A stretch of 64,000 nucleotides of DNA, taken from assembly GCA_903860975.1 (NCBI GenBank), contig CAIOSI010000027.1:1-64000 (forward strand), read 5' to 3'. The notes under the pieces were generated by a model. The model had not been told where the DNA came from. It did no database searches and saw only the letters and a program-made list of their open reading frames with translations. This document shows positions 1 through 64,000 of the stretch, piece by piece. Each line of letters begins with the position of its first letter. Positions within the stretch are counted from its first letter, which is position 1. The translations under genes and the position numbers were made by a program. This DNA comes from an uncultured Alphaproteobacteria bacterium. Its GTDB lineage: Bacteria; Pseudomonadota; Alphaproteobacteria; Caulobacterales; Caulobacteraceae.

Positions 1-1
1 C

Positions 2-283
2 CGCGAGATTGCCTCGGCTCTGATGATCAGCCCTTCGTGCGTTTCGAAATGGACGAAGCGGAAGCGGGAAGCGGGGTCTTTGGTGCCGGCTCAGATTGGT
101 GGCTTCAAGCCCCGGACGCTTTCGGGCGGATGCGCCGAGTGACTCCGCGAGCGGATTGCCTCAGGACCGGTCACGCTGCGCGGCCTGACGGCGGAGTTGG
201 CGGAGCGGGGGCTCCTCGCGGCGTTTGTTCGTCCAACGGTCCGGCTCCACTGGTGATGGGATGCAGCGCCCCGGCAATCGCAG
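2..283 (+). pseudogene. IS630-family transposase, N-terminal remnant
   Basis: One reading frame (codons beginning at base 2) reads through a helix-turn-helix-like start (REIASALMISPSCVSKWTKR), then RKREAGS, a Gly/Lys-rich linker, and LRERIASGPVTLRGLTAELA followed by ERGL. This order of HTH, glycine-rich linker and a TLxxLxAELxERG segment is what I recall from the N-terminal region of IS630-type transposases. The frame is broken by a TGA near position 137, and no DDE catalytic part follows, so it is a dead fragment that also runs off the left edge. Bases 284-425 hold a short direct repeat (CGCGCCAAATG-like, near 286 and 308) and no gene I can support. Confidence 0.5.
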
Positions 284-425
284 AACGCGCCAAATGACTG
301 GCATCACGCGCCAAATGGGGCTGCCCGTTGGCCTCATCCGACATTGCCCGGATGAACCTGGCCTGGAGCAGACATTGTGGCGTTCTTGACGCCGCCGGAC
401 GCTTGCAAAGTGTTTGGTGGTCAGA

Positions 426-1754
426 TCAGAGAGCTTCCCGCGCCGTTTCGAGCTGTCGCAGACGGCCCGTCATCGCATTGACGATCGACGTGTGGATGTC
501 GGCATGGAAATCCTGAGGCATCAGGCCGAGGGCCCTTTCTGCCGCAGGCAGTGCGTCTTGGAAGACCTCATCCAGAACCTGTTTGATTATCGTCGAGCCC
601 AAGCCTGCTTCCTTGGCCGTCTCGACAAAATGCTGGCCGTGCACATCCAGGATTTTGTAGTGCCGGCTCGTGCCGACTGACATCGCCAGCTTGTACTTGT
701 TGTGTGGAATGCGTTTAGCATCAAAGGCTGGTTGCGCGCTCAGGACGTCATAGAATGGCGTCAGTTCGAAGCGCCCTCCGGGCCGCAGGAAGACGCTGAA
801 ATTCTTACCGTGGCCGTCGGTCGCGCCGATGAGCCAGAAGATGATCTGACTTTTGAAGAAGGCCGCTTGGTCCGTGTTCGGGTTATCGCTTCCCTTGAGT
901 AGCGTCATGATATCGACGGCGCTCGGGCCTTGCTGGTTTTGATATTTGCGGCTCGACGGGATCGAGAGCGCTTGGCAGCAATCTTCTTGTGGAAGACGCA
1001 GGAGTTGGTCGTTGCTCCGCCAGCGACGATCGAAACGCTCGACGACAAGGACGCGGCGCGCCCCGAACCTTGCGATCTCGGTCTTCGCGATTGGCAACCG
1101 AAACCCTTCGAGAAGTTTCAGGCAATAGTGCTCGTTCTCGACGCTGTTCGAGAGGTCGATCATGCCCCAGGGCGTCGGGATTTCTCCCAATTGCGGCTTA
1201 AGGATGTGCGTGGTTGGTGTGGCGCCGATGGGGCGTTTCCAGCGCCCGTCATGGAAGAGTAGCGCCGTCTTTTCCTGGGCGCCGGCGACTGAAATCCGGA
1301 ACTCCTGTTCGGTGTCGATACCGAGCGGCGTGCTGGCGAGATTAGCGAGGATCGCCTCGATCTCCTCGTCGCTGACAGGCGCGCCTTCAATCGGCTGGAG
1401 GGCGTTGACCACCGTGCCGTCGGGCAGAAACTGCATCGCGCCTGCGCAGTCACGGCCGATCTGCTCCAGCAGGCTGTAGGAGTCTGTCCCCTGCGCGCCC
1501 GTTTTCTCTGCTACGAGGCCGCGGACCATCGGATTATCGGGCAGCAGGTTGTCGAAGACCGCGACCACCGGCTCGCCCCGGAAAGTGGCCTTCCTTGGTG
1601 GCAGAGATAGCGATATCGGGAAATGGGGTGGCCAATCCAGCCAGCTCTGATCGTACTGAAACTCGATCGCCCCACCGGGCTCTTTCTCCAACCGCCCCAC
1701 AAGACGATTGTTGATCAGGACCTTGAGCGGTGCATGGGTCTTGCGGCGGCCCAT
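426..1754 (-). CDS. hipA: HipA-type serine/threonine kinase toxin
   Basis: 442 residues, the full length expected for HipA, the toxin kinase that in E. coli phosphorylates glutamyl-tRNA synthetase and causes growth arrest and persistence. Visible motifs are the HipA N-terminal domain (residues 1-110), the SVAGAQEKTALL segment (about 155-166) that corresponds to the phosphorylatable-loop/nucleotide region, the catalytic loop ATDGHGKN (Asp313, Asn318) and the metal-binding FYDV (Asp336). All key residues are present, so it is probably active. Its start codon overlaps the stop codon of the upstream antitoxin gene by one base, the usual hipBA arrangement, which implies translational coupling. Target and growth effect in this host are inferred. 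Confidence 0.93.
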   Translation of the reverse strand: MGRRKTHAPLKVLINNRLVGRLEKEPGGAIEFQYDQSWLDWPPHFPISLSLPPRKATFRGEPVVAVFDNLLPDNPMVRGLVAEKTGAQGTDSYSLLEQIGRDCAGAMQFLPDGTVVNALQPIEGAPVSDEEIEAILANLASTPLGIDTEQEFRISVAGAQEKTALLFHDGRWKRPIGATPTTHILKPQLGEIPTPWGMIDLSNSVENEHYCLKLLEGFRLPIAKTEIARFGARRVLVVERFDRRWRSNDQLLRLPQEDCCQALSIPSSRKYQNQQGPSAVDIMTLLKGSDNPNTDQAAFFKSQIIFWLIGATDGHGKNFSVFLRPGGRFELTPFYDVLSAQPAFDAKRIPHNKYKLAMSVGTSRHYKILDVHGQHFVETAKEAGLGSTIIKQVLDEVFQDALPAAERALGLMPQDFHADIHTSIVNAMTGRLRQLETAREAL

Positions 1755-2005
1755 CAGAATATGTCCTCGATATCAGCCGACGAGCTTTTCGTTCGGGGAC
1801 CGATCGTCATCTCCAGATCGAGCGTGGCAAGGAGATCGCAGATCGACGAGATTTTTGCGCCGTTGTGACCGCTTTCGATTTTTGAGATGAGTTCTTGGCG
1901 CATGCCAGACCGCTCAGCCAGTTCAGTCTGACTCATTCCCTTTAGTTTCCTGAATTTTTGGATGAGGTTGCCGACTTGGCTCGGGGAGCGTGCAATCTGG
2001 ATCAT
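1754..2005 (-). CDS. hipB: HipB-type antitoxin, XRE helix-turn-helix repressor
   Basis: 83 residues with a classical XRE-family HTH at about residues 15-68 (LIQKFRKLKGMSQTELAERS, then a recognition helix around RQELISKIESG). HipB proteins neutralise HipA and repress their own operon as dimers. The ATG at 2003-2005 is preceded by a good ribosome-binding sequence (GGAGA, reading the minus strand). It lies directly upstream of hipA in one operon. Two AT-rich palindromes in the promoter region (2034-2062 and 2106-2125) are the likely autoregulatory operators. Confidence 0.92.
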   Translation of the reverse strand: MIQIARSPSQVGNLIQKFRKLKGMSQTELAERSGMRQELISKIESGHNGAKISSICDLLATLDLEMTIGPRTKSSSADIEDIF

Positions 2006-2033
2006 GAGAATCTCCTTCTCACGGTTATGTTCT

Positions 2034-2062
2034 AAATCGCATAAAATAGCAATATGCGATTT
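2034..2062. promoter_or_regulatory. Palindromic candidate HipB operator, proximal
   Basis: Perfect 10-bp arms AAATCGCATA and TATGCGATTT separated by 9 bases, starting 29 bp upstream of the hipB start codon. Self-repression by HipB at spaced inverted repeats is established for the family; assignment of this site is inference. Confidence 0.6.
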
Positions 2063-2105
2063 TAGGCATAATGAGGTAATATTCGAGAAAGAGCATAAGG
2101 TAATA

Positions 2106-2125
2106 TTATGCGTTTTTTCGCATAA
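2106..2125. promoter_or_regulatory. Palindromic candidate HipB operator, distal
   Basis: Inverted repeat TTATGCG, six T, CGCATAA. It shares the half-site TATGCG with the proximal palindrome but with a shorter spacer. A direct repeat of GAGGTAATATT / AAGGTAATATT (around 2074 and 2098) lies between the two sites. The arrangement suggests cooperative binding or a second operator. Confidence 0.45.
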
Positions 2126-2786
2126 GCGGCTCGGTGTTGATTTTCACTGAGAACTGACCCGCCTGTGATGGTGGGTTAGCTTGTTTTGATGGCCCAGACC
2201 GACCCCTGGGGCTGCCGCAATCGCGCATCGAACAGGAACTGGAACCGATGGCGCAGCTCTCCTTGGACTAGGTTCGGCGGCGCGCATGCGCGGCGATGGA
2301 AACGCACTCCATCAACGACCTGGAAGGGGAGGATCCCGAGGTCGAGTTCAAACCGCTGCTTAAGAAGGTCGGAAAGGCTCGCTCGGTGACGAAAATCTAC
2401 GACCTGCTTCTGCCGGATACTTTCGAGCCGCACTAGGGACGGAAGTTCGCGGCGCCGCTTCGGGATTTTACACGGCCTCAACCTAAAGCGGACTCTAGCG
2501 CCGACCCCCGCGGCCAGCGTTTGAGGTCGCATTTTGCCATCTCAAAGCCGTGGATTCCACGGCGGTCCGCGGGAAGGCGTAACCTAGCTGCGATCGGTTG
2601 GCCTAAGGCGACCAGGCCGCATCATCTGGGCGGCCCATTTGCACACGAATTCGCGTAAGTACTTGAAAATGCTATCGAGTCCGCCCAGTCCGACATCGGC
2701 CCAATCGCATCGAGGATTTCATCTGTTAGAACAATGATGTAGCCATCTGAGGCGACCTCCAAAACACAAGCTTGCTGGATAAATTG
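2126..2786. other. Stretch without a supported gene (degenerate DNA)
   Basis: No full-length gene is recognisable here. A plus-strand frame from about 2188 reads GLPQSRIEQELEPMAQLSLD and then hits a stop, continuing into the small frame at 2296-2436, so this may be a decayed gene. Bases 2650-2700 (GAGTCCGCCCAGTCCGACAT) resemble bases 9908-9928 (GAATCCGTCCAATCCAACAT), part of the repeat relationship described under the dusA-like sites. Confidence 0.4.
2296..2436 (+). CDS. Small ORF or gene remnant, unknown function
   Basis: 46 codons starting METHSINDLEGEDPEVEF and ending PDTFEPH. The composition looks protein-like (acidic N-terminal half, KKVGKARSVTKIYDLLLP segment). The same frame continues upstream through a stop codon into another protein-like stretch, so this may be the 3' part of a broken gene rather than a gene of its own. 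I do not recognise the family. Confidence 0.2.
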   Translation: METHSINDLEGEDPEVEFKPLLKKVGKARSVTKIYDLLLPDTFEPH

Positions 2787-2858
2787 TTGAATAAAAACAA
2801 TATATTAGCCGTTGCTCCCATGATGGACTGGACGGATATATCAATAAAAACCGATAGT
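2787..2858 (+). repeat. dusA 5'-end-like sequence, candidate attachment-site remnant (left)
   Basis: Read from a TTG, the bases encode NKNNILAVAPMMDWTD, the hallmark N-terminus of tRNA-dihydrouridine synthase A (xLSVAPMMDWTDRH in the family), and then run into stops, so the rest of dusA is absent. A second copy lies at 9950-10021. The two share an exact 16-mer (CCCATGATGGACTGGA, 2817-2832 and 9980-9995) and a following TCAATAAAA. The 5' end of dusA is an established insertion site of prophages and genomic islands, and duplicated 5' ends mark their borders. Confidence 0.7.
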
Positions 2859-3165
2859 TAGCCGACATGTGGTGCACGAATGGTGCACCGATGTTCGCGC
2901 TTTCTTTCGCTTGCGTTCACGCGCCTGCGCTCGTCTACGCCCGCTGTCGCCGTCTTTGGCTCACCCAGGGCTGCTGAATTCTCGCTAGGGTTTCCGTTCC
3001 TTCGCGGCAGGCCGATCACGAGCGCTGCTACGAGTCTACCCGCCTTACTAAGCGGCGGACAGCAGGACGCACGCGTGGCGACCCAGCGCTTGCTTGCCGT
3101 CGCCGAGGCTGACTCTTCGTAGCTGCACTGCGGACTCGGCGCTGAGGGCTTCGAATCTGTCCGCG
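2859..3165. other. Stretch without a supported gene
   Basis: Between the left dusA-like repeat and the porin stop codon. It opens with GGTGCACGAATGGTGCACC, a short inverted repeat (GGTGCA/TGCACC) at about 2871-2889. A similar GTGCAAATCCCGTGCAC lies just after the right dusA-like repeat (10034-10050), so the similarity between the two borders extends beyond the dusA codons. Open frames here show no family resemblance. Confidence 0.4.
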
Positions 3166-4524
3166 CTAAAACTGCGCGTGCAGGCGCGCCGCCACAACGG
3201 ACACCGGCCCCCGGTCACGGTTGTACGCAGGGTGATTGACGACCTGATAATCGACGCTGATGTGCGCTGGGCCGTAGGCGGCAAAGTCATAATAGGTCTC
3301 GAGGATCTGCTCGGGTCCGGCGTGCGGGAGGCGGCCGTCGCCGACCAGGATGCCGGTCCCGCCGGCGGCCAGGAACCGTTCGTGGGCGCCTGAGATTTCA
3401 TTGACGACTCCGGCGAGGCCAATCGTGTCGTTGGCCCGGCCCCAGCGCCCGCCCTTAATCGATGCGCCGACGGCAAGGGTGCGGTCGATGTCCGAGAACT
3501 CGTAAGGCTCTACGTTTCCACCGGCCACGCCGCCGTGGGCGAAGACGCCGACCCCATCCGCCACCTCCTGTTCCAGGTTGAAGCTCACGCCGTCGCGGCT
3601 GCGGTAGCGCCGAACCGCGGCGATGTCGGCGGGCTGACCGGTGGCCTGCGACAGCGCCACGGCGTCAGCGAAAGCGCCCATGCGGCCCCGGCTCAGAAAG
3701 CCGGTGATCTTCAGCTTTCCGGGTCGGCCGCCAAGTTGATGGCGTTCCTCGATTTCCGCGACGCCCTGGAACTGGCTGAAATCGTATTCCAGATGTTCGC
3801 TGTTCGGCACCTTTGAAAGGTTGAAGACGCCACCGCGCAGGGTCCAGCGGCCAACATACCATTCTGCCGCGGCGCCCACCGTGTAGCCCCACGCGTCGGC
3901 GGCATAGTCAAAGCTGCCGCTGTCGATCAGCGACCAGTTGAGGAAGTCGCCGCGCGGATCGTGGGCGTAGCTGTTGGTGTCGAATATGTCCGGCACGCCC
4001 AGCTTGCCCGCGGTGATCACCAGGCGATCGGCGGTGCGCGATCCGCCGAGCTGGTTGAGATCGGCGTCGACGTTTTCGCGCTCGCCCCCGAGGTCGATGG
4101 TCTGGCGCACGAACAGGCGCTGCAGTCGGAAGTACGGCTTCGCCATCCCGACTTTGTAGGCCTCTCCGCTGGGGAAACCCGCGACGCCTAGCGTGTTGCT
4201 AAGCCCAAAGCCCTGGTCGAGCTCTGGATTAATCCACACCTCCAAGCCGGGCCACGCCCGCACGCCGGCGTACAGCGTGACGTCGGCGGTTTCCTTTCCG
4301 CGCGTGCCCGGGTCGAGGCTATTTGGGCCGCGATAGGGAGACCGGAATGCGAAGGTGGCCTGCTCCACCACGGTTGCCTGGGCATGGAGAGCCCAGGATT
4401 GCGTAGGGGGAGGGGACGCCTCTTGCACAGCCTCTGCGGCTGCTGGGCCTACAAGCGCGCCGCTCAGGACTGAGGCGGCGAGGAGCGTCGCAACCCTATC
4501 GAATTTGTGTTCCGCCCAATACAT
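3166..4524 (-). CDS. Outer-membrane porin, OprB/carbohydrate-selective type
   Basis: 452 residues. An N-terminal signal peptide (hydrophobic ATLLAASVLSGALVGPAAAEA, residues 12-32) is followed by a beta-rich barrel with alternating aromatic and polar residues and a C-terminal phenylalanine (ARLHAQF), the signature of outer-membrane beta-barrels. Features such as GKLGVPDIFDTNSYAHDPRGDF fit the OprB-like group. It would allow passive entry of small solutes. The gene is divergent from a metal-sensing repressor and shares the intergenic dyads with it, so it is probably under that repressor together with the downstream ABC genes. The SD sequence GAGGGG precedes the ATG. The solute, possibly a metal complex rather than a sugar, is unknown. 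Confidence 0.75.
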   Translation of the reverse strand: MYWAEHKFDRVATLLAASVLSGALVGPAAAEAVQEASPPPTQSWALHAQATVVEQATFAFRSPYRGPNSLDPGTRGKETADVTLYAGVRAWPGLEVWINPELDQGFGLSNTLGVAGFPSGEAYKVGMAKPYFRLQRLFVRQTIDLGGERENVDADLNQLGGSRTADRLVITAGKLGVPDIFDTNSYAHDPRGDFLNWSLIDSGSFDYAADAWGYTVGAAAEWYVGRWTLRGGVFNLSKVPNSEHLEYDFSQFQGVAEIEERHQLGGRPGKLKITGFLSRGRMGAFADAVALSQATGQPADIAAVRRYRSRDGVSFNLEQEVADGVGVFAHGGVAGGNVEPYEFSDIDRTLAVGASIKGGRWGRANDTIGLAGVVNEISGAHERFLAAGGTGILVGDGRLPHAGPEQILETYYDFAAYGPAHISVDYQVVNHPAYNRDRGPVSVVAARLHAQF

Positions 4525-4748
4525 CGCCGGCCCCTCAAGTCACGCTTCCAAATCCGCCAAGCCATCCGCCCCAAGATTTCGGCCGCGTGCCACATCGCCC
4601 AGGCCGCCCATCGGCACCGCCAACGGAGCAATCGTCGCGCGCTCCACGTCAGGGCCGTGGCCCCGCGAAGCAACATTTGTGCTTCCCTGGCCGCAGCCTC
4701 GCGCTGGCCCTGCTCCATGCTGGTAGCGATCCATTTCAGCATCGTCAT
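4464..4748 (-). CDS. Possible small leader protein ahead of the porin
   Basis: 94 codons starting MTMLKWIATSMEQGQREAAAREAQ, then Trp/Arg-rich segments. It starts 26 bp from the first G-tract dyad and overlaps the first 60 bases of the porin gene in another frame. The first 45 residues look protein-like (an amphipathic helix), the C-terminal part does not, and no clear SD is visible. It may be a real small gene, or chance in GC-rich DNA. Confidence 0.22.
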   Translation of the reverse strand: MTMLKWIATSMEQGQREAAAREAQMLLRGATALTWSARRLLRWRCRWAAWAMWHAAEILGRMAWRIWKRDLRGRRCIGRNTNSIGLRRSSPPQS

Positions 4749-4774
4749 TCTGCGCTGCGGATTGATGACGGAGT

Positions 4775-4791
4775 ATCCTCCGGGGGAGGAT
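4775..4791. promoter_or_regulatory. G-tract dyad 1, candidate metal-sensor operator
   Basis: ATCCTCC-GGG-GGAGGAT, a 17-bp inverted repeat in the porin/CsoR-like divergent region. CsoR/RcnR/FrmR proteins are known to bind inverted repeats with central G/C tracts. Its position nearer the porin suggests it controls that promoter. Confidence 0.6.
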
Positions 4792-4800
4792 GCAACAGTC

Positions 4801-4831
4801 TTGACCTATCCCCCCTGGGAGGATAGGTCAA
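4801..4831. promoter_or_regulatory. G-tract dyad 2, 31-bp palindrome before the CsoR-like gene
   Basis: Perfect 11-bp arms TTGACCTATCC (4801-4811) and GGATAGGTCAA (4821-4831), with three further matching pairs inside (CCC/GGG at 4813-4819), ending five bases before the start codon of the repressor gene. It is positioned to block its own transcription and could also fold as a hairpin over the 5' end of the mRNA. The core CCC-T-GGG matches dyad 3. Confidence 0.7.
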
Positions 4832-4836
4832 GAGAC

Positions 4837-5112
4837 ATGGCTCACGTCGTGCATCCGACCCACCCTGACATCGTCAAGCGGCTGAAACGCGCCGAAGGAC
4901 ACCTACGAAACGTCATCGGTATGATGGAGGCCGAACGGCCCTGCATGGACATTGTCCAGCAGCTGCATGCGGTTGAGCGCGCCGTGGCGGCCGCGAAGAA
5001 GACGCTCATTCACGATCACATCGACCACTGCCTGGCGCACGCGGTGGAGGACGAGGCGCGAGCGCCGCAGACGACGCTCGAAGAGTTCAAAGAGATTACA
5101 AAATACCTCTAG
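4837..5112 (+). CDS. CsoR/RcnR/FrmR-family (DUF156) metal-sensing repressor
   Basis: 91 residues, starting at the ATG right after the 31-bp palindrome; a longer upstream frame would run through the operator and is rejected. The all-helical DUF156 fold is evident: KRLKRAEGHLRNVIGMMEAE, then CMDIVQQLHAVERAV and KTLIHDHIDHC. Potential ligands are His3, Cys36, His61, His64 and Cys65. Cys36-His61-Cys65 is the copper set of M. tuberculosis CsoR, whereas His3 and His64 resemble RcnR, so the metal (Cu, Ni or Co) cannot be fixed. Such repressors leave DNA when metal binds. The ABC genes downstream and the divergent porin are the likely targets, through three similar G-tract dyads. Confidence 0.88.
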   Translation: MAHVVHPTHPDIVKRLKRAEGHLRNVIGMMEAERPCMDIVQQLHAVERAVAAAKKTLIHDHIDHCLAHAVEDEARAPQTTLEEFKEITKYL

Positions 5113-5274
5113 GCTCAAAGGCGGTCCCGTTGCTGCAGGGGATCCCGAGCGGATATGTAGGCGCTCCCGGCTAGTGCCCGCGCGCCGCGGGGTCCCGGTT
5201 CGTGAACCTCCTGTGACGACGTGACAAAACACCTTGACAGGCGATGCCTGCGGGATCATTTCGCCGACTGTTCT

Positions 5275-5295
5275 CCATCCTCCCCTGGGGGATGG
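5275..5295. promoter_or_regulatory. G-tract dyad 3, upstream of the ABC transporter genes
   Basis: CCATCC-TCCCCTGGG-GGATGG, an inverted repeat related to dyads 1 and 2, in the 314-bp gap (5113-5426) between the repressor and the ABC permease. It suggests a separate, metal-regulated promoter for the ABC genes. I see nothing else in this gap. Confidence 0.55.
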
Positions 5296-5426
5296 CGGAT
5301 TGCGACGGAACCCAACCCAATGCCCAGCGACAGTAGTCGATCTAACGCGCCGTTGAGGGCGTCCCGCTAGGGCCTGGGCGCCAGGCTTTTCGGAGACGCG
5401 CTCGGCGGCGCGTCACGAGGTGAGCC

Positions 5427-7184
5427 ATGGTATTTCTCTCCGGAGATAGGCCCGGATCCCGGCCGCTCGCGCGCTTCTTGCGCGTTGGCGTCGCCCCGTC
5501 CTGGGCTGATCTCATCGCCTTCCTGCTGCTCGCCGCGACTGCGGTCTTGATCGTTCGTGGCGCGGGCGAAATGAGCGAGCCGTTGTCGCGGCTGCGCACG
5601 ACGCCGGTCACTCTCGACGTCGCCCGCCTCCCGGAATACGCGCTGCTAACGACCCTGCGCATGTTCGCAGCGCTTGGCGCCTCGCTTCTCTTCACCTTCA
5701 CAGTTGCGACTCTGGCGGCCAAGAACCGCAAGGCCGAGCTTCTGATCGTGCCGGCGCTCGACATCCTGCAGTCGGTGCCGATCCTCGGCTTCCTGACCTT
5801 CACGGTCACCTTTTTCATGGGGCTGTTCCCCGGCCGCCAGCTGGGCGTCGAGTGCGCCGCGATCTTCGCCATCTTCACTAGCCAGGCCTGGAACATGGCC
5901 TTCAGCTTCTACCAGTCGCTGCGGACCATCCCGAACGACCTGGATGAGGTCAGCCGCCAGTTCGGCTTCTCGCCTTGGCGCAGGTTCGTGCGGCTGGAGC
6001 TTCCCTTCGCGACACCCGGTCTCGTTTGGAACGTGATGATGTCCATGTCGGGGGGCTGGTTCTTTGTCGTGGCGTCAGAGGCCATCACCGTGGGCAATAC
6101 GACGATCGCCTTGCCGGGGATCGGCTCTTGGCTGGCGCTGGCCATCGAGCGGCAGGACATGAAGGCCGTCGCCATCGGGGTCGGCGCCATGGCTGTTGTG
6201 ATCCTGCTCTACGACCAGCTGGTCTTTCGGCCCTTCGTCGCGTGGGCCGACAAGTTCCGCTTTGAGCAGACCGCTTCGCAGGATCGGCCCGGCTCGTGGG
6301 TATATGATCTGGTGCGCCGTGTGCGCTGGTTGCGGCTGGCGGTCGCGCCATTGGGCTGGCCCGCACGCGCGATGACCGCCATCGACTGGCCAATTCCACG
6401 CCTTGCCCTTCAGCCGGTTCGGCTAGGGCCGCAGACCTCCCGGGTCATCGACGGGCTCTGGATAGCCGTACTCGCCGCGGCCTCTGTTGCGGCTGTGTGG
6501 TTCCTGTGGACCTTCCTGGCCCGCACCCTGAACCTGCAAGACGCCTTCGTGGCGTTTGGGTACGGGCTCGCGACCCTCGTGCGCGTGGTCGTCCTGATCG
6601 CACTCACCAGCCTGATCTGGGTGCCGATCGGCGTCTGGATCGGACTGCGACCTGCCTGGGCCGAGCGCCTGCAGCCCATCGCCCAGTTCCTGGCGGCATT
6701 CCCCGCGAACGTCCTGTTTCCCTTTGTTGTCGTGGTCATCGTGGCGTTGCACGCGGATCCGAACGTCTGGCTGTCCCCGCTGATGGTGCTGGGCACCCAG
6801 TGGTACATCCTCTTCAACGTGATCGCTGGGGCCAGCGCTATTCCGAGCGACCTCAAGGAAGCCGCCGGCATCTTCGGGATGCGAGGCTGGCAATGGTGGC
6901 GTCAGGTCGCGCTGCCAGGGATCTTTCCCTACTACGTGACGGGCGCCATCACCGCGTCCGGCGGCTCCTGGAACGCCAGCATCGTCGCCGAGGCGGTGAC
7001 CTGGGGCGATAAACATCTCGAGGCCGTGGGGCTGGGCTCCTACATCGCCAAGGCCACCGCGGCGGGCGATTACGGCCGCGTGGCGCTGGGCGTCGCGGTC
7101 ATGTCCATTTTCGTCATCGCCTTCAACCGCATGCTCTGGCGGCCGATGTACCGGTTCGCCGAGCGTCGCCTGCGTCTCGACTAA
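5427..7184 (+). CDS. ABC transporter permease, two fused NitT/TauT-type domains
   Basis: 585 residues containing two complete binding-protein-dependent permease domains in tandem (about residues 75-270 and 370-580), each with several membrane helices and an EAA-type loop (LDEVSRQFGFSPWRRF and LKEAAGIFGMRGWQWWRQ). One chain would therefore supply both membrane halves of the importer. The family resembles nitrate/sulfonate/bicarbonate permeases. SD CGAGG precedes the ATG. The ATPase gene starts 12 bases downstream. No substrate-binding protein is encoded nearby, which is unusual for this class. The neighbouring metal sensor suggests metal or metal-chelate transport, but that is inference. Confidence 0.85.
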   Translation: MVFLSGDRPGSRPLARFLRVGVAPSWADLIAFLLLAATAVLIVRGAGEMSEPLSRLRTTPVTLDVARLPEYALLTTLRMFAALGASLLFTFTVATLAAKNRKAELLIVPALDILQSVPILGFLTFTVTFFMGLFPGRQLGVECAAIFAIFTSQAWNMAFSFYQSLRTIPNDLDEVSRQFGFSPWRRFVRLELPFATPGLVWNVMMSMSGGWFFVVASEAITVGNTTIALPGIGSWLALAIERQDMKAVAIGVGAMAVVILLYDQLVFRPFVAWADKFRFEQTASQDRPGSWVYDLVRRVRWLRLAVAPLGWPARAMTAIDWPIPRLALQPVRLGPQTSRVIDGLWIAVLAAASVAAVWFLWTFLARTLNLQDAFVAFGYGLATLVRVVVLIALTSLIWVPIGVWIGLRPAWAERLQPIAQFLAAFPANVLFPFVVVVIVALHADPNVWLSPLMVLGTQWYILFNVIAGASAIPSDLKEAAGIFGMRGWQWWRQVALPGIFPYYVTGAITASGGSWNASIVAEAVTWGDKHLEAVGLGSYIAKATAAGDYGRVALGVAVMSIFVIAFNRMLWRPMYRFAERRLRLD

Positions 7185-7195
7185 AGGAGGCGACA

Positions 7196-8503
7196 ATGGC
7201 CGCCATCGACGACCGTCATCTGCTGGACGTCAAGAACGTCCGTCACCTCTACGGGAAGCCGGGGGGCGGGGGTCAGCTCGTCCTGGACGACGTGGACCTG
7301 ACTCTTTTCGACAACGAGATCGTTGGCCTGCTGGGCCGGTCGGGTTCGGGTAAGTCCACTCTGCTTCGGTCCATCGCGGGTCTGATCCAGCCGACGGCCG
7401 GCGAGATCAGCTTTCCCCGTGGAGATGCGGCGTCTCCTACCCGGGTCAGCATGGTCTTTCAGAGCTTTGCTCTCTTCCCCTGGCTCACCGTCCAGGAGAA
7501 CGTCGAGGTGGGCCTCGAGGCCAAGCGCGTCTCCCCGGAAATTCGACGCAGCCGGGCCCTGGCTGCAATCGACCTGATCGGCCTCGACGGATTTGAGAAC
7601 GCCTATCCCAAGGAGCTCTCAGGCGGCATGCGCCAGCGCGTGGGCCTGGCCCGCGCCCTGGTGGTCGATCCCACGATCCTCCTGATGGACGAGCCATTTT
7701 CGGCGCTGGATGTTCTGACCGCTGAGACGTTGCGCACGGACCTTCTCGACCTCTGGTGCGAAGGACGAATGGGTATCCAGTCGATCCTGATGGTCACGCA
7801 CAACATCGAGGAGGCCGTGCTGATGTGCGACCGCATCCTGGTTTTCTCGTCAAACCCCGGACGCATCGTCGCGGAGATCAAGGTCGATCTCCCCCAGCCG
7901 CGGAACCGGCAGAACCCCGCCTTCCGAAAAATGGTCGACGACATCTATGCGCGGATGACCCAGCGCAACCCCGCAGACGAGCGTAAAGGAGATGGTCTAT
8001 TTCCCGGGATGGGGATCGGCATGGTTCTGCCGCAGGTCTCCACCAACGTCATGGCCGGCCTGATGGAAACGGTGAGCGGCGGGCCTTTTGACGGCAAGGC
8101 GCACTTGCCTGACCTCGCAGAGGCCCTCCAATACGAGGCTGACGAGTTGTTTCCCATCGCCGAGACGCTTCAACTCCTGCGGCTGGCCGAACTGGAGGGC
8201 GGCGACATCAAGCTGACGCAGGATGCTCAGCGCTACGTGGCAGCCGATGTGGATACGCGAAAGCAGATTTTCGCTCAGCATCTGATCGCCTACGTGCCGC
8301 TTGCCGGCCATATCCGCCGGGTCCTCGACGAGCGCACTTCACACAAAGCGCCCGCTGGTCGGTTCCGGGATGAGTTGGAGGACCTTATGTCAGAGGAGGA
8401 TGCGGACCAGACGCTGAAGGGGGTGATCACCTGGGCACGCTACGCCGAGGCGTTTGCCTACGACGAAAGCGCCGATCTGTTTACGCTGGATGATCCGAGT
8501 TGA
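7196..8503 (+). CDS. ABC transporter ATP-binding protein with C-terminal AAA-associated domain
   Basis: 435 residues. The N-terminal ATPase has Walker A GRSGSGKST (about residue 48), Q-loop VFQSFALFPW, signature LSGGMRQRVGLARAL and Walker B ILLMDEPFSALD, all of NitT/TauT type. Residues from about 285 to 425 form an extra domain resembling the AAA-associated C-terminal domain (DELFPIAETLQLLRLAELEG, then a predicted helical part), which is thought to be regulatory. SD AGGAGG lies just before the ATG. It is co-transcribed with the fused permease; the transcript probably ends at the hairpin at 8509. Confidence 0.88.
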   Translation: MAAIDDRHLLDVKNVRHLYGKPGGGGQLVLDDVDLTLFDNEIVGLLGRSGSGKSTLLRSIAGLIQPTAGEISFPRGDAASPTRVSMVFQSFALFPWLTVQENVEVGLEAKRVSPEIRRSRALAAIDLIGLDGFENAYPKELSGGMRQRVGLARALVVDPTILLMDEPFSALDVLTAETLRTDLLDLWCEGRMGIQSILMVTHNIEEAVLMCDRILVFSSNPGRIVAEIKVDLPQPRNRQNPAFRKMVDDIYARMTQRNPADERKGDGLFPGMGIGMVLPQVSTNVMAGLMETVSGGPFDGKAHLPDLAEALQYEADELFPIAETLQLLRLAELEGGDIKLTQDAQRYVAADVDTRKQIFAQHLIAYVPLAGHIRRVLDERTSHKAPAGRFRDELEDLMSEEDADQTLKGVITWARYAEAFAYDESADLFTLDDPS

Positions 8504-8508
8504 AGCTA

Positions 8509-8543
8509 GCGGCCACGATAACCTAAAGGTTATCCGTGGCCGC
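8509..8543. terminator. Long hairpin between convergent genes
   Basis: GCGGCCACGATAACCT pairs with AGGTTATCCGTGGCCGC across a 2-base loop, with one bulged base (16-17 bp stem). It is followed by AGATTTTATAAT on the plus strand. The site lies six bases after the ATPase stop codon and before the end of the convergent toxin gene, so it probably terminates both. Confidence 0.65.
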
Positions 8544-8550
8544 AGATTTT

Positions 8551-8566
8551 ATAATCTGTAGATTAT
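8551..8566. repeat. Short palindrome ATAATCTGTAGATTAT
   Basis: A 7-bp perfect inverted repeat with a 2-base centre, immediately after the long hairpin. It could be a second element of the terminator or a protein-binding site; its function is unknown. Confidence 0.35.
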
Positions 8567-8588
8567 CGCCAACCTGGAGCTGGGTCCG

Positions 8589-9014
8589 TCAGCTCTCTGG
8601 CAGGGCGTACCGGCGAATGGTGATCTCCTGATCGCCGACGACTTCCAAGGTTACCTCAAGCACTTGGTTGATGAGGTCCCGGTCGCGGTCCAGTTCGTCC
8701 AACGCCAGCTCGAACAGCTCCAACTGCGTCTCCAACGTGAATCCGTCGGCGGGCCCGTTGAGGCAGATCAGGCCGGCGTGAAGATCAACTTTCGCGTACT
8801 CGCCCTTCGCGCCGGGAGCGCCTGGCGCGCCACGGAAATCGTAGGCGTTGCGGGTAACGAAGGTCCAATCACCGTCGAGGATGACCGGCATCAGGTTCCA
8901 ATCCTTGACGCCGCCTTTGCCGATCCACCGGACGTGCGAACTGCCGACATAGCCGCGCTCGACGGCTAGGTCGACCAGTTCGGTGCTCAGGCACTCGTCG
9001 ATCAACGCCTTCAC
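8589..9014 (-). CDS. PIN-like (DUF5615-type) toxin
   Basis: 141 residues beginning MKALIDECLSTELVDLA, the first acidic motif of the DUF5615 PIN-like family. It continues with WNLMPVILDGDWTFVTRNAYDF, in which the LxxDWTFVTxN motif carries the second acidic cluster. PIN-fold proteins of this type are putative RNases paired with DUF433 antitoxins. The start codon overlaps the end of the DUF433 gene by four bases, so the two are translationally coupled. The tail of about 40 residues after residue 100 is longer than in minimal family members. Confidence 0.7.
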   Translation of the reverse strand: MKALIDECLSTELVDLAVERGYVGSSHVRWIGKGGVKDWNLMPVILDGDWTFVTRNAYDFRGAPGAPGAKGEYAKVDLHAGLICLNGPADGFTLETQLELFELALDELDRDRDLINQVLEVTLEVVGDQEITIRRYALPES

Positions 9015-9625
9015 GCGCGGGCGCGCCTGAGCACCTTCCGCTCGGAAACCAACTTCAGGCAGGCGTCGGCCGGGGCTCGGCCGCGGGGTCTGCCTCGTGG
9101 AGGATTGGCTTGCGCGTAGAGGCTTGCCAGTTCGATGTGCTCATCGTTGAGGCCGGGGTAGGCGACTTTCAGACGCTCGACGCCATCGCTGGCGGCGATC
9201 GAGGCGGCGACATCGTAGACTGCAATGCGCGTACCCCGGATCACGGGCGTACCGCCGAGGATTTCCGGGTCTTCGATTACCATTTCTCGGGCCCGCAGGA
9301 GCGCCGCGTGGCGAGCTTGGGTTTCCTCGAAAAAGCCATCGAGCTTCACAGTGAGAAACTCGTGATGAAAGGTCCAGCTACGGCGTTTCAGGGACGAAAG
9401 CGTGCGGATCACATGCGTGCGCTCGTCGGAGGTCAGGACCTTGGCGGCATGAAAATAGAACCGCACATAGGTGCAGGCATGCGACCGAAGCCACCGACCG
9501 TCTTTGAGGCTGTAGAGCGCCTCCGGGACGATGTGCTCATCGATCACGCGGTTGACGTCGCGCACGGTGACGCCGGCGACAACGGCCGCCTCTGAGGGTG
9601 TGAGTAGTTCGCCTATGGCAGCCAT
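9011..9625 (-). CDS. DUF433-family antitoxin with N-terminal DNA-binding domain
   Basis: 204 residues from the ATG at 9623-9625; the longer frame extends over the operator and a MarR remnant and is rejected. The N-terminal part (LLTPSEAAVVAGVTVRDVNRVIDE) is a MerR-like helix-turn-helix. The C-terminal half holds the DUF433 core (IEDPEILGGTPVIRGTRIAV then VERLKVAYPGLNDEHIELA). DUF433 proteins usually neutralise PIN-like DUF5615 toxins; the toxin gene follows with a four-base overlap. A TTCCGA/TCGGAA dyad 15 bp upstream probably mediates autoregulation. Confidence 0.78.
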   Translation of the reverse strand: MAAIGELLTPSEAAVVAGVTVRDVNRVIDEHIVPEALYSLKDGRWLRSHACTYVRFYFHAAKVLTSDERTHVIRTLSSLKRRSWTFHHEFLTVKLDGFFEETQARHAALLRAREMVIEDPEILGGTPVIRGTRIAVYDVAASIAASDGVERLKVAYPGLNDEHIELASLYAQANPPRGRPRGRAPADACLKLVSERKVLRRARA

Positions 9626-9640
9626 TGCGACCCATAAAGT

Positions 9641-9656
9641 TTCCGATCTGTCGGAA
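9641..9656. promoter_or_regulatory. Candidate operator of the DUF433/PIN pair
   Basis: TTCCGA-TCTG-TCGGAA, a perfect 6-bp inverted repeat ending 15 bp upstream of the antitoxin start codon. Toxin-antitoxin operons are generally autorepressed by the antitoxin; the link is inferred from position. Confidence 0.45.
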
Positions 9657-9689
9657 TATATAAGCGCTGCTGACTGACAATGGAAGGCT

Positions 9690-9797
9690 AACGACCACGT
9701 CTCCCATGCTTTCGTCCATAAGCTGGCGGCGCGGGACGTGACGGTGGCCGAGTGGGCAGTGATGCGCGCGCTCGATGAGCGGCGGCCCATGCCCTAG
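9690..9797 (+). pseudogene. MarR-family regulator fragment
   Basis: 36 codons reading NDHVSHAFVHKLAARDVTVA then EWAVMRALDERRPMP and a stop. This resembles helices 1-2 of MarR-type regulators (F..KL..R.VTVAEW.VLR.L). No start codon and no DNA-binding winged helix remain, so it is a fragment. Confidence 0.5.
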
Positions 9798-9949
9798 CCC
9801 TTCAACCTGTTCACACGTTCACCTGCGCACATGCACACCTGTACGCCGTCGTGCGGCCTCACTGGGATTTGCACGCGGACTCCTTTAAGCATCCGAAATA
9901 TCTACAGAATCCGTCCAATCCAACATGGGGACCATTTTGGACGAAAATC

Positions 9950-10021
9950 ATGAATAAAATCAACAAGTTATCCATTGCGCCCATGATGGACTGGATATAC
10001 TTTTCAATAAAATCAAATACT
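9950..10021 (+). repeat. dusA 5'-end-like sequence, candidate attachment-site remnant (right)
   Basis: ATG followed by codons for NKINKLSIAPMMDW, the N-terminus of tRNA-dihydrouridine synthase A, after which the frame leaves the family (IYFSIKSNTYL and on to a stop at 10156). It shares the exact 16-mer CCCATGATGGACTGGA with the left copy, and upstream bases 9908-9928 also resemble bases 2668-2688. No dusA body follows. The surrounding DNA (about 9880-10100) is visibly more AT-rich than the flanks. The rest of 9798-10137 contains no other gene. Confidence 0.72.
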
Positions 10022-10137
10022 TACTTACAGTTGCGTGCAAATCCCGTGCACTCGGCTTTCGTGAAATCTCGCATTTGTTCGCAGTTTCGGCCGGCCAATG
10101 CCCCTGAACGCGCCGACAACGACATCTTTGGACCAAT

Positions 10138-11571
10138 TCACCGCGGCGCGGCCTGATAGGCCGTGCGGGTGACCGTGTAGAACTCGCGCGCGGCGCGGCC
10201 CTGTTCGCGCGCGCCGAAGCTTGAAGCTTTCAGCCCGCCGAACGGCGCGTGGTAGTCGACGCCGGCGGTGGGCAGGTTGACCATCGCTATGCCCACGCGG
10301 GCGTGGCGCTTGAAGTGTTCGGCGCGGGCGAGCGAGGTGGTGTAGAGGCCGCCGCACAGTCCGAACCGGACCGCGTTCAGGGCCTCAAGGGCCTCTTCGT
10401 AGCTGTCGACGACCATCAAGCCGGCGACCGGCCCGAAGATCTCTTCGCGCATGACAAGGTCACCGGGATCCATGTCGGTGAACAACAGCGGGTTGACGAA
10501 GCAGGCCGGGGCGCCTTCACCACGGCGCCCATCCAGAGCCTTGCGGCCTTCCGCGCGCATCGCCGCAGTCGCCGCTGCGACAGCCGCCTTCTGCCGTGGG
10601 GACACCAGCGGTCCGATCTGGGTTTCACGGCGCCTGGGATCGCCGATACGCAGCGCCGCCATCCGCGACTCGATCCGCTGGGTCAGCGCCGTGGCCGCCG
10701 CGCGCTCGACGATGATCCGCGAGGTCGCCGTACACCGCTGGCCGGCGGCGAAAAAGGCGCCGTTGATCGCGCCGTCGGCGGCGGCGTCAAGGTCGGCGTC
10801 GGCCAGGACGATCAGCCCGTTCACCCCACCCATCTCGGCCTGCACGCGCGCGCCGCGCCGGGTCGCGGCGCCGATGACCGAGCGCCCCGTGGTTTCCGAT
10901 CCCGTGAAGGAGATGGCGTCGATCGCGGGGTCGGCGACCAGGGCCTCGCCGGCGTTTCGCGCACCGAGCAGCATATTGACCGCGCCCTCGGGAAGCCCGG
11001 CGCTCGCGATGATCTCCATCAGGGCGGAGGCCGTCGCCGAGGCGTGCTCCGAAGGCTTCCAGACGACAGCGTTGCCGTAGGCCAGCGCCGGCGCGATCTT
11101 CCAGGCCGGGATGGCGACTGGGAAGTTCCAGGGCGTGATCGCGCCGATCACCCCGACTGGGTCATAGCTCACCTCCACCGTCACGCCGGGGCGTGTCGAG
11201 GCGAACCGTTCGCCGACGATCCGCAACGCCTCGCCGCCAAAGAACCGGAACAGCCGGCCGGCGCGTACGACCTCGCCCTCCGCGTCGCCGACCGTCTTGC
11301 CGGTCTCGCGAGCGATCAGGTCGGCCAGGGCGCTTCGCTGTTCGAGCAGCGCGTCCCCGATCCGATCCAGGGCGTCGGCGCGCGCTTCGACCCCGGCGGT
11401 CAAGGGGCCCAGCGCGCCAGCGGCCGCGGCCGCCGCCTCGGCGGCAAGGTCCTCGCCAGCGTCCGGCAGACGCGCCACCACCTCGTCAAGGTCGGCGGGG
11501 TTGCGTTGCTCGAGGCTTGGCGCGAGTTCGCGCCGCCGGCCGGCGATGTGACAGGCCAGATCCTGGCTCAT
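10138..11571 (-). CDS. NAD(P)-dependent aldehyde dehydrogenase, ketoglutaric-semialdehyde type
   Basis: 477 residues, complete. The motifs are ITPWNFP (cofactor region, about 145), FTGSETTGR (about 222-230), general base Glu246 in AEMGG and catalytic Cys280 in AAGQRCTA. The C-terminal segment NLPTAGVDYHAPFGGLK matches alpha-ketoglutaric semialdehyde dehydrogenases of pentonate, glucarate and hydroxyproline pathways, although lactaldehyde-type substrates cannot be excluded. It oxidises the aldehyde left after dehydration or aldol cleavage of a sugar acid. It lies 9 bp downstream of the UxaA-type dehydratase in one operon, preceded by a LacI-type operator. Confidence 0.88.
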   Translation of the reverse strand: MSQDLACHIAGRRRELAPSLEQRNPADLDEVVARLPDAGEDLAAEAAAAAAGALGPLTAGVEARADALDRIGDALLEQRSALADLIARETGKTVGDAEGEVVRAGRLFRFFGGEALRIVGERFASTRPGVTVEVSYDPVGVIGAITPWNFPVAIPAWKIAPALAYGNAVVWKPSEHASATASALMEIIASAGLPEGAVNMLLGARNAGEALVADPAIDAISFTGSETTGRSVIGAATRRGARVQAEMGGVNGLIVLADADLDAAADGAINGAFFAAGQRCTATSRIIVERAAATALTQRIESRMAALRIGDPRRRETQIGPLVSPRQKAAVAAATAAMRAEGRKALDGRRGEGAPACFVNPLLFTDMDPGDLVMREEIFGPVAGLMVVDSYEEALEALNAVRFGLCGGLYTTSLARAEHFKRHARVGIAMVNLPTAGVDYHAPFGGLKASSFGAREQGRAAREFYTVTRTAYQAAPR

Positions 11572-11580
11572 GAGACTCCC

Positions 11581-13110
11581 CTACATCACCGCGCCGAGTT
11601 GCCAGGGCACGAATTCGGCCCCGCCATAGCCCAGCTCTTCGCTCTTGGTCCGCGCGCCCGAGGCGACCTCGAGCATGAGGTCGAAGATCTCGGCGCCCTT
11701 CTCGCCCACCGTCGCACCGCCCGAGGCGATGGCGCCGCAGTCGATGTCGATGTCGTCGCGCATGCGCTCGTAGATCGCCGTGTTCGAGGACAGCTTGAGG
11801 GACGGGGACGGCTTGCATCCGAAGGCCGAGCCGCGGCCGGTGGTGAAGGCGATCATGGTGGCGCCGGAGGCCACCTGGCCGGTGGCCGAGCAGGGATCGA
11901 AGCCCGGGCTATCCATGAACACCAGGCCTCGCTTCCGCAGCGGCTCGGCGTATTCGATCACGTCCTCCAGCGGGGAACTGCCGCTCTTGGCGACCGCGCC
12001 TAAGGACTTCTCCAGGATGGTGGTCAGGCCGCCCGCGAGATTTCCGGGCGAGGGATTGTTGTTCATCTGAGCGCCGTGGCGGGCCGTGTAGGCCTCCCAC
12101 CACTCGAGCCGTTCCTTGAGCCTGGCGGCCACCTGCGGCGAGGTGGTGCGCTGGAGGAGAAGATGTTCCGCCCCGTAGATCTCCGGGGTCTCGGACAGGA
12201 TGACCGTGCCGCCGAGCTCGACCAGCCGGTCCGCCGCATCGCCCAGCGCCGGGTTGGAGGTCAGGCCCGACCACGAGTCCGATCCGCCGCATTGCAGGCC
12301 CAGGCGCAATTCCGAGGCCGGGGTTTCCGTGCGCTGGGCCGCGCCGGCGATCGGCAACAGGGCTTCAAGCTGAGCCAGTCCCGCGTCCACCGCCTTGCGG
12401 GTGCCGCCCACCTCCTGGATCGTGAAGACCCTGAAATCCTCGCGGCCGGCCAGGCCGTAGTCGGCGGCGAGCCGGCCGACCTGGATCACTTCGCAACCCA
12501 GTCCGACGAGCAGGATCGCCCCGAAATTGGGATTGGCCGCCGTGCCCCAGAGCGTGCGCCGCAGGAGATCGAAGCCCTCGCCGGAATCGGCCATGCCGCA
12601 GCCGCCGGTGTGGGTGATCGGCACGATGCCATCGATCGTGGGATAGGCGTCCAGCATGCCCGACCGCTGGGCGGTGTCGGCGATCAGCCTGGCCACGGTC
12701 GCCGAGCAATTCACCGATGTCAGCACCCCGAGGTAGTTGCGCACGCCGACGGCGCCGTTGGCACGGTGGAAGCCCCGAAAGGTCCGGGGCGTCACGCCAC
12801 GGGCGGCTTGTGGGCGCTTCGCCTCCGCCCCGCGGCGGAGCTCGCTGACCGCGAGGTTGTGCACATGAACATGCGCGCCCGGCGCGATGTCGATCAGGGC
12901 TTCGCCGATGACCTGACCGTATTTCAGGACGGGCGTCCCGGCCGCGATCGGCGCGGTGGCCATCTTGTGTCCAGGGGGAATGGTTTCGACGGCGCGGGTG
13001 GCTTCACCGCCGACGCTCGTCCCAGCGGCAAGACGCTGGGTAGTGACAACGACATTGTCGCTGGGATGCAGCCGGACAACCGCCGGCGCTGCTGCTGCGC
13101 CACTCGCCAC
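11581..13110 (-). CDS. UxaA/GarD-family sugar-acid dehydratase (altronate/galactarate type)
   Basis: About 509 residues. An N-terminal SAF domain (VRLHPSDNVVVTTQRLAAG to HVHVHNL, about 10-95) is fused to the large GarD/UxaA dehydratase domain (HTGGCGM around 190, QCGGSD around 280, GRGSAFGCKP around 445). Such enzymes dehydrate sugar acids to 2-keto-3-deoxy acids. I chose the GTG at 13108-13110 because CGGAGG sits 9 bases upstream; an ATG ten codons earlier (13140) has no SD. In Campylobacter jejuni UxaA-type proteins serve L-fuconate dehydration, so the substrate may be a 6-deoxyhexonate. It is divergent from fucU and shares the operator at 13182. Confidence 0.85.
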   Translation of the reverse strand: MASGAAAAPAVVRLHPSDNVVVTTQRLAAGTSVGGEATRAVETIPPGHKMATAPIAAGTPVLKYGQVIGEALIDIAPGAHVHVHNLAVSELRRGAEAKRPQAARGVTPRTFRGFHRANGAVGVRNYLGVLTSVNCSATVARLIADTAQRSGMLDAYPTIDGIVPITHTGGCGMADSGEGFDLLRRTLWGTAANPNFGAILLVGLGCEVIQVGRLAADYGLAGREDFRVFTIQEVGGTRKAVDAGLAQLEALLPIAGAAQRTETPASELRLGLQCGGSDSWSGLTSNPALGDAADRLVELGGTVILSETPEIYGAEHLLLQRTTSPQVAARLKERLEWWEAYTARHGAQMNNNPSPGNLAGGLTTILEKSLGAVAKSGSSPLEDVIEYAEPLRKRGLVFMDSPGFDPCSATGQVASGATMIAFTTGRGSAFGCKPSPSLKLSSNTAIYERMRDDIDIDCGAIASGGATVGEKGAEIFDLMLEVASGARTKSEELGYGGAEFVPWQLGAVM

Positions 13111-13181
13111 GCCTGATGGCCTCCGCTCTAGTCGATGCAATTATCCGATACAAAGAGCCGCCGGAGGGTGCAAGGAATGCT

Positions 13182-13195
13182 TGGAAACGTTTCTA
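13182..13195. promoter_or_regulatory. LacI-type operator, TGGAAACGTTTCTA
   Basis: One mismatch from the perfect palindrome TGGAAACGTTTCCA found four times in this window. It lies between the dehydratase/aldehyde dehydrogenase operon (minus) and fucU (plus), about 60-70 bp from both starts, so it can control both. Confidence 0.75.
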
Positions 13196-13253
13196 TGGCG
13201 CACGGGCGACGTCGTTTGCCCGGGACGCCCCCGACACGGGAGGCTGAGAAGCC

Positions 13254-13685
13254 ATGCTGAAGGGTATCGATCCGCGACTGGGGCCGGATCTCCTCGCCAT
13301 CCTGCGCGGCATGGGGCACGGCGACGAGATCGCGCTCGTGGACGCCAACTTTCCCGCCCAGGCGGTGGCGCGACGCCTCTGCCGCGCCGATGGGATCGAT
13401 GTGGTGGCCATGACGCGCGCGGTCGTCTCGCTGATGCCGCTCGACGATTTCGTCGCGGCCGCGGCCTTCTCGATGGCGGTGGTCGATGCGCCCTCGGAAA
13501 CGCCGCCCGTCGTCGCCGAACTCGGCGTGGTCCTGCGCGCGGCGGACTACCGGGGCGAGATCGTCGCCCTGGAACGCCACGCCTTCTATGAGCGCGCGCG
13601 CGGGGCCTTCGCCGTCGTCGCGACGGGCGAGCTGCGTCTCTACGGCAACGTGATCCTGATCAAGGGCGTGGTGCGGCCCAGCTGA
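13254..13685 (+). CDS. fucU: L-fucose mutarotase, RbsD/FucU family
   Basis: 143 residues, the normal length. It begins MLKGIDPRLGPDLLAILRGM followed by GHGDEIALVDANFPA, the FucU signature, with His22 (catalytic), Asp24 and Asp30. The C-terminal YGNVILIKGVV strand is also typical. FucU interconverts the alpha and beta anomers of L-fucose, supplying the anomer used by the first dehydrogenase. It is divergent from the UxaA-type operon and shares its operator. It is probably monocistronic, since the following gene is convergent; a GGCGGG/CCCGCC hairpin (13694-13709) follows the stop. Confidence 0.93.
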   Translation: MLKGIDPRLGPDLLAILRGMGHGDEIALVDANFPAQAVARRLCRADGIDVVAMTRAVVSLMPLDDFVAAAAFSMAVVDAPSETPPVVAELGVVLRAADYRGEIVALERHAFYERARGAFAVVATGELRLYGNVILIKGVVRPS

Positions 13686-13749
13686 GCTGGTGCGGCGGGC
13701 GGACCCGCCCATCCGGCGGCGGTAGCCCTCTGGAACGCCTCGGCCGATC

Positions 13750-15819
13750 CTACCAGATCCGCACGCGCTGGTCGGGGGCGACGTAGAGCCTGTCACCCGG
13801 CTTGACCCCGAAGGCGGCGTACCAGGCGTCGAGGTTCCGCACCGGGCCGTTGACCCGATACGGGTTCGGAGGGTGCGGGTTGCTGATCACCTGCTGGCGG
13901 ACCGCCTCGTCGCGAGCCTTGGCCCGCCAGGCCTGGGCCCAGCCCAGGAAGACGCGCTGGTCGCCCGTCAGGCCGTCGATGACCGGAGCAGGCTTTCCGT
14001 GCAGGGACGCGTGATAGGCGGCGAGGCCCAAGGTCAGGCCGCCCAGGTCGGCGAGGTTTTCGCCCATGGTCAGGTCGCCGTTCACGTGCAGGCCGGGGAA
14101 GGGTTCGTAGGCCGAGAACTGGGCGCCCAGCACCTTGGCGCGGGCCTCGAAGGTCTTGGCGTCGGCGGGCGTCCACCAGTCGCGCCGCTGCCCGGTCGAG
14201 TCGAACTTGCGGCCCTGGTCGTCGAAGCCGTGGGTGAGTTCGTGGCCGATCACCCCGCCGACCGCGCCGTAGTTGATCGCCGGGTCGGCGGAGGGGTCGA
14301 AGATCGGGGGCTGCAGGATCACGGCCGGGAAGACGATATCGATGAGGCCGCCGCTGTAGGCGTCGTTGGTCTGGGGCGTCATGGCCCAATCGCCGCGGTC
14401 CACAGGCCCGTTCAGGCGGTTCGCGTGGAAGGCCCAGTCGGCTTCCGCGGCCGCGCGCACATCGCCCACCAGGTCATCGTCGCGGATGACCACCTTCGAA
14501 TAGTCGCGAGGCTTGTCCGGGTAGCCGACCTTGACGTTGTAGGCGGCGAGCTTCTTGAGCGCCTCGGCCTTGGTGGCCGGGCTCATCCAGTCGAGGTTGC
14601 GGATCCGCGCGGCGTAGGCGGTCTTGATGTCCGCGACCAGGGCCTGGATCTTGGCCTTGGCGGCGGGGGGAAAATAGCGGGCGGTGTAGAGCTCGCCCAC
14701 CGCCCAGCCCAGGTTGCCGAACCGATCGAAGCGGCCGCCGGCCAGGTAGTCGCCGCCGCTCACCGCGTTGACGCCGCGCTTCCAGCGAACCCGCTGCTCG
14801 GCCTGGCCGGACAGGGTCTTCAGGCGCATCTCGAAGTGGGCGTCGGTGAAGGGCTTGGAAAGATAGGGCGCGGCGTTGTCCGCCACGGTGAACGCCAGCC
14901 AGGCCTGCAGGACGTCAACCGGGGTCTCGGCGAAGATGGTCGCGATCTTCGGGAAGGCGGTGTTTTGCGCCACCACCAGCTTGGCCGGAACGCCGAGGCC
15001 GGCCTGCGCCAGGAAGGCGCGCCAGGGAAAGCCCGGGGCGGCGGCTTCCAGCTGGCCCAGGGTGTAGGGATTGTAGGTGGCGTCGGCGTTGCGGTTCTGG
15101 ACCCCGGTCCAGCTCACCTCGGCGATCCTGGTCTCCAGCGCCACTATGGCGGCGGCCTTGCCGGCGGGGTCGGGCCAGCCTTCCAGGCGCAGCAGCTTTT
15201 CCGCATAGGCCTGGTAGGCGGCCTTCCTCTCGGCGAGAGCGGGCTTCAGGTAGGAGTCGCGGTCGCCCAGGCCCAGGCCCGCCTGGCCCAGGAAGATCGT
15301 GTAGTGGGCGGTGTCCTTGGAATCGACGCCGGGGTAGACGCCGAAGACCGATCCCTCGAAATCCTTCACATGGCGGCCCATCAGGGCGCCGATCTGGTCG
15401 TGGGTCGCGGCCGCGCGAATGGCGTCGAGCTCGGGCGCGATGGGTTTGGCGCCGGCCGCCTCGATGCGGCCCTCGTCCATGAAGGCCTTGTAGAAGGCGC
15501 CGACCTTGCCCCCGATGGTCTTGGGCTCATGACCGGCTTTGACGGCGCTCTCCTCCAGGATGGTGCGCAGCCGCGCCTCGGCCAGGTCGCTTTCATAGAA
15601 GCGCAGGGAAACGGCGGACCTGTCGGCGGGGATCGGCGTGCGGTCGAGCCAGGCGCCGTTGGCGTAGCGGAAGAAGTCGTCGCCCGGCCGGGTCTTCAGG
15701 TCGCGGGCGGTGAGGTCGAAGCCCCAGGCGCCGTACTTCAGCTTCGCAGGCTCATCGGCGCGAACCGCCCCTGCCGTGACGATCAGCGCGACGACGGCCG
15801 CTGCGGTAAGCCTCGACAT
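13750..15819 (-). CDS. M13-family metalloendopeptidase (neprilysin/PepO-like), exported
   Basis: 689 residues. A signal peptide (MSRLTAAAVVALIVTAGAVRA) precedes the M13 N-terminal domain (DDFFRYANGAWLDRTPIP). The zinc site is GVIGHELTHGFDDQG (HExxH near residue 525), and the third ligand is in GENLADLGGLTLG. It is expected to cut short peptides in the periplasm or outside the cell. It is divergent from an M19 dipeptidase gene and the two share a LacI-type operator at 15867, tying peptide breakdown to the same control as the sugar genes. Confidence 0.92.
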   Translation of the reverse strand: MSRLTAAAVVALIVTAGAVRADEPAKLKYGAWGFDLTARDLKTRPGDDFFRYANGAWLDRTPIPADRSAVSLRFYESDLAEARLRTILEESAVKAGHEPKTIGGKVGAFYKAFMDEGRIEAAGAKPIAPELDAIRAAATHDQIGALMGRHVKDFEGSVFGVYPGVDSKDTAHYTIFLGQAGLGLGDRDSYLKPALAERKAAYQAYAEKLLRLEGWPDPAGKAAAIVALETRIAEVSWTGVQNRNADATYNPYTLGQLEAAAPGFPWRAFLAQAGLGVPAKLVVAQNTAFPKIATIFAETPVDVLQAWLAFTVADNAAPYLSKPFTDAHFEMRLKTLSGQAEQRVRWKRGVNAVSGGDYLAGGRFDRFGNLGWAVGELYTARYFPPAAKAKIQALVADIKTAYAARIRNLDWMSPATKAEALKKLAAYNVKVGYPDKPRDYSKVVIRDDDLVGDVRAAAEADWAFHANRLNGPVDRGDWAMTPQTNDAYSGGLIDIVFPAVILQPPIFDPSADPAINYGAVGGVIGHELTHGFDDQGRKFDSTGQRRDWWTPADAKTFEARAKVLGAQFSAYEPFPGLHVNGDLTMGENLADLGGLTLGLAAYHASLHGKPAPVIDGLTGDQRVFLGWAQAWRAKARDEAVRQQVISNPHPPNPYRVNGPVRNLDAWYAAFGVKPGDRLYVAPDQRVRIW

Positions 15820-15866
15820 GGACGATCCTTCCCCCCGAAAGGGTTCTTGCTAAGACTAGTGGTCCG

Positions 15867-15880
15867 TGGAACCGTTTCCA
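15867..15880. promoter_or_regulatory. LacI-type operator, TGGAACCGTTTCCA
   Basis: One mismatch from the consensus palindrome. It lies 48 bp upstream of the M13 peptidase start (minus) and 115 bp upstream of the M19 dipeptidase start (plus). Confidence 0.72.
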
Positions 15881-15994
15881 ACTTGACGACCGCTGTCAAG
15901 AAAGCACGCCCCGCGCGGGCTGCTGACGCGGCGAATGTGCACACCGGGTTGCAGCCCATCGCAGGCTGAGCCCGAACCGAAACGGGGGCCTTCC

Positions 15995-17290
15995 ATGCGA
16001 AGACTGACCATCGCCTTGCTCACAGGAGCCGCCGTCGCGGTTCTTGCCACGGGCGCGCAAGCCTCGCCCTCGGACGCCGAGATCGCCGCCCGCGTCGCCA
16101 AGGTGCTGAAGACCACCCCGCTGATCGACGGCCACAACGACTTCCCCTGGGAGGTGCGCGAGCGCTTCGCCCAGAAGACCACGGGCTTCGATTTCAAGTC
16201 CGACCTGTCGCACCAGCCGCCGGTTCCGGGCGGCGAAGGGCAGGGCGGGCTGATGACCGACATCCCGCGCCTGCACTTAGGCGGCGTCGGCGGCCAGTTC
16301 TGGAGCGTCTACATCCCGGTCAGCGTCACCGGGCCGGCGGCCGTGCAGACCACCATCGAGCAGATCGACATCGTCAAGCGCCTGGCCGCCCGCTACCCGG
16401 CCGACCTCGGCATGGCCTATAGCGCCGACGATATCGTGCGCCTGCACAAGGAGGGCCGCGTGGCCTCCCTGATCGGGGTCGAGGGCGGCCATCAGATCGA
16501 CGATTCCATGGCGGTGCTGCGCGCCTACTATGCGCTCGGCGCGCGCTACATGACCCTGGCGCATTTCACCGACAACGACTTCGCGGACTCGGCCACCGAC
16601 GATCCGAAGCACCACGGCCTCTCGCCGTTCGGCAAGGCGGTGGTGGGCGAGATGAACCGGCTGGGGATGCTGGTGGATCTGAGCCACGTCTCGGCTGAGA
16701 CCATGCGCGCCGCGATCTCGGTCAGCCAGGCGCCGGTGATCTTCTCCCACTCCGGCGCGCGGGCGATCAGCGACCATCCGCGCAATGTGCCCGACGACGT
16801 CCTGGCCATGGTCGCGAAGAACCACGGCGTCGTGATGGCCGATTTCGCCACGGGCTACGTCTCCGACGCGCGGCGGCGATGGAACGCCGCCCAGGCGGAA
16901 GAGACGGCGCTCGAGGCCAGCCTCTTCGTGGGTCAGCCCGAGCGGCGCAAGGCGGCCATGGCCGGCTGGACCGCCGCCCACCCGATGCCGCGCGTGACGC
17001 TGGCCCAGGTGGCCGACCACATCGAGTACATCCGCAAGGTCTGCGGCGTCGACTGCGTGGGCCTGGGCGCCGACTTCGATGGCATGGGCGACACGCCCGA
17101 GGGTCTGGAAGGCGTGGACAAGTATCCGGCCCTGTTGGCGGAACTCGCCCGGCGCGGCTGGTCGGACGAGAATCTGGCGAAGGTCGCCGGCGGCAATCTG
17201 CTACGCGCGCTGCGCGAAGCCGAGGCCACGGCCAGGCGCCTGCAGGCCGTACCGCCCTCGGAGGCGACCATCGCCGAGCTGGACAAGTAG
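15995..17290 (+). CDS. Membrane dipeptidase, M19 family, exported
   Basis: 431 residues from the ATG giving MRRLTIALLTGAAVAVLATG, a clean signal peptide; an upstream in-frame ATG would add 20 unlikely residues. Metal and active-site motifs of renal-dipeptidase-type enzymes are present: DGHNDFPW (near 44), EGGHQIDDS, LAHFTDNDFADS, SHSGARAI and GLGADFDGMG. It hydrolyses dipeptides, often including D-residues. It is more canonical in sequence than the two tandem M19 paralogues at 34816-37257. The FAH-like gene follows closely. Confidence 0.9.
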   Translation: MRRLTIALLTGAAVAVLATGAQASPSDAEIAARVAKVLKTTPLIDGHNDFPWEVRERFAQKTTGFDFKSDLSHQPPVPGGEGQGGLMTDIPRLHLGGVGGQFWSVYIPVSVTGPAAVQTTIEQIDIVKRLAARYPADLGMAYSADDIVRLHKEGRVASLIGVEGGHQIDDSMAVLRAYYALGARYMTLAHFTDNDFADSATDDPKHHGLSPFGKAVVGEMNRLGMLVDLSHVSAETMRAAISVSQAPVIFSHSGARAISDHPRNVPDDVLAMVAKNHGVVMADFATGYVSDARRRWNAAQAEETALEASLFVGQPERRKAAMAGWTAAHPMPRVTLAQVADHIEYIRKVCGVDCVGLGADFDGMGDTPEGLEGVDKYPALLAELARRGWSDENLAKVAGGNLLRALREAEATARRLQAVPPSEATIAELDK

Positions 17291-17311
17291 CGTTCCGTTC
17301 AACCGCAGCTG

Positions 17312-17884
17312 TTGGGGCGCGTCATGCAGTTGGTGCAGGCGACGGACGACGGTCGGTGGGGACTTCTCGGGAAACGCCCGATGGCGGCGGCGCTCGTCGC
17401 CGGCGGGCTCGACGCCTGGGCGCCGCGGATCGCCAATGGCGAGGGCGCGCGGGCTTTGCCCCTGACCGGCCAATGGGCGGACTCTGAACCGCCGCGCCAT
17501 ATCGATCCGGCAAAGATGTTCCGGCGCCTGATCTGGAGCCCGGACCTATGTCTGGGCGAAGATGTCGGTATCGCTGCCGTCGTCGGCGCGCCGCTTGAGG
17601 GGAGGCGCAATCCGTTCCGCAGCGTTCTGGGCTACGTCGGCGTGTCGAGGGTCTCTCGGGACCGGCCAGCCGCCTGGGGCCCGATCCTGCTGACCCGGGA
17701 GGAAGTCGGCGACGATCCGCCGACGCTCCTGTCGAGCAACGCCTCAAAGCCGATCGACGCCATCGCGCGATTGCGGGCCGCAGACGAGGCTCATCTCCTT
17801 GCCACGGGCGACGTCGTGGTGCTGGGCGTCCCGGGACCGGGATGGGCCTGGCTGTCGAAGGCGCCGGTGAGGACCATCCGGTGA
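17312..17884 (+). CDS. Shortened FAH-fold-like protein, possibly decayed
   Basis: 190 codons; an alternative start at 17324 gives MQLVQATDDGRW. The spacing of DVGIAAVVG, SVLGYVGVSRVSRD, WGPILLTREEVGDDP and ATGDVVVLGVPGPG matches the order of fumarylacetoacetate-hydrolase-type enzymes (ELGVVIG, GYTVxNDVSAR, GPxLVTxDEV, PGDVIxTGTP). The acidic metal ligands of that fold are not evident and the protein is about 100 residues short. It may be a relic or an altered paralogue of the FAH-like enzymes at 23079 and 44586. It lies 21 bp after the dipeptidase gene. The gap after it (17885-18178) holds the operator at 18079. Confidence 0.45.
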   Translation: MGRVMQLVQATDDGRWGLLGKRPMAAALVAGGLDAWAPRIANGEGARALPLTGQWADSEPPRHIDPAKMFRRLIWSPDLCLGEDVGIAAVVGAPLEGRRNPFRSVLGYVGVSRVSRDRPAAWGPILLTREEVGDDPPTLLSSNASKPIDAIARLRAADEAHLLATGDVVVLGVPGPGWAWLSKAPVRTIR

Positions 17885-18078
17885 AGCTCGGCGCGACGCT
17901 GTTGGGTGACAACCACGGCCCCTAAGGGGCGGGCGCGGATCAACGAATGGGGCGGATTCGGCGTTCCGGACGGGTGGCGACGGACTCCAGCCGCACGTCA
18001 TTTCACCAGAATCCAGACCGGACCGTTGACCTAGGTCGACAGTGTACGCCTTGACACCCGCCGGCGTTCCCGGGAAAG

Positions 18079-18092
18079 TGGAAACGTTTCCA
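18079..18092. promoter_or_regulatory. LacI-type operator, perfect TGGAAACGTTTCCA
   Basis: Perfect 14-bp palindrome, 87 bp upstream of the start of the enolase-superfamily gene at 18179. Confidence 0.82.
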
Positions 18093-18178
18093 AGTCGATC
18101 TTCGCGCTTCGAGAAATCTGTTCCCAGGGCGACCGCCCGGAACGCGCGTGGACCCCGGAAGGATTTATTGAGGACCGG

Positions 18179-19351
18179 ATGAAGGACCTTCGCATCAAGC
18201 GACTGACCGTGCGGCAGTACAACTGGACGTTTCGCGAGATAGGGTCCGACTACAACGGCTTCAATCAGGTCTATCTCAAGGGCGCGACCTGCAACGAGAT
18301 TTGGTACGCGCTCACCATCGAGACCGAGGCCGGGATCACCGGCGAGTACATCGGCGCCGTGGGCGGCGTCTGGGCGGCCCAGGTCGCCATGGTGGCGCAC
18401 TACCTGATCGGCCGGAACGCCCTGGAGCGCGAGCTGATCTGGAACGATATCAAGCGCGCACTGCGCCAGATCGACGGCTACGGCCTCGCGCCCATCGACT
18501 GCGCGCTCTGGGACATCGCGGGCAAGGCCTATGGCGTGCCGGTCCACCAGCTCCTGGGCGGCTGGCGCAAAACGCTGCCCGCCTATGCTTCGACGCTCCA
18601 CGGGGACGAGAACGGCGGCCTCGATTCACCCGAGGCCTTCGGTGACTTCGCGGTGCAGTGCAAGGAGCTCGGCTATCCCGCCTTCAAGGTCCACGGCTGG
18701 GGCAATGGCCCCATCGAGCGCGAGGTCGCGACGGTCCTGGCGACGCGCAAGGCGGTCGGCGACCAGATGAACCTGATGCTCGACCCCGCCTGCGAATACA
18801 ACACATGGGGTGACGCCCTGCGCGTCGGCCGCGCCTGCGATGAGGCGAATTACTTCTGGTACGAGGACCCCTACAAGGACGGTGGCCATTCGGCCTTCGC
18901 GCACAAGAAGCTGCGCCAGTTCATCAAGACCCCGATCCTGATGGGCGAGCATATCCGCGGCATAGAGGTGAAGGTCGACGGGATCATCGCGGAAGGCACC
19001 GACTTCATCCGCGCCGGCATCCATTCCGAAGGCGGCATCACGGGGGTCATGAAGCTGGCCCATGTGGCGGAGGGCTTTGGTCTTGACGTCGAGCTGCATG
19101 GGCCCGGCGCGGCGACGCGCCAGTGCTTGGCGTCGATCCGTAACTCCAACTACTACGAACTCGGCCTCGTCCATCCCAAGGTGCCGGGCCGCCACGCCCA
19201 GGTCCCGATCTATGGCGACGCCTATTCGGATGACCTGGAGGCCGTCGACGCGAACGGCTGCGTGCCCGTCCCGGACGGCCCGGGCCTCGGCGTCACCATC
19301 AACTGGGATTGGCTGGCGAAGCATGAGACCGGAAAAGTCGTCTATGGCTGA
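18179..19351 (+). CDS. Enolase-superfamily sugar-acid dehydratase (mandelate racemase type)
   Basis: 390 residues with the two-domain enolase-superfamily layout. In the barrel: FKVHGWG (KxH, general base), LMLDPACEY (Asp metal ligand), WYEDPY (Glu), LMGEHIRG (Glu) and VELHGPG (His). These fit an acid-sugar dehydratase of the mandelate racemase group. It is clearly different from the RhmD-type (23967) and L-fuconate-type (29371) enzymes in this window, so the substrate is probably a third sugar acid. It starts the operon with the DUF885 peptidase downstream, behind a perfect LacI-type operator. Confidence 0.85.
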   Translation: MKDLRIKRLTVRQYNWTFREIGSDYNGFNQVYLKGATCNEIWYALTIETEAGITGEYIGAVGGVWAAQVAMVAHYLIGRNALERELIWNDIKRALRQIDGYGLAPIDCALWDIAGKAYGVPVHQLLGGWRKTLPAYASTLHGDENGGLDSPEAFGDFAVQCKELGYPAFKVHGWGNGPIEREVATVLATRKAVGDQMNLMLDPACEYNTWGDALRVGRACDEANYFWYEDPYKDGGHSAFAHKKLRQFIKTPILMGEHIRGIEVKVDGIIAEGTDFIRAGIHSEGGITGVMKLAHVAEGFGLDVELHGPGAATRQCLASIRNSNYYELGLVHPKVPGRHAQVPIYGDAYSDDLEAVDANGCVPVPDGPGLGVTINWDWLAKHETGKVVYG

Positions 19352-19369
19352 GGCGGGCGGGGCCGAGCG

Positions 19370-21256
19370 ATGCTCCTAGCGGCCCTTTTGCTGTCGGCCG
19401 CCGTGCTCGATGCGGGCAGCGGACAGGGCGGGGCCCATCAGCCTCCCGCGGCCGTCGCGCGGCCCACCGCGCCGTCCGCCAAGGCGGCCGAGGCCGAAAC
19501 CGCGCGGCTGAACGCGTGGTTCGATGCGCGCAATGACGAGACGCTCGCCCTCAGCCCGATGGCCCGGAGCGGACTTGGCGACAAGCGCGACTACGACAAG
19601 ATCGATGACATGTCCGAGGCGGCCCAGGACAGGTCGCTCGAATGGCGCCGCCGCACGGTCGAGGACCTGAAGGCCCACTTCAATCGCGCGAAGCTGACGC
19701 CGGATGGACAGCTGTCTTACGACCTCTGGATCGATCAGTACCAGCGCGCGGCGGAGGCGGCGAAGTTCCGCCGCAACGAATATATCTTCACCCAACAACA
19801 AGGGCCTCAGGCGTCCCTGGCCCAGTTCCTGATCTCCACCCACCGGGTCAGCGAAGCGTCGGACATGGACGCCTATGTCGCGCGGATCGGCGGCATTTCA
19901 CGCGCGCTCGGACAACTTCAGGCGCGGGCGAAGCTGAACGCGGAGGCCGGAAGCCGTCCGCCGCTGTTTGCCTATGACGGCGTCATCCAGCAGGCGCGGG
20001 CCCTGATCACCGGCGCACCCTTTGGCGGCGACGGCGACAGCCCGATCTGGGCCGACGCGAAGGCGAAAATCGACGCGCTCGCCAAGGCCGGCAAGATCGA
20101 TCAGCCGAGAGCCGAGACGCTAAAGGAAAGCACGAAAGCCGCGCTGCTGACGCAGTGGGGCCCAGCGTATCAAGGCCTCATCGACTGGCTCGAAGCCGAC
20201 AAGGTCAACGCCGACAAGATCGCCACCGGCGTCGGCAAGAATCCCAACGGCGCGGCCTATTTCGCCATGCGGCTGCGGAACATGACGACGACCGATCTGA
20301 CGCCGGAGCAGGTCCACCAGTTCGGGCTCAGTGAAGTCGCGCGCATCCACGCCGAGATGGCGGTGATCCAGCAGAAGGTCGGCTTCAAGGGGTCCCTGCA
20401 GGAGTTCTTCGCCTTCGTCCGTGAGAACCCGAAGTTCTACTATCCCAACACCGACGAAGGGCGTCAGGCCTACATCGACGCCGCGACCGCGGACCTCGAC
20501 GCCATGAAGGCGAAGCTGCCCGCCTATTTCGGAATCCTGCCCAAGGCGGACCTGATCGTGAAGCGGGTGGAGCCCTACCGTGAACAGGCTGGCGCGGTGC
20601 AGTTCTATGCCAACGGCACGGCGGACGGCTCACGGCCCGGCGTCTTCTACATGCATCTGATCGACATGAAGGCGATGCCGATCCCCCAGCTCGAGGTCGC
20701 CGCCTATCACGAGGGGATTCCGGGGCATCACATGCAGATCTCGATCGCCCAGGAACTCACCAACGTCCCGAAGTTCCGCTCGCGGCTGGTGTTCGCCGCC
20801 TTCCTGGAAGGCTGGGGCCTCTACGCCGAACAGCTCGCCAAGGAGATGGGCGCCTACCAGGACCCCTATTCGGACTTCGGGCGCCTGACCCTGGAAGAGT
20901 GGCGCGCAATCCGGTGCGTCCTGGACACCGGAATCCACGCGAAGGGTTGGACCGAAGAGCAGGCGGTCCAGTACATGCATGAGAACGCACCGCTCGCCGA
21001 TGCGCAGATCCGCACGGAGGTGAGGCGTTATATCGTTTCACCGGGGGTGGCCTCTTCCTACAAGATCGGCATGCGGAAGATCCTGGAGCTGCGCCAGAAG
21101 GCCAAGACCGAGCTCGGCGACAAGTTCGATATCCGCAAGTTTCACGATGTGGTGCTGGGCGGCGGCGCCTTGCCGCTCGATCTGCTCGAACGCCGGGTCG
21201 ACGAATGGATCGCAACGGAAAAGGCCGGCAAGAGCAACCGGGCCTCCGTCCACTAG
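19370..21256 (+). CDS. DUF885-family putative metallopeptidase, exported
   Basis: 628 residues beginning with a hydrophobic signal-like stretch (MLLAALLLSAAVLDAG). The DUF885 core carries the metal-site motif AAYHEGIPGHHMQ near residue 445, with LEGWGLYAEQLAKEMG about 45 residues later providing a further acidic ligand. DUF885 proteins are metallopeptidase-like and often exported in Caulobacterales and Sphingomonads; substrates are mostly unknown. It lies 18 bp behind the enolase-superfamily dehydratase gene, so a peptidase and a sugar-acid dehydratase are co-transcribed. Confidence 0.87.
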   Translation: MLLAALLLSAAVLDAGSGQGGAHQPPAAVARPTAPSAKAAEAETARLNAWFDARNDETLALSPMARSGLGDKRDYDKIDDMSEAAQDRSLEWRRRTVEDLKAHFNRAKLTPDGQLSYDLWIDQYQRAAEAAKFRRNEYIFTQQQGPQASLAQFLISTHRVSEASDMDAYVARIGGISRALGQLQARAKLNAEAGSRPPLFAYDGVIQQARALITGAPFGGDGDSPIWADAKAKIDALAKAGKIDQPRAETLKESTKAALLTQWGPAYQGLIDWLEADKVNADKIATGVGKNPNGAAYFAMRLRNMTTTDLTPEQVHQFGLSEVARIHAEMAVIQQKVGFKGSLQEFFAFVRENPKFYYPNTDEGRQAYIDAATADLDAMKAKLPAYFGILPKADLIVKRVEPYREQAGAVQFYANGTADGSRPGVFYMHLIDMKAMPIPQLEVAAYHEGIPGHHMQISIAQELTNVPKFRSRLVFAAFLEGWGLYAEQLAKEMGAYQDPYSDFGRLTLEEWRAIRCVLDTGIHAKGWTEEQAVQYMHENAPLADAQIRTEVRRYIVSPGVASSYKIGMRKILELRQKAKTELGDKFDIRKFHDVVLGGGALPLDLLERRVDEWIATEKAGKSNRASVH

Positions 21257-21277
21257 CCGCCCCGCGCCGTCCAGGCG

Positions 21278-22258
21278 TCAGCCTGGGATCGTGATCCCAA
21301 GGCCGCGCTGAAGCGCATTGATCTTGGCGCGTTCGAAGGTCTGCGCCGCGGCGCTCTCCGGCGCGAAGATGTCGAAGCCATGGAAGCCGCCGGGAACGAC
21401 GATCAGCTCCGTGGCGACGCCGGCGTTGATAAGCCGCGAGGCGTATTCGATGTTCTCCTCGACGAAGAGGTCGATGGCCCCCACGCCAATGAAGGCCGGC
21501 GGCAGGTTCCGCAGGTCCTTTCGCCGGCTTGGAACGGCGATCGCGGGCGAGTCCTCGCCGCCGGCCGGCATGCCCAGGAAGCATTCCCAGCACAGGGCGT
21601 TCCAGTCGGCCGTCCAGGCGTACCGTCCGATGTGTTCGGGCACGCGCCGTGTCGAGCCGGTCCGATCGTCCAGCATCGGATAGATCAGGCATTGAAAGGC
21701 GACAGGAAACTCACCGCGGTCGGTCGCCAGGTTGGCGAGGATGGCGGCATGCCCCCCGCCCGCGCTCTCGCCGAAGACCGCGACCCGCTCCGCGGCGACG
21801 CCAAGCTCGTCGGCATGCGTATGGAGCCACCGCAATCCGGCGTAGTTGTCCTCGATCGAGGCTTCGAAGGTCGACTCCGGAGCCAGGCGGTATTCCACGG
21901 TGACGATGACGCAGTCGAGCTGACTGGCGAGCCCCTGCAGCCGGCGAACCTCATTCTTCGCCGTGCCGGCGACCTGGCCGCCGCCATGGATGTGCAGGAT
22001 GGCCGGCCGCCGGCCGCCGGGTTTGGCGTTGATGACGTAGAGCAGCACGTCCGGATGGCCCTCGCCGACGGGCGCATGGCTTTCGAAATATTCGACATCG
22101 GGCAGCGGTTCGATGTCGGCGAAGAAGGGGGAGTTGCGGAGTTGGGGAATACTCGCCCGGATCGCGGGCGGATTGGCCGATTCCCGCAGCTCTATCTCGG
22201 CGGCGGCCGCGCGGAACTCCGGAGCCACCAGGGACATGGGGTCGATCTCGATTTCCAT
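21278..22258 (-). CDS. Alpha/beta hydrolase, HSL-type esterase, cytoplasmic
   Basis: 326 residues from the ATG giving MEIEIDPMSLVAPEF, chosen because GGAG lies 11 bases upstream; an earlier start would overlap the SDR gene. HSL-family motifs: oxyanion HIHGGGQV, nucleophile GESAGGGHA, and the late Asp/His pair (IDLFVEE, GGFHGF). There is no signal peptide. It is similar along its length to the exported esterase at 28313-29356 (shared LPPAxIxVGxIDLFVEE). It is the last gene of the L-rhamnonate dehydratase operon and may deacylate the sugar or open a lactone. Confidence 0.88.
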   Translation of the reverse strand: MEIEIDPMSLVAPEFRAAAAEIELRESANPPAIRASIPQLRNSPFFADIEPLPDVEYFESHAPVGEGHPDVLLYVINAKPGGRRPAILHIHGGGQVAGTAKNEVRRLQGLASQLDCVIVTVEYRLAPESTFEASIEDNYAGLRWLHTHADELGVAAERVAVFGESAGGGHAAILANLATDRGEFPVAFQCLIYPMLDDRTGSTRRVPEHIGRYAWTADWNALCWECFLGMPAGGEDSPAIAVPSRRKDLRNLPPAFIGVGAIDLFVEENIEYASRLINAGVATELIVVPGGFHGFDIFAPESAAAQTFERAKINALQRGLGITIPG

Positions 22259-22335
22259 CGGCGGCAAAGCTCCCTGTCGCCCGGTTTCAGACGCGGCGCC
22301 GAAGGCCGCGCGTTTGCGCCGGTCAGATGCGATCT

Positions 22336-23082
22336 TCAATATGTGGTTCGCCCGCCGGAGGTGTCGAATGTCGCCCCGGTCGTGAAGCTGCAGTCTTCGC
22401 TGGCCATGAAGCAGATCATCGCGGCGCTCTCACGGGCCTCGCCGAGGCGGCCCATGGGAATGCGAGAGCGCATGTATTCGACCTGACTGGCCGGAAGCTG
22501 GTCGAGGATGGGGCTTTCGAACGTGGCCGGGGTGATGGCGTTGGCCAGGACGCCGGTGCCGGCAAGCTCCTTGCCCAAGGATTTGGTGAACCCCAGCACC
22601 GCGGCCTTCGACGCGGAATAGGCCGAAGCGTTCGGGTTCCCTTCCTTGCCGGCGACGGATGAAACATTGACGATGCGGCCGTATCCGTTCGTCAGCATGT
22701 AGGGCGTGATCTCGCGGCAGCAGTAGAACAGCCCATTGAGATTGACGTCGATCGTCCTGCGCCAGCTTTCGATGGGGAATTCATGGACGGGACTGGTCGC
22801 GCCGGTGATGCCGGCGGAGGCCACCAGGATGTCGATGGAGCCCAGCGCCGCGTAGGATTGGGCCGCCGCCTTACGGACCGCCTCATAGTCCGAAACGTCG
22901 ACAACCATGACGGTCGCCTCGAATTCTCGCTGGGTCTCTTGGAGCGCGTCCCGCTCGATGTCCCAAAGGCAGACGCGGCCGCCCTCCTGGACGATCCGCC
23001 GCGCGGTCTCGCGGGCGAGGCCCGACCCGCCACCGGTCAGCACCGCGCATCGTCCGGCGAACCTGTCCTTGTAGGGACTCAT
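22336..23082 (-). CDS. SDR dehydrogenase, probable 2-keto-3-deoxy-L-rhamnonate 4-dehydrogenase
   Basis: 248 residues, a classical short-chain dehydrogenase: cofactor motif TGGGSGLARE, ASAGITG, catalytic Ser near VSSVAG and YSASK. By position, just after the RhmD-type dehydratase and the FAH-fold hydrolase, it fits the step that oxidises 2-keto-3-deoxy-L-rhamnonate (or -fuconate) at C4 in the non-phosphorylative pathway. The start overlaps the FAH gene by four bases, indicating translational coupling. The substrate is inferred from the operon. Confidence 0.82.
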   Translation of the reverse strand: MSPYKDRFAGRCAVLTGGGSGLARETARRIVQEGGRVCLWDIERDALQETQREFEATVMVVDVSDYEAVRKAAAQSYAALGSIDILVASAGITGATSPVHEFPIESWRRTIDVNLNGLFYCCREITPYMLTNGYGRIVNVSSVAGKEGNPNASAYSASKAAVLGFTKSLGKELAGTGVLANAITPATFESPILDQLPASQVEYMRSRIPMGRLGEARESAAMICFMASEDCSFTTGATFDTSGGRTTY

Positions 23083-23951
23083 GACAGTTCCTTTTGATCA
23101 AGGTGTCGCCAGGCGACGACCTGGTGGGTCTGTTCGCCGAGTTGTTCGATGCCGAACCGCATCTCGTCGCCGGCCTTCAGGTAGATCGGGTCGGGCTTGA
23201 TCCCTTCGCCGACGCCCGGCGGCGTGCCGGTGATCACCAGGTCCCCCGGATGCAGGGTGATGTAGCGGCTCACGTAGGCGATGATCTGAGGCACGTTGAA
23301 GATCATCGTTCGCGTGTTGCCGACCTGCCTGCGCACGCCGTTGACATAGAGATACATGGCCAGGTCATTCGCATTGGCGACTTCGTCGGCGGTGACGAGC
23401 CATGGGCCGACGGGGCAGAAGGTGTCGGCGCCCTTGCCCTTCGACCACTGGCTGCCGCGCTGCTTCTGGTTGAAGCGCTCCGAAAGGTCGTTGACCACGC
23501 AATAGCCAGCGATGTGGCCCGGCGCTTCGGCTTCGGTCACGTAGCGCGCGGTCTTGCCGATGAAGACGCCGAGCTCGAGTTCCCAGTCCGAATGCTCCGA
23601 GTCTTTCGGCAGCATGACATCGTCGTAGGGCCCGTTCAGGCTGGAGACGGACTTCAGGAAGGTCGCGGGTTCGGCCGGGATCGGCAGGTTCGCCTCGATG
23701 GCGTGGTCTTCGTAGTTGAGGCCGATCGCGACGATCTGGGGAATCCGGGCCACCGGCACGCCGAGCCGGACGTCGCCGCCGACCTCGGGCAGGGACTCCA
23801 AGTCCAGGCCGCTCAGCCTGTGGAGGCTTTCGCGCGACAGCTCCGCTGGCCCGAAATCGGAGATGACGCCGGACAGGTCACGCAGCTTTCCGGCCTTATC
23901 GTAGAGGCCCGGTTTCTCAGCGCCGCGAGGCCCGAAACGACATAACTTCAT
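23079..23951 (-). CDS. FAH-family hydrolase, probable 2,4-diketo-3-deoxy-L-rhamnonate/fuconate hydrolase
   Basis: 290 residues, a complete fumarylacetoacetate-hydrolase fold. Residues include AIGLNYEDHA, metal ligands in WELELGVFIG (ExE) and VVNDLSERFNQ (Asp), the GPWLVTADEV segment and LVITGTPPGVGEG. This matches the group often labelled ureidoglycolate lyase-like that cleaves 2,4-diketo-3-deoxy sugar acids to pyruvate and lactate. Preceding RhmD and following SDR genes give the L-rhamnonate route (dehydratase, dehydrogenase, hydrolase) in one operon. Confidence 0.88.
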   Translation of the reverse strand: MKLCRFGPRGAEKPGLYDKAGKLRDLSGVISDFGPAELSRESLHRLSGLDLESLPEVGGDVRLGVPVARIPQIVAIGLNYEDHAIEANLPIPAEPATFLKSVSSLNGPYDDVMLPKDSEHSDWELELGVFIGKTARYVTEAEAPGHIAGYCVVNDLSERFNQKQRGSQWSKGKGADTFCPVGPWLVTADEVANANDLAMYLYVNGVRRQVGNTRTMIFNVPQIIAYVSRYITLHPGDLVITGTPPGVGEGIKPDPIYLKAGDEMRFGIEQLGEQTHQVVAWRHLDQKELS

Positions 23952-23966
23952 GAGAATGCGGGCTCG

Positions 23967-25151
23967 TTAGTGTTCATAGGGCCTGGACAATTTGATGTCG
24001 GCGTTGAGCTCCACGCCGAAGCCCGGCTTATCGAGCGCCGAGACGCGCATCCGCCCGTTCTGCGGAACCGGCTCGCCGAGAAGCTGCGGCGCGAACATGG
24101 GCTGCACGCGGTCCGCCTCCGGAGCCATCATCAGGAACTCGGCGAAGGGGCTGTTCTGTCGCGTGACGACGAAATGGTAGCTGTAGACCGACGATCCGTG
24201 GGGGATGCACAGCACCGACCGCGCGTCCGCCAGGGCGGAGATCTTGATCAATTCCGTAAGGCCGCCACACCAGCCCACGTCGGGCTGGATGATGTCGCAG
24301 CACTCCATCTCGAGCAGCAGCCGGAAGCCCCATCGGGTAGCCTCGTGCTCCCCGGTGGAGACCAGCATGCCCGGGGGCGCCTGGGCGCGAAGATCGCGAT
24401 AGCTCCAGTAGTCGTCCGGCGGAAACGCTTCCTCCAGCCACTTCAGGCCCAGCTCGGTGGCTTTCAGCGACAGCCGCCGCGCGTAGTCCAGGTCGAGGCT
24501 CATCCAGCAATCGAGCATCAGCCAGAAGTCGTCGCCCACCCGCGCGCGCATATCCGCGAGCGCCGCGATGTTCTTCGCCAGCCCGGCCTCGCCCTCGGCT
24601 GGCCCGTGCTTCAGAGGCAGCTTGCCGCCGATGAAGCCGAGGTCCTTGGCGATGTCGGGACGCACGCCGGTCGCATAGAACTGGATCTCGTCGCGCACGG
24701 CGCCGCCCAGCAGTTCGTGCACGGGCTCGTCGCGCAGCTTGCCGATCAGGTCCCAGAGGGCCAGGTCGATGACGCTGATGGTGTTGAGCACCAGGCCCTT
24801 GCGGCCGTAGTGCAGCGTCGAAAGGAACATCTGGTCCCAGATCTTCTCGACGTGGCCGGGGTCGGCGCCTTCGAGAAACCGGCTCAGATGCTTTTCCACA
24901 ATCCAGGCGGCGGGCTCCCCGCCGGTGGTGACGGCGAAGCCCGTCACGCCGTTCTCCGCCTCGATCTCGACAATCAGGGTGCCGAGCACACCGAGGCCGA
25001 ACTTCTGCCGGCTCTGGCGATAGCCTTCGTACTTGGCCATCGGGCTGGCGATGTGATCGTCGATCCAGTGCGGCCCGGGCTGGTCGGCGTAGTCAGCCCC
25101 ACCGCCACGCACGGTGAAGGCCCGGACATGCTTGATCTTGCTGAGGCCCAT
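23967..25151 (-). CDS. rhmD: L-rhamnonate dehydratase, RhmD type
   Basis: 394 residues from the ATG giving [16 protein letters not shown]; an upstream TTG is less likely. The sequence carries many blocks I recognise from Rhm[96 protein letters not shown], and [11 protein letters not shown]. The reaction is L-rhamnonate to 2-keto-3-deoxy-L-rhamnonate plus water, with Mg2+ held by the Asp (LDCW), Glu (EEAFPP) and Glu (GEHE) residues. It is first in the operon with the FAH hydrolase, SDR and esterase. The 290-bp gap to the divergent operon holds the operator at 25371. Confidence 0.92.
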
Positions 25152-25370
25152 TCCCGCCCGAACTCCTCGTTTTTCCGCCCGTGCGGGCCCGGCGGGGACG
25201 GGCTGCCGCTTGGACAAGATTATCTTACAATCTGAGACAAAGAGTTAGACTGTGGGAATAAACGCGTCAATGTCGTGAGGCGACGGCGGGCGCTCCCTGT
25301 TTCCAGGCGCGGAGGCGGCGAACGCAGCGGGGCGGCTGGCGCCTTGACTCCGGGCGCCGTTCAGCAAGAA

Positions 25371-25384
25371 TGGAAACGTTTCCA
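25371..25384. promoter_or_regulatory. LacI-type operator, perfect TGGAAACGTTTCCA
   Basis: Perfect palindrome 58 bp upstream of the DapA-like gene (plus) and 220 bp upstream of rhmD (minus). Control of the plus-strand operon is likely; control of rhmD is possible. Confidence 0.82.
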
Positions 25385-25441
25385 CAAATGCCTCGGCTTT
25401 GACGGATCGTCGAAGCTGGCGTCCCCGGTGCTGGAGGCCCC

Positions 25442-26338
25442 ATGACTGCGGATCGGATCGAAGGCGTCGTGCCGATCCTGCTTTCGCCGTTCCTCGACGA
25501 CGGGCGCCTCGATGTCGAAAGCATGGAGCGTCAGGTCGAGTTCAACCTGGCGGCGGGCGTGCACGGTCTTGGTCTCGCGATCGGATCGGAGATGTTCAAA
25601 TTCAACGAGGCCGAACGCGGCGAGATCATCTCGGTCACCGCCGCGGCGATCAACAAGCGCACGCCGCTGATCGTCAATGTAAGCGCGGCAGGGTCGGACC
25701 TCGCCGCCCACTACGCGAAGCTCGCTGAGCAGCAGGGGGCGGATGTCCTGATGATCTATCCCCCGACCTTTCTGCCGGCCGGGGTTGAAGAGATCGTCGA
25801 CTACTATGGCCGCATCGCCCGGGCGGTCGGAATTCCGATCGTCCTCCAGGACGTGGTCCAGGCGCCGATCTCGGCGGCGGTGGCGCTGCGGATCGCCGAC
25901 GCCTGCGAGAACGTGAAGTACATCAAGGTGGAATCCACCCCGGTCACGGCGAAGGTCGCGGCCATGAAGGCCGCGGCGGGAGACCGGCTCACGGTCTTCG
26001 GCGGCGCCGGCGGCGGCTATTTCATCGAGGAGATGCGGCGTGGAGCGAGGGGCACAATGCCGTTCTCCACCCAGCCGTCGGAATTCCTGGAGGTCTGGAG
26101 CCTGTTCCAGGCCGGCGACCAGGCCCGAGCGCGGCAGGTCTTCGATTCCCGCATCATGGCGGTCAACCGCTTGGCGCTGCAGGAGGCGGATGTCTTCTAC
26201 CACCTCCACAAGCGGCTGTTCGTGCGCATGGGCGTCTTCACCACCGCCCATGTGCGCAGTCCGACGATGGTCCTCGACGAAGCCACGCGCTGGGAGATCG
26301 AGGACATCATCGACGGCATCCTGGCCAGGGGGGCATAG
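25442..26338 (+). CDS. DapA-family aldolase/dehydratase for 2-keto-3-deoxy sugar acids
   Basis: 298 residues with a dihydrodipicolinate-synthase-type barrel. The Schiff-base lysine is Lys162 (VKYIKVES) and the pyruvate-binding loop is GSEMFKFNEAER. The tyrosine usually found in the YNxP motif of DHDPS and aldolases is absent; the equivalent strand reads IVLQDVVQAP, which resembles 2-keto-3-deoxy-acid dehydratases of the family more than aldolases, from memory. It could cleave 2-keto-3-deoxy-L-fuconate to pyruvate and lactaldehyde, or dehydrate a pentonate. First gene of a three-gene operon with an aldo/keto reductase and a lactonase. Confidence 0.82.
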   Translation: MTADRIEGVVPILLSPFLDDGRLDVESMERQVEFNLAAGVHGLGLAIGSEMFKFNEAERGEIISVTAAAINKRTPLIVNVSAAGSDLAAHYAKLAEQQGADVLMIYPPTFLPAGVEEIVDYYGRIARAVGIPIVLQDVVQAPISAAVALRIADACENVKYIKVESTPVTAKVAAMKAAAGDRLTVFGGAGGGYFIEEMRRGARGTMPFSTQPSEFLEVWSLFQAGDQARARQVFDSRIMAVNRLALQEADVFYHLHKRLFVRMGVFTTAHVRSPTMVLDEATRWEIEDIIDGILARGA

Positions 26339-26341
26339 CCG

Positions 26342-27370
26342 ATGGAACCCTTCAGGACACGTCAGCTGGGTAAGACCTCCGTCTTCCTGCCGCAGTTCGG
26401 CTTCGGCGGCGCGGGTCTTGGCAATCTGTTCGACGATATCGCTGAGCCGACGGCGGATGAGACGCTTGCTGCGGCGTGGGATGAGGGCGTCAGGTACTAC
26501 GACACCTCGCCGTGGTACGGCCGTGGCCTTAGCGAGCACCGGTTCGGCCGGGCGCTATATCGCAAGCCGCGGGACGAATTCATCCTCTCGACCAAAGTCG
26601 GACGCCTGTTCAGCGCGCCGCAAGACATAGGCGCCTTCGCCGCCAGCGAGCGCGCCTGGCGGCACGGTCTCGAATTCGAACACCGCCACGACTACTCCTA
26701 CGAGGGCGTGATGCGCTCGTTCGAGGACAGCCTTCAGCGGCTTCGTCTCAACCGCATCGATCTGCTCATCATCCACGACCTGGACTCGCTGGTCCTGGGG
26801 TCGGAGCGGCTGGTCGATGCGCATCTCAATCAGCTCGCCACCGGCGGCATCATGGCGCTTCAGGACCTGAAGGCGGCGGGGAAGATCAAGGCCATCGGCG
26901 CCGGGGTGAACCAGACAGGCACCATCGCCAAGTTCCTGGATGTCCTCGATCTCGACTTCTTCCTGGTGGCGCTGCCCTACACCCTGGCCGAACAGCCCGT
27001 ACTCGAGTCCGAGTTTCCGCTCTGCGAGAAGCGCGGCGTTGGCGTGATCATCGGCGCGGTCTTCGCGTCGGGAATCCTGGCGACCGGCGCCGTTCCCGGG
27101 GCTCACCTCAACTACCGCGATCCGACGGCCGAGGAGGCCGACCGCATCCGGCGGATCGAAGCGGTGTGCCGGAAGTTTGAGACGCCGCTCGCCGCGGCGG
27201 CGCTGCAGTTCACCCTGCATCATCCGGTGGTCGCCTCGATCATCCCGGGCGCGATCGACCCGTCGCACTTGACGCGGAACCTCGAGCTCTTTCGCCACGA
27301 CACGCCGGTGGAGCTGTGGGCCGAGCTGAAACAACAGGGCCTGCTGCGGGGCGACGCGCCCACGCCCTGA
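26342..27370 (+). CDS. Aldo/keto reductase, D-threo-aldose (L-fucose) 1-dehydrogenase type
   Basis: 342 residues with the AKR catalytic tetrad Asp54 (YYDTSP), Tyr59 (WYGRGLSE), Lys85 (STKVGR) and His145 (IIHDLD). The overall sequence, especially LPQFGFGGAGLGNLFDDI, fits D-threo-aldose 1-dehydrogenases, which oxidise L-fucose and D-arabinose to lactones. It starts three bases after the DapA-like gene. The lactonase gene follows, so the first two pathway steps sit together. A diverged paralogue lies at 58231-59223. Confidence 0.88.
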   Translation: MEPFRTRQLGKTSVFLPQFGFGGAGLGNLFDDIAEPTADETLAAAWDEGVRYYDTSPWYGRGLSEHRFGRALYRKPRDEFILSTKVGRLFSAPQDIGAFAASERAWRHGLEFEHRHDYSYEGVMRSFEDSLQRLRLNRIDLLIIHDLDSLVLGSERLVDAHLNQLATGGIMALQDLKAAGKIKAIGAGVNQTGTIAKFLDVLDLDFFLVALPYTLAEQPVLESEFPLCEKRGVGVIIGAVFASGILATGAVPGAHLNYRDPTAEEADRIRRIEAVCRKFETPLAAAALQFTLHHPVVASIIPGAIDPSHLTRNLELFRHDTPVELWAELKQQGLLRGDAPTP

Positions 27371-27418
27371 CCCGGCGCCTCACAGGGAGCGTGGCCTGCA
27401 GACAAGGGGGAGAAGACC

Positions 27419-28306
27419 ATGTCGCCGCTGAGGATTATCGACCCGCACATCCACCTGTGGGACCTGTCGAGCGGGCTCTATCCGCATTTCGAAACGCCGT
27501 CGGTTTCCTTCATTGGCGACAACACCGCGATCGCGCGAAGCTATCTGCTGCCTGAGTTCCTGGAAGAGGGTGAGGGCAGCGTCGTCATCGAGGGCGCGGT
27601 CCACGTCGAGGCGCTGCCCACCGACGCCTTGCGTGAGCTGGAAGTCCTCCAGCAGGTCGCCTCGAGCGCGCCCATCCCGATCGGGGTCATCTCCGGCGGA
27701 GACCTTACCGATCCCCAGTTCGGCGCCTTCCTCGATCGGTGCGAGGCGTCCCCCGCCTTTCGCGGGGTGCGTCAGGTCCTCAATCGTCACCCGGTGGCGG
27801 AGTTCAACTATGTCGCCACCGACTTCATGGCGGATCCCCAGTTTTCGAAGGGCCTGATCGAGCTCGGCCGACGAGGCGGTGTCTTCGACCTGCAGATCTA
27901 TCCGCACCAGATGGACGCCGCCGCGCGGCAGGCGGCCGACGCGGGCGGGACGCAGATCGTGCTCAACCACGCCGGCATGTGGGTCGATCGCAATGGGGCC
28001 GGCTGGCGGCAATACAAGCAGGGCCTGAGGACACTGGCGGCCGAGCCCAACGTTACGGTCAAGATCAGCGGTCTCGGCATGTTCGACCTGGACTGGACGA
28101 CGGAAAGCATCCGACCGCTGGTCCTCGAGACGTTTGAGGCCTTCGGCCCCGAGCGGTCCATGTTCGCGTCGAACTTCCCGGTCGACAAACTCTTCTCAAG
28201 CTATGCGGCCGTCTGGACCGCCTTCGACGCCATCACCTCCGATCTCTCGGAAGGCGATCGGGCCCAACTCTTCCGAGGGACGGCCAAACGCGTCTACCGC
28301 CTGTAG
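27419..28306 (+). CDS. Amidohydrolase-family lactonase (L-fucono/L-rhamnono-lactonase type)
   Basis: 295 residues of the COG3618-type amidohydrolase-2 family. Metal site DPHIHLWD at the N-terminus, LNHAGMW on a central strand, and FASNFPVDKL near the C-terminus, where many relatives have GSDWP or GSNFPVDR. Enzymes of this group hydrolyse sugar lactones to aldonates. It follows the aldo/keto reductase that would make the lactone. It differs from the second lactonase at 50793 in length and in the C-terminal motif, suggesting a different lactone. Confidence 0.85.
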   Translation: MSPLRIIDPHIHLWDLSSGLYPHFETPSVSFIGDNTAIARSYLLPEFLEEGEGSVVIEGAVHVEALPTDALRELEVLQQVASSAPIPIGVISGGDLTDPQFGAFLDRCEASPAFRGVRQVLNRHPVAEFNYVATDFMADPQFSKGLIELGRRGGVFDLQIYPHQMDAAARQAADAGGTQIVLNHAGMWVDRNGAGWRQYKQGLRTLAAEPNVTVKISGLGMFDLDWTTESIRPLVLETFEAFGPERSMFASNFPVDKLFSSYAAVWTAFDAITSDLSEGDRAQLFRGTAKRVYRL

Positions 28307-28312
28307 CCGCCG

Positions 28313-29356
28313 TCAGTTGTGGATATCCAGCGCGCGCCGCAGGGCGTCGTACAGGTCCGCCTCGTAGAGCTTTGAGATCGCGGCGCCGGGCGCGAGCATG
28401 TTGAAGCCGTGGTAACCGCCCCGGAAGACGTGGAGCTCCACCGGAACGCCGGCCTCGATCAGCCGGTGCGCATAGGTGACGTCCTCCTCCACGAAGAGAT
28501 CGATGTCGCCCACGGCGATGTAGGCGGGCGGCAAGCCGGCAAGGGTCTTTGTGCGCGCGGGCACGGCTTCGGTCGGGACCTTGTCGGTCCCTGGCTCCAT
28601 GCCCAGGAACGCACGCCAGCCGAGACGGTTGTTCGGGGCGGTCCAGACGAACCGCCCGGCATAGGGTGCCGCCGGCCTGGTCGAGCCGGTGCGGTCGTCC
28701 AGCATCGGATAGAGCAGCACCTGATAGGCCAGCGGGATCTCGCCGCGCCGGCGGGCTTCCAGGGCCAGCAGCGCGGCGTGCCCGCCGCCGGCGCTTTCAC
28801 CCATCACCGCAAGCCGCTTGCGATCGACGCCCAGTTCGGAGGCGTGGTCGTAGAGCCATTTCAGGCCGGCGTAGTTGTCCGCCACCGAGCCCTTGTAGGT
28901 CGTCTCGGGCGCCAGCCGGTAGTCGACGGAGACGATCGTCACGTCGAGGGCTTTGGCGATCGGCTGAATGAGCCACAGATACTGCTTCGCCGAGCCCAGC
29001 ACATAGCCGCCGCCATGGGTGTGGAGGATGCCGGGCCGCGACGCGCCGGGCTTGGCATTCACGACAAAGATCGAGACGTCCGGCTGACCCTCCAGGCCCC
29101 TGATCGTCTTCTCGAAGAAGGGAGGATCCTGAGCGGGCGTCGGTGGGGGCGGTAGTGCACGGGCTTTCTTCACCAGCTCATCGGTGAGCACGGTGGGGCG
29201 GTTCGCCAGCGCGCGAAGTTGCGGATCGACGTGCTGCAGGGCGTCGGCCGGAAGGGCGGCCTGGGCATGGGCCCTGTGGCCAGGCGCGGCGGCGATCAGC
29301 AGGGCCAGGAGGAGCGCTACCGACCGTCCAGCGCGGCCTAGGGTGAAGGTGGTCAT
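28313..29356 (-). CDS. Alpha/beta hydrolase, HSL-type esterase, exported
   Basis: 347 residues with a signal peptide (VALLLALLIAAAPGHRAHA). HSL motifs HTHGGGYV, GESAGGGHA, and the late acid/His (GDIDLFVEED, GGYHGFNM). It is a paralogue of the cytoplasmic esterase at 21278-22258. It lies 14 bp downstream of the L-fuconate dehydratase gene on the same strand, so the two are probably co-transcribed. An exported esterase next to deoxysugar genes could remove acyl groups from the sugar or polymer before uptake; this is inference. Confidence 0.87.
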   Translation of the reverse strand: MTTFTLGRAGRSVALLLALLIAAAPGHRAHAQAALPADALQHVDPQLRALANRPTVLTDELVKKARALPPPPTPAQDPPFFEKTIRGLEGQPDVSIFVVNAKPGASRPGILHTHGGGYVLGSAKQYLWLIQPIAKALDVTIVSVDYRLAPETTYKGSVADNYAGLKWLYDHASELGVDRKRLAVMGESAGGGHAALLALEARRRGEIPLAYQVLLYPMLDDRTGSTRPAAPYAGRFVWTAPNNRLGWRAFLGMEPGTDKVPTEAVPARTKTLAGLPPAYIAVGDIDLFVEEDVTYAHRLIEAGVPVELHVFRGGYHGFNMLAPGAAISKLYEADLYDALRRALDIHN

Positions 29357-29370
29357 TGTGTGGGCCCTCC

Positions 29371-30687
29371 TCAGGCGCTCTGGCCGGCCTTGTCGGGTCG
29401 GAAGGTGTAGTGCGCGACGGAGTCCGCCTTCATCTCCGAGCTGAAGCCGGGCGAAAGCGGGGCGCGATAGCGTCCCCGTTCCATGGTGATCGGATCGACG
29501 AAGTGCTCATGCAGGTGCCCTGCGTGCTCGGTCATCGCCTCGTCCCAGGCGCCGCTGACGGCGATGAAGTCGATCATCGAGACGTGCTGGACCAGCTCGC
29601 AAAGGCCCACGCCGCCCGCATGCGGGCAGACCGGCTTCCCAAATTTGGCGGCGAGCAGCAGGACCGCCAGCGCCTCATTAAGCCCGCCGAGGCGGCAGAC
29701 ATCGACCTGCACGACATCCATCCCATCCGCCTGCAGGAACTGTTTGAACATGACCCGGTTGTGGGCGTGCTCGCCCGTCGCGACACGTGTGGGGCGCACC
29801 GCCTTGGCGACGCGGGCGTGACCCAGGATATCGTCGGGGCTCAGGGGCTCCTCGATCCACCAGGGCCGGAATTCGGCCAGCGCATTGGTCCATTCGATCG
29901 CCTGGTCGACCTCCCAGACCTGGTTGGCGTCGATCATGAAGCGCCGCGCGGGCCCGATCTCCTCGCGGATCAGGGCGCAGCGGCGGATGTCCTCGTCCAG
30001 GTCGCGCCCGACCTTGATCTTGAAGCTCTCCCAGCCCTCCGCGAGGTACTGGCGGCAAAGGCGGCGCAGCTTTTCGTCCTCATAGCCGAGCCAGCCGACC
30101 GAGGTCGTGTAGGCCGGATAGCCCTCGGCCAGCAGACGCGCCTCGCGCGCCGCCTTTCCCGGCGCCTGGCGCCGCAGGATCTCGAGCGCTTCGGCCGGTG
30201 TGAGCGCATCGTGGATGTGGCGGAAGTCGATCAGCGAGACGAATTCCCCGGGCGACAGATCGGCGACGAGCTTCCACACCGGCTTGCCCTCGGCCTTGGC
30301 CCAGAGGTCCCAGATGGCGTTGATCACCGCCGCCAGGCCGAGATGGATGACGCCCTTTTCCGGACCCACCCACCGCAGCTGGCTCTCGCCGGCGAGTTCG
30401 CGCCAGAAGCCGCCCATGTTCGCGATGATGTCGTCGAGCCGTCGGCCCAGGACAAACGGCTTGAACGCCTCGATGGCCGCCACACAAAGCTCGTTGCCGC
30501 GGCCTATGGTGAAGGTGAGGCCGTGCCCCGTAGCGCCTTCCCGGGTTTCCAGAACCACATAGGCGGCTGAATAGTCGGGGTCCGGGTTCATGGCGTCGGA
30601 GCCGTCCAGGAATTCCGATGTCGGAAAGCGGACGTCGGAAACGCGCAGGTCGACAATCGTCAGGGATTTTCTCATACGTAAGTCCAT
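29371..30687 (-). CDS. L-fuconate dehydratase
   Basis: 438 residues. Blocks typical of L-fuconate dehydratase are present: VRFPTSEFLDGSDAMNPDPD, YSAAYVVLET, LTFTIGRGNELC, WDLWAKAEGKPVWKL, ESFKIKVG (catalytic Lys), FMIDANQVW (Asp), WWIEEPLSPDD (Glu), ATGEHAHNR (Glu) and CPHAGGVGLCE (His). It converts L-fuconate to 2-keto-3-deoxy-L-fuconate. It is divergent from an SDR gene that fits the next step. No LacI-type palindrome lies in the shared intergenic region, unlike most operons here. A second possible start is the ATG four codons in. Confidence 0.93.
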   Translation of the reverse strand: MDLRMRKSLTIVDLRVSDVRFPTSEFLDGSDAMNPDPDYSAAYVVLETREGATGHGLTFTIGRGNELCVAAIEAFKPFVLGRRLDDIIANMGGFWRELAGESQLRWVGPEKGVIHLGLAAVINAIWDLWAKAEGKPVWKLVADLSPGEFVSLIDFRHIHDALTPAEALEILRRQAPGKAAREARLLAEGYPAYTTSVGWLGYEDEKLRRLCRQYLAEGWESFKIKVGRDLDEDIRRCALIREEIGPARRFMIDANQVWEVDQAIEWTNALAEFRPWWIEEPLSPDDILGHARVAKAVRPTRVATGEHAHNRVMFKQFLQADGMDVVQVDVCRLGGLNEALAVLLLAAKFGKPVCPHAGGVGLCELVQHVSMIDFIAVSGAWDEAMTEHAGHLHEHFVDPITMERGRYRAPLSPGFSSEMKADSVAHYTFRPDKAGQSA

Positions 30688-30776
30688 CTTGTGAGCGTAA
30701 CATTCATCATGTGGGAATTCAGCACCAGGAGATAGTTCAGCCGATCTCCCAGGCGTGCAACGGAAAGCGAGGGCCG

Positions 30777-31514
30777 ATGCGGCTCCAAAATAAGAGGGCG
30801 CTCGTCACCGCCGCGGGCGCGGGGATTGGCCGCTCGGTCGCGCTGGCCCTGGCGCGGGAAGGCGCACAGGTGACCGCAGCCGACATTGACGAGGCGGCGC
30901 TGGCGCGGCTCGGCGCGGCGGAAGCTTCCCTTTGCACTGAGGTGCTGGACGTCACCGACCTCAGCGCCATCGACGCGCTGCACGCGCGCCGCCCGGGGTT
31001 CGACGTCATCGTCAACGCGGTTGGCTACGTGCACCATGGAACGATCCTCGAATGCGACGAGGGTGATTGGTCGCGGTCGATCGAGCTCAACCTCACGTCC
31101 ATGTACCGCGTCATCCGCGCGTGGCTTCCGGACATGGTCGCCGCCGGCGGCGGATCCATCGTCAACATCGCCTCGGTGGCGTCGAGCATCCGCGGCGTGC
31201 CAAACCGCTTTGTGTATGGCGCGACGAAGGCGGGGGTCATCGGCCTGACCAAGGCGGTCGCGGCGGATTTCGTCTCCGCGGGCGTCCGGTGCAATGCCAT
31301 CTGCCCCGGCACCGTGGACTCACCGTCCCTGGCGCAGAGGCTGCGCGATACCGGCGACGAGGCCGCAGCGCGCGCCGCCTTCGTCGCGCGCCAGCCTATG
31401 GGACGGATCGGACGACCCGAAGAGATTGCGGCGCTCGCGGCCCATCTCGCCAGCGACGAAGCCGCCTTCACGACCGGCGCCATCCACGTCATCGACGGGG
31501 GGTGGACGATGTGA
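30777..31514 (+). CDS. SDR dehydrogenase, probable 2-keto-3-deoxy-L-fuconate dehydrogenase
   Basis: 245 residues from the ATG behind GCGAGGG, giving MRLQNKRALVTAAGAGIGRS. The NAD site (TAAGAGIGRS), NAVGYVHHGTILECDE, ASVASSIRGVPNRFVYGATK (catalytic Ser/Tyr/Lys) and NAICPGTVDSPSL closely fit 2-keto-3-deoxy-L-fuconate dehydrogenase of the non-phosphorylative L-fucose pathway. The product would go to the FAH hydrolase at 23079. It is divergent from the L-fuconate dehydratase gene and convergent with the tricorn gene. Confidence 0.88.
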   Translation: MRLQNKRALVTAAGAGIGRSVALALAREGAQVTAADIDEAALARLGAAEASLCTEVLDVTDLSAIDALHARRPGFDVIVNAVGYVHHGTILECDEGDWSRSIELNLTSMYRVIRAWLPDMVAAGGGSIVNIASVASSIRGVPNRFVYGATKAGVIGLTKAVAADFVSAGVRCNAICPGTVDSPSLAQRLRDTGDEAAARAAFVARQPMGRIGRPEEIAALAAHLASDEAAFTTGAIHVIDGGWTM

Positions 31515-31521
31515 AGGCGCA

Positions 31522-34500
31522 CTAGGGTGGGCCGACCTTGGTGGGGTAGGGCGGCGACTTCGGGGACACTCCACGCGGCGGCGGGCTGGCCGCCAGCATC
31601 CGTTTGACTTCGGCGATCGCCGCCTGAAGCTGGGTGTCGCGACCGTTGTTGGTCGCGACGGGATCCAGTTCGACCCGAATGTCCGGCGAGATTCCTACGC
31701 CCTCGATGGTCCAGTTTCCGTCGGCGTCGAAGACGCGATACCAGGGCACCAGCGCCAGGCCGCCGTCGATCAGGGTCGGGTTTCCGGAGACGGCGATGAG
31801 ACCACCCCAGGTCCGCGTGCCGATCTCCGGTCCGATCTTCCGTTGCTTGAAGGCGTAGGCCAGGAAGTCGCCGCCCGACTGGGCGTCTTGGTCGATCAAC
31901 ATCACCTTCGGCCCGAACATCGCCCCGCCGGGCGTGTTGAAGGTGTCGCCGGCGAAGCCTCTCCAGCCGGAAAGCGGGGTCTGGCCCAAGACGTCGACGA
32001 TATAGTTCGCCGCGCTGCCGCCATCGTTCGAGCGGTCGTCGATGATCAACGCGTCCTTGTCGATCTGGGCATAGAACATCCGGTTGAAGGCCGTGAAGCC
32101 GGCCTCCTGGGTGTTCGGCACATAGACGTAGCCCACGCGCCCGTTCGTCGCCTTGGTCACGGCGCGGCGGTTATCCTCGACCCAGGCCGCAATCCGCAGC
32201 TCGCCCTCGGAGGCGATCGGCTCGACCGTGATTGTCCGGGCGTCGTGGCCATCGGGAGTGGACGCGACCCGCAGCGCCGTCTGCTTGCCTGCCGTCCCCT
32301 GCAGATACTCCCAGATCTCGTCGCCGGCGCCCAAGACGCGGCCGTTAACCGCCAGGATGTAATCGCCTTCCCGGACGTTGAGCCCCATCGCCGCCAACGG
32401 CGCGTGGGAGGACGGGTTCCAGGTCTCGCCGGTGTAGATGCGCTTGATCCGGGTATGGCCGTTCTCAGGCGCAAGGTCGGCGCCCAATAGGCCGGTGTTG
32501 GCGCTCGGCTCCTTGGGCGAGTCGCCGCCATAGACGAACTGATGGCCGACCTGCGTCTCGCCCAGCATTTCGCGCAGCAGGGTGTTCAAATCCTCGCGCC
32601 GGCCGACATAGGCGAGGAGCGGAGCGTAGCGGTCGTGGATCGCCTGCCAGTCGAGGCCGTGCAGGTTCGGGTCGTAGAACCACTCCTTCTCCATAAGCCA
32701 GGCTTCATCGAACATCTGGCGCCATTCCTTGCGCGGATCGATGAACACCTTGAGGTTGGAGACGTTCAGCGGCTTGGCCGCCGTGGGGTTTCGGACATCC
32801 AGGGTCGTCAGCCCAATTCGCGTCTGGGCGAGCATGTGCCAGCCATCCGCGCTCATCTTCGCGGCCATGACCCCAGGCATGACCTGCTCGTCCTTCTTCG
32901 TCGCGAAATTGAAGCGCATCAGCGCGTGGTCGGCGGGATCGGCGCCGGCCAGCGGGCCGCTCGCGGCGCCCGGCTGTGGCCGGCGAAGGAAGTAGAGGTC
33001 GCCGCTCTTCGCCACCACGAGGTTGCCGTAGTTGCGCTCGGCCACCGGCAGGGCCTCGATGCGTCGCTCGAGGCCCTCGATGTCGACGCGTGTGGGGCTT
33101 GGCTTGGCGGCGGGCTCACCGGCTGGCGCCTCGTCGCCGGACTTCGGCCTCAAGGGGGATTCGCCGTCCGCGGCCAACACCGCGACGTACAGGGCCGCGC
33201 GGTAGGGTTTCTCCATCGACGACATGTCGAGCCCCGCCTGCGACGGGCCTGAATTCGTCGACGCCGCGAAGTAGAGATACTTGCCGTCCTTGCTGAACGC
33301 CGGCGAGGAGATGTCCGCCATTTCGTCGAGGACGGGATAGGACTTTTTGGTCGTGAAATCATAGAGGCGCAGGGCGCGATGGGAGTTCGCCCGCGGCTCG
33401 GTATAGGCCAGCCAACGCCCGTCGGGCGAGGTGTCCACCTGTTCGAAATGGCGGCGCCGGCTCTTCGAGATCAGGGTGCGCTCGCCGTTCGACACGTTGA
33501 TGGCGTAGAGCTCGAGCAGCTGGTTGGAATAGATGATCCGCGAGCCGTCACCGCCCCAGTCGAGCAGCTGGTTGAACGCCACGCCCAGCGGAAAATGGGT
33601 GTCTTGTCCAAGCCCCGTCTGATCCCTGATCACCAGCTCCTGGGCGGCCTTGGAGGCGTCGACGTAGGCGATGCGGGAGCCGTCCGGCGACCAGAGCGCG
33701 GTGTATTCGCGCGCGGCCCCTTCGGTCATGGTGAGGTTGCGCGTCGAGCCATCCTCGACCGGCACGGTGAAAACCTCTCCACGCGCGGTGATGGCGGCGC
33801 GTTTGCCGGTGGGCGACGGCGCGAAGCTCTGGATCATCGTGGACGCGTCCTTCATCTGCGGACGCGTTTGCGGCAGATCCGGGTGGATCGAGATCGGAAT
33901 CTCGGAGGTCGCGCCGCTCGCCGTATCGAGCGTCTTCAGCCGACCGCCGGCCTCATAGATGATCATGCTCTTGTAGGCGTAGGCCGCGCGGATATCCCAG
34001 ACGTCCTCGTGGCTGACCTTGGTGACCGCCTTGGACGACGGATCGTAGTGGAAGAGATTGAGGGTCCGCTTGTCTCGGTCGGACAGGAAATAGACCTGAT
34101 CGCCCACCCACATGGGTTCGAGGTCGTTGACCCCGTCGCCGGGGATCTTGACCGTCGTCTTCGACGTCATGTCCATGATCGAGATCGAAGGCGTGCGTCC
34201 CCCGCGATAGCCGCGCCAGCCGAAGAAGCCCCCATAGAGCGCGTCATAGGCGGGGGAGATCTGGTCATAGGCGAAGCGGCGCCCGCTGGCGTCGAACCGT
34301 CCGCGAAAGACCCGCGTTTCCATCTGCTTCTGGGGCAGGCCGCCGTTGATCGAGACGCGATAGAGCTGCGCCGAGCGCCCCCGGTTGAATTCGCGCGCCG
34401 AGGCGAAATAGAGGGCCGATCCGTCGGGCGCCCAGTCGAGCACATTGTCGTCGCCGGGATGCCAGGTCAGCCGCTTGGGCTGACCGCCGTTCACCGGGAC

Positions 34501-34812
34501 GACATAGACGTCCTTGTTCTCGTTGTGGGTGGCGGAAAAGGCGATCATCGAGCCGTCCGGCGAGAACAGCGGATTGCTCCCATCCGCCCCGTCCGTCGTC
34601 AGCTGGCGCGGATTGGCGCCGTTGCGGTCCGCGACCCAGATGTCGCCCGCGTAGACGAAGGCGATATGCGAGGCCGACAGGGCCGGGTCGCGCAGCAACA
34701 AGGTCTGCGCCTGCGCATGGGCCGCGCCGAACAGGGCCCCCGCCAGGCTGGCGGCGGCCAGGATGGATCGCTTCACTGGGTTCGTTGCTCCGCGTTTTGT
34801 CGCTAGCCGCAT
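31522..34812 (-). CDS. Tricorn-like S41 peptidase, exported
   Basis: 1096 residues with a signal peptide (ILAAASLAGALFGAAHAQA). The N-terminal two thirds are WD40-like/tricorn beta-propeller repeats (IWVADRNGANPRQLTTDG, LFSPDGSMIAF, WSPDGSRIAYV). A PDZ-like region (GLNVREGDYILAVNGRV) lies near 810 and a C-terminal S41 core holds IDDRSNDGG and DQDAQSGGDFLAYAF (nucleophile Ser region) and TRTWGG. Tricorn-type enzymes release short peptides that other peptidases finish. It is the last gene of a three-gene operon behind two M19 dipeptidases, a logical endpeptidase plus dipeptidase set. Confidence 0.9.
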   Translation of the reverse strand: MRLATKRGATNPVKRSILAAASLAGALFGAAHAQAQTLLLRDPALSASHIAFVYAGDIWVADRNGANPRQLTTDGADGSNPLFSPDGSMIAFSATHNENKDVYVVPVNGGQPKRLTWHPGDDNVLDWAPDGSALYFASAREFNRGRSAQLYRVSINGGLPQKQMETRVFRGRFDASGRRFAYDQISPAYDALYGGFFGWRGYRGGRTPSISIMDMTSKTTVKIPGDGVNDLEPMWVGDQVYFLSDRDKRTLNLFHYDPSSKAVTKVSHEDVWDIRAAYAYKSMIIYEAGGRLKTLDTASGATSEIPISIHPDLPQTRPQMKDASTMIQSFAPSPTGKRAAITARGEVFTVPVEDGSTRNLTMTEGAAREYTALWSPDGSRIAYVDASKAAQELVIRDQTGLGQDTHFPLGVAFNQLLDWGGDGSRIIYSNQLLELYAINVSNGERTLISKSRRRHFEQVDTSPDGRWLAYTEPRANSHRALRLYDFTTKKSYPVLDEMADISSPAFSKDGKYLYFAASTNSGPSQAGLDMSSMEKPYRAALYVAVLAADGESPLRPKSGDEAPAGEPAAKPSPTRVDIEGLERRIEALPVAERNYGNLVVAKSGDLYFLRRPQPGAASGPLAGADPADHALMRFNFATKKDEQVMPGVMAAKMSADGWHMLAQTRIGLTTLDVRNPTAAKPLNVSNLKVFIDPRKEWRQMFDEAWLMEKEWFYDPNLHGLDWQAIHDRYAPLLAYVGRREDLNTLLREMLGETQVGHQFVYGGDSPKEPSANTGLLGADLAPENGHTRIKRIYTGETWNPSSHAPLAAMGLNVREGDYILAVNGRVLGAGDEIWEYLQGTAGKQTALRVASTPDGHDARTITVEPIASEGELRIAAWVEDNRRAVTKATNGRVGYVYVPNTQEAGFTAFNRMFYAQIDKDALIIDDRSNDGGSAANYIVDVLGQTPLSGWRGFAGDTFNTPGGAMFGPKVMLIDQDAQSGGDFLAYAFKQRKIGPEIGTRTWGGLIAVSGNPTLIDGGLALVPWYRVFDADGNWTIEGVGISPDIRVELDPVATNNGRDTQLQAAIAEVKRMLAASPPPRGVSPKSPPYPTKVGPP

Positions 34813-34815
34813 GTC

Positions 34816-36033
34816 TTACTTGTCCGGCAGATAGGTCGAGAAGAACCGGATGGCGTTCTCGCCCATGACCATGCGGACGGTTTTCTCGTCGAGCCCGGCG
34901 TCGAGAAGCGAGCTGGTCAGGGCGGCCATTTCAGAGGCGTCGAACGGCATCGGAACGCCGCCATCGAAGTCCGAGCCCAGGGCGACATGCTCGGGGCCTA
35001 AAAGCTTGACGGCATAGACGATCGCCTCGGTGACGTTCTTCAGCGTCGGCTTGCAGACCGCGGCGTCCCAATAACCGATGCCGACGAGGCCGCCGTGATC
35101 GGCGATGGCCTTGAGCGTGGCGTCGGAGACGTTGCGGGGCGTGTCGCAGTAGCCCTTCACGCCGGTGTGGGAGAGGATGATCGGCCGTTTCGAGATCGCC
35201 AGGGTGTCGCGCACGGTCGCTTCGGACGCATGGGCGACGTCGATCACCATGCCCTTGGCCTCGGCCGCAGGGATGACCTGCCGGCCGAACGCCGTCAGGC
35301 CGCTTTGGGAGACCCCGTGCAGGGAGCCGGCGACTTCGTTGTCGAAGAAGTGCGTGAGGCCCAGCACGCGGAAGCCCGCGTCGTACATGACCGGGATGTT
35401 CGAGAGCTTGCCCTCAAGTGGGTGCGCGCCCTCCGACAGCAGGATGCCGGCGATGACGTGGTCCTGGCGCGCCCGGCGAAGGTCGTCCTTGGTGCGCACG
35501 ATGCGCATGGCGCCATCCGAGCGCTTCTCCACATCCTTCAGCTTGTCGGCCAGGTAGAGGGCCCGTTGGAGGATGCTGTTCCAGGTCCGGGGCGGCCAGC
35601 CGTCGCGCTTGATGCGATCCGTCAGGCCGTCACTGTCGCCGGTGTTCTTGACGTAGTTTTCGCCCTTCGGCGACTTTGAGACGACCGAGAACAGCTGCAG
35701 CGCGTAGCCGCCTTCCCGCAGGCGCGGAATGTCGATGTGGCCGATATTGTTGCGCTTCACGAGGTCGCGCTTCCACAGCAGCGGGTCGGCGTGGAGGTCG
35801 GCAACCGGGATGCTGGCGTGCAGCGCCCTGGCCCTGGCGCTGACCGGATAGGGCGCGTGCGGGATGACGGTGTTGATCTCGTCGGAGATCAGTTTTTCCT
35901 GGGCGCGCGCCGGCGGCGAAAGGAACACCAGCAGGGCGGCGAAGCTGACGGCCGCGATGACGCCGCCGATAGCCCAGCCCAAAGGGACCGCCGCACGCGC
36001 GCCGCCGGCGGAGTTCGAAGTGAATCGCTTCAT
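34816..36033 (-). CDS. Membrane dipeptidase, M19 family (tandem copy 1)
   Basis: 405 residues. It has an N-terminal hydrophobic segment (AIGGVIAAVSFAALLVFLSPP) ending in a signal-like PPARA. M19 motifs: VADLHADPLLW (first metal ligands), LGLTHFFDNEVAGSLHG, ILSHTGVKGYCDTPRN and LGSDFDGGVPMPFD. It is a close paralogue of the next gene upstream (36073-37257), with long identical protein stretches such as IPHAPYPVSARARALHA; this is a tandem duplication. It lies three bases before the tricorn gene. Confidence 0.9.
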   Translation of the reverse strand: MKRFTSNSAGGARAAVPLGWAIGGVIAAVSFAALLVFLSPPARAQEKLISDEINTVIPHAPYPVSARARALHASIPVADLHADPLLWKRDLVKRNNIGHIDIPRLREGGYALQLFSVVSKSPKGENYVKNTGDSDGLTDRIKRDGWPPRTWNSILQRALYLADKLKDVEKRSDGAMRIVRTKDDLRRARQDHVIAGILLSEGAHPLEGKLSNIPVMYDAGFRVLGLTHFFDNEVAGSLHGVSQSGLTAFGRQVIPAAEAKGMVIDVAHASEATVRDTLAISKRPIILSHTGVKGYCDTPRNVSDATLKAIADHGGLVGIGYWDAAVCKPTLKNVTEAIVYAVKLLGPEHVALGSDFDGGVPMPFDASEMAALTSSLLDAGLDEKTVRMVMGENAIRFFSTYLPDK

Positions 36034-36072
36034 CTGCGTCTCTGCTCCCCGTTTGCCGCAGACCTGTCGGCC

Positions 36073-37257
36073 TTATTTGCTGGGCAGATAGGTCGAGAAG
36101 AACCGGATGGCGTTTTCGCCCATGACCATCTTGACCGTCTTTTCGTCGAGACCGGCGTCGAGCAGGGAGCTGGTGAGACCGGCCATCTCCGAAGCATCGA
36201 ACGGCATCGCCACGCCGCCGTCGAAGTCCGACCCCAGGGCGACATGTTCCGCGCCCAGGAGCTTGACGGCGTAGACGATCGCCTCGGTGACATTCTTCAT
36301 CGTCGGCTCGCAGACTGCGGCATCCCAATAGCCAACGCCGATCAGGCCGCCGTGGTCGGCGACGGCTTTGAGCGCCGCGTCGGAAACGTTTCGAGGTGTG
36401 TCGCAATAGCCCTTGATGCCGGTGTGCGACACGATGATCGGCCGCTTGGCGATCGCCACAGTGTCGAACACGACGGCTTCCGACGAGTGCGCGACGTCGA
36501 TGATCAGGCCCTGTTTTTCGGCCCGGGGGATGACGGCCTTGCCGAACGGCGTCAGCCCGCCGTGGGACTCTCCATGCAGCGAGCCGCCGAGCTCATTGTC
36601 GAAGAAATGCTGCAGGCCGAGGACGCGGAACCCGCCATCGTACATCACCTTGATGTTCGAGAGCTTGCCCTCGAGCGGGTGGGCGCCTTCGGACAGAAGA
36701 ATGCCGGCGATCACGTGGTCATGCAGCGACCGGCGCAGATCGCCTTTGGTGCGCACAATCCGCAAGCGGCCATGGGAACGCTTCTCGATGCCCTTGAGCT
36801 TGTCGGCCCCATAGAGCGCCCTCTGCAGGACGCTGTTCCAGGTCTTGCGCGGCCAGTGCTCGCGCCGGGCGCGATCGGCCATGACGTCGCCGTCGCTGGC
36901 GTCGGTTTTGACGTAGTTGGCGCTCCGTGGCGACTTCGACACCACGGAGAAGTCCTGCAGCGCGAAGCCGCCTTCCTCCAGGCGCGGGATGTCGATGTGG
37001 CCGATGTTGTTGCGTATCAGCAGATCGCGGTTCCACAGCAGCGGGTCGGCGTGGAGGTCGGCCACGGGGATCGTGGCGTGGAGCGCCCTGGCCCTCGCGC
37101 TCACCGGATAGGGGGCGTGCGGGATGACGCGGTTCACCGAGTCTGGCGTGGGCGGCCGTTCATCGGCGGCGCGCGCGGGCGCCGCCAAGGAGACGGACAA
37201 CGCAGCGATGGTCGCCGTCATGGCGACGCCACCGAGGACCCGGCGCAAGGACTTCAT
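36073..37257 (-). CDS. Membrane dipeptidase, M19 family (tandem copy 2)
   Basis: 394 residues from the ATG giving MKSLRRVLGGVAMTATIAAL, preceded by GGGGGA; it has a signal peptide ending APARA. M19 motifs VADLHADPLLW, LGLQHFFDNELGGSLHG, IVSHTGIKGYCDTPRN and LGSDFDGGVAMPFD are all intact. First gene of the operon M19-M19-tricorn, directly behind a pair of LacI-type palindromes (37286-37321). An internal CGGAAACGTTTCGA (36381-36394) resembles the operator but lies in conserved coding sequence. Confidence 0.9.
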   Translation of the reverse strand: MKSLRRVLGGVAMTATIAALSVSLAAPARAADERPPTPDSVNRVIPHAPYPVSARARALHATIPVADLHADPLLWNRDLLIRNNIGHIDIPRLEEGGFALQDFSVVSKSPRSANYVKTDASDGDVMADRARREHWPRKTWNSVLQRALYGADKLKGIEKRSHGRLRIVRTKGDLRRSLHDHVIAGILLSEGAHPLEGKLSNIKVMYDGGFRVLGLQHFFDNELGGSLHGESHGGLTPFGKAVIPRAEKQGLIIDVAHSSEAVVFDTVAIAKRPIIVSHTGIKGYCDTPRNVSDAALKAVADHGGLIGVGYWDAAVCEPTMKNVTEAIVYAVKLLGAEHVALGSDFDGGVAMPFDASEMAGLTSSLLDAGLDEKTVKMVMGENAIRFFSTYLPSK

Positions 37258-37285
37258 CGCTATCCCCCTTAGTTTTCCCAAATCG

Positions 37286-37321
37286 TGGAAACGATTTCCG
37301 CATAGTGAGGAAACGTTTCCA
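37286..37321. promoter_or_regulatory. Two adjacent LacI-type operator-like sites
   Basis: AGGAAACGTTTCCA (37308-37321, one mismatch from consensus) and, 8 bp away, TGGAAACGATTTCC (37286-37299, arms offset by one base). Their centres are about 22 bp apart, roughly two helical turns, which would allow two dimers on the same face. They lie 29-64 bp upstream of the M19 dipeptidase start at 37257. Confidence 0.7.
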
Positions 37322-37465
37322 CGTCTGTCAAGGCGGGGTCGGGCAAGCGCGGTGCTCGGGCCGATGTCACAGGAAATCCCGCTCGCGGCGTTTCCCGACG
37401 GTGGGCGACGTCGCCGGTGGCCTCAGCGCCGCCGGCGCGGAAGCGGCAATGTCAAACGGGGCTGG

Positions 37466-38359
37466 CTAACGGACCGGCTTCTTGGCGCCGCCGCTCGATT
37501 TGCGGCGCGGCGGTTCCGCCTCTTTCCCCGTAAAGCCCAGGGCGCGGCTGATGGCGTTCGCCGTATTCTGGACTTCGCCAATCAACCCATACATCCGCGT
37601 TTCGCTCATGTACTGCTCTGCACTCGCCACGCTGAGGGCGGCGACGATTTGGCCCGACACATCGCGGATCGGCGCGGCGATGCATCGGATCCGATCCTCA
37701 TTTTCCCCAAGGTCGAACGCATAGCCGTTCTTGGCGTACTCGCGCATGCGTTCGAGCCAGATAGACAGGCGCACATCGTAGCTGTGTCCCAGCCGTGCCT
37801 CGTAGTCGTAATAGGCCCGCCATTCGGCTTCGCTAGCATCTAGGATCAGCGCCTTTCCGAGGCCCGTGGACCGCAGCGGCTGCATCTCGCCGATGCGCGC
37901 GATGATTTCGACCCGTCGTCGTCCGGGAATCTTGTCGAGATAGAGCGCGCGAGATCCTTCGAGCACGCCGAGATGAACGGTATCGCCGGTCAGGCCTGCA
38001 AGATTTTCGAGATGTTCGACGGCGACCCGCTGAAGACTGGTCTGGCGGCTAGCGACGTGTCCGAGTTCCAAAAGCCGCGGCCCCAGGGAGTAGCCGAAGC
38101 CGCGAACGAATTTCAGGTATCGACGTTCCACCAACGCCGAGGCCAGCCGGTGCGCGGTGCTGCGCGGCAGGTCGAGCTGGGTGGCCAGGTCTTGAAGCAC
38201 CGTGCTGCCTTGAGACACGACATCAATGACGTCGAGGCCGCGGGTCAATGTCCGCGTGCCGGAGGGAGAGTCACCTTCTGAACGCGCCGCAGTCCTCTTC
38301 TTGGGCGCATCGAAGGGTCTAGCGGCGCCTCGTTTGGCCGCTGCTGCTTTGGTCGCCAT
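37466..38359 (-). CDS. IclR-family transcriptional regulator
   Basis: 297 residues from the ATG giving MATKAAAAKRGAARP, preceded by AGGTAGG. It has a basic, Ala/Lys-rich N-terminal extension of about 45 residues, then the IclR winged HTH (LTRGLDVIDVVSQGS, LATQLDLPRSTAHRLASALV) and the effector domain (VHLGVLEGSRALYLDKI, PLRSTGLGKALILDAS, GENEDRIRCIAAPIRD). It probably controls sugar-acid genes in the window; an IclR-type regulator also heads the C. jejuni L-fucose locus. Its own promoter holds an inverted repeat (38377-38414) but no LacI-type palindrome. Confidence 0.9.
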   Translation of the reverse strand: MATKAAAAKRGAARPFDAPKKRTAARSEGDSPSGTRTLTRGLDVIDVVSQGSTVLQDLATQLDLPRSTAHRLASALVERRYLKFVRGFGYSLGPRLLELGHVASRQTSLQRVAVEHLENLAGLTGDTVHLGVLEGSRALYLDKIPGRRRVEIIARIGEMQPLRSTGLGKALILDASEAEWRAYYDYEARLGHSYDVRLSIWLERMREYAKNGYAFDLGENEDRIRCIAAPIRDVSGQIVAALSVASAEQYMSETRMYGLIGEVQNTANAISRALGFTGKEAEPPRRKSSGGAKKPVR

Positions 38360-38376
38360 GATCCTACCTTGAGACA

Positions 38377-38414
38377 TGGGACTCAACGGTCACGCTACGT
38401 AAGGGCGAGTCCCA
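38377..38414. promoter_or_regulatory. Inverted repeat upstream of the IclR gene
   Basis: TGGGACTC (38377-38384) and GAGTCCCA (38407-38414), perfect arms with a 22-base spacer, 18 bp upstream of the IclR start codon. IclR proteins often repress their own genes; assignment is inference. Confidence 0.4.
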
Positions 38415-38519
38415 CTTTGTGGACTATCGACATTTTCGCGGCCGATCAACACACCACCCCAAATAGGGGCGCCGGCCAAAGTCGGCCTTCGGTTGGTGTT
38501 GAATCGGCGACCGGCCCGG

Positions 38520-39848
38520 TCACTTGCGGCCAGCGCCAAGCAGGATTTCCCGGGCGCGTTTGGCGACGATGACCTCCTCGCCGTCGTTTAGATACCCCGC
38601 GTACAGGGCCGGTCCGTTGACCTTGCCGAAGTAGGCGGTCGGCCCGCTCGCGACGAGTACGGAAATCGGCCGCTCGCTTTCGTGCATCTGCTTCACGAAG
38701 TCTCCGTAGGAAAGGCGAATGTCCGCCTGGTCCCACATCAAGACCAGGCCCGGACCGAAGTAGAGGTCATCATAGTCCAATCGGACACCCGGGATGTCGC
38801 TCACATACTTCTTCATCGTGTCGACCCGCTGGCGGTCGCGCCTATAGAGCGCGTCGGCGTCCCGGGTGAGGAATTGTTCGATCGCGGCCATGAGGCCCAC
38901 GACCCCCTCCTTGTCGACCTTCATGCCTCGGCCAAGGGCGGGAACATTCGGCGACGCCATCCTGCGGGCAGCCGCGATGAGATCGGCGCGTCCCGCCAGG
39001 ATGCCGGTGGCCTGCGGGCCGTGCAGCCCCTTGCCGCCGCTGATGCCGACGAGGTCCGCCCCCATCTGGGTGTATCGCCAAAGGCTGGACGGCGGCGAAT
39101 TGTGGGTCACGGAAAATGAGGCATCGAAGTAGACCGGTACGCCAGCGCTCTTGCCGATAGAGACCAGCTGCTTCAGCGGAATGATGCCGGGCAGGTCCAT
39201 CTTCTCGGTGTTGATGAGGCCTGCGATCATAGCGGTCCGATCGCTGATGGCGGCCCGCATCTGCTCTTCCGTATCGACGTAGACGAGGTTCATTCCGGCG
39301 TCGCGGTAGGCCTGCTCGTAGGCCGTGGAGTGGGCGCGCTGGATGATCGTCTCGCGACGGGGCCAGGTCGGCTGCGGCAGCGCAGCCATCCGATCCTTGT
39401 CATCGCCGGCCAGGCACGCGGCCGCCGCCAGGGTCATCGCGGCCGAGGCGCCGGAGGTGACCATGGCGGCCTCGCTCCTGAGGATTTTCGCCAGCCGGGC
39501 TCCGGCCACTGAATACAGTTCATTGAGATCGACGAAGTCGCGGGAAGCCGCCGCCATCGCGTCGGTGACTTCCTTCGACAGCAGGGTCCCGCCCAGCGAG
39601 GTGACGGGCCCGGCGGCGTTGATGAGCGGTCGCACGCCAAACATCCGCTCGTAGACGTTGTCGTGCGATCTTTCATGGGATCGGGCGTCCGAGGGCTTCC
39701 GCGATGGCTTCGGGACTGGGGAAGCCTGCAGGCTGCTGGACCAGGTCAGCAAGGGCGCCGCGCCGCTCAGGCCCGCGAGCCTCAGAAAGTTCCGGCGGCC
39801 GACCGGGTTCTCGCCGGCGCGGGTTGGGTGTTCTTCAGGCAGCGCCAT
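38520..39848 (-). CDS. SelA/DgaE-like PLP-dependent enzyme with Tat-like signal
   Basis: 443 residues from the ATG giving MALPEEHPTRAGENP, with TGGAGGG ten bases upstream. Residues 17-40 read GRRNFLRLAGLSGAAPLLTW, a twin-arginine-type signal. The rest is the aminotransferase-V/SelA fold: RPLINAAGPVTSLGG, VTSGASAAMTLAAAACLAGDD, a PLP lysine in GISGGKGLHGPQATG. Relatives (DgaE and others) are cytoplasmic lyases acting on amino sugar acids or related compounds. A second copy without signal is at 49584. The signal suggests periplasmic action, which is unusual for this family. The neighbouring IclR gene is on the same strand. Confidence 0.82.
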   Translation of the reverse strand: MALPEEHPTRAGENPVGRRNFLRLAGLSGAAPLLTWSSSLQASPVPKPSRKPSDARSHERSHDNVYERMFGVRPLINAAGPVTSLGGTLLSKEVTDAMAAASRDFVDLNELYSVAGARLAKILRSEAAMVTSGASAAMTLAAAACLAGDDKDRMAALPQPTWPRRETIIQRAHSTAYEQAYRDAGMNLVYVDTEEQMRAAISDRTAMIAGLINTEKMDLPGIIPLKQLVSIGKSAGVPVYFDASFSVTHNSPPSSLWRYTQMGADLVGISGGKGLHGPQATGILAGRADLIAAARRMASPNVPALGRGMKVDKEGVVGLMAAIEQFLTRDADALYRRDRQRVDTMKKYVSDIPGVRLDYDDLYFGPGLVLMWDQADIRLSYGDFVKQMHESERPISVLVASGPTAYFGKVNGPALYAGYLNDGEEVIVAKRAREILLGAGRK

Positions 39849-40141
39849 GTCATTCGCCCTCCAGTGTCGCGAGACGATGCGGTCCCAAGGGCCGAAGGCT
39901 TCAACGCACGAGGTTCCGCCCCGGGCGGGCGCCCGGACGTCCAAAGGCTCCGTGTCTTCGCGGACCCGTCAGTCGCCGCCGAAGTCGCTCTCCCTACTTC
40001 TGAGACTCTGTCCCAATAACAGGGATAACCCTAGAACCACGGCGGCATCAATCCCGCGGCGGCCAGCGGCGCGTTGAGGCCTATGCCGGCCGGAACGAAC
40101 GGCCGATGCCGCAAGTCTAAGGACCGCCGTGCTTGACGTGA
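39849..40141. other. Intergenic stretch without a supported gene
   Basis: About 290 bp between the Tat-type PLP enzyme and a small exported protein gene. I see no gene, operator of the LacI type or clear terminator; only CAGGGATAACCCTAG-like partial symmetry near 40020. Confidence 0.4.
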
Positions 40142-40663
40142 TTATTCGAGAAGAGTCACCCGGATCGGAGGGCGTTGTACAGTCTTGAATTCCATGAACC
40201 AGCTGCCAATCGCGCCTGGGCGAAGTTGCACCGCCTCGCCATCCTTTACCGGGCGAGGCTTGTCTCTCGTCTCGCTCTTCCAGATCTCACCATTGGTGAG
40301 CGCGATAAAGTAGTCGCCGTTTCCGGACTGCCATGCGCGCAGCACGATGGCGCCGTAACCTTGGCGCGCCTGGTCGCCTTGTTCATCGCCTTTGCGCCGT
40401 CTCGCCTTGACGACGGCGCGCTGCTCGGACGCTGTCACCGGCGTCTTGTCGGCGGCCGGAGCGGCGGCCTTAGGGGCCGGCCCGCTTTCTCCCGACGCTG
40501 ACGACTTCGCCAGGTCCTCGAAGCAGGTGAGGCGAGCCGCGGGATCCGGTAGACGCGCGCAGACCTGGAGTGCGTCCTTGAGCGATTGCAGCTTGGTGTC
40601 CGTGTGCCCGATCCCAAGAATCAGGGCGACGGAAGCGGCGGAAATCGTTGTGGAAAACCCCAT
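40142..40663 (-). CDS. Exported small protein of unknown function
   Basis: 173 residues. A hydrophobic N-terminus (SAASVALILGIGH) suggests export. CARLPDPAARLTCFEDLA (about residues 34-52) resembles the CxxxxDxxxRLxCYDxLA motif seen in small periplasmic proteins of several Gram-negative bacteria; two cysteines could form a disulfide. A low-complexity Ala/Pro/Lys region follows, then a beta-rich C-terminus (YFIALTNGEIWKSE, GSWFMEFK). Function unknown. It is divergent from the TonB-dependent receptor. Confidence 0.6.
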   Translation of the reverse strand: MGFSTTISAASVALILGIGHTDTKLQSLKDALQVCARLPDPAARLTCFEDLAKSSASGESGPAPKAAAPAADKTPVTASEQRAVVKARRRKGDEQGDQARQGYGAIVLRAWQSGNGDYFIALTNGEIWKSETRDKPRPVKDGEAVQLRPGAIGSWFMEFKTVQRPPIRVTLLE

Positions 40664-40822
40664 ATCTTGCTCCTAACACTTGGCTTTGGGTGCAAGGCCG
40701 ACGCCCAACTCAACACCCCCTCGACCAAGAAAGCTGGCGCGCATTTGCGGCCGGCGCCCGCGTCTGCGCAACGGTAAATCGCCGGGGCATGTCACCTGTG
40801 AAGCCTTGGTGACACACCAAGT

Positions 40823-40836
40823 TGCAACCGTTTCCA
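40823..40836. promoter_or_regulatory. LacI-type operator-like site, TGCAACCGTTTCCA
   Basis: Two mismatches from the consensus, both in the left half-site. It lies immediately upstream of a good -35 element of the TonB-dependent receptor promoter. Confidence 0.6.
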
Positions 40837-40843
40837 CATAGCA

Positions 40844-40875
40844 TTGACAGCCGCTTTGAACTCTCATTTTATAAG
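40844..40875 (+). promoter_or_regulatory. Sigma-70-like promoter of the TonB-dependent receptor
   Basis: TTGACA (40844-40849) with an AT-rich -10 region (TTTTATAAG, 40867-40875; TTTTAT at 17-bp spacing or TTTATA at 18). The operator-like palindrome ends eight bases before the -35, so a bound repressor could hinder polymerase. The remaining stretch (40664-41034) has no gene. Confidence 0.55.
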
Positions 40876-41034
40876 CGCTGGTCTCAAGATATGGAATTCG
40901 ATCTCATGATCGGATGCCGGTGGGTTGGGGGTCGCGCCATGGAAAACTCAGCGATCGCGATCCCAAGGGACCGATCTCGGCGGGGCCGCACGGGGCGAGC
41001 GAATACCTAGGCTGACAACAGAGGGGGATTGGAC

Positions 41035-44000
41035 TTGGAGAATAGAGAACAGAACAAGGCGCGCTGGCTCGCCTGCCGCGCAGCCCTGGCGGCCAGCGCC
41101 TCGATCGTCGCGCTGACCGCTTCGACGGCGGTGTTTGCGCAGGACATCGCTCAGCTGCCCACGGCCTCCAAGGACAAGGCCTCCAAGGAGGTGGATGAGG
41201 TCATCGTCACAGGCTCGCGCATCGCGCGGACCGAAGTGGAAACGGTTCGCCCGGTGACCGCGGTCGGCGCCGACGACCTCGACAAGCGCGCCCTGGTGAA
41301 CGTGGGCGAAGCCCTCAAGGAACTGCCGGCGGTCGGCCAGGGCATCGGCCCCTATGGCGCCCAAAACGCCTTCACGGTCGGCCAGAACTACGTCGATCTG
41401 TTCAACCTCGGCTCACAGCGCACCCTGACCCTCGTCAACGGACGCCGCTTCGTCTCCTCGAACGTGCCGACGAACTTCTCATCCGCGGCGGGTCTCCAGG
41501 TCGACTACAATGTGCTCCCCGTCGCCCTGCTTGACCGCGTCGAGGTCGTGCCGCTCGCCGGCGCCGCCGTCTACGGTTCGGACGCCATCGCCGGCACGAT
41601 CAACGTGATTCTGAAGGACCACTACCAAGGCTTCGAGATGTCCGCTCAGCAGGGCATGTCGGAGAAAAACGACTTGGCCCAGCGGCAGATTTCAGGGGTC
41701 ATGGGCGCGAACTTCGCCGAGGACCGCGGGAACGTCACCTTCTCGATCGAATACAACAAGGCCGACGGCGCGCTGGCGAGCGCACGTCCCGACTGGAACA
41801 ACAACCGGCCGCTCGCGATCCCCTTCGGCGCCCGGCTTGACGCCAATGGCAACGGCACGCCGGATCAGGAATATCGCGTCTATTTTGGCCAGAACCTGCA
41901 GGTCGCGGGACCTTACGGTTCGGTGTCTCCAACTTCGCTCATGCTGCCGTCCCTTGGGCTCGGCAAGATCGGCGGAAGCTACTACCAGTTCACAAAGACG
42001 GGCGACCTGGCGACCTGTGCCCCCGGCATCACGCCGGGCGCATCCTCGGCCCTCTTCACGATGGGCGGCGGCTGCGGCTTCGATCTGGTCGGTTCCACGA
42101 CGCAGATCCGATCGCCGGTGACGGTGCTCAACGCCACGATGCTGGGTCACTACGACATCACCGACGACATCCGCTTCTCCACGGAGGCGATGTTCTCCCA
42201 ATCCCAAGCGACCCAACTGATCAAGCAGGGCGGCTACAACCTGCTCGCGTTCGGCGGGACGTCCGGTCCGCTGACGATGAACACCAGCAATCCGTTCCTT
42301 GACGCCCAGGCCAAGTCGATCCTCGAGAGCGGGCTCGGCCCGAACTCGAACTTCGTCATCAACCGCTTCGACAACGACCTCGTCGGCGGCGGTCCGGACA
42401 TGGATCAGAACTACACCGGGCGCATCGCCACGATCCTTGATGGCAAGTTCGATCTGGACGACCGCAAGTTCAAGTGGAACGTCTCTGGCGTCTTCGGCAA
42501 GGCCCACCTGCAGAACAAGACCTCGGGCATCATCGACGGCCGGCTCTTCGACGCCCTCGACGCGGTGAGGCTCGACACCACCTACCTGAACGGCCTGGTG
42601 TCCCAAACCGGCAGCACCATCAAGGACCTCAACGGAGACGGGAAGGTCGATTCGAACGACGCCCTGCTCGCCATCCAGAAGAGCGGTCAAAGCGGCGTGC
42701 AGAATATCGGGCTCGGCTCGATCATCTGTAACGTCAACGGGCACATCGCCAACGGAACCGTCGGCGGCTACAACACGCCGGCAGGCGGCAGCGGCACTGT
42801 CGGGACCGCATTCCCCTTCGCCACCAAGTGCCAGCCGCTGAACATTTTCGGCGACGCGCGGGCGGTCAACTCGGCTTCGACGCTCAACTTCATCACCGGT
42901 GGGCCGCGTGTGAACACGGCTGACAATGAAGAGCGCGTCCTGACGGCCAGCATCACCGGCGATCTCATCAAACTCCCCGCGGGTTGGTTGAGCGCGAACG
43001 TTGGTATCGAGGGCCGCCGCGAGCGCGCGGTCTTCACGCCGGACCTCGGCTCTTCGCTGACCATCACGCGTGGTGCGTTCGCGACCTTCATCACCACAGG
43101 CGGTCAGCAGGAGACGAAGGAGTACTTCGGCGAGTTGTTCGCGCCGGTGTTCGGCAAGGATTTCACCCTGCCGCTGATGGAACTGCTCGAGTTCAACGGG
43201 TCGGTGCGGAAGGTCAACGAAAAGAGCAGGGATATCAACAATCTCGGCAATGGATCGAACGACTCGACGGCGTTCGAGTACGGCGGCCGCTGGTCGCCGG
43301 TGAAAGACCTGATCTTCCGCGGGTCCTACACCCAGGCCATCCGCTCGCCGTCTCTGGTCGAACTCTACACGCCCCAGGTCGGGTCGTTCTCGATGGCCAA
43401 CGACCCCTGCGACCAGCGCTTCGTCAACGGCGGCGTCTCCCCGACGATTCGTCGCGCGAACTGCATCGCGGCCGGGATCAATCCGGCGACCTTCACCTCA
43501 AACGCAGTGAACGCGACGATCCCGATCATCACCTCGGGCAACCCGAACCTGGTGCCGGAAGAATCCAAGTCCTACACCTTCGGCGTGGTCGTCCAGCCCC
43601 ACTGGGTCGATCGCCTGGCGCTGACGCTGGACTACTTCCACATCCGGATTCAGAACCGCATCTCACCGCTGTCCCTGACCCAGGTGCTCAACGCCTGCTA
43701 CGACAGCCCGAGTTTCCCGAATACGCCGGCCTGCAGCGGGGCCCTGTTCACGCGGGATGCGACGGGTCAGATCATCTCCGGCACGACCACCAGCCTCAAT
43801 GCGGCGAATTCCTTGTTCGAGGCTGTCCAGGGCCATCTGACCTACGGCGTCGACGTGGCTGACGCGCTGAAGCTCACGCACATCCGTCAGGACGGTGGCG
43901 ACTTCGGCGATCTCACCTTCGGCATTACGCTCCTGAAGACCATGCAGAACGAGCTTCAGGTCCTCAACGAGCTGCCGAGCAACCCCGTCGGCACCTTCGC

Positions 44001-44367
44001 GCAGCCGAAGTGGAAGGGCACGTTCGACGTGACCTACAACTGGCACAACCTGCGTGTGTTCTGGCGGACGCTCTACCAGTCCAGCCCGGTGTTCCTCGAT
44101 ACAACCGGTTCCAGCTATCTGGTGAACCTTGGACCTGGTCAGGAAACCACGGCGGCAACGAGCGCCAACATCGTCAATCACTTCGACCCGTATTGGATGT
44201 CCAACGTGTCGATCCAGTACAATCTGTTCGAAAAGACCTCGATTCAGTTCTCTGTCAACAACGTCTTCAACAAGATGCCGAGTATCTACAATCGTGCTGA
44301 CGGAGCGTTCTATACCAGCGATGAAATTGGACGGTACTTCGTCCTGCGGGTTCGTCAGCAGTTCTAG
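41035..44367 (+). CDS. TonB-dependent outer-membrane receptor
   Basis: About 1110 residues. I use the TTG at 41035 because GAGGGGGA sits six bases upstream; a TTG at 41029 is too close to it. Signal peptide (ASASIVALTASTAVFA), TonB box-like VDEVIVTGSR, plug domain (LVNGRRFV, GSDAIAGTINVIL) and a large beta-barrel ending FVLRVRQQF. Two loops carry EF-hand/dockerin-like Asp-rich motifs: DANGNGTPDQE (about 265-275) and DLNGDGKVDSND (about 533-544), probably calcium-binding. It imports a ligand too large for porins. Operator and promoter lie upstream; a hairpin terminator follows. Size suggests an oligomeric or conjugated substrate. Confidence 0.93.
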   Translation: MENREQNKARWLACRAALAASASIVALTASTAVFAQDIAQLPTASKDKASKEVDEVIVTGSRIARTEVETVRPVTAVGADDLDKRALVNVGEALKELPAVGQGIGPYGAQNAFTVGQNYVDLFNLGSQRTLTLVNGRRFVSSNVPTNFSSAAGLQVDYNVLPVALLDRVEVVPLAGAAVYGSDAIAGTINVILKDHYQGFEMSAQQGMSEKNDLAQRQISGVMGANFAEDRGNVTFSIEYNKADGALASARPDWNNNRPLAIPFGARLDANGNGTPDQEYRVYFGQNLQVAGPYGSVSPTSLMLPSLGLGKIGGSYYQFTKTGDLATCAPGITPGASSALFTMGGGCGFDLVGSTTQIRSPVTVLNATMLGHYDITDDIRFSTEAMFSQSQATQLIKQGGYNLLAFGGTSGPLTMNTSNPFLDAQAKSILESGLGPNSNFVINRFDNDLVGGGPDMDQNYTGRIATILDGKFDLDDRKFKWNVSGVFGKAHLQNKTSGIIDGRLFDALDAVRLDTTYLNGLVSQTGSTIKDLNGDGKVDSNDALLAIQKSGQSGVQNIGLGSIICNVNGHIANGTVGGYNTPAGGSGTVGTAFPFATKCQPLNIFGDARAVNSASTLNFITGGPRVNTADNEERVLTASITGDLIKLPAGWLSANVGIEGRRERAVFTPDLGSSLTITRGAFATFITTGGQQETKEYFGELFAPVFGKDFTLPLMELLEFNGSVRKVNEKSRDINNLGNGSNDSTAFEYGGRWSPVKDLIFRGSYTQAIRSPSLVELYTPQVGSFSMANDPCDQRFVNGGVSPTIRRANCIAAGINPATFTSNAVNATIPIITSGNPNLVPEESKSYTFGVVVQPHWVDRLALTLDYFHIRIQNRISPLSLTQVLNACYDSPSFPNTPACSGALFTRDATGQIISGTTTSLNAANSLFEAVQGHLTYGVDVADALKLTHIRQDGGDFGDLTFGITLLKTMQNELQVLNELPSNPVGTFAQPKWKGTFDVTYNWHNLRVFWRTLYQSSPVFLDTTGSSYLVNLGPGQETTAATSANIVNHFDPYWMSNVSIQYNLFEKTSIQFSVNNVFNKMPSIYNRADGAFYTSDEIGRYFVLRVRQQF

Positions 44368-44388
44368 CGGTTGCAAGCCGAAGATGAG

Positions 44389-44422
44389 GAGAAAGCGGGA
44401 CGCCCTGGCGGCCCGCTTTCTC
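44389..44422 (+). terminator. Intrinsic terminator after the TonB-dependent receptor
   Basis: GAGAAAGCGGG (44389-44399) pairs perfectly with CCCGCTTTCTC (44412-44422) across a 12-base loop, 22 bases after the stop codon. The downstream run is only moderately T-rich. Confidence 0.6.
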
Positions 44423-44585
44423 ATCTCGGCCAATCGCCCCGCCGCCCTGACGGCGCAGCTCGCGCAAAATCGTGACGCCAGGTCTCAGACCAGATGACGA
44501 TCTCCTTCCGGGCCGGCGCCGTTCCAAGCCGCGTCCGGGGCATGATTCGCAGTCCGTCCGGGATTCAAGTTCGGAGTTCGATGAC

Positions 44586-45563
44586 GTGATCCAATCCCTG
44601 GTCCAGTTTCGCAAGGGCGGCGCACGCGGTTTGCTCGCCCTTGACGAGGGCGGCGTCGCCAGGCGGGTCGGTGCGGCCGACACGACGCTCGCGCTCGCGC
44701 AATTGGCCCTGAAGCAACGGTTGGCCCTTGCGGCGCTCGCCGCTGAATCTTGCGGGGAAACCATCGATCTCGAAGACATCGAGCTGCTTGGCCCGATCGA
44801 TCATCCTGATCCGGCGCATCTGATCGTCAGCGGCACGGGACTGACGCATCTGGGTTCGGCCGAGGGACGTGACGCCATGCACAAGGCTGTGGCGTCCGGC
44901 CAGGCCAGCGACTCCATGCGGATGTTTATGATGGGGCTGGAGGGTGGCAAGCCTGACCCCGGGCGCGTCGGGGCTCAGCCCGAGTGGTTCTACAAGGGTG
45001 ACGGCGGCATTCTCGTCAATCCGGGCGAACCGCTTCACGCGCCGGCCTTCGCGGGCGATGGCGGTGAGGAAACCGAGATTGCCGGCGTCTACATGATCGA
45101 CGACGGCGGTGCTCCGGTACGGCTAGGCCATGTGCTCGGCAATGAGTTTTCCGACCACGTCATGGAAAGCGTCAACTACCTCTGGCTCGCGCATTCGAAG
45201 CTCCGGCAAGCCGCCCTGGGGCCGGAGCTGCGTCTCGGCGAGCTGCCCGCCGATGTCCACGGCATCAGCCGCATCAGGCACCTCGGCCGAACCGTCTGGG
45301 AGAAGGCGTTCCGGTCGGGCGAGAGCAACATGGCCCACTCCATCGGCAATCTCGAACACCATCACTTCAAGTACGCCCAGTTCCGGCGGCCAGGCGACGT
45401 CCACGTCCACTTCTTCGGCGCGGCGAGCCTCTCCTATGCCGCAGGCATCGAGGTCGAGCCCGGCGACGAGTTCGAGATAACCTCCGACGCCTTTCATCTG
45501 CCCCTCCGCAATAGGATGGTGCGGGAGGATGGCGGCGCTCCGATTTCGGTCCACGCCGCCTAG
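44586..45563 (+). CDS. AraD1-type FAH-fold protein, sugar-acid dehydratase/hydrolase
   Basis: 325 residues from the GTG at 44586, with GGAG nine bases upstream; the upstream frame is unlike a protein of this family. It starts with VIQSLVQFRKGGARGLL. Fold landmarks are SGTGLTHLGSAEGRD, EWFYKGDGG, ETEIAGVYMIDD (acidic metal ligands), GNEFSDHVMES, FGAASLSYA and EPGDEFEI. AraD1-type proteins take part in sugar-acid breakdown, acting on 2-keto-3-deoxy pentonates or similar acids. It lies between the receptor and the peptide ABC genes, all in the same direction. Confidence 0.82.
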   Translation: MIQSLVQFRKGGARGLLALDEGGVARRVGAADTTLALAQLALKQRLALAALAAESCGETIDLEDIELLGPIDHPDPAHLIVSGTGLTHLGSAEGRDAMHKAVASGQASDSMRMFMMGLEGGKPDPGRVGAQPEWFYKGDGGILVNPGEPLHAPAFAGDGGEETEIAGVYMIDDGGAPVRLGHVLGNEFSDHVMESVNYLWLAHSKLRQAALGPELRLGELPADVHGISRIRHLGRTVWEKAFRSGESNMAHSIGNLEHHHFKYAQFRRPGDVHVHFFGAASLSYAAGIEVEPGDEFEITSDAFHLPLRNRMVREDGGAPISVHAA

Positions 45564-45636
45564 GTGGCGGGCAGGTGGCGTCGCAGCCGCAAAGCGATCC
45601 GCAGGGAGGTTGATTTCTTGACAGCAGTCGTCGAAT

Positions 45637-45650
45637 TGGAAACGGTTCCA
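45637..45650. promoter_or_regulatory. LacI-type operator, TGGAAACGGTTCCA
   Basis: One mismatch from the consensus. It lies 89 bp upstream of the first gene of the nine-gene dipeptide-ABC/sugar-acid operon (45740-53453). Confidence 0.78.
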
Positions 45651-45739
45651 CGGGTGGCCTACGCTCGGCATGAAACGTTGACACGAGGACCCGCTGCTGG
45701 TCCGAAGGGTCCGGACCAATTGGCGTCGGGGCGGTCGGA

Positions 45740-46690
45740 GTGCTGACTTTCGTCATAGTCAGGATGTTTCAGATGATCCCCATCCTGATCGGGATCAGCC
45801 TCACCATATTCGTCCTGGTCCGCGCGGTGCCCGGTGATCCGGCGGCCATGTCCCTTGGCGTCTACGCTTCGGCCCAAAGGGTCGCGGAGCTGCGGGCCCA
45901 CTGGGGGCTCGATCGGCCCTTGATAGTTCAGTACTGGATCTTCCTGAAGCAGCTGCTCAAGGGCGATTTCGGCTATTCCTACTTCTATGGCCGGCCGGCT
46001 ATCGCGCTCGTCCTCGACCGGCTCGCACCCGAACTGTTCCTCGTCGCCTATTCGATCGTGCTCACGATCCTGATCAGCGTTCCCCTGGCCATCTGGGCGG
46101 CGCTGAGGCGCACAGGCATCGCCGAGGTGACCGTGCGCGCCGTGATCGTCTTGGGCCTGGGCCTGCCGCCCTATTGGATCGGGCTCCTGCTCCTGCTGCT
46201 CTTCGGCATCTGGTGGCCCATCCTTCCAGTGGGCGGATTTGGCGCGACCTTCGGCGAGCAACTCAGATCCCTGCTCCTGCCGTCGTTCACGCTGGCGCTG
46301 GGACTCTGCCCATTGGTCATCCGCTCGCTGCGGGCCAGCCTGCTCGAGACCCTGAGGGCGGATCACGTCGACATGGCGCGCTCCAAGGGGCTTCCGGGGA
46401 ATGTCGTCTTCTTCCGCCATGTCTTCCGGCCGGCCCTGATCCCGGCGGTGACCATTCTTGGGCTGCACATCGGATTGCTGATCGGCGCGACCGTGATCGT
46501 CGAGTCCGTGTTCTCCGTGCCCGGCCTCGGCCAGCTGATGCTCACGGCCATCACAACCCGAGACTATCCGACGGTGGTGGCCGTGACGCTGGTCTTCGCC
46601 GTCTTTGTCATGGTCATCAATCTCCTGACCGACCTGCTTGTGGCCTTTATCGACCCGCGGGCCCGCGACGCGATGGTAGGCGCCCGGTGA
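45740..46690 (+). CDS. Dipeptide/oligopeptide ABC transporter permease, DppB type
   Basis: 316 residues from a GTG start (MLTFVIVRMFQMIPILIGIS). Six membrane segments, the N-terminal FxLVRAVPGDPAAM and the EAA loop (ETLRADHVDMARSKGLPG) are typical of DppB/OppB. It forms half of the membrane channel with the DppC-type gene, whose start overlaps its stop (GTGA). First gene of a long operon preceded by a LacI-type operator. Confidence 0.92.
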   Translation: MLTFVIVRMFQMIPILIGISLTIFVLVRAVPGDPAAMSLGVYASAQRVAELRAHWGLDRPLIVQYWIFLKQLLKGDFGYSYFYGRPAIALVLDRLAPELFLVAYSIVLTILISVPLAIWAALRRTGIAEVTVRAVIVLGLGLPPYWIGLLLLLLFGIWWPILPVGGFGATFGEQLRSLLLPSFTLALGLCPLVIRSLRASLLETLRADHVDMARSKGLPGNVVFFRHVFRPALIPAVTILGLHIGLLIGATVIVESVFSVPGLGQLMLTAITTRDYPTVVAVTLVFAVFVMVINLLTDLLVAFIDPRARDAMVGAR

Positions 46691-47535
46691 GCGCGGCCTC
46701 GATCGAGCGCCCCGTCGCGCCATCTGCCTGGATCGCCAGGCTTCCGGTCCCGCTGGTCGCGGGAACGGTGATGATCCTCCTGGCGGTCATCGTCGCCACC
46801 TTCGGGCCGATGCTGGCGCCTGACCCGCTGGAATTGAACCTGGGTGCGACCCTCCAGGCGCCGGGCGCCGGGCATTGGCTCGGCACCGACAATTTTGGCC
46901 GCGACGTCCTCGCCCGGATCATCGCGGCGACGTCCGTCGACCTCCAGTTCGGTTTCTTTTCCGTGCTCCCGACCTTCGTTATGGGAACGGCGCTCGGAGT
47001 CCTGGCGGGGACGAACCGCTGGATGGACGCCGTACTCATGCGCGTCCTCGATCTGGTCGTCGCCTTCCCGTTCTATGTGCTGATCATCGCCATCGTGGCG
47101 ACGCTCGGCCCCGGCGTCTTCAACATGTACATCGCGGTCATGCTCGTCGGCTGGGCGAGCTATGCCCGCCTCGTGCGGAGCGAGGTCCTGGTCGTCGCCA
47201 AGCACCAATATATCGAGGCGGCCAGGGCGCTCGGCTTTTCATCGTCCCGCGTACTTTGGCGCCACGTGCTGCCGAATGTGATCGTGCAACCGGTGTTGTT
47301 GGCGACGACCAATTTCATCGCCTGGATCCTGGTCGGCAGCGCGCTGGGGTTCCTGGGACTTGGGGTGCAGCCGCCGGCGCCGGAGTGGGGCGTCATGATC
47401 GGGGAGGGGCGCGTCTACCTCTATCAGGCGCCCTGGATGGCCATATTCCCGGGGTTCGCGATCTTCTACGTGAGCTTCGCCGCCATCCTCGTCGGGGACG
47501 GCCTGTCCGAAGTCTTGCGGCCGGACGTTTCGTGA
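46687..47535 (+). CDS. Dipeptide/oligopeptide ABC transporter permease, DppC type
   Basis: 282 residues from the GTG overlapping the previous stop codon. It has the DppC N-terminal motif (FGPMLAPDPLELNL, HWLGTDNFGRDVLARII) and the EAA loop (YIEAARALGFSSSRVLWRHVLPN). It pairs with the DppB-type permease. The stop codon overlaps the next start, indicating tight coupling. Confidence 0.92.
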   Translation: MSAASIERPVAPSAWIARLPVPLVAGTVMILLAVIVATFGPMLAPDPLELNLGATLQAPGAGHWLGTDNFGRDVLARIIAATSVDLQFGFFSVLPTFVMGTALGVLAGTNRWMDAVLMRVLDLVVAFPFYVLIIAIVATLGPGVFNMYIAVMLVGWASYARLVRSEVLVVAKHQYIEAARALGFSSSRVLWRHVLPNVIVQPVLLATTNFIAWILVGSALGFLGLGVQPPAPEWGVMIGEGRVYLYQAPWMAIFPGFAIFYVSFAAILVGDGLSEVLRPDVS

Positions 47536-48560
47536 TGGGCAAGGCGGTTCAGAACGACACGCTGGCGCCGCCCATCTTGCAGGTCGATGGGCTGAACATC
47601 GAATACCAGGGCGGTCCCCATGCCGCCGTCGCGGCTCGCGATGTCTCCTTCACGATTCGGCGCGGAGAAATCTTCGGCCTGGTCGGCGAAACGGGCAGCG
47701 GCAAGAGCACGATTCTTCGCTCGATCATCGGGCTTCTGCACCAGAAGGCCAAGGTGGTGAGCGGTGCGATCCGCGTCGCTGGGCACGAGGTGACCGGCCT
47801 GGATCAGGCTGGGCTTTCCGACCTGAGGCGCGAGCACGTCGCGATGATCTTCCAGGACCCGCTGCGCGCGCTCAATCCGGTCATGACGATCGGCGCGCAA
47901 CTGGCGGAGGTCATGCACGCGGCGGGCTTACGTGACCGCGATGCGGTCCAGCGGCTGATCGTTGGCGCCCTGGAGCGTGTGGGCGTCGCGGACGCGGCGC
48001 TCCGCATGCGGGCCTATCCCCACGAATTGTCCGGTGGACTGCGCCAGCGGGTGGCGATTGCGGCGGCCATGATCCGATCGCCGGAGCTGATCCTGGCCGA
48101 CGAGCCGACCACCGCGCTGGATGTGACCATCCAGGACCAGATCCTGACCCTGCTTTACGACCTCTGCCGCGACACGGGCATGAGCGTGCTGCTTGTCACC
48201 CACGACCTCGGCGTTGTCGCCGAGATCTGCGACCGGGTCGGGGTGCTCTATGCCGGAAGATTGGTCGAGACCGGCGACGTCGCCCGCGTTCTGACCGCGC
48301 CGTCGCATCCCTACACCGCCGCCCTGCTGGCCTCCATGCCGCGGATCGGCGAGCGCCAGAGCCGGCTGCGGGTGATCCCGGGACGGCCACCGGAGCTTTC
48401 GGTTCCAGGCTGCCCGTTCGCGCCGCGCTGCGCCTACGCGCTCGCCGAGTGCGGGACGATCAGGCCTGTTCTTGAACCTGCCGGCGCGGACCAGGCGTCG
48501 GCATGCTGGCGTCGCGATCAACTGCGGACCTGCCTCGCAGAGGAGGTGTCCGTTGGGTAG
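47535..48560 (+). CDS. Dipeptide/oligopeptide ABC transporter ATPase, DppD type
   Basis: 341 residues. Walker [11 protein letters not shown]-loop [12 protein letters not shown], signature [15 protein letters not shown], Walker [15 protein letters not shown]. The C-terminal oligopeptide-transporter domain has the Cys-containing motif [16 protein letters not shown]. It hydrolyses ATP with the DppF-type partner. The next gene starts at a TTG within its last codons. Confidence 0.93.
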
Positions 48561-49587
48561 CGGGCCGATCCTGCAATTGAGCGGCGTCTCCAAGTCCTTC
48601 CGGGTGGGCCCGAGGACGATCGGGCGACCGCGTGCGCAACTGCGCGCCCTGGACCACATCGATCTGCGGGTCGAAGCGGGAAAGACCCTGGGGATTGTCG
48701 GCGAATCCGGCTGCGGCAAGTCCACCCTCGCGCGCATCATCGTGGGCCTGACCCGGCCGGACGCGGGCACGGTCGCCTATGAGGGAGCGGACCTCTCGCG
48801 GGCGCGCCGGCGGCCGCTGGCCGCGGCGCTTGGCCTGCAGATGGTGTTTCAGGACCCCTATTCGGCCCTCAATCCGCGCATGCGCATCGGCGACGCCATC
48901 CTGGAGCCCTTGCTCGTCCACCAGATCGTGCCGCGCGCCGAGGCCCCCGGCGAGCGCGATCGGCTGCTGGACGTTGTCGGTCTTTCGCCTTCGCTCGCGA
49001 GCCGATACCCGCACGAACTTTCCGGAGGCCAGCGCCAACGCGTGAATATCGCACGCGCGCTTTCGGTCCGCCCGAGGCTCATCGTGGCTGACGAGGCGGC
49101 CTCCAGCCTGGATGTCTCCGTGCAGGGGCAGATCCTCAACCTGTTCTCGGACCTTCGCGACCAGCTCGGATTGACGCTGATTTTCGTCAGTCACGACCTC
49201 AACGTTGTCGATCACCTGTGTGACCGCGTCGCCGTCATGTACCTCGGGCGCATCATCGAGGAGGGCCGGCCTTCGATCCTGCGCGAAGGCGCCCTGCATC
49301 ACTACACGCACGGTCTCGCCTCAGCGATTCCACAGCCCATTCCCGGACGGCGACGCGCCCAGCCCGCGATCAGCGGAGAATTGCCGAGCCCGACCAATCC
49401 ACCGTCGGGATGCCATTTCCGCACCCGCTGTCCGGCCCGGCAGCCTCTCTGCGCTGAAGCATCGCCTCCCCTGAATCCGGCCGCGCCCGACCATCGGGTA
49501 GCCTGTCATTTCCCCCGCGTTTCCACACCCGAAGCCGTCGGCCGCAATCACGCCGCTGATGATCTGACCGTGAGCCCATCGTCATGA
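48553..49587 (+). CDS. Dipeptide/oligopeptide ABC transporter ATPase, DppF type
   Basis: 344 residues from the TTG at 48553, chosen because AGGAGG lies six bases upstream. Walker A GESGCGKST, Q-loop MVFQDPYSALNP, signature LSGGQRQRVNIARAL, Walker B LIVADEAASSLDVS (Ala-Ala in place of the usual Pro-Val/Thr after DE). The C-terminal motif GCHFRTRCPARQPLC is typical. Partner of the DppD-type ATPase. The stop overlaps the next start (ATGA). Confidence 0.92.
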   Translation: MGSGPILQLSGVSKSFRVGPRTIGRPRAQLRALDHIDLRVEAGKTLGIVGESGCGKSTLARIIVGLTRPDAGTVAYEGADLSRARRRPLAAALGLQMVFQDPYSALNPRMRIGDAILEPLLVHQIVPRAEAPGERDRLLDVVGLSPSLASRYPHELSGGQRQRVNIARALSVRPRLIVADEAASSLDVSVQGQILNLFSDLRDQLGLTLIFVSHDLNVVDHLCDRVAVMYLGRIIEEGRPSILREGALHHYTHGLASAIPQPIPGRRRAQPAISGELPSPTNPPSGCHFRTRCPARQPLCAEASPPLNPAAPDHRVACHFPRVSTPEAVGRNHAADDLTVSPSS

Positions 49588-50792
49588 CCCGGACCTCCAG
49601 CGACGAAGACTTCTTTGCCTCCATGGGCCTGCGACCCATCATCAACGCCGCGTCGCATGCCAGCCGGCTCGGCGGCACGCGGCTGGCGCGACCCGTCGTC
49701 GATGCGATGGTCGCCGCCTCCCAGACCTTCGTGCCGATCGCCGAGATGCAGGCGCGGGCGTCGGAGCTGATCACGGACTTCATGGGCGCCGAAGCCGGTT
49801 GGGTGGCCTCCGGCGCGGACGCTTGCCTGACGCTCGCCGCGGCCGCCTGCATGACCGGCGACAGCCTGGCGGCGATGGACCAGCTTCCCGATACGACGGG
49901 CCTGAAGAACGAGATCGTCGTGCACCGCGCGCACCGGATGGGGTTCGACCACGCGCTGCGCCTCACCGGCGCGCGCTTCGTCGAGTTCGGATATCTCACG
50001 CCCTCGAGCGGCGCGGGCGCCTATCGCTGGCAGATGGAAGCGGCCATTACCGAGAAGACCGCCGCCTGCTTCTACGTCGGCATGACCCTGGACTCGACGC
50101 TCGACTTCAAGACCTTCGTGGACATCTCGCATAGCCGCGGCGTGCCGGTGATCGTCGACGCCGCCCCGACTCAGGTCCCGCCTGAGAACTTCCGCCGCTG
50201 GATCGATCTCGGCGCCGACCTTGTCGCCTGCGCAGGCGGGAAATATGTCGGCGGGCCGGCGGCCACCGGCTTCCTGGCCGGGCGGCGCGATCTGGTGCGG
50301 GCCGCCGCGCTGCAGCAGCAGGACGCCTTCGTCCACCCGGAGGTCTACACCGAACCCTTTGGCGCCGCGGAGGGCCTGGCCGAGCCGCCCCACCAGGGGA
50401 TCGGCCGTGTGCTCAAGGTGGGACGCGAGGAGCTGGCGGGGCTGATGGCCGCGCTGAAGCTTTGCGGATCGCGCGACTACCCGGCGGAGCAAGGCGACAG
50501 GATCGCGCTTTCCCAACGCCTGGCCCGCGCGATCAACCAGCGGAATTTCGAGGCCGTGACGGTCAAGGCCGACGACCCCGTCAATGCGATCACCATCGTC
50601 TTTGGAACGGTCCAGCAAGCCGCCAAGACCGTGCGTGAACTGCAGGAGGGAAGCCCGCGCGTCTTCGTCCTCAACGCCCGGATCGGTCAGCGCGAGATCA
50701 TGGTGCTTCCGCATTGCGTCCTGCCCGGGGAGGTGGAGCCCCTCGAGAGCCGCTTGCTGCAATCCATCGCCGTGGCGGTGGCGGAGGCCTAG
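49584..50792 (+). CDS. SelA/DgaE-like PLP-dependent enzyme, cytoplasmic
   Basis: 402 residues, no signal peptide. It starts RPIINAASHASRLGGTRLA after a short N-terminus. Core motifs: GAEAGWVASGADACLTLAAA, IVDAAPTQVPP, and a PLP lysine in ACAGGKYVGGPAATGFLAG. This family includes D-glucosaminate-6-phosphate ammonia-lyase and other lyases of amino sugar acids or hydroxy amino acids. It lies between the peptide importer and the sugar lactonase, which suggests it handles an amino acid or amino-sugar acid released from the imported compound. A paralogue with a Tat-like signal lies at 38520. Confidence 0.8.
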   Translation: MTRTSSDEDFFASMGLRPIINAASHASRLGGTRLARPVVDAMVAASQTFVPIAEMQARASELITDFMGAEAGWVASGADACLTLAAAACMTGDSLAAMDQLPDTTGLKNEIVVHRAHRMGFDHALRLTGARFVEFGYLTPSSGAGAYRWQMEAAITEKTAACFYVGMTLDSTLDFKTFVDISHSRGVPVIVDAAPTQVPPENFRRWIDLGADLVACAGGKYVGGPAATGFLAGRRDLVRAAALQQQDAFVHPEVYTEPFGAAEGLAEPPHQGIGRVLKVGREELAGLMAALKLCGSRDYPAEQGDRIALSQRLARAINQRNFEAVTVKADDPVNAITIVFGTVQQAAKTVRELQEGSPRVFVLNARIGQREIMVLPHCVLPGEVEPLESRLLQSIAVAVAEA

Positions 50793-51632
50793 ATGCTCGA
50801 CGCCCATCAGCACTTCTGGGAAGTCGCCCGGGGCGACCACGAGTGGGTGTCGCCCGACTATCCCGCGCTCTTTGGCGACTTCGGGCCCAAGGAGCTCGCG
50901 CCCCTGATGACGGAGGCCGGCGTCACCCACACCGTCCTGGTCCAGGCCGCCGAGACGGAAGACGAGACCGACTATCTGCTGGGGATCGCGGACCGAACGG
51001 AGTTCATCCGAGGCGTCGTCGGCTGGCTGGATATGCTGGCGCCGAATTTTGGCGATCGGCTCGACCACTACCGCGCGAAGTCGAAGTGGGTCGGGCTGCG
51101 GCCGATGCTTCAGTCGCATGACCCGTCCCTGATCGCCGATCCGCGCTTCGGGCAGGCGCTAGAGCTGGTCGCGCAGCACAACGTCCCCTTCGACATCCTG
51201 ACCTTTCCGCGCCACCTGCCGGCGATGGTCGAGGCCCTGCGCGCCGCGCCCGGCGTGCACGGCATCGTCGACCACATCTCCAAGCCCGACATGACCGGCC
51301 CGCTCGACGCCGCATGGTGCGCGGGCATGGAAGCCCTTGCCGCGATGCCCGACATCCATTGCAAGATTTCCGGCCTGCCGACCGAGGCGGGCGCCGACTG
51401 GACCGCGGATCGTATCCGACCGTTCGTCGAATTCGTCGCCCGGGCCTTTGGCCCCGAGCGACTGGTCTTCGGATCCGACTGGCCGGTCTGCCGGCTCGCC
51501 GCGTCTTACGCCCAGGTCGTCGAATTGGCGAAGGACATCCTCGGCAATCTCTACGGGCCCGAGGACATGCGCGCGATCATGGAGACCAATGGCGTGGCGT
51601 TCTATCGGCTCAACGCGGCGGGCGCGCGATGA
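50793..51632 (+). CDS. Amidohydrolase-family lactonase (L-fucono/L-rhamnono-lactonase type)
   Basis: 279 residues, amidohydrolase-2 family. Metal site DAHQHFWE at the N-terminus, WVGLRPMLQ, DHISKPD on a central strand, KISGLPTEA and VFGSDWPVCRL near the end. This is the standard set of L-fuconolactonase and L-rhamnono-gamma-lactonase. It starts directly after the PLP enzyme (no gap) and its stop overlaps the next start. The second lactonase of the window. Confidence 0.88.
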   Translation: MLDAHQHFWEVARGDHEWVSPDYPALFGDFGPKELAPLMTEAGVTHTVLVQAAETEDETDYLLGIADRTEFIRGVVGWLDMLAPNFGDRLDHYRAKSKWVGLRPMLQSHDPSLIADPRFGQALELVAQHNVPFDILTFPRHLPAMVEALRAAPGVHGIVDHISKPDMTGPLDAAWCAGMEALAAMPDIHCKISGLPTEAGADWTADRIRPFVEFVARAFGPERLVFGSDWPVCRLAASYAQVVELAKDILGNLYGPEDMRAIMETNGVAFYRLNAAGAR

Positions 51633-52741
51633 GCCGGATCAACTACCTCACCCGCATCGAATTCGGTGAAGGCGAGATCGCGCGCTTGCCGGAATTCCTG
51701 GCGGGCCTCGGCGTGAAGCGGCCCCTGATCGCCACTGACAAAGGACTGGTCGCCAGTGGGCTGGTGGCCCGCGTCGGCGGTCTGATCGGACCGGGCGCCG
51801 TCGTCTTCGACGAGACGCCGGCCAACCCCACCGAAGAGGCCGTCGTCGCGGCGAAGCGGCTCTACGACGACGCCGGATGCGACGGGATCGTCGGCCTGGG
51901 CGGCGGGTCGTCTATGGACCTGGCCAAGGCCGTCCGCCTTCTGACGGGCCACGACGGGCCGCTGGAACACTACGCCGCCATCGCCGGCGGCGTCGGTCGG
52001 ATCCATGGCGACATCTGCCCCCTGATCGCCGTGCCCACCACCTCGGGCACCGGCTCGGAGGTCGGGCGCGCCGCGGTCATCGTCACGGCCGGTGGGCGCA
52101 AGCTCGGCATCATCTCCGACTTCATGTTCCCGAGCCTGGCGCTGTGCGATCCCGAGCTCACCTACGGTCTGCCGCCGCCGCTCACCGCGGCCACCGGCAT
52201 GGACGCCATCGCCCATTGCCTGGAGACCTTCATGGCGCCGGCCTTCAATCCGCCGGCGGAGGCGATCGCGCTGCATGGGCTGAGCTGCGGGTTCGGCGCC
52301 ATCCGGGCCGCCGTCGCCGACGGTGCGGACCGCACCGCCCGCCGCGAGATGATGGTGGCCGCGCTCGAGGGGGCGCTGGCATTCCAGAAGGGACTGGGCA
52401 CCGTCCACGCGCTCTCCCATCCGCTGGGCGCCATCCGTGAGCCCATCCTGCACCACGGCACGCTGAACGCCGTCCTGATGCCGGCGGTGCTGCGCTTCAA
52501 CCGCGACGCCATCGGGCCGAAGTGGGACGAACTCGCCCGGCGTCTGGGCGGCGCGCCCGACCAGGTGATCGCATCGCTGAACGCCGAGATCGGCATGCCT
52601 TCAGGCCTCCGCGCGATGGGGGTGACCGAGGCGATGATGGAGGCGGTGTCGCATGCGGCGCTTGAGGACCATTGCCACCTGACCAACCCGCGCCTCGCGA
52701 GTCGGAGCGACTACCTGGGGATACTGATGGACGCCGCATAG
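51629..52741 (+). CDS. Iron-containing alcohol dehydrogenase
   Basis: 370 residues, group III Fe-ADH: cofactor motif GGGSSMDLAKAV, PTTSGTGSEVG, and metal ligands in DAIAHCLE and HALSHPLGA followed by HHGTLNAVLMP. Substrates could be lactaldehyde (to propanediol), a short hydroxy-aldehyde or a hydroxy acid formed in deoxysugar breakdown. The start overlaps the lactonase stop, so it is part of the same pathway operon. Confidence 0.88.
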   Translation: MSRINYLTRIEFGEGEIARLPEFLAGLGVKRPLIATDKGLVASGLVARVGGLIGPGAVVFDETPANPTEEAVVAAKRLYDDAGCDGIVGLGGGSSMDLAKAVRLLTGHDGPLEHYAAIAGGVGRIHGDICPLIAVPTTSGTGSEVGRAAVIVTAGGRKLGIISDFMFPSLALCDPELTYGLPPPLTAATGMDAIAHCLETFMAPAFNPPAEAIALHGLSCGFGAIRAAVADGADRTARREMMVAALEGALAFQKGLGTVHALSHPLGAIREPILHHGTLNAVLMPAVLRFNRDAIGPKWDELARRLGGAPDQVIASLNAEIGMPSGLRAMGVTEAMMEAVSHAALEDHCHLTNPRLASRSDYLGILMDAA

Positions 52742-52766
52742 CCGATCGCGGCCAAGGGGAAGCACG

Positions 52767-53096
52767 ATGCAGAGAATGGGCATGGTCCTGGGCGTGAAGC
52801 CCGAGGGGATCGCGGAATACAAGCGCCTGCACGCCGAGGTCTGGCCGGACTTCCTGGCGCTGCTCTCCGATCACGGCATCACCAACTACAGCATCTTCCT
52901 GCGGGAGCCCGAGAACCTGCTGTTCGGGTATTGGGAGTACGTCGGCAGCGGTTTCGACGCCGACATGGGGATCATGGCCGCCAGCCCGCTGACCGAGCAG
53001 TGGAACCTGCTCTGCATGCCCCTGCAGCAGCCGCTGGCGAGCATCAAACCAGGGGAATGGTGGGCCCCGATGGAGGGCGTTTTCCACCTCGACTGA
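52767..53096 (+). CDS. rhaM: L-rhamnose mutarotase
   Basis: 109 residues with the RhaM motif set: MGMVLGVKPEGIAEYKRLHA (catalytic His about 22), VWPDFLALL, NYSIFLREPENLLFGYWEY, and a tryptophan-rich C-terminus (WWAPMEGVFHLD). It interconverts L-rhamnose anomers. It lies 25 bp behind the alcohol dehydrogenase gene. A second family member follows. Confidence 0.92.
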   Translation: MQRMGMVLGVKPEGIAEYKRLHAEVWPDFLALLSDHGITNYSIFLREPENLLFGYWEYVGSGFDADMGIMAASPLTEQWNLLCMPLQQPLASIKPGEWWAPMEGVFHLD

Positions 53097-53138
53097 GCCG
53101 TCACATGCCCAACGACATCGAAAGGGAAGGGAACACCA

Positions 53139-53453
53139 ATGGCGCACTACGCATGGATCCTCGAGGTCCGTCCGGGCTACGAGGAGGAATACAAGAAGCG
53201 GCACGACGAGATCTGGCCGGAGCTGTCGCAGGACATCCGCGCCGCCGGCATGCTGAACTACTCGATCTTCCGCTACGGGCTGACGCTGTTCGGCTATTTC
53301 GAGGCCGAGGACCTGGACGCCACCCTCGCCACACTTTCAAAGAGCGACGCCAACCGGCGCTGGGGCGAATACATGGCGCCGATCATGAAGTCCGAAATCG
53401 ACACCTCCCGGAATTTCCCCTTCCTGCTGCCGCTGCAATGGCATCAGGACTGA
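53139..53453 (+). CDS. L-rhamnose mutarotase-family protein, second copy
   Basis: 104 residues: WILEVRPGYEEEYKKRHDEI, WPEL, NYSIFRYGLTLFGYFE, RRWGEYMAPIM. The catalytic His (KRHDE) is kept, but the C-terminal tryptophan-rich motif differs from the first copy, and the two share only moderate similarity. A RhaM-like protein acts on L-fucose in C. jejuni, so this copy may serve another deoxyhexose. Last gene of the operon. Confidence 0.88.
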   Translation: MAHYAWILEVRPGYEEEYKKRHDEIWPELSQDIRAAGMLNYSIFRYGLTLFGYFEAEDLDATLATLSKSDANRRWGEYMAPIMKSEIDTSRNFPFLLPLQWHQD

Positions 53454-53478
53454 TCGGGGATTTCCGTCTCGATAAGAA

Positions 53479-53511
53479 GCCCGGCCGCCCGATCAGGTCG
53501 GACGGCCGGGC
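53479..53511. terminator. Hairpin between convergent operons
   Basis: GCCCGGCCG (53479-53487) and CGGCCGGGC (53503-53511), a perfect 9-bp stem with a 15-base loop, between the rhaM-like gene and the convergent GDSL hydrolase. There is no strong T run; it probably acts in both directions. Confidence 0.5.
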
Positions 53512-53550
53512 AGGTCTCGGCCAGGGGAGGAAGGCCGAGGGAGGCTTGGC

Positions 53551-54738
53551 CTAGCGGAACAGCTTCAGGTCGACCGCCTCGCCCATGACGCGGTAGCCGG
53601 CGTCGCTGGGGTGCAGCCAGTCCCCGGACTGCCATTCGGCCTTCATGGTCAGCGGGTCCGCCGGGTCACGGATCGCGGCGTCCAAGTCGATGAAGCCGTC
53701 CGCCTCCTTGTTCGAGCGGATCCAGGCGTTGATCGCGTCGCGGGTCTTGTAGGGCTCGACCGGATGGCTCCCCGGCCCGCCGAAGGGCAAGATCGTCGCC
53801 AGGATGACCTTGACGCCGTGGGCCTGCGCCCGGGCGATCATCTGCCGGTAGCCCGCGATCATCTGGGCCGCTGTAGGCCCACCTCGTCCGGCGATGTCGT
53901 TGACCCCCTCCAGCACGATGAGATGGGTCGCGCCCGGGATCGCGAGCACATCGCGGTCGAAGCGGCTGAGCGCACCTTCGCCCTGATAGGCGAGGTAGCC
54001 GTTGGAGAGTACGCGGTTGCCGCTGATGCCGGCGTTGACCACGGCGGCCTTGCCCTTCAGCCGCTCCGCCAGCACATCGGGCCAGCGCCGGTTGGCGTCC
54101 ACGGTCGAGCCGTGGCCGTCGGTGATGGAATCGCCGAATGCGACGATCACCGGCTGGGTGGCCGCGCCCTCCACCTCCACCGCGGTAAGGTAAGGCCGGA
54201 AGGTCGTGGTCGAGACCGGCGCAAAGGCGCCGCTCGTGTGGTCGCCCGGCGGCGAGAGCTGCACGGTCCCGAGGCCCAGCGGATGGCAGGTGCAGAGGCC
54301 GGCGTCGCCGGGCAGGTAGATGGCGACCCTCAGGCTCGCCATCGGCGCGGTCGCCAGGTCCACCGGATCGGAGACCAGCGGCGCATGTGGCAGGATCGTC
54401 GCCTTGCCCTCGCCGGCGAAGGTCACCACGCGGTCCGGGCCGGCCCTGCCGTCAGGGCCGATGACCGCGATCCGCACCGCGCCGATGTCCAGCGCCTTGG
54501 CGCCGTACTCATTGGAGAGGCGCAGACGCAGCCGGTGGCCGGCGGCGGTCAACCGCACGGTCTGGACAAGGGTCTGGTCCTTAAAGCTGGGCGTCGGGTT
54601 GAGGTTCGCCGGCGCGCCCGGCGGCGGCACGAAGGACGGCGTCGGCGGCGCGGCCCAGGTCGCGATCCAGGGCGCGGGGGCCGCGGCCGCCGGGGCGGCG
54701 AGCAAGAGCGCGGCCAGCGCCGCGGCGAATATCCACAT
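53551..54738 (-). CDS. SGNH/GDSL-family esterase, exported
   Basis: 395 residues from the ATG giving MWIFAAALAALLLAAPAAAA, a clear signal peptide; a much longer in-frame extension overlaps the upstream gene and is rejected. SGNH blocks: VAFGDSITDGHGS (nucleophile Ser), GISGNRVLS (Gly), LEGVNDI (Asn) and DWLHPSDAGY (catalytic Asp/His). Proteins of this group deacylate polysaccharides or other esters outside the cytoplasm. It lies four bases after the serine hydrolase gene, in the same operon. Confidence 0.9.
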   Translation of the reverse strand: MWIFAAALAALLLAAPAAAAPAPWIATWAAPPTPSFVPPPGAPANLNPTPSFKDQTLVQTVRLTAAGHRLRLRLSNEYGAKALDIGAVRIAVIGPDGRAGPDRVVTFAGEGKATILPHAPLVSDPVDLATAPMASLRVAIYLPGDAGLCTCHPLGLGTVQLSPPGDHTSGAFAPVSTTTFRPYLTAVEVEGAATQPVIVAFGDSITDGHGSTVDANRRWPDVLAERLKGKAAVVNAGISGNRVLSNGYLAYQGEGALSRFDRDVLAIPGATHLIVLEGVNDIAGRGGPTAAQMIAGYRQMIARAQAHGVKVILATILPFGGPGSHPVEPYKTRDAINAWIRSNKEADGFIDLDAAIRDPADPLTMKAEWQSGDWLHPSDAGYRVMGEAVDLKLFR

Positions 54739-54742
54739 GGCC

Positions 54743-56416
54743 CTAGGCGAACGCCACCCGCCAGCCGGGCGAACCGTTGTTGAGGATCCGCTGCGGGCGG
54801 CCGAAGAAGGGGGTGTCGAAACGGACCCGCTCCGGCGACCAGTCCGGGCCGGCGCGATAGTCGCCGTTGCCGATTGGGACCAGCTTCTCGCGGTTGCCGC
54901 GCCATAGCGCCCCGTCGCGCGCATAGATCCGCGTCCCGTCGTAGCGGCCGGCCAGCAGCGCGAGTTCGGGCGAGGCCTTCGGCTTGTAGCTCGCGGCGGG
55001 ATTGGCGGCGTATTCGACATCGCCGGCCCAGGCGCGCACGGCCTTGCCGCCCTCGACCTCGAAGAGGAGGCCGGTGATCTGGAACTCGGCGGCCTCGCAG
55101 GCGAACATGCCGCCGGCGGCGTCCTGCATCCGGCTGTCCGCGCCGCGATGGCGCAGGGTGAGTGTGTCGGCGCCCGGGATGACCTCGATCTTGTCGCCAT
55201 TGGCCGCAGTGTAGACACCCGCGTAGAGCTTCGGGTTCTCGACCACCGGACGCGGCGGCCGGGGCGCGGGCGGCGGTGCGCCGGCGTTCAGCGACCGCAG
55301 CAGATTGCAGGCGTGGAGGGAGACGTCCTTCGGGCGGTAGTTGGAGGCCGCATAGCCGATGTTGGTCGAGACGAAGGCCGCGACGCCGGCTTCGGGATCG
55401 ACGTGCAGCGAGGACACCACCGAGACCATGCCGCCGGTGTGGTGGAAGTAGCTCCGCCCATCGATCGGGTAGTGGCCGATGCCGTTGCCGTAGGTCACGC
55501 CCTTGCCGTCGGCCGGCGCGTCCGCGGGATTGGACAGGAACTTCACCGCGCTCGCGTCGCTGATGACGTCCGAGCCCTTGCCCTGGGCGAGCGCGAGCAG
55601 GAAGCGCAGGAACTTCGCCATGTCGGCGGCGGTCGCCGCGTTGGAGCCGGCGGCGTTGTCGACGTCGCCCCAGGCCGCCGGCGCGACCGGACTTGGCCGC
55701 AGGGTCATGCGGTCGGTGACATAGGGCAGGTAGCCCACTGGATAGCGGTGACGGTCGGTGTTGCGGATCGCGCCGACGGAATCCTTCATGCCGAGCTTGT
55801 CGAACACGCGCGCCTTGACCGCGTCTTCGAAGGGCCGGCCGTCATGTTCGGCGATGATCAGGCCCAGCAGGGCGTAGCCGATGTTGCAGTAGTTCCAGTG
55901 GGTTCCCGGCGTGTAGCTGGACCACAGGCCGCCCAGCTCCGAGACATAGGGCGCGATGTTCGGCATGCCGGAGGTGTGGTTGAGCAGGTGCTGCAGGCGG
56001 ATGCCTTCGCCGTTCGTCACCTTGATGCCGGGCAGGGCCTTGAGGAACGGCGTGTCGGGCGAGAGCTTGCCCTCGTCGAACATCGACCACAGCGTCAGCG
56101 CCACCATCATCTTGGTGATCGAGCCGACCTGCCACAGGTGGTCGGGCCCGACCGGGATCTTCTTGTCGATGTCGGCCCAGCCGGTCCGGACATAGCCCGT
56201 GAAGCCCTGCCGATCGACCACGGCGATGGTCATCCCCGGCAGACCCCAGTTGGCACGGTGCTGCTCCGCGTAGGCCTCAAGGGCCTTGAGCATCGCGTCG
56301 TGGCCGGCCCCGCCGCCCGACCTGTTCGTCGCGGCGAGGGCGGGGCCCGCGTCCGTCGCCAAGGCGGCGGCCAGGGTGGCCGTCACGCCGATCATGTTTC
56401 TACGACTGATGGACAA
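54743..56416 (-). CDS. Beta-lactamase-fold serine hydrolase, exported
   Basis: 557 residues. N-terminus MSISRRNMIGVTATLAAALA has twin Arg and a hydrophobic core, so Tat export is possible. Active-site motifs of class C/PBP-type hydrolases: SxxK as GSITKM, YxN as YCNIG, and HTGG in place of KTG. A C-terminal domain of about 170 residues (after 390) is beta-rich. Such enzymes are esterases or D-amino-acid peptidases, which fits the peptide theme. Preceded by a perfect LacI-type palindrome. Confidence 0.88.
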   Translation of the reverse strand: MSISRRNMIGVTATLAAALATDAGPALAATNRSGGGAGHDAMLKALEAYAEQHRANWGLPGMTIAVVDRQGFTGYVRTGWADIDKKIPVGPDHLWQVGSITKMMVALTLWSMFDEGKLSPDTPFLKALPGIKVTNGEGIRLQHLLNHTSGMPNIAPYVSELGGLWSSYTPGTHWNYCNIGYALLGLIIAEHDGRPFEDAVKARVFDKLGMKDSVGAIRNTDRHRYPVGYLPYVTDRMTLRPSPVAPAAWGDVDNAAGSNAATAADMAKFLRFLLALAQGKGSDVISDASAVKFLSNPADAPADGKGVTYGNGIGHYPIDGRSYFHHTGGMVSVVSSLHVDPEAGVAAFVSTNIGYAASNYRPKDVSLHACNLLRSLNAGAPPPAPRPPRPVVENPKLYAGVYTAANGDKIEVIPGADTLTLRHRGADSRMQDAAGGMFACEAAEFQITGLLFEVEGGKAVRAWAGDVEYAANPAASYKPKASPELALLAGRYDGTRIYARDGALWRGNREKLVPIGNGDYRAGPDWSPERVRFDTPFFGRPQRILNNGSPGWRVAFA

Positions 56417-56489
56417 CTCGCCGCCCCCCTTCGAAAGGTTCGCAATGAGGCCCCGACCAGGTCGGCGGAGTGCCCCGCGCTGCTGCCTC

Positions 56490-56503
56490 TGGAAACGTTT
56501 CCA
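56490..56503. promoter_or_regulatory. LacI-type operator, perfect TGGAAACGTTTCCA
   Basis: Perfect palindrome 74 bp upstream of the serine hydrolase start (minus), in the 180-bp gap before the next gene, whose 3' end faces it. Confidence 0.82.
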
Positions 56504-56596
56504 CTTTCGGAAGGCGGACGTCCGATGTCAAGAGCGAGCTGCCGGGCTTGCCAAGGGTCGCCGTCAGGGCTGCGGGCCGAAGCTGTAGCTGGCGGC

Positions 56597-58036
56597 CTAT
56601 CCCGGGATCGCGGCCGACTGCGCCTGGGCGACGTACTGTTCGACCCGGTAGGGCAGGATCACGCCGTCCTTCAGCGCGCGCGCGGCGGCCGCCTTCACGC
56701 GGTTCACATAGTCCTGATGGCTCGGATAGAGGCGTCTCAACTGGTCGGCGGTGAACGGGAAGGTCTGTCCCAGCCACGGCGAGTCCTTCGAGCTTCCGAG
56801 GGTCTGTGCGATGGGGACGTCCATCTCGGGCAGACGCACGCCGCCCACCGCATTGCCGTACTGGTCCCGTTTGATCGCCGCTGAGGCATCTGCGTTTTCG
56901 AACTCGATCCTGGGCTGGATCGGCGGCGGCGCGCCGCCGTTGATCCAGCGGTGAACATGGCGGATCGCAGCGTCGCAGGTTGGGACCCACAGGACGTCGC
57001 TGGTGTGAAGCGGCGGCCCGTCGTCGGCGATGCTGACGCCGTCGCGATCTGTGATGCGCTTGATCCGCGCTTCCTGTTCCGTGCCGCCGTGGGAGGCCCC
57101 GGCGATTTCCCAGTAGCGGAACCTGTCGGTGTCGGGTTGCCGCACGGCCCGGTAGGCGGTGACCTCGGTCTCAGAATTCAGCCCGAAGACCTTGGCGGAC
57201 AGGTCGTCCCGGATCTTCGTCTGCGGCGCGGACAAGGCGGCCGAAGTCTTGGCCGAGGCGTCCACCCAGGGCGCCGAGCGGCCGGCGAACACCAGGGGCA
57301 TCAGCGCATCGAAGACGTTCTCGGTCTTCTGGACGCCGTTGATGTAGCTGACCAGGCGATAGCCGGACTGGGACGCGCCGATCGCGATCAGCTTGCGGAC
57401 CTTGAGGCCACCCATCGGATCCACCTTGCCGGTCCGGTGCGGCCCGACCGCGCGCGCGCCTTGGGTGAAGATGTCGTAGGAGAGAGAGTCCCCGGCAATC
57501 GAAAGCCTTCCGTAGCGCGCGGGATCCCATTGCACCAAGCCCCTGCCGGGCGGCAGCGGCGGGTGTAGCGCAGGGTCGTAACCGTGGACGCCGACGCGTT
57601 GGGCGGACACCGACACCCAGGCCAACCCGGCCTCGTACAGGCCCCTGGAATCCGCGCAGGCGATGTCATACCCAGCGCTGACGTTGATCCATTCGACGAG
57701 GACCGTCCCGTTGAATTTCGCGGGGTCGACAGGGCGGCGGACCAGCAGCCGCGTGCGATAGGGTTTCGCGCCGGCCTCCGCGACCTTGAAGCGGCCATCC
57801 GCCGGAATCTCCCCGACCAGGGCAAAGGCGCTGGCCACACCCTCCATGAAGTATTCTTCCTCGACGTAGCCGACGGCCGAGATGTCGCCGAGGTAGGCGG
57901 AAAACGGCCGGCCGTGCGCGCCGCCGGTGATCGGGCCGGTGACCCCGGGGCCGGACCCCGCCGGAACGGCGCCGCCGCTGGTCGCGCTCATCGCCACCGC
58001 GGCCGTACCTGCGATGATCTCGCGCCTGGAATTCAT
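56597..58036 (-). CDS. Alpha/beta hydrolase domain protein, exported, large
   Basis: 480 residues from the ATG giving MNSRREIIAGTAAVAMSATS, with GGGAGTGAG about ten bases upstream; an earlier start runs through the operator. RR and a hydrophobic stretch suggest Tat-type export. Family features: FNGTVLVEWINVSAGYD, GLAWVSVSAQRVGVHGYD, IGASQSGYRLVSYIN (nucleophile Ser), WEIAGASHGG (His). The group is known as an alpha/beta hydrolase domain of unclear substrate. It is divergent from the aldo/keto reductase gene with a perfect LacI-type palindrome between them. Confidence 0.82.
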   Translation of the reverse strand: MNSRREIIAGTAAVAMSATSGGAVPAGSGPGVTGPITGGAHGRPFSAYLGDISAVGYVEEEYFMEGVASAFALVGEIPADGRFKVAEAGAKPYRTRLLVRRPVDPAKFNGTVLVEWINVSAGYDIACADSRGLYEAGLAWVSVSAQRVGVHGYDPALHPPLPPGRGLVQWDPARYGRLSIAGDSLSYDIFTQGARAVGPHRTGKVDPMGGLKVRKLIAIGASQSGYRLVSYINGVQKTENVFDALMPLVFAGRSAPWVDASAKTSAALSAPQTKIRDDLSAKVFGLNSETEVTAYRAVRQPDTDRFRYWEIAGASHGGTEQEARIKRITDRDGVSIADDGPPLHTSDVLWVPTCDAAIRHVHRWINGGAPPPIQPRIEFENADASAAIKRDQYGNAVGGVRLPEMDVPIAQTLGSSKDSPWLGQTFPFTADQLRRLYPSHQDYVNRVKAAAARALKDGVILPYRVEQYVAQAQSAAIPG

Positions 58037-58137
58037 CGGACTCACTCCCGGCTGAGGTTGGGCGTGGGCGAGGGGGCGTCGATAAGGTATCCGGCAGGGG
58101 GCTCGCGCCTTGACAGGAGGCGACATTGCGCCAAATC

Positions 58138-58151
58138 TGGAAACGTTTCCA
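58138..58151. promoter_or_regulatory. LacI-type operator, perfect TGGAAACGTTTCCA
   Basis: Perfect palindrome between the alpha/beta hydrolase (minus, about 100 bp) and the aldo/keto reductase (plus, about 80 bp); it can control both. Confidence 0.83.
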
Positions 58152-58230
58152 TACGTGACGGTAACCTCTGGCCTGGGAGCCCGCAACGTGAATGTATCGA
58201 GGCGCGCCAGACCTTCGAGCGAGGCCTCCC

Positions 58231-59223
58231 ATGCCGTTTGACCCCTTCGAGACCCGTCGCGTCGGCGCCACCCAGGTCGAGATACCGCGGCTCGGGCTCG
58301 GCACCGCCCCGCTTGGCGGCTGGCCCGAGGCGATCAGTCGCGAGACCGGGGCCGCCACCGTCCGGCGCGCGTGGGACCGCGGCGTCCGCTTCTTCGACAC
58401 CGCGCCCTTCTATGGCGCCGGGCAGGCGGAGCTGTTCCTGGGCGAGGCGCTCGCAGACAAGCCGCGTGCAGACCTGCGGATCTCCACCAAAACGGGCCGC
58501 CGTCTTCTGCCGGGCGCGGACGAGGTGGCGTTCTTCAGGGACGCACAACCCTTCCACTCGGTGTTCGATTTCTCCGCCGATGGCGTGGCGGCGGCGATCG
58601 GGGAGAGCCGCGAACGGCTGGGCCTCGGCGCGCCGGACATCGTCCTTGTCCACGATCCCGATGAACACCATTCGGACGTGCTGCGGATGGCCTATCCGAA
58701 GCTTCGGGCAATGCGTGACGCGGGTGAGTTCGGGGCGCTGGGCGTGGGCATGAATTTCGTCGAGCCGCTGGCCCGCTTCGCCCAGGAGGCCGACTTCGAC
58801 GTCTTCCTGCTCGCCGGGCGCTACACGCTTCTGGAACAGACCGCGCTCGACGAGCTCTTTCCGTTGGCGCAGGAACGCGGCATCTCGATCATCGCCGGCG
58901 GCGTGTTCAATTCGGGGCTGCTGATCGCGCCCGCGGAAGGCGCGATGTTCGACTACGCGCCGGTGAGCCGCGAAACCCTCGACAAAGCCATGGCGCTGGA
59001 GGCCGCATGCCGCGAGTTCGATGTGCCGTTGCGCGCCGCCGCCCTGCAATTCGCCGCCGCCCATTCGGCGGTGACCTCGGTCGTAATCGGCGCGCGGACG
59101 CCGCAGGAGGTCGACGACGCCTTCGCCAGCGCCGGCCTGACTATTCCCGCCGAGCTTTGGGTCGAGCTGAAGCATCGCGGGCTGGTGCGCGAGGACGCGC
59201 CTGTCCCGGGTCAAGGCCGCTGA
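58231..59223 (+). CDS. Aldo/keto reductase, aldose 1-dehydrogenase type, paralogue 2
   Basis: 330 residues from the ATG giving MPFDPFETRRVGATQVEIP, preceded by GCGAGG. AKR tetrad: Asp56 (FFDTAPF), Tyr61 (YGAGQAE), Lys87 (STKTGR) and a His in LVHDPDEHH. It is a diverged paralogue of the enzyme at 26342-27370, so it may oxidise another aldose. The peptide-binding protein gene follows 9 bp downstream, an unusual pairing of a sugar dehydrogenase with a peptide-type binding protein. Confidence 0.87.
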   Translation: MPFDPFETRRVGATQVEIPRLGLGTAPLGGWPEAISRETGAATVRRAWDRGVRFFDTAPFYGAGQAELFLGEALADKPRADLRISTKTGRRLLPGADEVAFFRDAQPFHSVFDFSADGVAAAIGESRERLGLGAPDIVLVHDPDEHHSDVLRMAYPKLRAMRDAGEFGALGVGMNFVEPLARFAQEADFDVFLLAGRYTLLEQTALDELFPLAQERGISIIAGGVFNSGLLIAPAEGAMFDYAPVSRETLDKAMALEAACREFDVPLRAAALQFAAAHSAVTSVVIGARTPQEVDDAFASAGLTIPAELWVELKHRGLVREDAPVPGQGR

Positions 59224-59232
59224 CGCCGCGCG

Positions 59233-60816
59233 ATGGCCAAGCGTAGCCTTCTATTCCTGGCGGTGATGGCGATCGCCGCCCTGGCTTGGTTCGCCCTCAG
59301 GCTCGCAGGACCTCACCCTGACGCGGGAGCGCGCTCCGGCGGCCAGGCCGCGAGCGCCGGCGCCCAGAGCCGGCGGCCATCCGAGCAATGCCCGAAGGTC
59401 GGCGGCGTCCTCACCTTCGCCCGCAGCGCCGACGTCACCGACTGGTACTACAACCTCGACAATCCCAGCATATCGGCCTGGCCGCTAGTTAACCTGCCGC
59501 TGGTGCGCAACAACATCGACGCGACCGCGGTCGAGGGGATGGCGGCGACGTCCTGGGAAGCCAATGCCGACTCCACGGTGTTCACCTTCCACCTTCGGCC
59601 AGGGCTCAGATTCTCCACGGGGTCCGCCCTGACCTCGGCCGATGTGCTGGACAGCTTCAACCGCAACTACGCCGATCCCAGGAGCACGCTGAAGAGCCGC
59701 ATCCCCCAGGCCACCTTCTCGGCGCCTGACCCAGCGACCTTCGTGATCAAGCTGTCGCAGACCTATCCGGCCTTCGTGGAGCAGCAGCTTCCGGGCGTCG
59801 GCATCTATCCCAAGGGCAGCGAGCCCCGGGCCATGATGGAAGCCCCGGTGTCCGCCGGCCCCTTCGTCCTGGCCGGCTGGCGGAAGGGGCAGGCGGCGCG
59901 GCTCGTCAGGAATCCCTACTACTGGAACCAGCCCTACCCGTGCGTCGACGAAATCAGGCTGACGGTCGTCGGCGATTCCGCCACCCAGGCGATCCAGCTG
60001 CGCGCAGGGCAGATCGACATTGTCCAGGATCCGTTGCCCTCGCAGCTGGTGGAACTGCGCCGCGCTCCGCACATCAAGATCCAGGTGTTTCCGACGCTCG
60101 CCGGATCGCTGATCCGGCTGCAACGGGTCAAGCAGCCGGCGTTCGCGGACCTGAACGTCAGGAAGGCGATGAACTATGCCATCGACAAGCAGGCGATCGC
60201 CAAGGTGGTGTTCTTCGGCACCGCGAAGGCCATGGATTCCGAGGCGCCCCGCACGAAATTCTACGTGCCGCAGGCCCCCTATGCCTATGACCTGGCGAAG
60301 GCCCGGACGCTGATGGCGGGCAGCCGATATCCCAACGGCTTTAAGACAGAGCTGCTGATCGCCTCGGGCGATCCCGTGGAGGCGGGCATTGCGACGATCG
60401 TCAAGTATCAGCTCGCCAAGATCGGGATCACCGTGAAGATCCTGCAGGTGGAAGCCGGCACCAAGTTCCAGCTTCGGGGGAACAAGCAGTTCGAGATGTT
60501 CCTGGCCTCCACCAGCGCCGATCAGATCGACCCGGAGGGCTACTGGGAATTCTGCTGCGCCGCCGGCTTTGGCTTCGACTCGGCCTGGACCGACTACCGC
60601 AACGCCGAGATGATGGATCTCTTCGCCCAGGCCAAGCGGACCTCGGGAGAACGGCGCGCGGACCTGTTCGCCAAGATGCAGAAGATCGGCTGGGACGAGG
60701 CGGCGCAGCTCTATCTCGTGTTCGTCGACGCCCCCATCGCCATGCGCGACCGCGTGCACGGCTACAGGTCAACGCCGACGCGGCACCTCTACCTGGAAAC
60801 TGTGTACTTGGATTAG
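59233..60816 (+). CDS. ABC transporter substrate-binding protein, family 5 (peptide type)
   Basis: 527 residues, with an N-terminal hydrophobic segment (SLLFLAVMAIAALAWFALRLAG) that may be a signal or anchor. SBP family 5 motifs: FHLRPGLRFSTGSALTSADV, DSFNRNYADP, AGPFVLAGW, VRKAMNYAIDKQAIAKVVFFG. No other binding protein of this type is seen, so it probably serves the DppBCDF-type genes at 45740-49587, about 10 kb away. Both loci carry the LacI-type operator. Co-transcription with an aldose dehydrogenase hints that the ligand contains a sugar. Confidence 0.9.
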   Translation: MAKRSLLFLAVMAIAALAWFALRLAGPHPDAGARSGGQAASAGAQSRRPSEQCPKVGGVLTFARSADVTDWYYNLDNPSISAWPLVNLPLVRNNIDATAVEGMAATSWEANADSTVFTFHLRPGLRFSTGSALTSADVLDSFNRNYADPRSTLKSRIPQATFSAPDPATFVIKLSQTYPAFVEQQLPGVGIYPKGSEPRAMMEAPVSAGPFVLAGWRKGQAARLVRNPYYWNQPYPCVDEIRLTVVGDSATQAIQLRAGQIDIVQDPLPSQLVELRRAPHIKIQVFPTLAGSLIRLQRVKQPAFADLNVRKAMNYAIDKQAIAKVVFFGTAKAMDSEAPRTKFYVPQAPYAYDLAKARTLMAGSRYPNGFKTELLIASGDPVEAGIATIVKYQLAKIGITVKILQVEAGTKFQLRGNKQFEMFLASTSADQIDPEGYWEFCCAAGFGFDSAWTDYRNAEMMDLFAQAKRTSGERRADLFAKMQKIGWDEAAQLYLVFVDAPIAMRDRVHGYRSTPTRHLYLETVYLD

Positions 60817-60858
60817 CAGGCGCCCGGGCCTTCATGGCCTGTCAGTCGGCCCGCGCCG

Positions 60859-61749
60859 CTAGGGATGCTTCGCCAGGAAGCTCGCCAGGCGCGCGTTGAA
60901 GGCCGGCGCCTGGTCATAGAACATGGCGTGCTCTCCCAGGCCCACGACCTCGGCCTCCGGCGAATTTTGGGAGAGAAAGGCCTTCGCCGCCGCGACTTTT
61001 CCTCGGCTTATGAAGTAGAGCTGCGGAACCTTGAGCTTCTTGACCGTCTCAGTACTGTTGGACATCCAGCTGTCGTAATAGAGCAGCCCGGCCACAATGT
61101 CGGGCGTCATCATGACTTCCGACTGCATCCACCGAAGCTCGGCCGGCGAAACGGGCGTCGCAAACATGGTCGGCAAAAAGCCCCGAGTCGTGGCGCCGCG
61201 GTCGCTGGCGAAGGCGTCGAAGAATTGCTTTGCCGAGGTGACGTCGCCGTCGGTCCAGGCGCCTTCGCCGGACGCCAGGGGGTTGGGCGTTTGGTCGACA
61301 TCCACGACGGCCCGAACGTTGTCGGTCCCGTACATGGCCAGGTAGGCGTAGACGGTGTCCATGCCATTGGACCATCCGCCCAGAACGACATGCTTCAGAC
61401 CAAGCTTATCGATGAAGGCCTTAAGGTCTCGGGCATGCTGCGCGTAGTTCGCGCCCTCGAACGTCTTGCTGGAGCGGCCCTGCGCCCTCGGATCGAACGT
61501 GATGAACCGGGTGGATTTCGAGCCTTTGAAATACTCGACCTGGCGGCTGAAATACCGCGACGTCATTGTCCATCCTGGAACGAAGACGACCGGGTCGCCG
61601 GCGCCGGACTCCTCGTAGTACAGCCTGACCTTGGTCTTGGGGTCTATGGTGACGTATTGGCCCGCCCGCGCGTCCGCGGGGAACAGCATGAAGGACAGCA
61701 GGATCAGGAACACCGCCGTCCAGAGCGCCGCGATTGACCGTCCCGCCAT
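60859..61749 (-). CDS. Alpha/beta hydrolase, exported
   Basis: 296 residues with a signal peptide (WTAVFLILLSFMLFPADARA). Alpha/beta-hydrolase motifs: VVFVPGWTMTSRYF, DPRAQGRSSKTFEG, nucleophile elbow GGWSNGMDT (GxSxG), and a late His (LGEHAMFYDQ). It resembles haloperoxidase/proline-iminopeptidase-like hydrolases. It lies 56 bp behind the LacI regulator gene on the same strand; co-transcription is possible. Confidence 0.87.
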   Translation of the reverse strand: MAGRSIAALWTAVFLILLSFMLFPADARAGQYVTIDPKTKVRLYYEESGAGDPVVFVPGWTMTSRYFSRQVEYFKGSKSTRFITFDPRAQGRSSKTFEGANYAQHARDLKAFIDKLGLKHVVLGGWSNGMDTVYAYLAMYGTDNVRAVVDVDQTPNPLASGEGAWTDGDVTSAKQFFDAFASDRGATTRGFLPTMFATPVSPAELRWMQSEVMMTPDIVAGLLYYDSWMSNSTETVKKLKVPQLYFISRGKVAAAKAFLSQNSPEAEVVGLGEHAMFYDQAPAFNARLASFLAKHP

Positions 61750-61805
61750 GTCCGTAGGACTCCCCAGCTAGATAATCCTCTGTCGCTCCAAGCGCGGACG
61801 GCGGC

Positions 61806-62822
61806 CTACGTCGGCCTGACCTCGTCCGCGGGTGGGGCGCAGCTTGATTTCGGGTCGAAGTTGACCGGCAACAGGTGCTTACGCATGGGCCTGCCCTCCA
61901 GCCGATCCAATAGCAACTGAGCCGCCGTGCGGCCGAAGTCGCCGCAATCGCGATCGATGGTCGCGATGGGCGGTTCTATGAACTCGAGCATCGGCGCGTG
62001 GTCGATCGTCACCAAGGAGATGTCCTCGGGGACCCGCAGCTTGTGACGGCGCAGGGACCGCAGCACGCCGATCAGGATCTGGACCGATCCGGCAATGATG
62101 GCGGTCGGACGGCTTTCGCTGCCGAGGAGGAAATCAGTCGTGCGCTCGCCGTGGTCAGGGCTGAAAGACGCATCGTATTTCGCGATATGGACCTCGGGCC
62201 GATCCTCGAACGCAGATTGCAGAGCCTGGGATCTTGCGCGGGTCGGATGAACCCGCGGATTTCCGTCGATCATCGCGATGCGCCGGTGCCCCAGATCGGC
62301 CAGGTAGGCGGCGGCGGTCTTGATGCCCGCGCCGTGATCCCAGAGCACGGAGAAATACTTGGCCTTGGAGATGTCGCGGTCGAGCAGCACGAACGGCTTG
62401 TCGAGCTGCTTCAGCGCCGAAACGGTCCCCTTGTCCGTCTCGTCGGAGAGCGAGAGCAGAAAGCCATCGACCCGCTGCCGAAGGAGTTTCAAGTGGGTGA
62501 TGTCGCTGTCGGGGACGCCTTGCGAGTTGGCGATCAGCAGAGCGTAACCCGCCGCATTCAATGTGTTCTCCGCGTGGAACACGAGTTCCGAAAACAACGG
62601 GTTTGAGATGTCCGGCACGACGAGGCCAATCGTCTGCGTGGAGCCCCGACGGAGGCCTTGAGCCAGAATATTGGGCTCATAGCCGAGCGCCTCGACCGCG
62701 GCGAGCACGCGTTCTTTCATTTCGGGGCTTACGTTCGGGTGTCCTGAGATCACCCTCGACACAGAAGACGCCGCTACGGCAGCCTTGTTCGCGACGTCAC
62801 GTATTCCGATAGGGCGGGACAA
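61806..62822 (-). CDS. LacI-family transcriptional regulator, candidate master regulator
   Basis: 338 residues. N-terminal LacI HTH (IRDVANKAAVAASSVSRVIS, residues 7-26), hinge helix with the conserved Leu (NILAQGLRRG), and a periplasmic-binding-protein-like effector domain (TIGLVVPDISNPLF, RVDGFLLSL, GHRRIAMIDGNP, PEDISLVTID). LacI proteins bind short palindromes with a central CG, and TGGAAACGTTTCCA has exactly this form. It is the only LacI gene in the window, so it is the prime candidate for the nine operator regions. I see no copy of the palindrome at its own promoter. The ligand is unknown. Confidence 0.93.
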   Translation of the reverse strand: MSRPIGIRDVANKAAVAASSVSRVISGHPNVSPEMKERVLAAVEALGYEPNILAQGLRRGSTQTIGLVVPDISNPLFSELVFHAENTLNAAGYALLIANSQGVPDSDITHLKLLRQRVDGFLLSLSDETDKGTVSALKQLDKPFVLLDRDISKAKYFSVLWDHGAGIKTAAAYLADLGHRRIAMIDGNPRVHPTRARSQALQSAFEDRPEVHIAKYDASFSPDHGERTTDFLLGSESRPTAIIAGSVQILIGVLRSLRRHKLRVPEDISLVTIDHAPMLEFIEPPIATIDRDCGDFGRTAAQLLLDRLEGRPMRKHLLPVNFDPKSSCAPPADEVRPT

Positions 62823-62911
62823 TTCGTACCTCTTGCTAGGCGGCTCGTCGGCGTCGGCCCGGAGCCTGCGCCAATCTATGCCAACGTCCCGCCAGCGTCT
62901 TCGGGGCTCGG

Positions 62912-64000
62912 CTACTTATGCAAGGTGTCGGTCGGCGTCGGGGTGGAATGATCGTAGAAGTTCCGCTCCAGGAACATCACCATCCGGTCCTCGACCACCG
63001 TCCTTGCCGCGCCGAAGTCGCCGTGGCCGCCGCCGTCGACGGTCTGGAACAGCACCACGGGCGCGCCGGCCTTGCGCAGGGCCTCGTCGAGGGCGACCGA
63101 CTGTTGATAGGGAACGAACGGGTCCTTGTTGCCGGCGATGATCAGGAACGGCGGCGCCTTTGCATGGACATCGAGGATGGGTGAGGCGCTGCGGGCCAGC
63201 TCCGGCTTCTCGGTGGACGTCCCGCCGAGCAACTGGGTGATGGAGTTCGATGCCCCGGCGGGCCCCGAGTTGCGCAGATCCATGGGCCCAAGCTCATCGA
63301 TCACGCATTGCACACGGCTCGATTGCTTGAGGTTGGGGCCGACTTTGCCTTCGTCGGCGGCGACGCCATTGGTCAGGCCCACCTTCACCGCCATATGCGC
63401 GCCCGACGACACGCCGAACAGGCAGATCCGGTCCGGATCGAAGTTGTATTCACGCGCATGGGCCCGGATCCAGCGGATCGCGGCCTTGGCGTCGTCAATC
63501 TGTGCGGGCCAGGTCGCCTGCCAGGACAGCCGGTAGCCGATCGAGACCCCAGCATAACGGCCGCCGTCGACCATCTTCGCCAGCAGGTTGCGGCCCAGTA
63601 TCCTGCTGCCGGTCGACCAGCCGCCGCCGTGGATATAGGCGATCACCGGAAGCGGGCCGCGAACGCTCGGCTGCTTGGGAAGATAGACATCCAGCGCCTG
63701 GCGCGGATCGGCGGTCCCGGCATAAGCCAGGTTGGCGGCCATCTTCACATTCGCGGGCAGCGGCGTGTGGCCCTCCGCATTGGGGTCGACGTCGAAATCG
63801 ACGTACTCCGCCAGCGAGATGGCGCCGTCCTTGTCGAAGTCATGCAGCTTCAGCGCGTACGCCAGCATCGGCGGGACTTCGTCCAGCGTGACCTTGCCAT
63901 CGTGGTTTTTGTCCAGCGCCTGCCAGGCCGGCTTCAGGCGGGCCTCGTCGGCGGATTGGGCGTGGGCAGTGGCGCTGACAAACAGCGCGGCCAAGGAGAA
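62912..64000 (-). CDS. Alpha/beta hydrolase (BD-FAE-like) with EF-hands, N-terminus off the window
   Basis: At least 360 residues; the frame is open to the right edge, and a signal peptide ending SATAHAQ is cut by it, so the true start is beyond 64000. Two EF-hands follow the signal (DKNHDGKVTLDE and DFDKDGAISLAE), then an esterase domain with YIHGGGWSTG, nucleophile GVSSGAHMAV, and a late His (DGGGHGDFG). Calcium-binding EF-hands fused to an exported esterase fit an extracellular or periplasmic deacylase. Confidence 0.85.
   Translation of the reverse strand, partial: FSLAALFVSATAHAQSADEARLKPAWQALDKNHDGKVTLDEVPPMLAYALKLHDFDKDGAISLAEYVDFDVDPNAEGHTPLPANVKMAANLAYAGTADPRQALDVYLPKQPSVRGPLPVIAYIHGGGWSTGSRILGRNLLAKMVDGGRYAGVSIGYRLSWQATWPAQIDDAKAAIRWIRAHAREYNFDPDRICLFGVSSGAHMAVKVGLTNGVAADEGKVGPNLKQSSRVQCVIDELGPMDLRNSGPAGASNSITQLLGGTSTEKPELARSASPILDVHAKAPPFLIIAGNKDPFVPYQQSVALDEALRKAGAPVVLFQTVDGGGHGDFGAARTVVEDRMVMFLERNFYDHSTPTPTDTLHK

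Follow-up and report, generated by a model that had tools for sequence, protein, structure and literature searches.

We propose that a 14-bp palindrome, TGGAAACGTTTCCA, is the operator through which the LacI-family protein encoded at 61806..62822 (minus strand) represses an inducible catabolic island from about ten sites, including one in front of the regulator's own presumptive operon, and we put the probability of this reading at roughly 85%. That the word behaves as an operator is supported by sequence comparison, because it is confined to one region in two genomes, is conserved far above its flanks, lies on core promoters, and in five further genomes stands directly before other LacI genes. 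The best candidate binder is the LacI protein encoded here, because its gene accompanies the sites and its own probable operon has a conserved site at its head. Co-regulation of the island units is likely. The original prediction had gone further, from one regulator to one functional system; this step is only partly supported, since a fuconate unit has no site, an IclR gene lies within the region, and the modules occur apart in relatives.

A scan of the window (the whole 64-kb stretch analysed here) recovered all nine palindrome positions predicted earlier, each with the predicted number of mismatches. The word is exact at 18079, 25371, 56490 and 58138, has one mismatch at 13182, 15867, 37308 and 45637, and has two at 40823 and also at 36381; allowing up to three mismatches gives 14 matches, against a mean of 1.31 and a largest value of 4 in 100 dinucleotide shuffles. 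The candidate operator at 13182..13195 (TGGAAACGTTTCTA) lies between the UxaA/GarD-like gene (minus strand) and fucU (plus), and that at 15867..15880 (TGGAACCGTTTCCA) between the genes of an M13 (minus) and an M19 peptidase (plus). Both are found in our own genome only, without a counterpart in the relative SZAS-8, whose matching block begins at 18047 and lacks both units. Exact copies precede the genes of an enolase-superfamily protein and a DUF885 protein (18079..18092) and a plus-strand DapA-like/AKR/lactonase unit (25371..25384), with the minus-strand L-rhamnonate dehydratase operon diverging about 150 bp from the latter site. Further along are AGGAAACGTTTCCA at 37308..37321, before M19/M19/tricorn genes (minus), the two-mismatch TGCAACCGTTTCCA at 40823..40836, before a TonB receptor (plus), and TGGAAACGGTTCCA at 45637..45650, before a DppB-led operon (plus). 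The last two exact copies are at 56490..56503, before a beta-lactamase-fold gene (minus) with a GDSL gene downstream, and at 58138..58151, before AKR/SBP5 genes (plus) and at the start of an alpha/beta hydrolase gene (minus). A tenth site, TGGAAACGATACCA, lies at position 64087 of the contig, 87 bases past the window end. All counterparts in SZAS-8 are conserved at 14/14 positions (56490, aligned separately, is identical), except 37308 at 12/14, where the end-base mismatch is swapped between the two genomes. The word has a 14-bp symmetric core, an even palindrome whose central C and G are invariant in 18/18 sites of the two genomes.

Gene calls place eight of the nine named sites between genes. 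The exception is 58138, which the ORF at 56597-58186 overlaps with its 5' end; because the conserved part of this gene in SZAS-8 starts 65 bases past the site, we take the overlap for a mechanical extension of the ORF, with the true start probably further downstream. Four other matches (24420, 33768, 36381 and 41237) were not counted as sites, being intragenic, with 10-13 of 14 positions kept in SZAS-8. A survey of LacI-family regulons gives 22 bp as a preferred distance between sites (PMC4052901). A three-mismatch element at 37286, 22 bp from 37308, was rejected as a cooperative second LacI box, being conserved at 10/14 positions. A position weight matrix, trained on the same sites that it finds, scores all ten sites at 20.7 bits or more, against about 14 bits for 36381 and for a weaker, likewise intragenic match at 44100 inside the TonB gene.

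The original prediction had called for a genome-wide scan for clustering, and the motif is not equally frequent in unrelated promoters. All eight sites with zero or one mismatch in the 3.83-Mb genome, and three of the seven with two, are on the contig that holds the window (113,109 bases, 2.95% of the genome), while the four two-mismatch matches on other contigs all fall within predicted ORFs. The same pattern is seen in SZAS-8 (4.3 Mb), where six of six sites within one mismatch fall on the lacI-bearing contig at positions matching our own, and the two two-mismatch matches on other contigs again lie within predicted ORFs. The two genomes agree in 96/98 columns of the seven mapped sites, compared to 1319/1833 other aligned intergenic columns, and 6/7 sites are fully identical compared to 45/1132 other intergenic 14-mers; the island is compared here in one close genome pair, so that these footprint counts and the -35 counts below are not independent between the two.

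The sites are located at the promoters of their target genes, as LacI-family operators are. A -35-like TTGAC lies 10-28 bp from seven of the ten, as expected for a repressor; at 8-30 bp, TTGAC is found for 7/10 of our own sites versus 3.4% of random positions. It is 27-28 bp from each of the four exact sites in both genomes of this close pair: in our own, 28 bp upstream of 18079, 27 bp upstream of 25371 on the plus strand, 28 bp away from 56490 and 28 bp upstream of 58138 on the plus strand. At 15867, it lies at 19 bp and faces M13, at 37308 it lies at 10 bp and faces the M19/M19/tricorn operon, and at 45637 it lies 19 bp upstream. A TTGACA is present on the far side of 40823, beginning 8 bp past the site end on the plus strand, and no TTGAC was found within 60 bp of 13182 or near 64087.

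The proposed repressor carries an N-terminal LacI helix-turn-helix (VAASSVSRVIS; PF00356, 51.6 bits against a cut-off of 27) and a C-terminal periplasmic-binding-protein-like effector domain (PF13377, 102 bits against 26.5), and its SZAS-8 ortholog is 87% identical. It falls under the cut-offs of all 18 named NCBIfam LacI regulator families listed, the best being RbsR (NF047341, 195 against 382). The LacI-family protein of solved structure closest in sequence is CcpA of Bacillus (3oqo, E 2.7e-42), which is global and HPr-dependent, in contrast to the local island regulator envisaged here; the cre box of CcpA resembles the island word. Upstream of lacI is a BD-FAE esterase gene (62912..63994, minus), whose start codon is probably at contig position 64024 or 64018, just beyond the window end and some 65 bp away from the 64087 site; in SZAS-8, a stop codon lies between the equivalent site and the BD-FAE start. 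The esterase gene and lacI would form one operon headed by the fully conserved 64087 site, with an operator ahead of the regulator's own operon as in autoregulated local LacI regulons. An alpha/beta hydrolase gene (PF00561; 60859..61749, minus) lies downstream of lacI.

Among 390 genomes of the family the exact word is present in four (reversed control, 0/390), with four copies each in our own genome and SZAS-8, one copy, within an ORF, in G392, and two in G1184, the first of which precedes a LacI gene while the second falls at a gene's 5' end. A class sample gave 10/385 genomes, of which the nine besides our own have one site each. By gene calls, the word directly precedes a LacI gene in four of these nine (the congeners G725 and G802, and G629 and G780). 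The other five have no LacI gene beside their single site, so a lone site can be due to chance: in G463, G749 and G642 the word is inside predicted ORFs, in G647 no gene call spans it, and in G578 it is at the start of a gene that we take to be oxygenase-like, also inside an opposing ORF. For the LacI regulator, the best match among those listed for 100 relatives, besides our own gene, has 35% identity. At E 1e-60, the regulator was found only in our own genome among 398 of the order, and in our own plus one 39% homolog, with no site within two mismatches in its 19 kb of surroundings, among 385 of the class; a search of 198 genomes of the SZAS-8 family returned SZAS-8 only (these three samples are subsets of larger groups). 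Plasmid homologs (five records) are all under 60%, and metagenome or MAG homologs, as proteins only, reach 50-89% identity among the best 120 of 2428.

If the word is an operator, the island's IclR-family protein (37466..38386, minus) could be its binder instead of LacI. Its gene lies within the island and is equally conserved as the rest (76% identity in SZAS-8). The imperfect 37286 element beside the gene, GGAAACGATTTCC, resembles the TGGAAATnATTTCCA-like IclR box of E. coli. We consider binding of the word by IclR very improbable, as an even palindrome centered on CG, like this word, is the LacI norm, and the word stands directly before LacI genes in the five genomes named above, in one of which (G1184) 20 kb of sequence gave no tblastn match to the IclR protein at 1e-8; moreover, 37286 is conserved in just 10/14 positions, and the IclR promoter region holds a separate conserved near-palindrome, AGTCCCACTTTGTGGACT. 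Alternatively, another LacI-type protein might bind the palindrome, making the regulon part of a wider one. Two further LacI-HTH genes are present on other contigs (C17 and C12), with recognition helices VSKKT and VSTKT, and this difference counts little against them because elsewhere the word adjoins LacI proteins with varied helices (VAVST, VSVGS, LSIAT and CGVAT). However, no site with at most one mismatch occurs off the window's contig and none with at most two on C17 or C12, and we find this explanation highly improbable. Chance or a composition artefact is hardly credible as a whole. Two-mismatch matches taken alone are near background, since the genome holds 15 matches within two mismatches against 11 for the reversed pattern, but the exact and one-mismatch sites are at odds with chance in the shuffles, the confinement in two genomes, the 390-genome control and their conservation.

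The island joins gene families of rather different kinds. At its left end, a profile search identifies an ALDH (10138-11571, minus), followed by a UxaA/galactarate dehydratase-family gene (11581-13140, minus; 383 bits, below the 731 galactarate dehydratase cut-off) and an RbsD/FucU-family gene nearest to L-fucose mutarotase (13254..13685, plus; PF05025; NF011949 at 116 bits, below 141). The M13 (13750..15819, minus) and M19 (15935..17290, plus) peptidase genes come next, then the enolase-superfamily (MR/MLE) and DUF885 genes (18179..21256, plus). A minus-strand unit at 21278..25217 encodes an alpha/beta hydrolase, an SDR, a FAH protein like 2,4-didehydro-3-deoxy-L-rhamnonate hydrolase (481 bits, below the cut-off of 500) and L-rhamnonate dehydratase (715.9 against 393). 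The plus-strand unit at 25442..28306 encodes a DapA-family enzyme, an AKR whose nearest solved relatives are L-galactose dehydrogenases, and an L-fuconolactonase-like amidohydrolase below cut-off. Between 28313 and 31514, there are an alpha/beta hydrolase and an L-fuconate dehydratase (minus; solved relatives at E ~1e-163) and an SDR (plus), and this unit has no palindrome ahead of it in the weight-matrix scan. Both sugar-acid dehydratase operons are preceded by a second conserved element, TGTGGGAATW, which may be chance. The tricorn-type protease and two M19 genes (31522..37281, minus) are followed, past the IclR gene, by a DgaE/SelA-like PLP enzyme below family cut-offs (38520..39944, minus) and by the TonB receptor with a GguC/AraD1-family protein (41029..45563, plus; 453 bits, cut-off 340). 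The unit at 45740..53453 (plus) encodes a DppBCDF-type ABC importer, a DgaE-like PLP enzyme, an L-fuconolactonase-like protein, an Fe-ADH and two RhaM mutarotases. It is followed by the GDSL lipase and beta-lactamase-fold hydrolase genes (53551..56416, minus), the DNA matching the lipase (contig positions 53547-54741) being missing here in SZAS-8, by the PF20091 alpha/beta hydrolase gene whose start is discussed above, and by the genes of an AKR and a family-5 solute-binding protein (SBP5; 58192..60816, plus). No glycosidase was seen among the annotated island genes, and the window contains no tRNA genes and no Rfam families at gathering score. An integrase adjoins a DusA-like gene at the right end; no exact attachment repeats of at least 18 bp were found between this end and the contig to its left.

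In the survey cited above (PMC4052901), even palindromes with a central CG are the norm for LacI-family operators (1251 and 1173 of 1303), 93% of regulons have at most 20 genes, 31% and 38% have one and two operons, and a “global” regulon has more than 15 genes, at least seven operons and several pathways. Our island shares with local sugar regulons described there the HTH and periplasmic-binding-like domains, the even CG-centered palindrome, sites that mostly precede start codons, targets in sugar catabolism and probable autoregulation, but differs in having about ten operators and roughly 40 genes. On predicted units it would reach the numerical “global” size, yet all targets lie within one 51-kb island and may serve one pathway. 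LacI-type rhamnose regulators, namely RhaR of Actinomycetales, RhiR of Rhizobiales and Erwinia, and RhmR of Chloroflexus, likewise control L-rhamnose-related genes; the routes described for them run through isomerase, kinase and aldolase or rhamnogalacturonide uptake, whereas the island has an oxidative route (dehydratase, SDR, FAH) together with peptidases (PMC3870299). In the non-phosphorylative “Route III,” a dehydrogenase and a hydrolase turn L-KDR or L-KDF into pyruvate and lactate, and the genes of the route are often found together with those of ABC transporters and a regulator (PMC6336799). Unlike such L-rhamnose and L-fucose loci, the island also brings peptidases and esterases, as well as a TonB receptor and DgaE-like enzymes, under a common operator. 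Literature searches, outside logos, supplements and subscription journals, did not find the exact string of the word; none on Phenylobacterium with LacI and a genomic island was found, and the only match for Phenylobacterium with L-rhamnose and L-fucose is on hydroxyapatite nanoparticles.

Under control by LacI, a dimer would occupy the roughly ten palindrome copies when inducer is lacking and block the promoters, as the palindrome would cover the spacer, the -10 or the start region, or, at 40823, lie just upstream of the -35. The inducer that frees LacI and allows expression of the island, with uptake by the TonB and Dpp/SBP5 systems, would be a deoxy-sugar or the corresponding acid, most likely one belonging to the oxidative L-rhamnose or L-fucose routes. 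Peptidases, esterases, aldo-keto reductases, lactonases and L-rhamnonate dehydratase would be among the induced products, and a Route-III-type SDR and hydrolase would yield pyruvate and lactate. A pyruvate dehydrogenase that is read divergently may also belong to the regulon. Since lacI is probably the second gene of the operon headed by the 64087 site, it would control itself. The regulon is best read as combining L-rhamnose-type oxidation and pyruvate dehydrogenase with peptidases, esterases and uptake of the TonB and Dpp types.

Whether all this serves one substrate is a separate question, and a substrate common to the whole island is a guess. The sites may be real and co-regulated, yet serve several unrelated catabolic modules that came to share one switch by recent patching, an explanation we take seriously while giving it somewhat less than an even chance. 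Within about 10 kb on each side, the fuconate cluster occurs without relatives of the island peptidases in three genomes (G064, G068 and G076), and an M19 relative without the sugar genes in four (G063, G067, G075 and G083); the SZAS-8 block lacks the units of 13182 and 15867, and the integrase beside the DusA-like gene fits a mosaic island. Against this, 49 kb are syntenic with SZAS-8 at ~80-88% DNA identity, and nine pairs of LacI and SBP5 homologs, down to 59% LacI identity (LacI from the best 120 of 2428), share an identical longest contig size, which suggests linkage of the regulator and the “peptide” binding protein. A more ambitious and rather doubtful idea is that the island is a dedicated locus for one class of compounds in which amino acids or ester-linked groups are combined with a 6-deoxy-sugar such as L-rhamnose, L-fucose or a related sugar. 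It would have an outer-membrane receptor and a family-5 importer of its own, together with peptidases, esterases and DgaE-like lyases, an oxidative pathway for the sugar and pyruvate dehydrogenase, and one LacI would act on all of them via ten operators. If true, this locus would be the equivalent, for carbohydrate and peptide combined, of a polysaccharide utilisation locus.

The regulatory principle is ordinary and the type of switch well known; it is the size of the regulon and the mixture of its targets that are unusual. With LacI as the repressor, the island would represent a new, unusually large and physically clustered regulon of about 40 genes. If binding is confirmed, these genes would gain a common regulator and a testable class of inducer, and families of vague function, such as DUF885, PF20091, the DgaE-like PLP enzymes and the M19 paralogs, would be placed in a regulon. 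A LacI regulon that attains global size inside one 51-kb island and links peptidases with the oxidation of deoxy-sugars would suggest a substrate still to be assigned.

The original prediction held that a LacI-type palindrome of 14 bp recurs in nine intergenic regions of the window. A pattern search of the window reproduced every site with its mismatch count: exact at 18079, 25371, 56490 and 58138, one mismatch at 13182, 15867, 37308 and 45637, and two at 40823. Eight of the nine lie between gene calls. One ORF runs over 58138 with its 5' end, but an alignment with the related metagenome-assembled genome SZAS-8 shows conservation of this ORF starting only beyond the palindrome. The window covers the first 64,000 of the 113,109 bases of its contig (C27), in a genome of 3.83 Mb and 53 contigs. 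Reading the rest of C27 added a site at C27:64087, right of the window, and from there to the contig end zero matches with up to three mismatches occur. This site falls inside a mechanical ORF (62912-64201), but we take it as non-coding because SZAS-8 has a stop codon between the site and the likely start (C27:64024 or 64018). A whole-genome scan had been set beforehand as the refuting test, the refuting outcome being a word equally frequent in unrelated promoters. Allowing up to two mismatches, the genome has 15 copies of the word and 11 of the reversed pattern used as control; all eight matches with no or one mismatch lie on C27, a contig that makes up 2.95% of the assembly. The seven two-mismatch matches comprise three on C27 (36381, within a gene, 40823 and 64087) and four on other contigs, all in predicted ORFs. 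The refuting outcome therefore did not occur. The observation of a recurring palindrome is confirmed and strengthened.

The palindrome is also conserved. A search of genome contigs returned a sole orthologue of the LacI-family regulator gene (61806..62822, minus strand), 87% identical, in SZAS-8, which shares the genus and, to judge from the same contig and coordinates, is G1242 of our family sample. In its 4.3 Mb there are 10 matches with up to two mismatches, against one for the reversed control; the 51.8-kb lacI contig holds 4/4 exact, 2/2 one-mismatch and 2/4 two-mismatch matches, and the remaining two are in predicted ORFs. This contig aligns to C27:18047-67161. DNA identity is about 80-88%, gene order is preserved, and a 1.2-kb gap falls at the GDSL gene. 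As the aligned block starts to the right of 13182 and 15867, these two sites lack a counterpart. Six sites (18079, 25371, 40823, 45637, 58138 and 64087) are identical at 14/14 positions, including the deviating bases of 40823, 45637 and 64087, while 37308 matches at 12/14, its end-base mismatch being swapped; the flanks show 46-59 of 80 identical. Over these seven mapped sites 96/98 columns are identical, versus 1319/1833 other aligned intergenic columns (limits drawn by hand from gene calls), and only 45 of 1132 14-mers outside the sites are fully identical. A separate alignment found 56490 identical as well.

Motif information is limited to the 14 bp. In each of the two genomes the start of TTGAC, taken as the -35 element, precedes every one of the four exact palindromes by 27-28 bp; for 15867 and 45637 the distance is 19 bp, and for 37308 it is 10 bp. 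Of the ten sites in the own genome, 7/10 have TTGAC at 8-30 bp, compared with 3.4% of positions drawn at random and 2.7% of offsets close by. At 40823 a TTGACA begins 8 bp beyond the palindrome, and 13182 and 64087 have no nearby TTGAC. By the promoter consensus, a distance of 27-28 bp from the -35 would place the exact sites over the last bases of the -10 and the transcription start, where a repressor would act.

On sequence grounds the regulator is likely the LacI protein of this sugar, peptidase and esterase island (probability about 0.85). Two other LacI-HTH proteins of the genome carry the helices VSKKTVSR and VSTKTVSR; this difference alone does not exclude the paralogues, because helices vary among word-adjoining LacI proteins. 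The contigs of their genes hold no match with up to two mismatches. The exact word occurs in 4/390 family genomes (own 4, SZAS-8 4, G1184 2, G392 1) and the reversed control in 0/390. The G392 match is within an ORF. One G1184 site (L075:6459-10140, contig C288) lies between a LacI gene (HTH VAVSTVSRALG) and a divergent long gene, 6459-8972, which from its N-terminus we take for a PTS protein; the other coincides with the 5' part of a gene, at its very end. This LacI is 32.5% identical to that of the island, a figure of overall similarity that covers G1184 alone among the word-adjoining proteins. Across the class sample the word was matched in 10/385 genomes and the reversed control in 4 genomes. 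Nine other class genomes have one site each, directly before a LacI gene in 4/9 and not in 5/9. The four, from other families, each carry a single exact palindrome: the congeners G725 (L085) and G802 (L084), both with HTH VSVGSVSRALN, G629 (L079; LSIATVSRVL) and G780 (L083; CGVATVSRVL). These are probably further autoregulated LacI operators. Outside the island there are thus four further settings in which the word resembles an operator of LacI type. The count of 4/9 speaks to the class of regulator more than to which protein binds in the island.

Sites stand in front of units encoding UxaA-like protein and ALDH; FucU; M13; M19 and a small unknown protein; an enolase-type protein and DUF885; DapA-like protein, AKR and lactonase; two M19 and tricorn; a TonB receptor and GguC/AraD1; DppBCDF, DgaE-like protein, lactonase, Fe-ADH and two RhaM; a beta-lactamase-fold protein and GDSL; AKR and SBP5; an alpha/beta hydrolase; and BD-FAE, LacI and a hydrolase. 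The DapA-unit site perhaps also serves a divergent unit of L-rhamnonate dehydratase, FAH, SDR and hydrolase. Across the conserved 64087, divergent from the lacI operon, lie pyruvate dehydrogenase E1-like and E2 genes (C27:64213-67940; L016:4213-7940). At 190 bits the E1-like protein stays under the aceE cut-off of 860 bits, and by sequence it is a distant relative of homodimeric AceE; E2 scores 510 bits for a cut-off of 445. About 40 genes would be controlled if these predicted transcription units are right. The sugar assignments that stand firm are L-rhamnonate dehydratase, with 715.9 bits for a cut-off of 393, and L-fuconate dehydratase, whose solved relatives match at E ~1e-163. The 2,4-didehydro-3-deoxy-L-rhamnonate hydrolase-like FAH reaches 481, slightly under its cut-off of 500, and the lactonases, FucU, UxaA-like and DgaE-like proteins score under theirs; remaining names are family-level. 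The GguC/AraD1 gene (44472-45563, plus strand), which separates the TonB receptor gene from the Dpp operon, scores 453 vs 340 in NCBIfam and has no Pfam match. Two DgaE/SelA-like PLP enzymes (38520-39944, minus; 49584-50792, plus) are conserved in SZAS-8 and well under family cut-offs. The adjacent M19 dipeptidase genes (34816-37281, minus) are close paralogues, 77% identical, and a 173-aa frame (40142-40663, minus), 80% identical in SZAS-8, has no match in Pfam or NCBIfam. Peptide uptake by SBP5 is uncertain because its nearest solved relatives bind heme, peptide and nickel, with AgaA also among them.

The original prediction reasoned from one regulator to one functional system; the regulator is likely, and the single system is only partly supported. 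Close fuconate dehydratases (E 1e-120) occur in 4/65 relatives and close M19 (E 1e-100) in 9/65, own genome included in each; only the own genome among the 65 has both, as does SZAS-8, outside the sample. All three other fuconate loci (~20-kb neighbourhoods) are sugar clusters without relatives of the island peptidases, and the M19 loci read (4 of 8 others, ~20 kb each) lack any other island gene, so the modules live apart in these relatives. The only word match in these neighbourhoods, with two mismatches, is in G076. Within the island, no palindrome precedes the L-fuconate dehydratase unit (28313-31514). TGTGGGAATW stands before the L-rhamnonate and L-fuconate dehydratase operons (25251-25260 and 30710-30719) and is conserved in SZAS-8; with up to one mismatch it has 3 matches vs 2.32 expected, and the two exact copies could be due to chance. 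The promoter (38397-38437) of the IclR regulator gene (37466-38386, minus) has its own conserved near-palindrome, AGTCCCACTTTGTGGACT, and these elements are possibly a second, IclR regulatory layer. For union speaks the synteny kept over 49 kb between two species. Among the matches listed, nine LacI/SBP5 homologue pairs have longest contigs of equal size (2130877, 900639, 40604, 40598, 20986, 13072, 11934, 10448 and 9595), which we read as linkage of regulator and SBP5, though it is not proven. Close SBP5 homologues are in Phenylobacterium sp. (85%) and a Hyphomonadaceae bacterium (83%; a LacI homologue under the latter name, among the matches listed, has 74%), and partial ones in Xanthomonadales (73%) and Devosia (67%). 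The window itself presumably comes from Caulobacterales, perhaps Phenylobacterium.

Side features were seen at the left contig end and beyond the right edge of the window. At the left end, a HipA-like gene and a small frame just upstream of it (1754-2005), together 426-2005 (minus), are toxin-antitoxin-like. Beyond the right edge, a gene for an integrase of the tyrosine type (PF00589; C27:71763-72905, minus) lies directly upstream of C27:72935-73960 (plus; L016:11763-13960 for both), whose N-terminus resembles tRNA-dihydrouridine synthase A. The dusA gene is known as an insertion site of genomic islands (PMC4482086). Between this end and C27 leftward there are no exact repeats of at least 18 bp.

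LacI operators, central-CG palindromes and autoregulated sugar regulons are established, and compared with the local LacI regulons of PMC4052901, from which these norms are taken, the island regulon is large. The literature searched, which lacks RegPrecise and most subscription journals, gave no description of this motif or regulon. The island probably carries a known type of regulon, unusual in its size and mix of targets.
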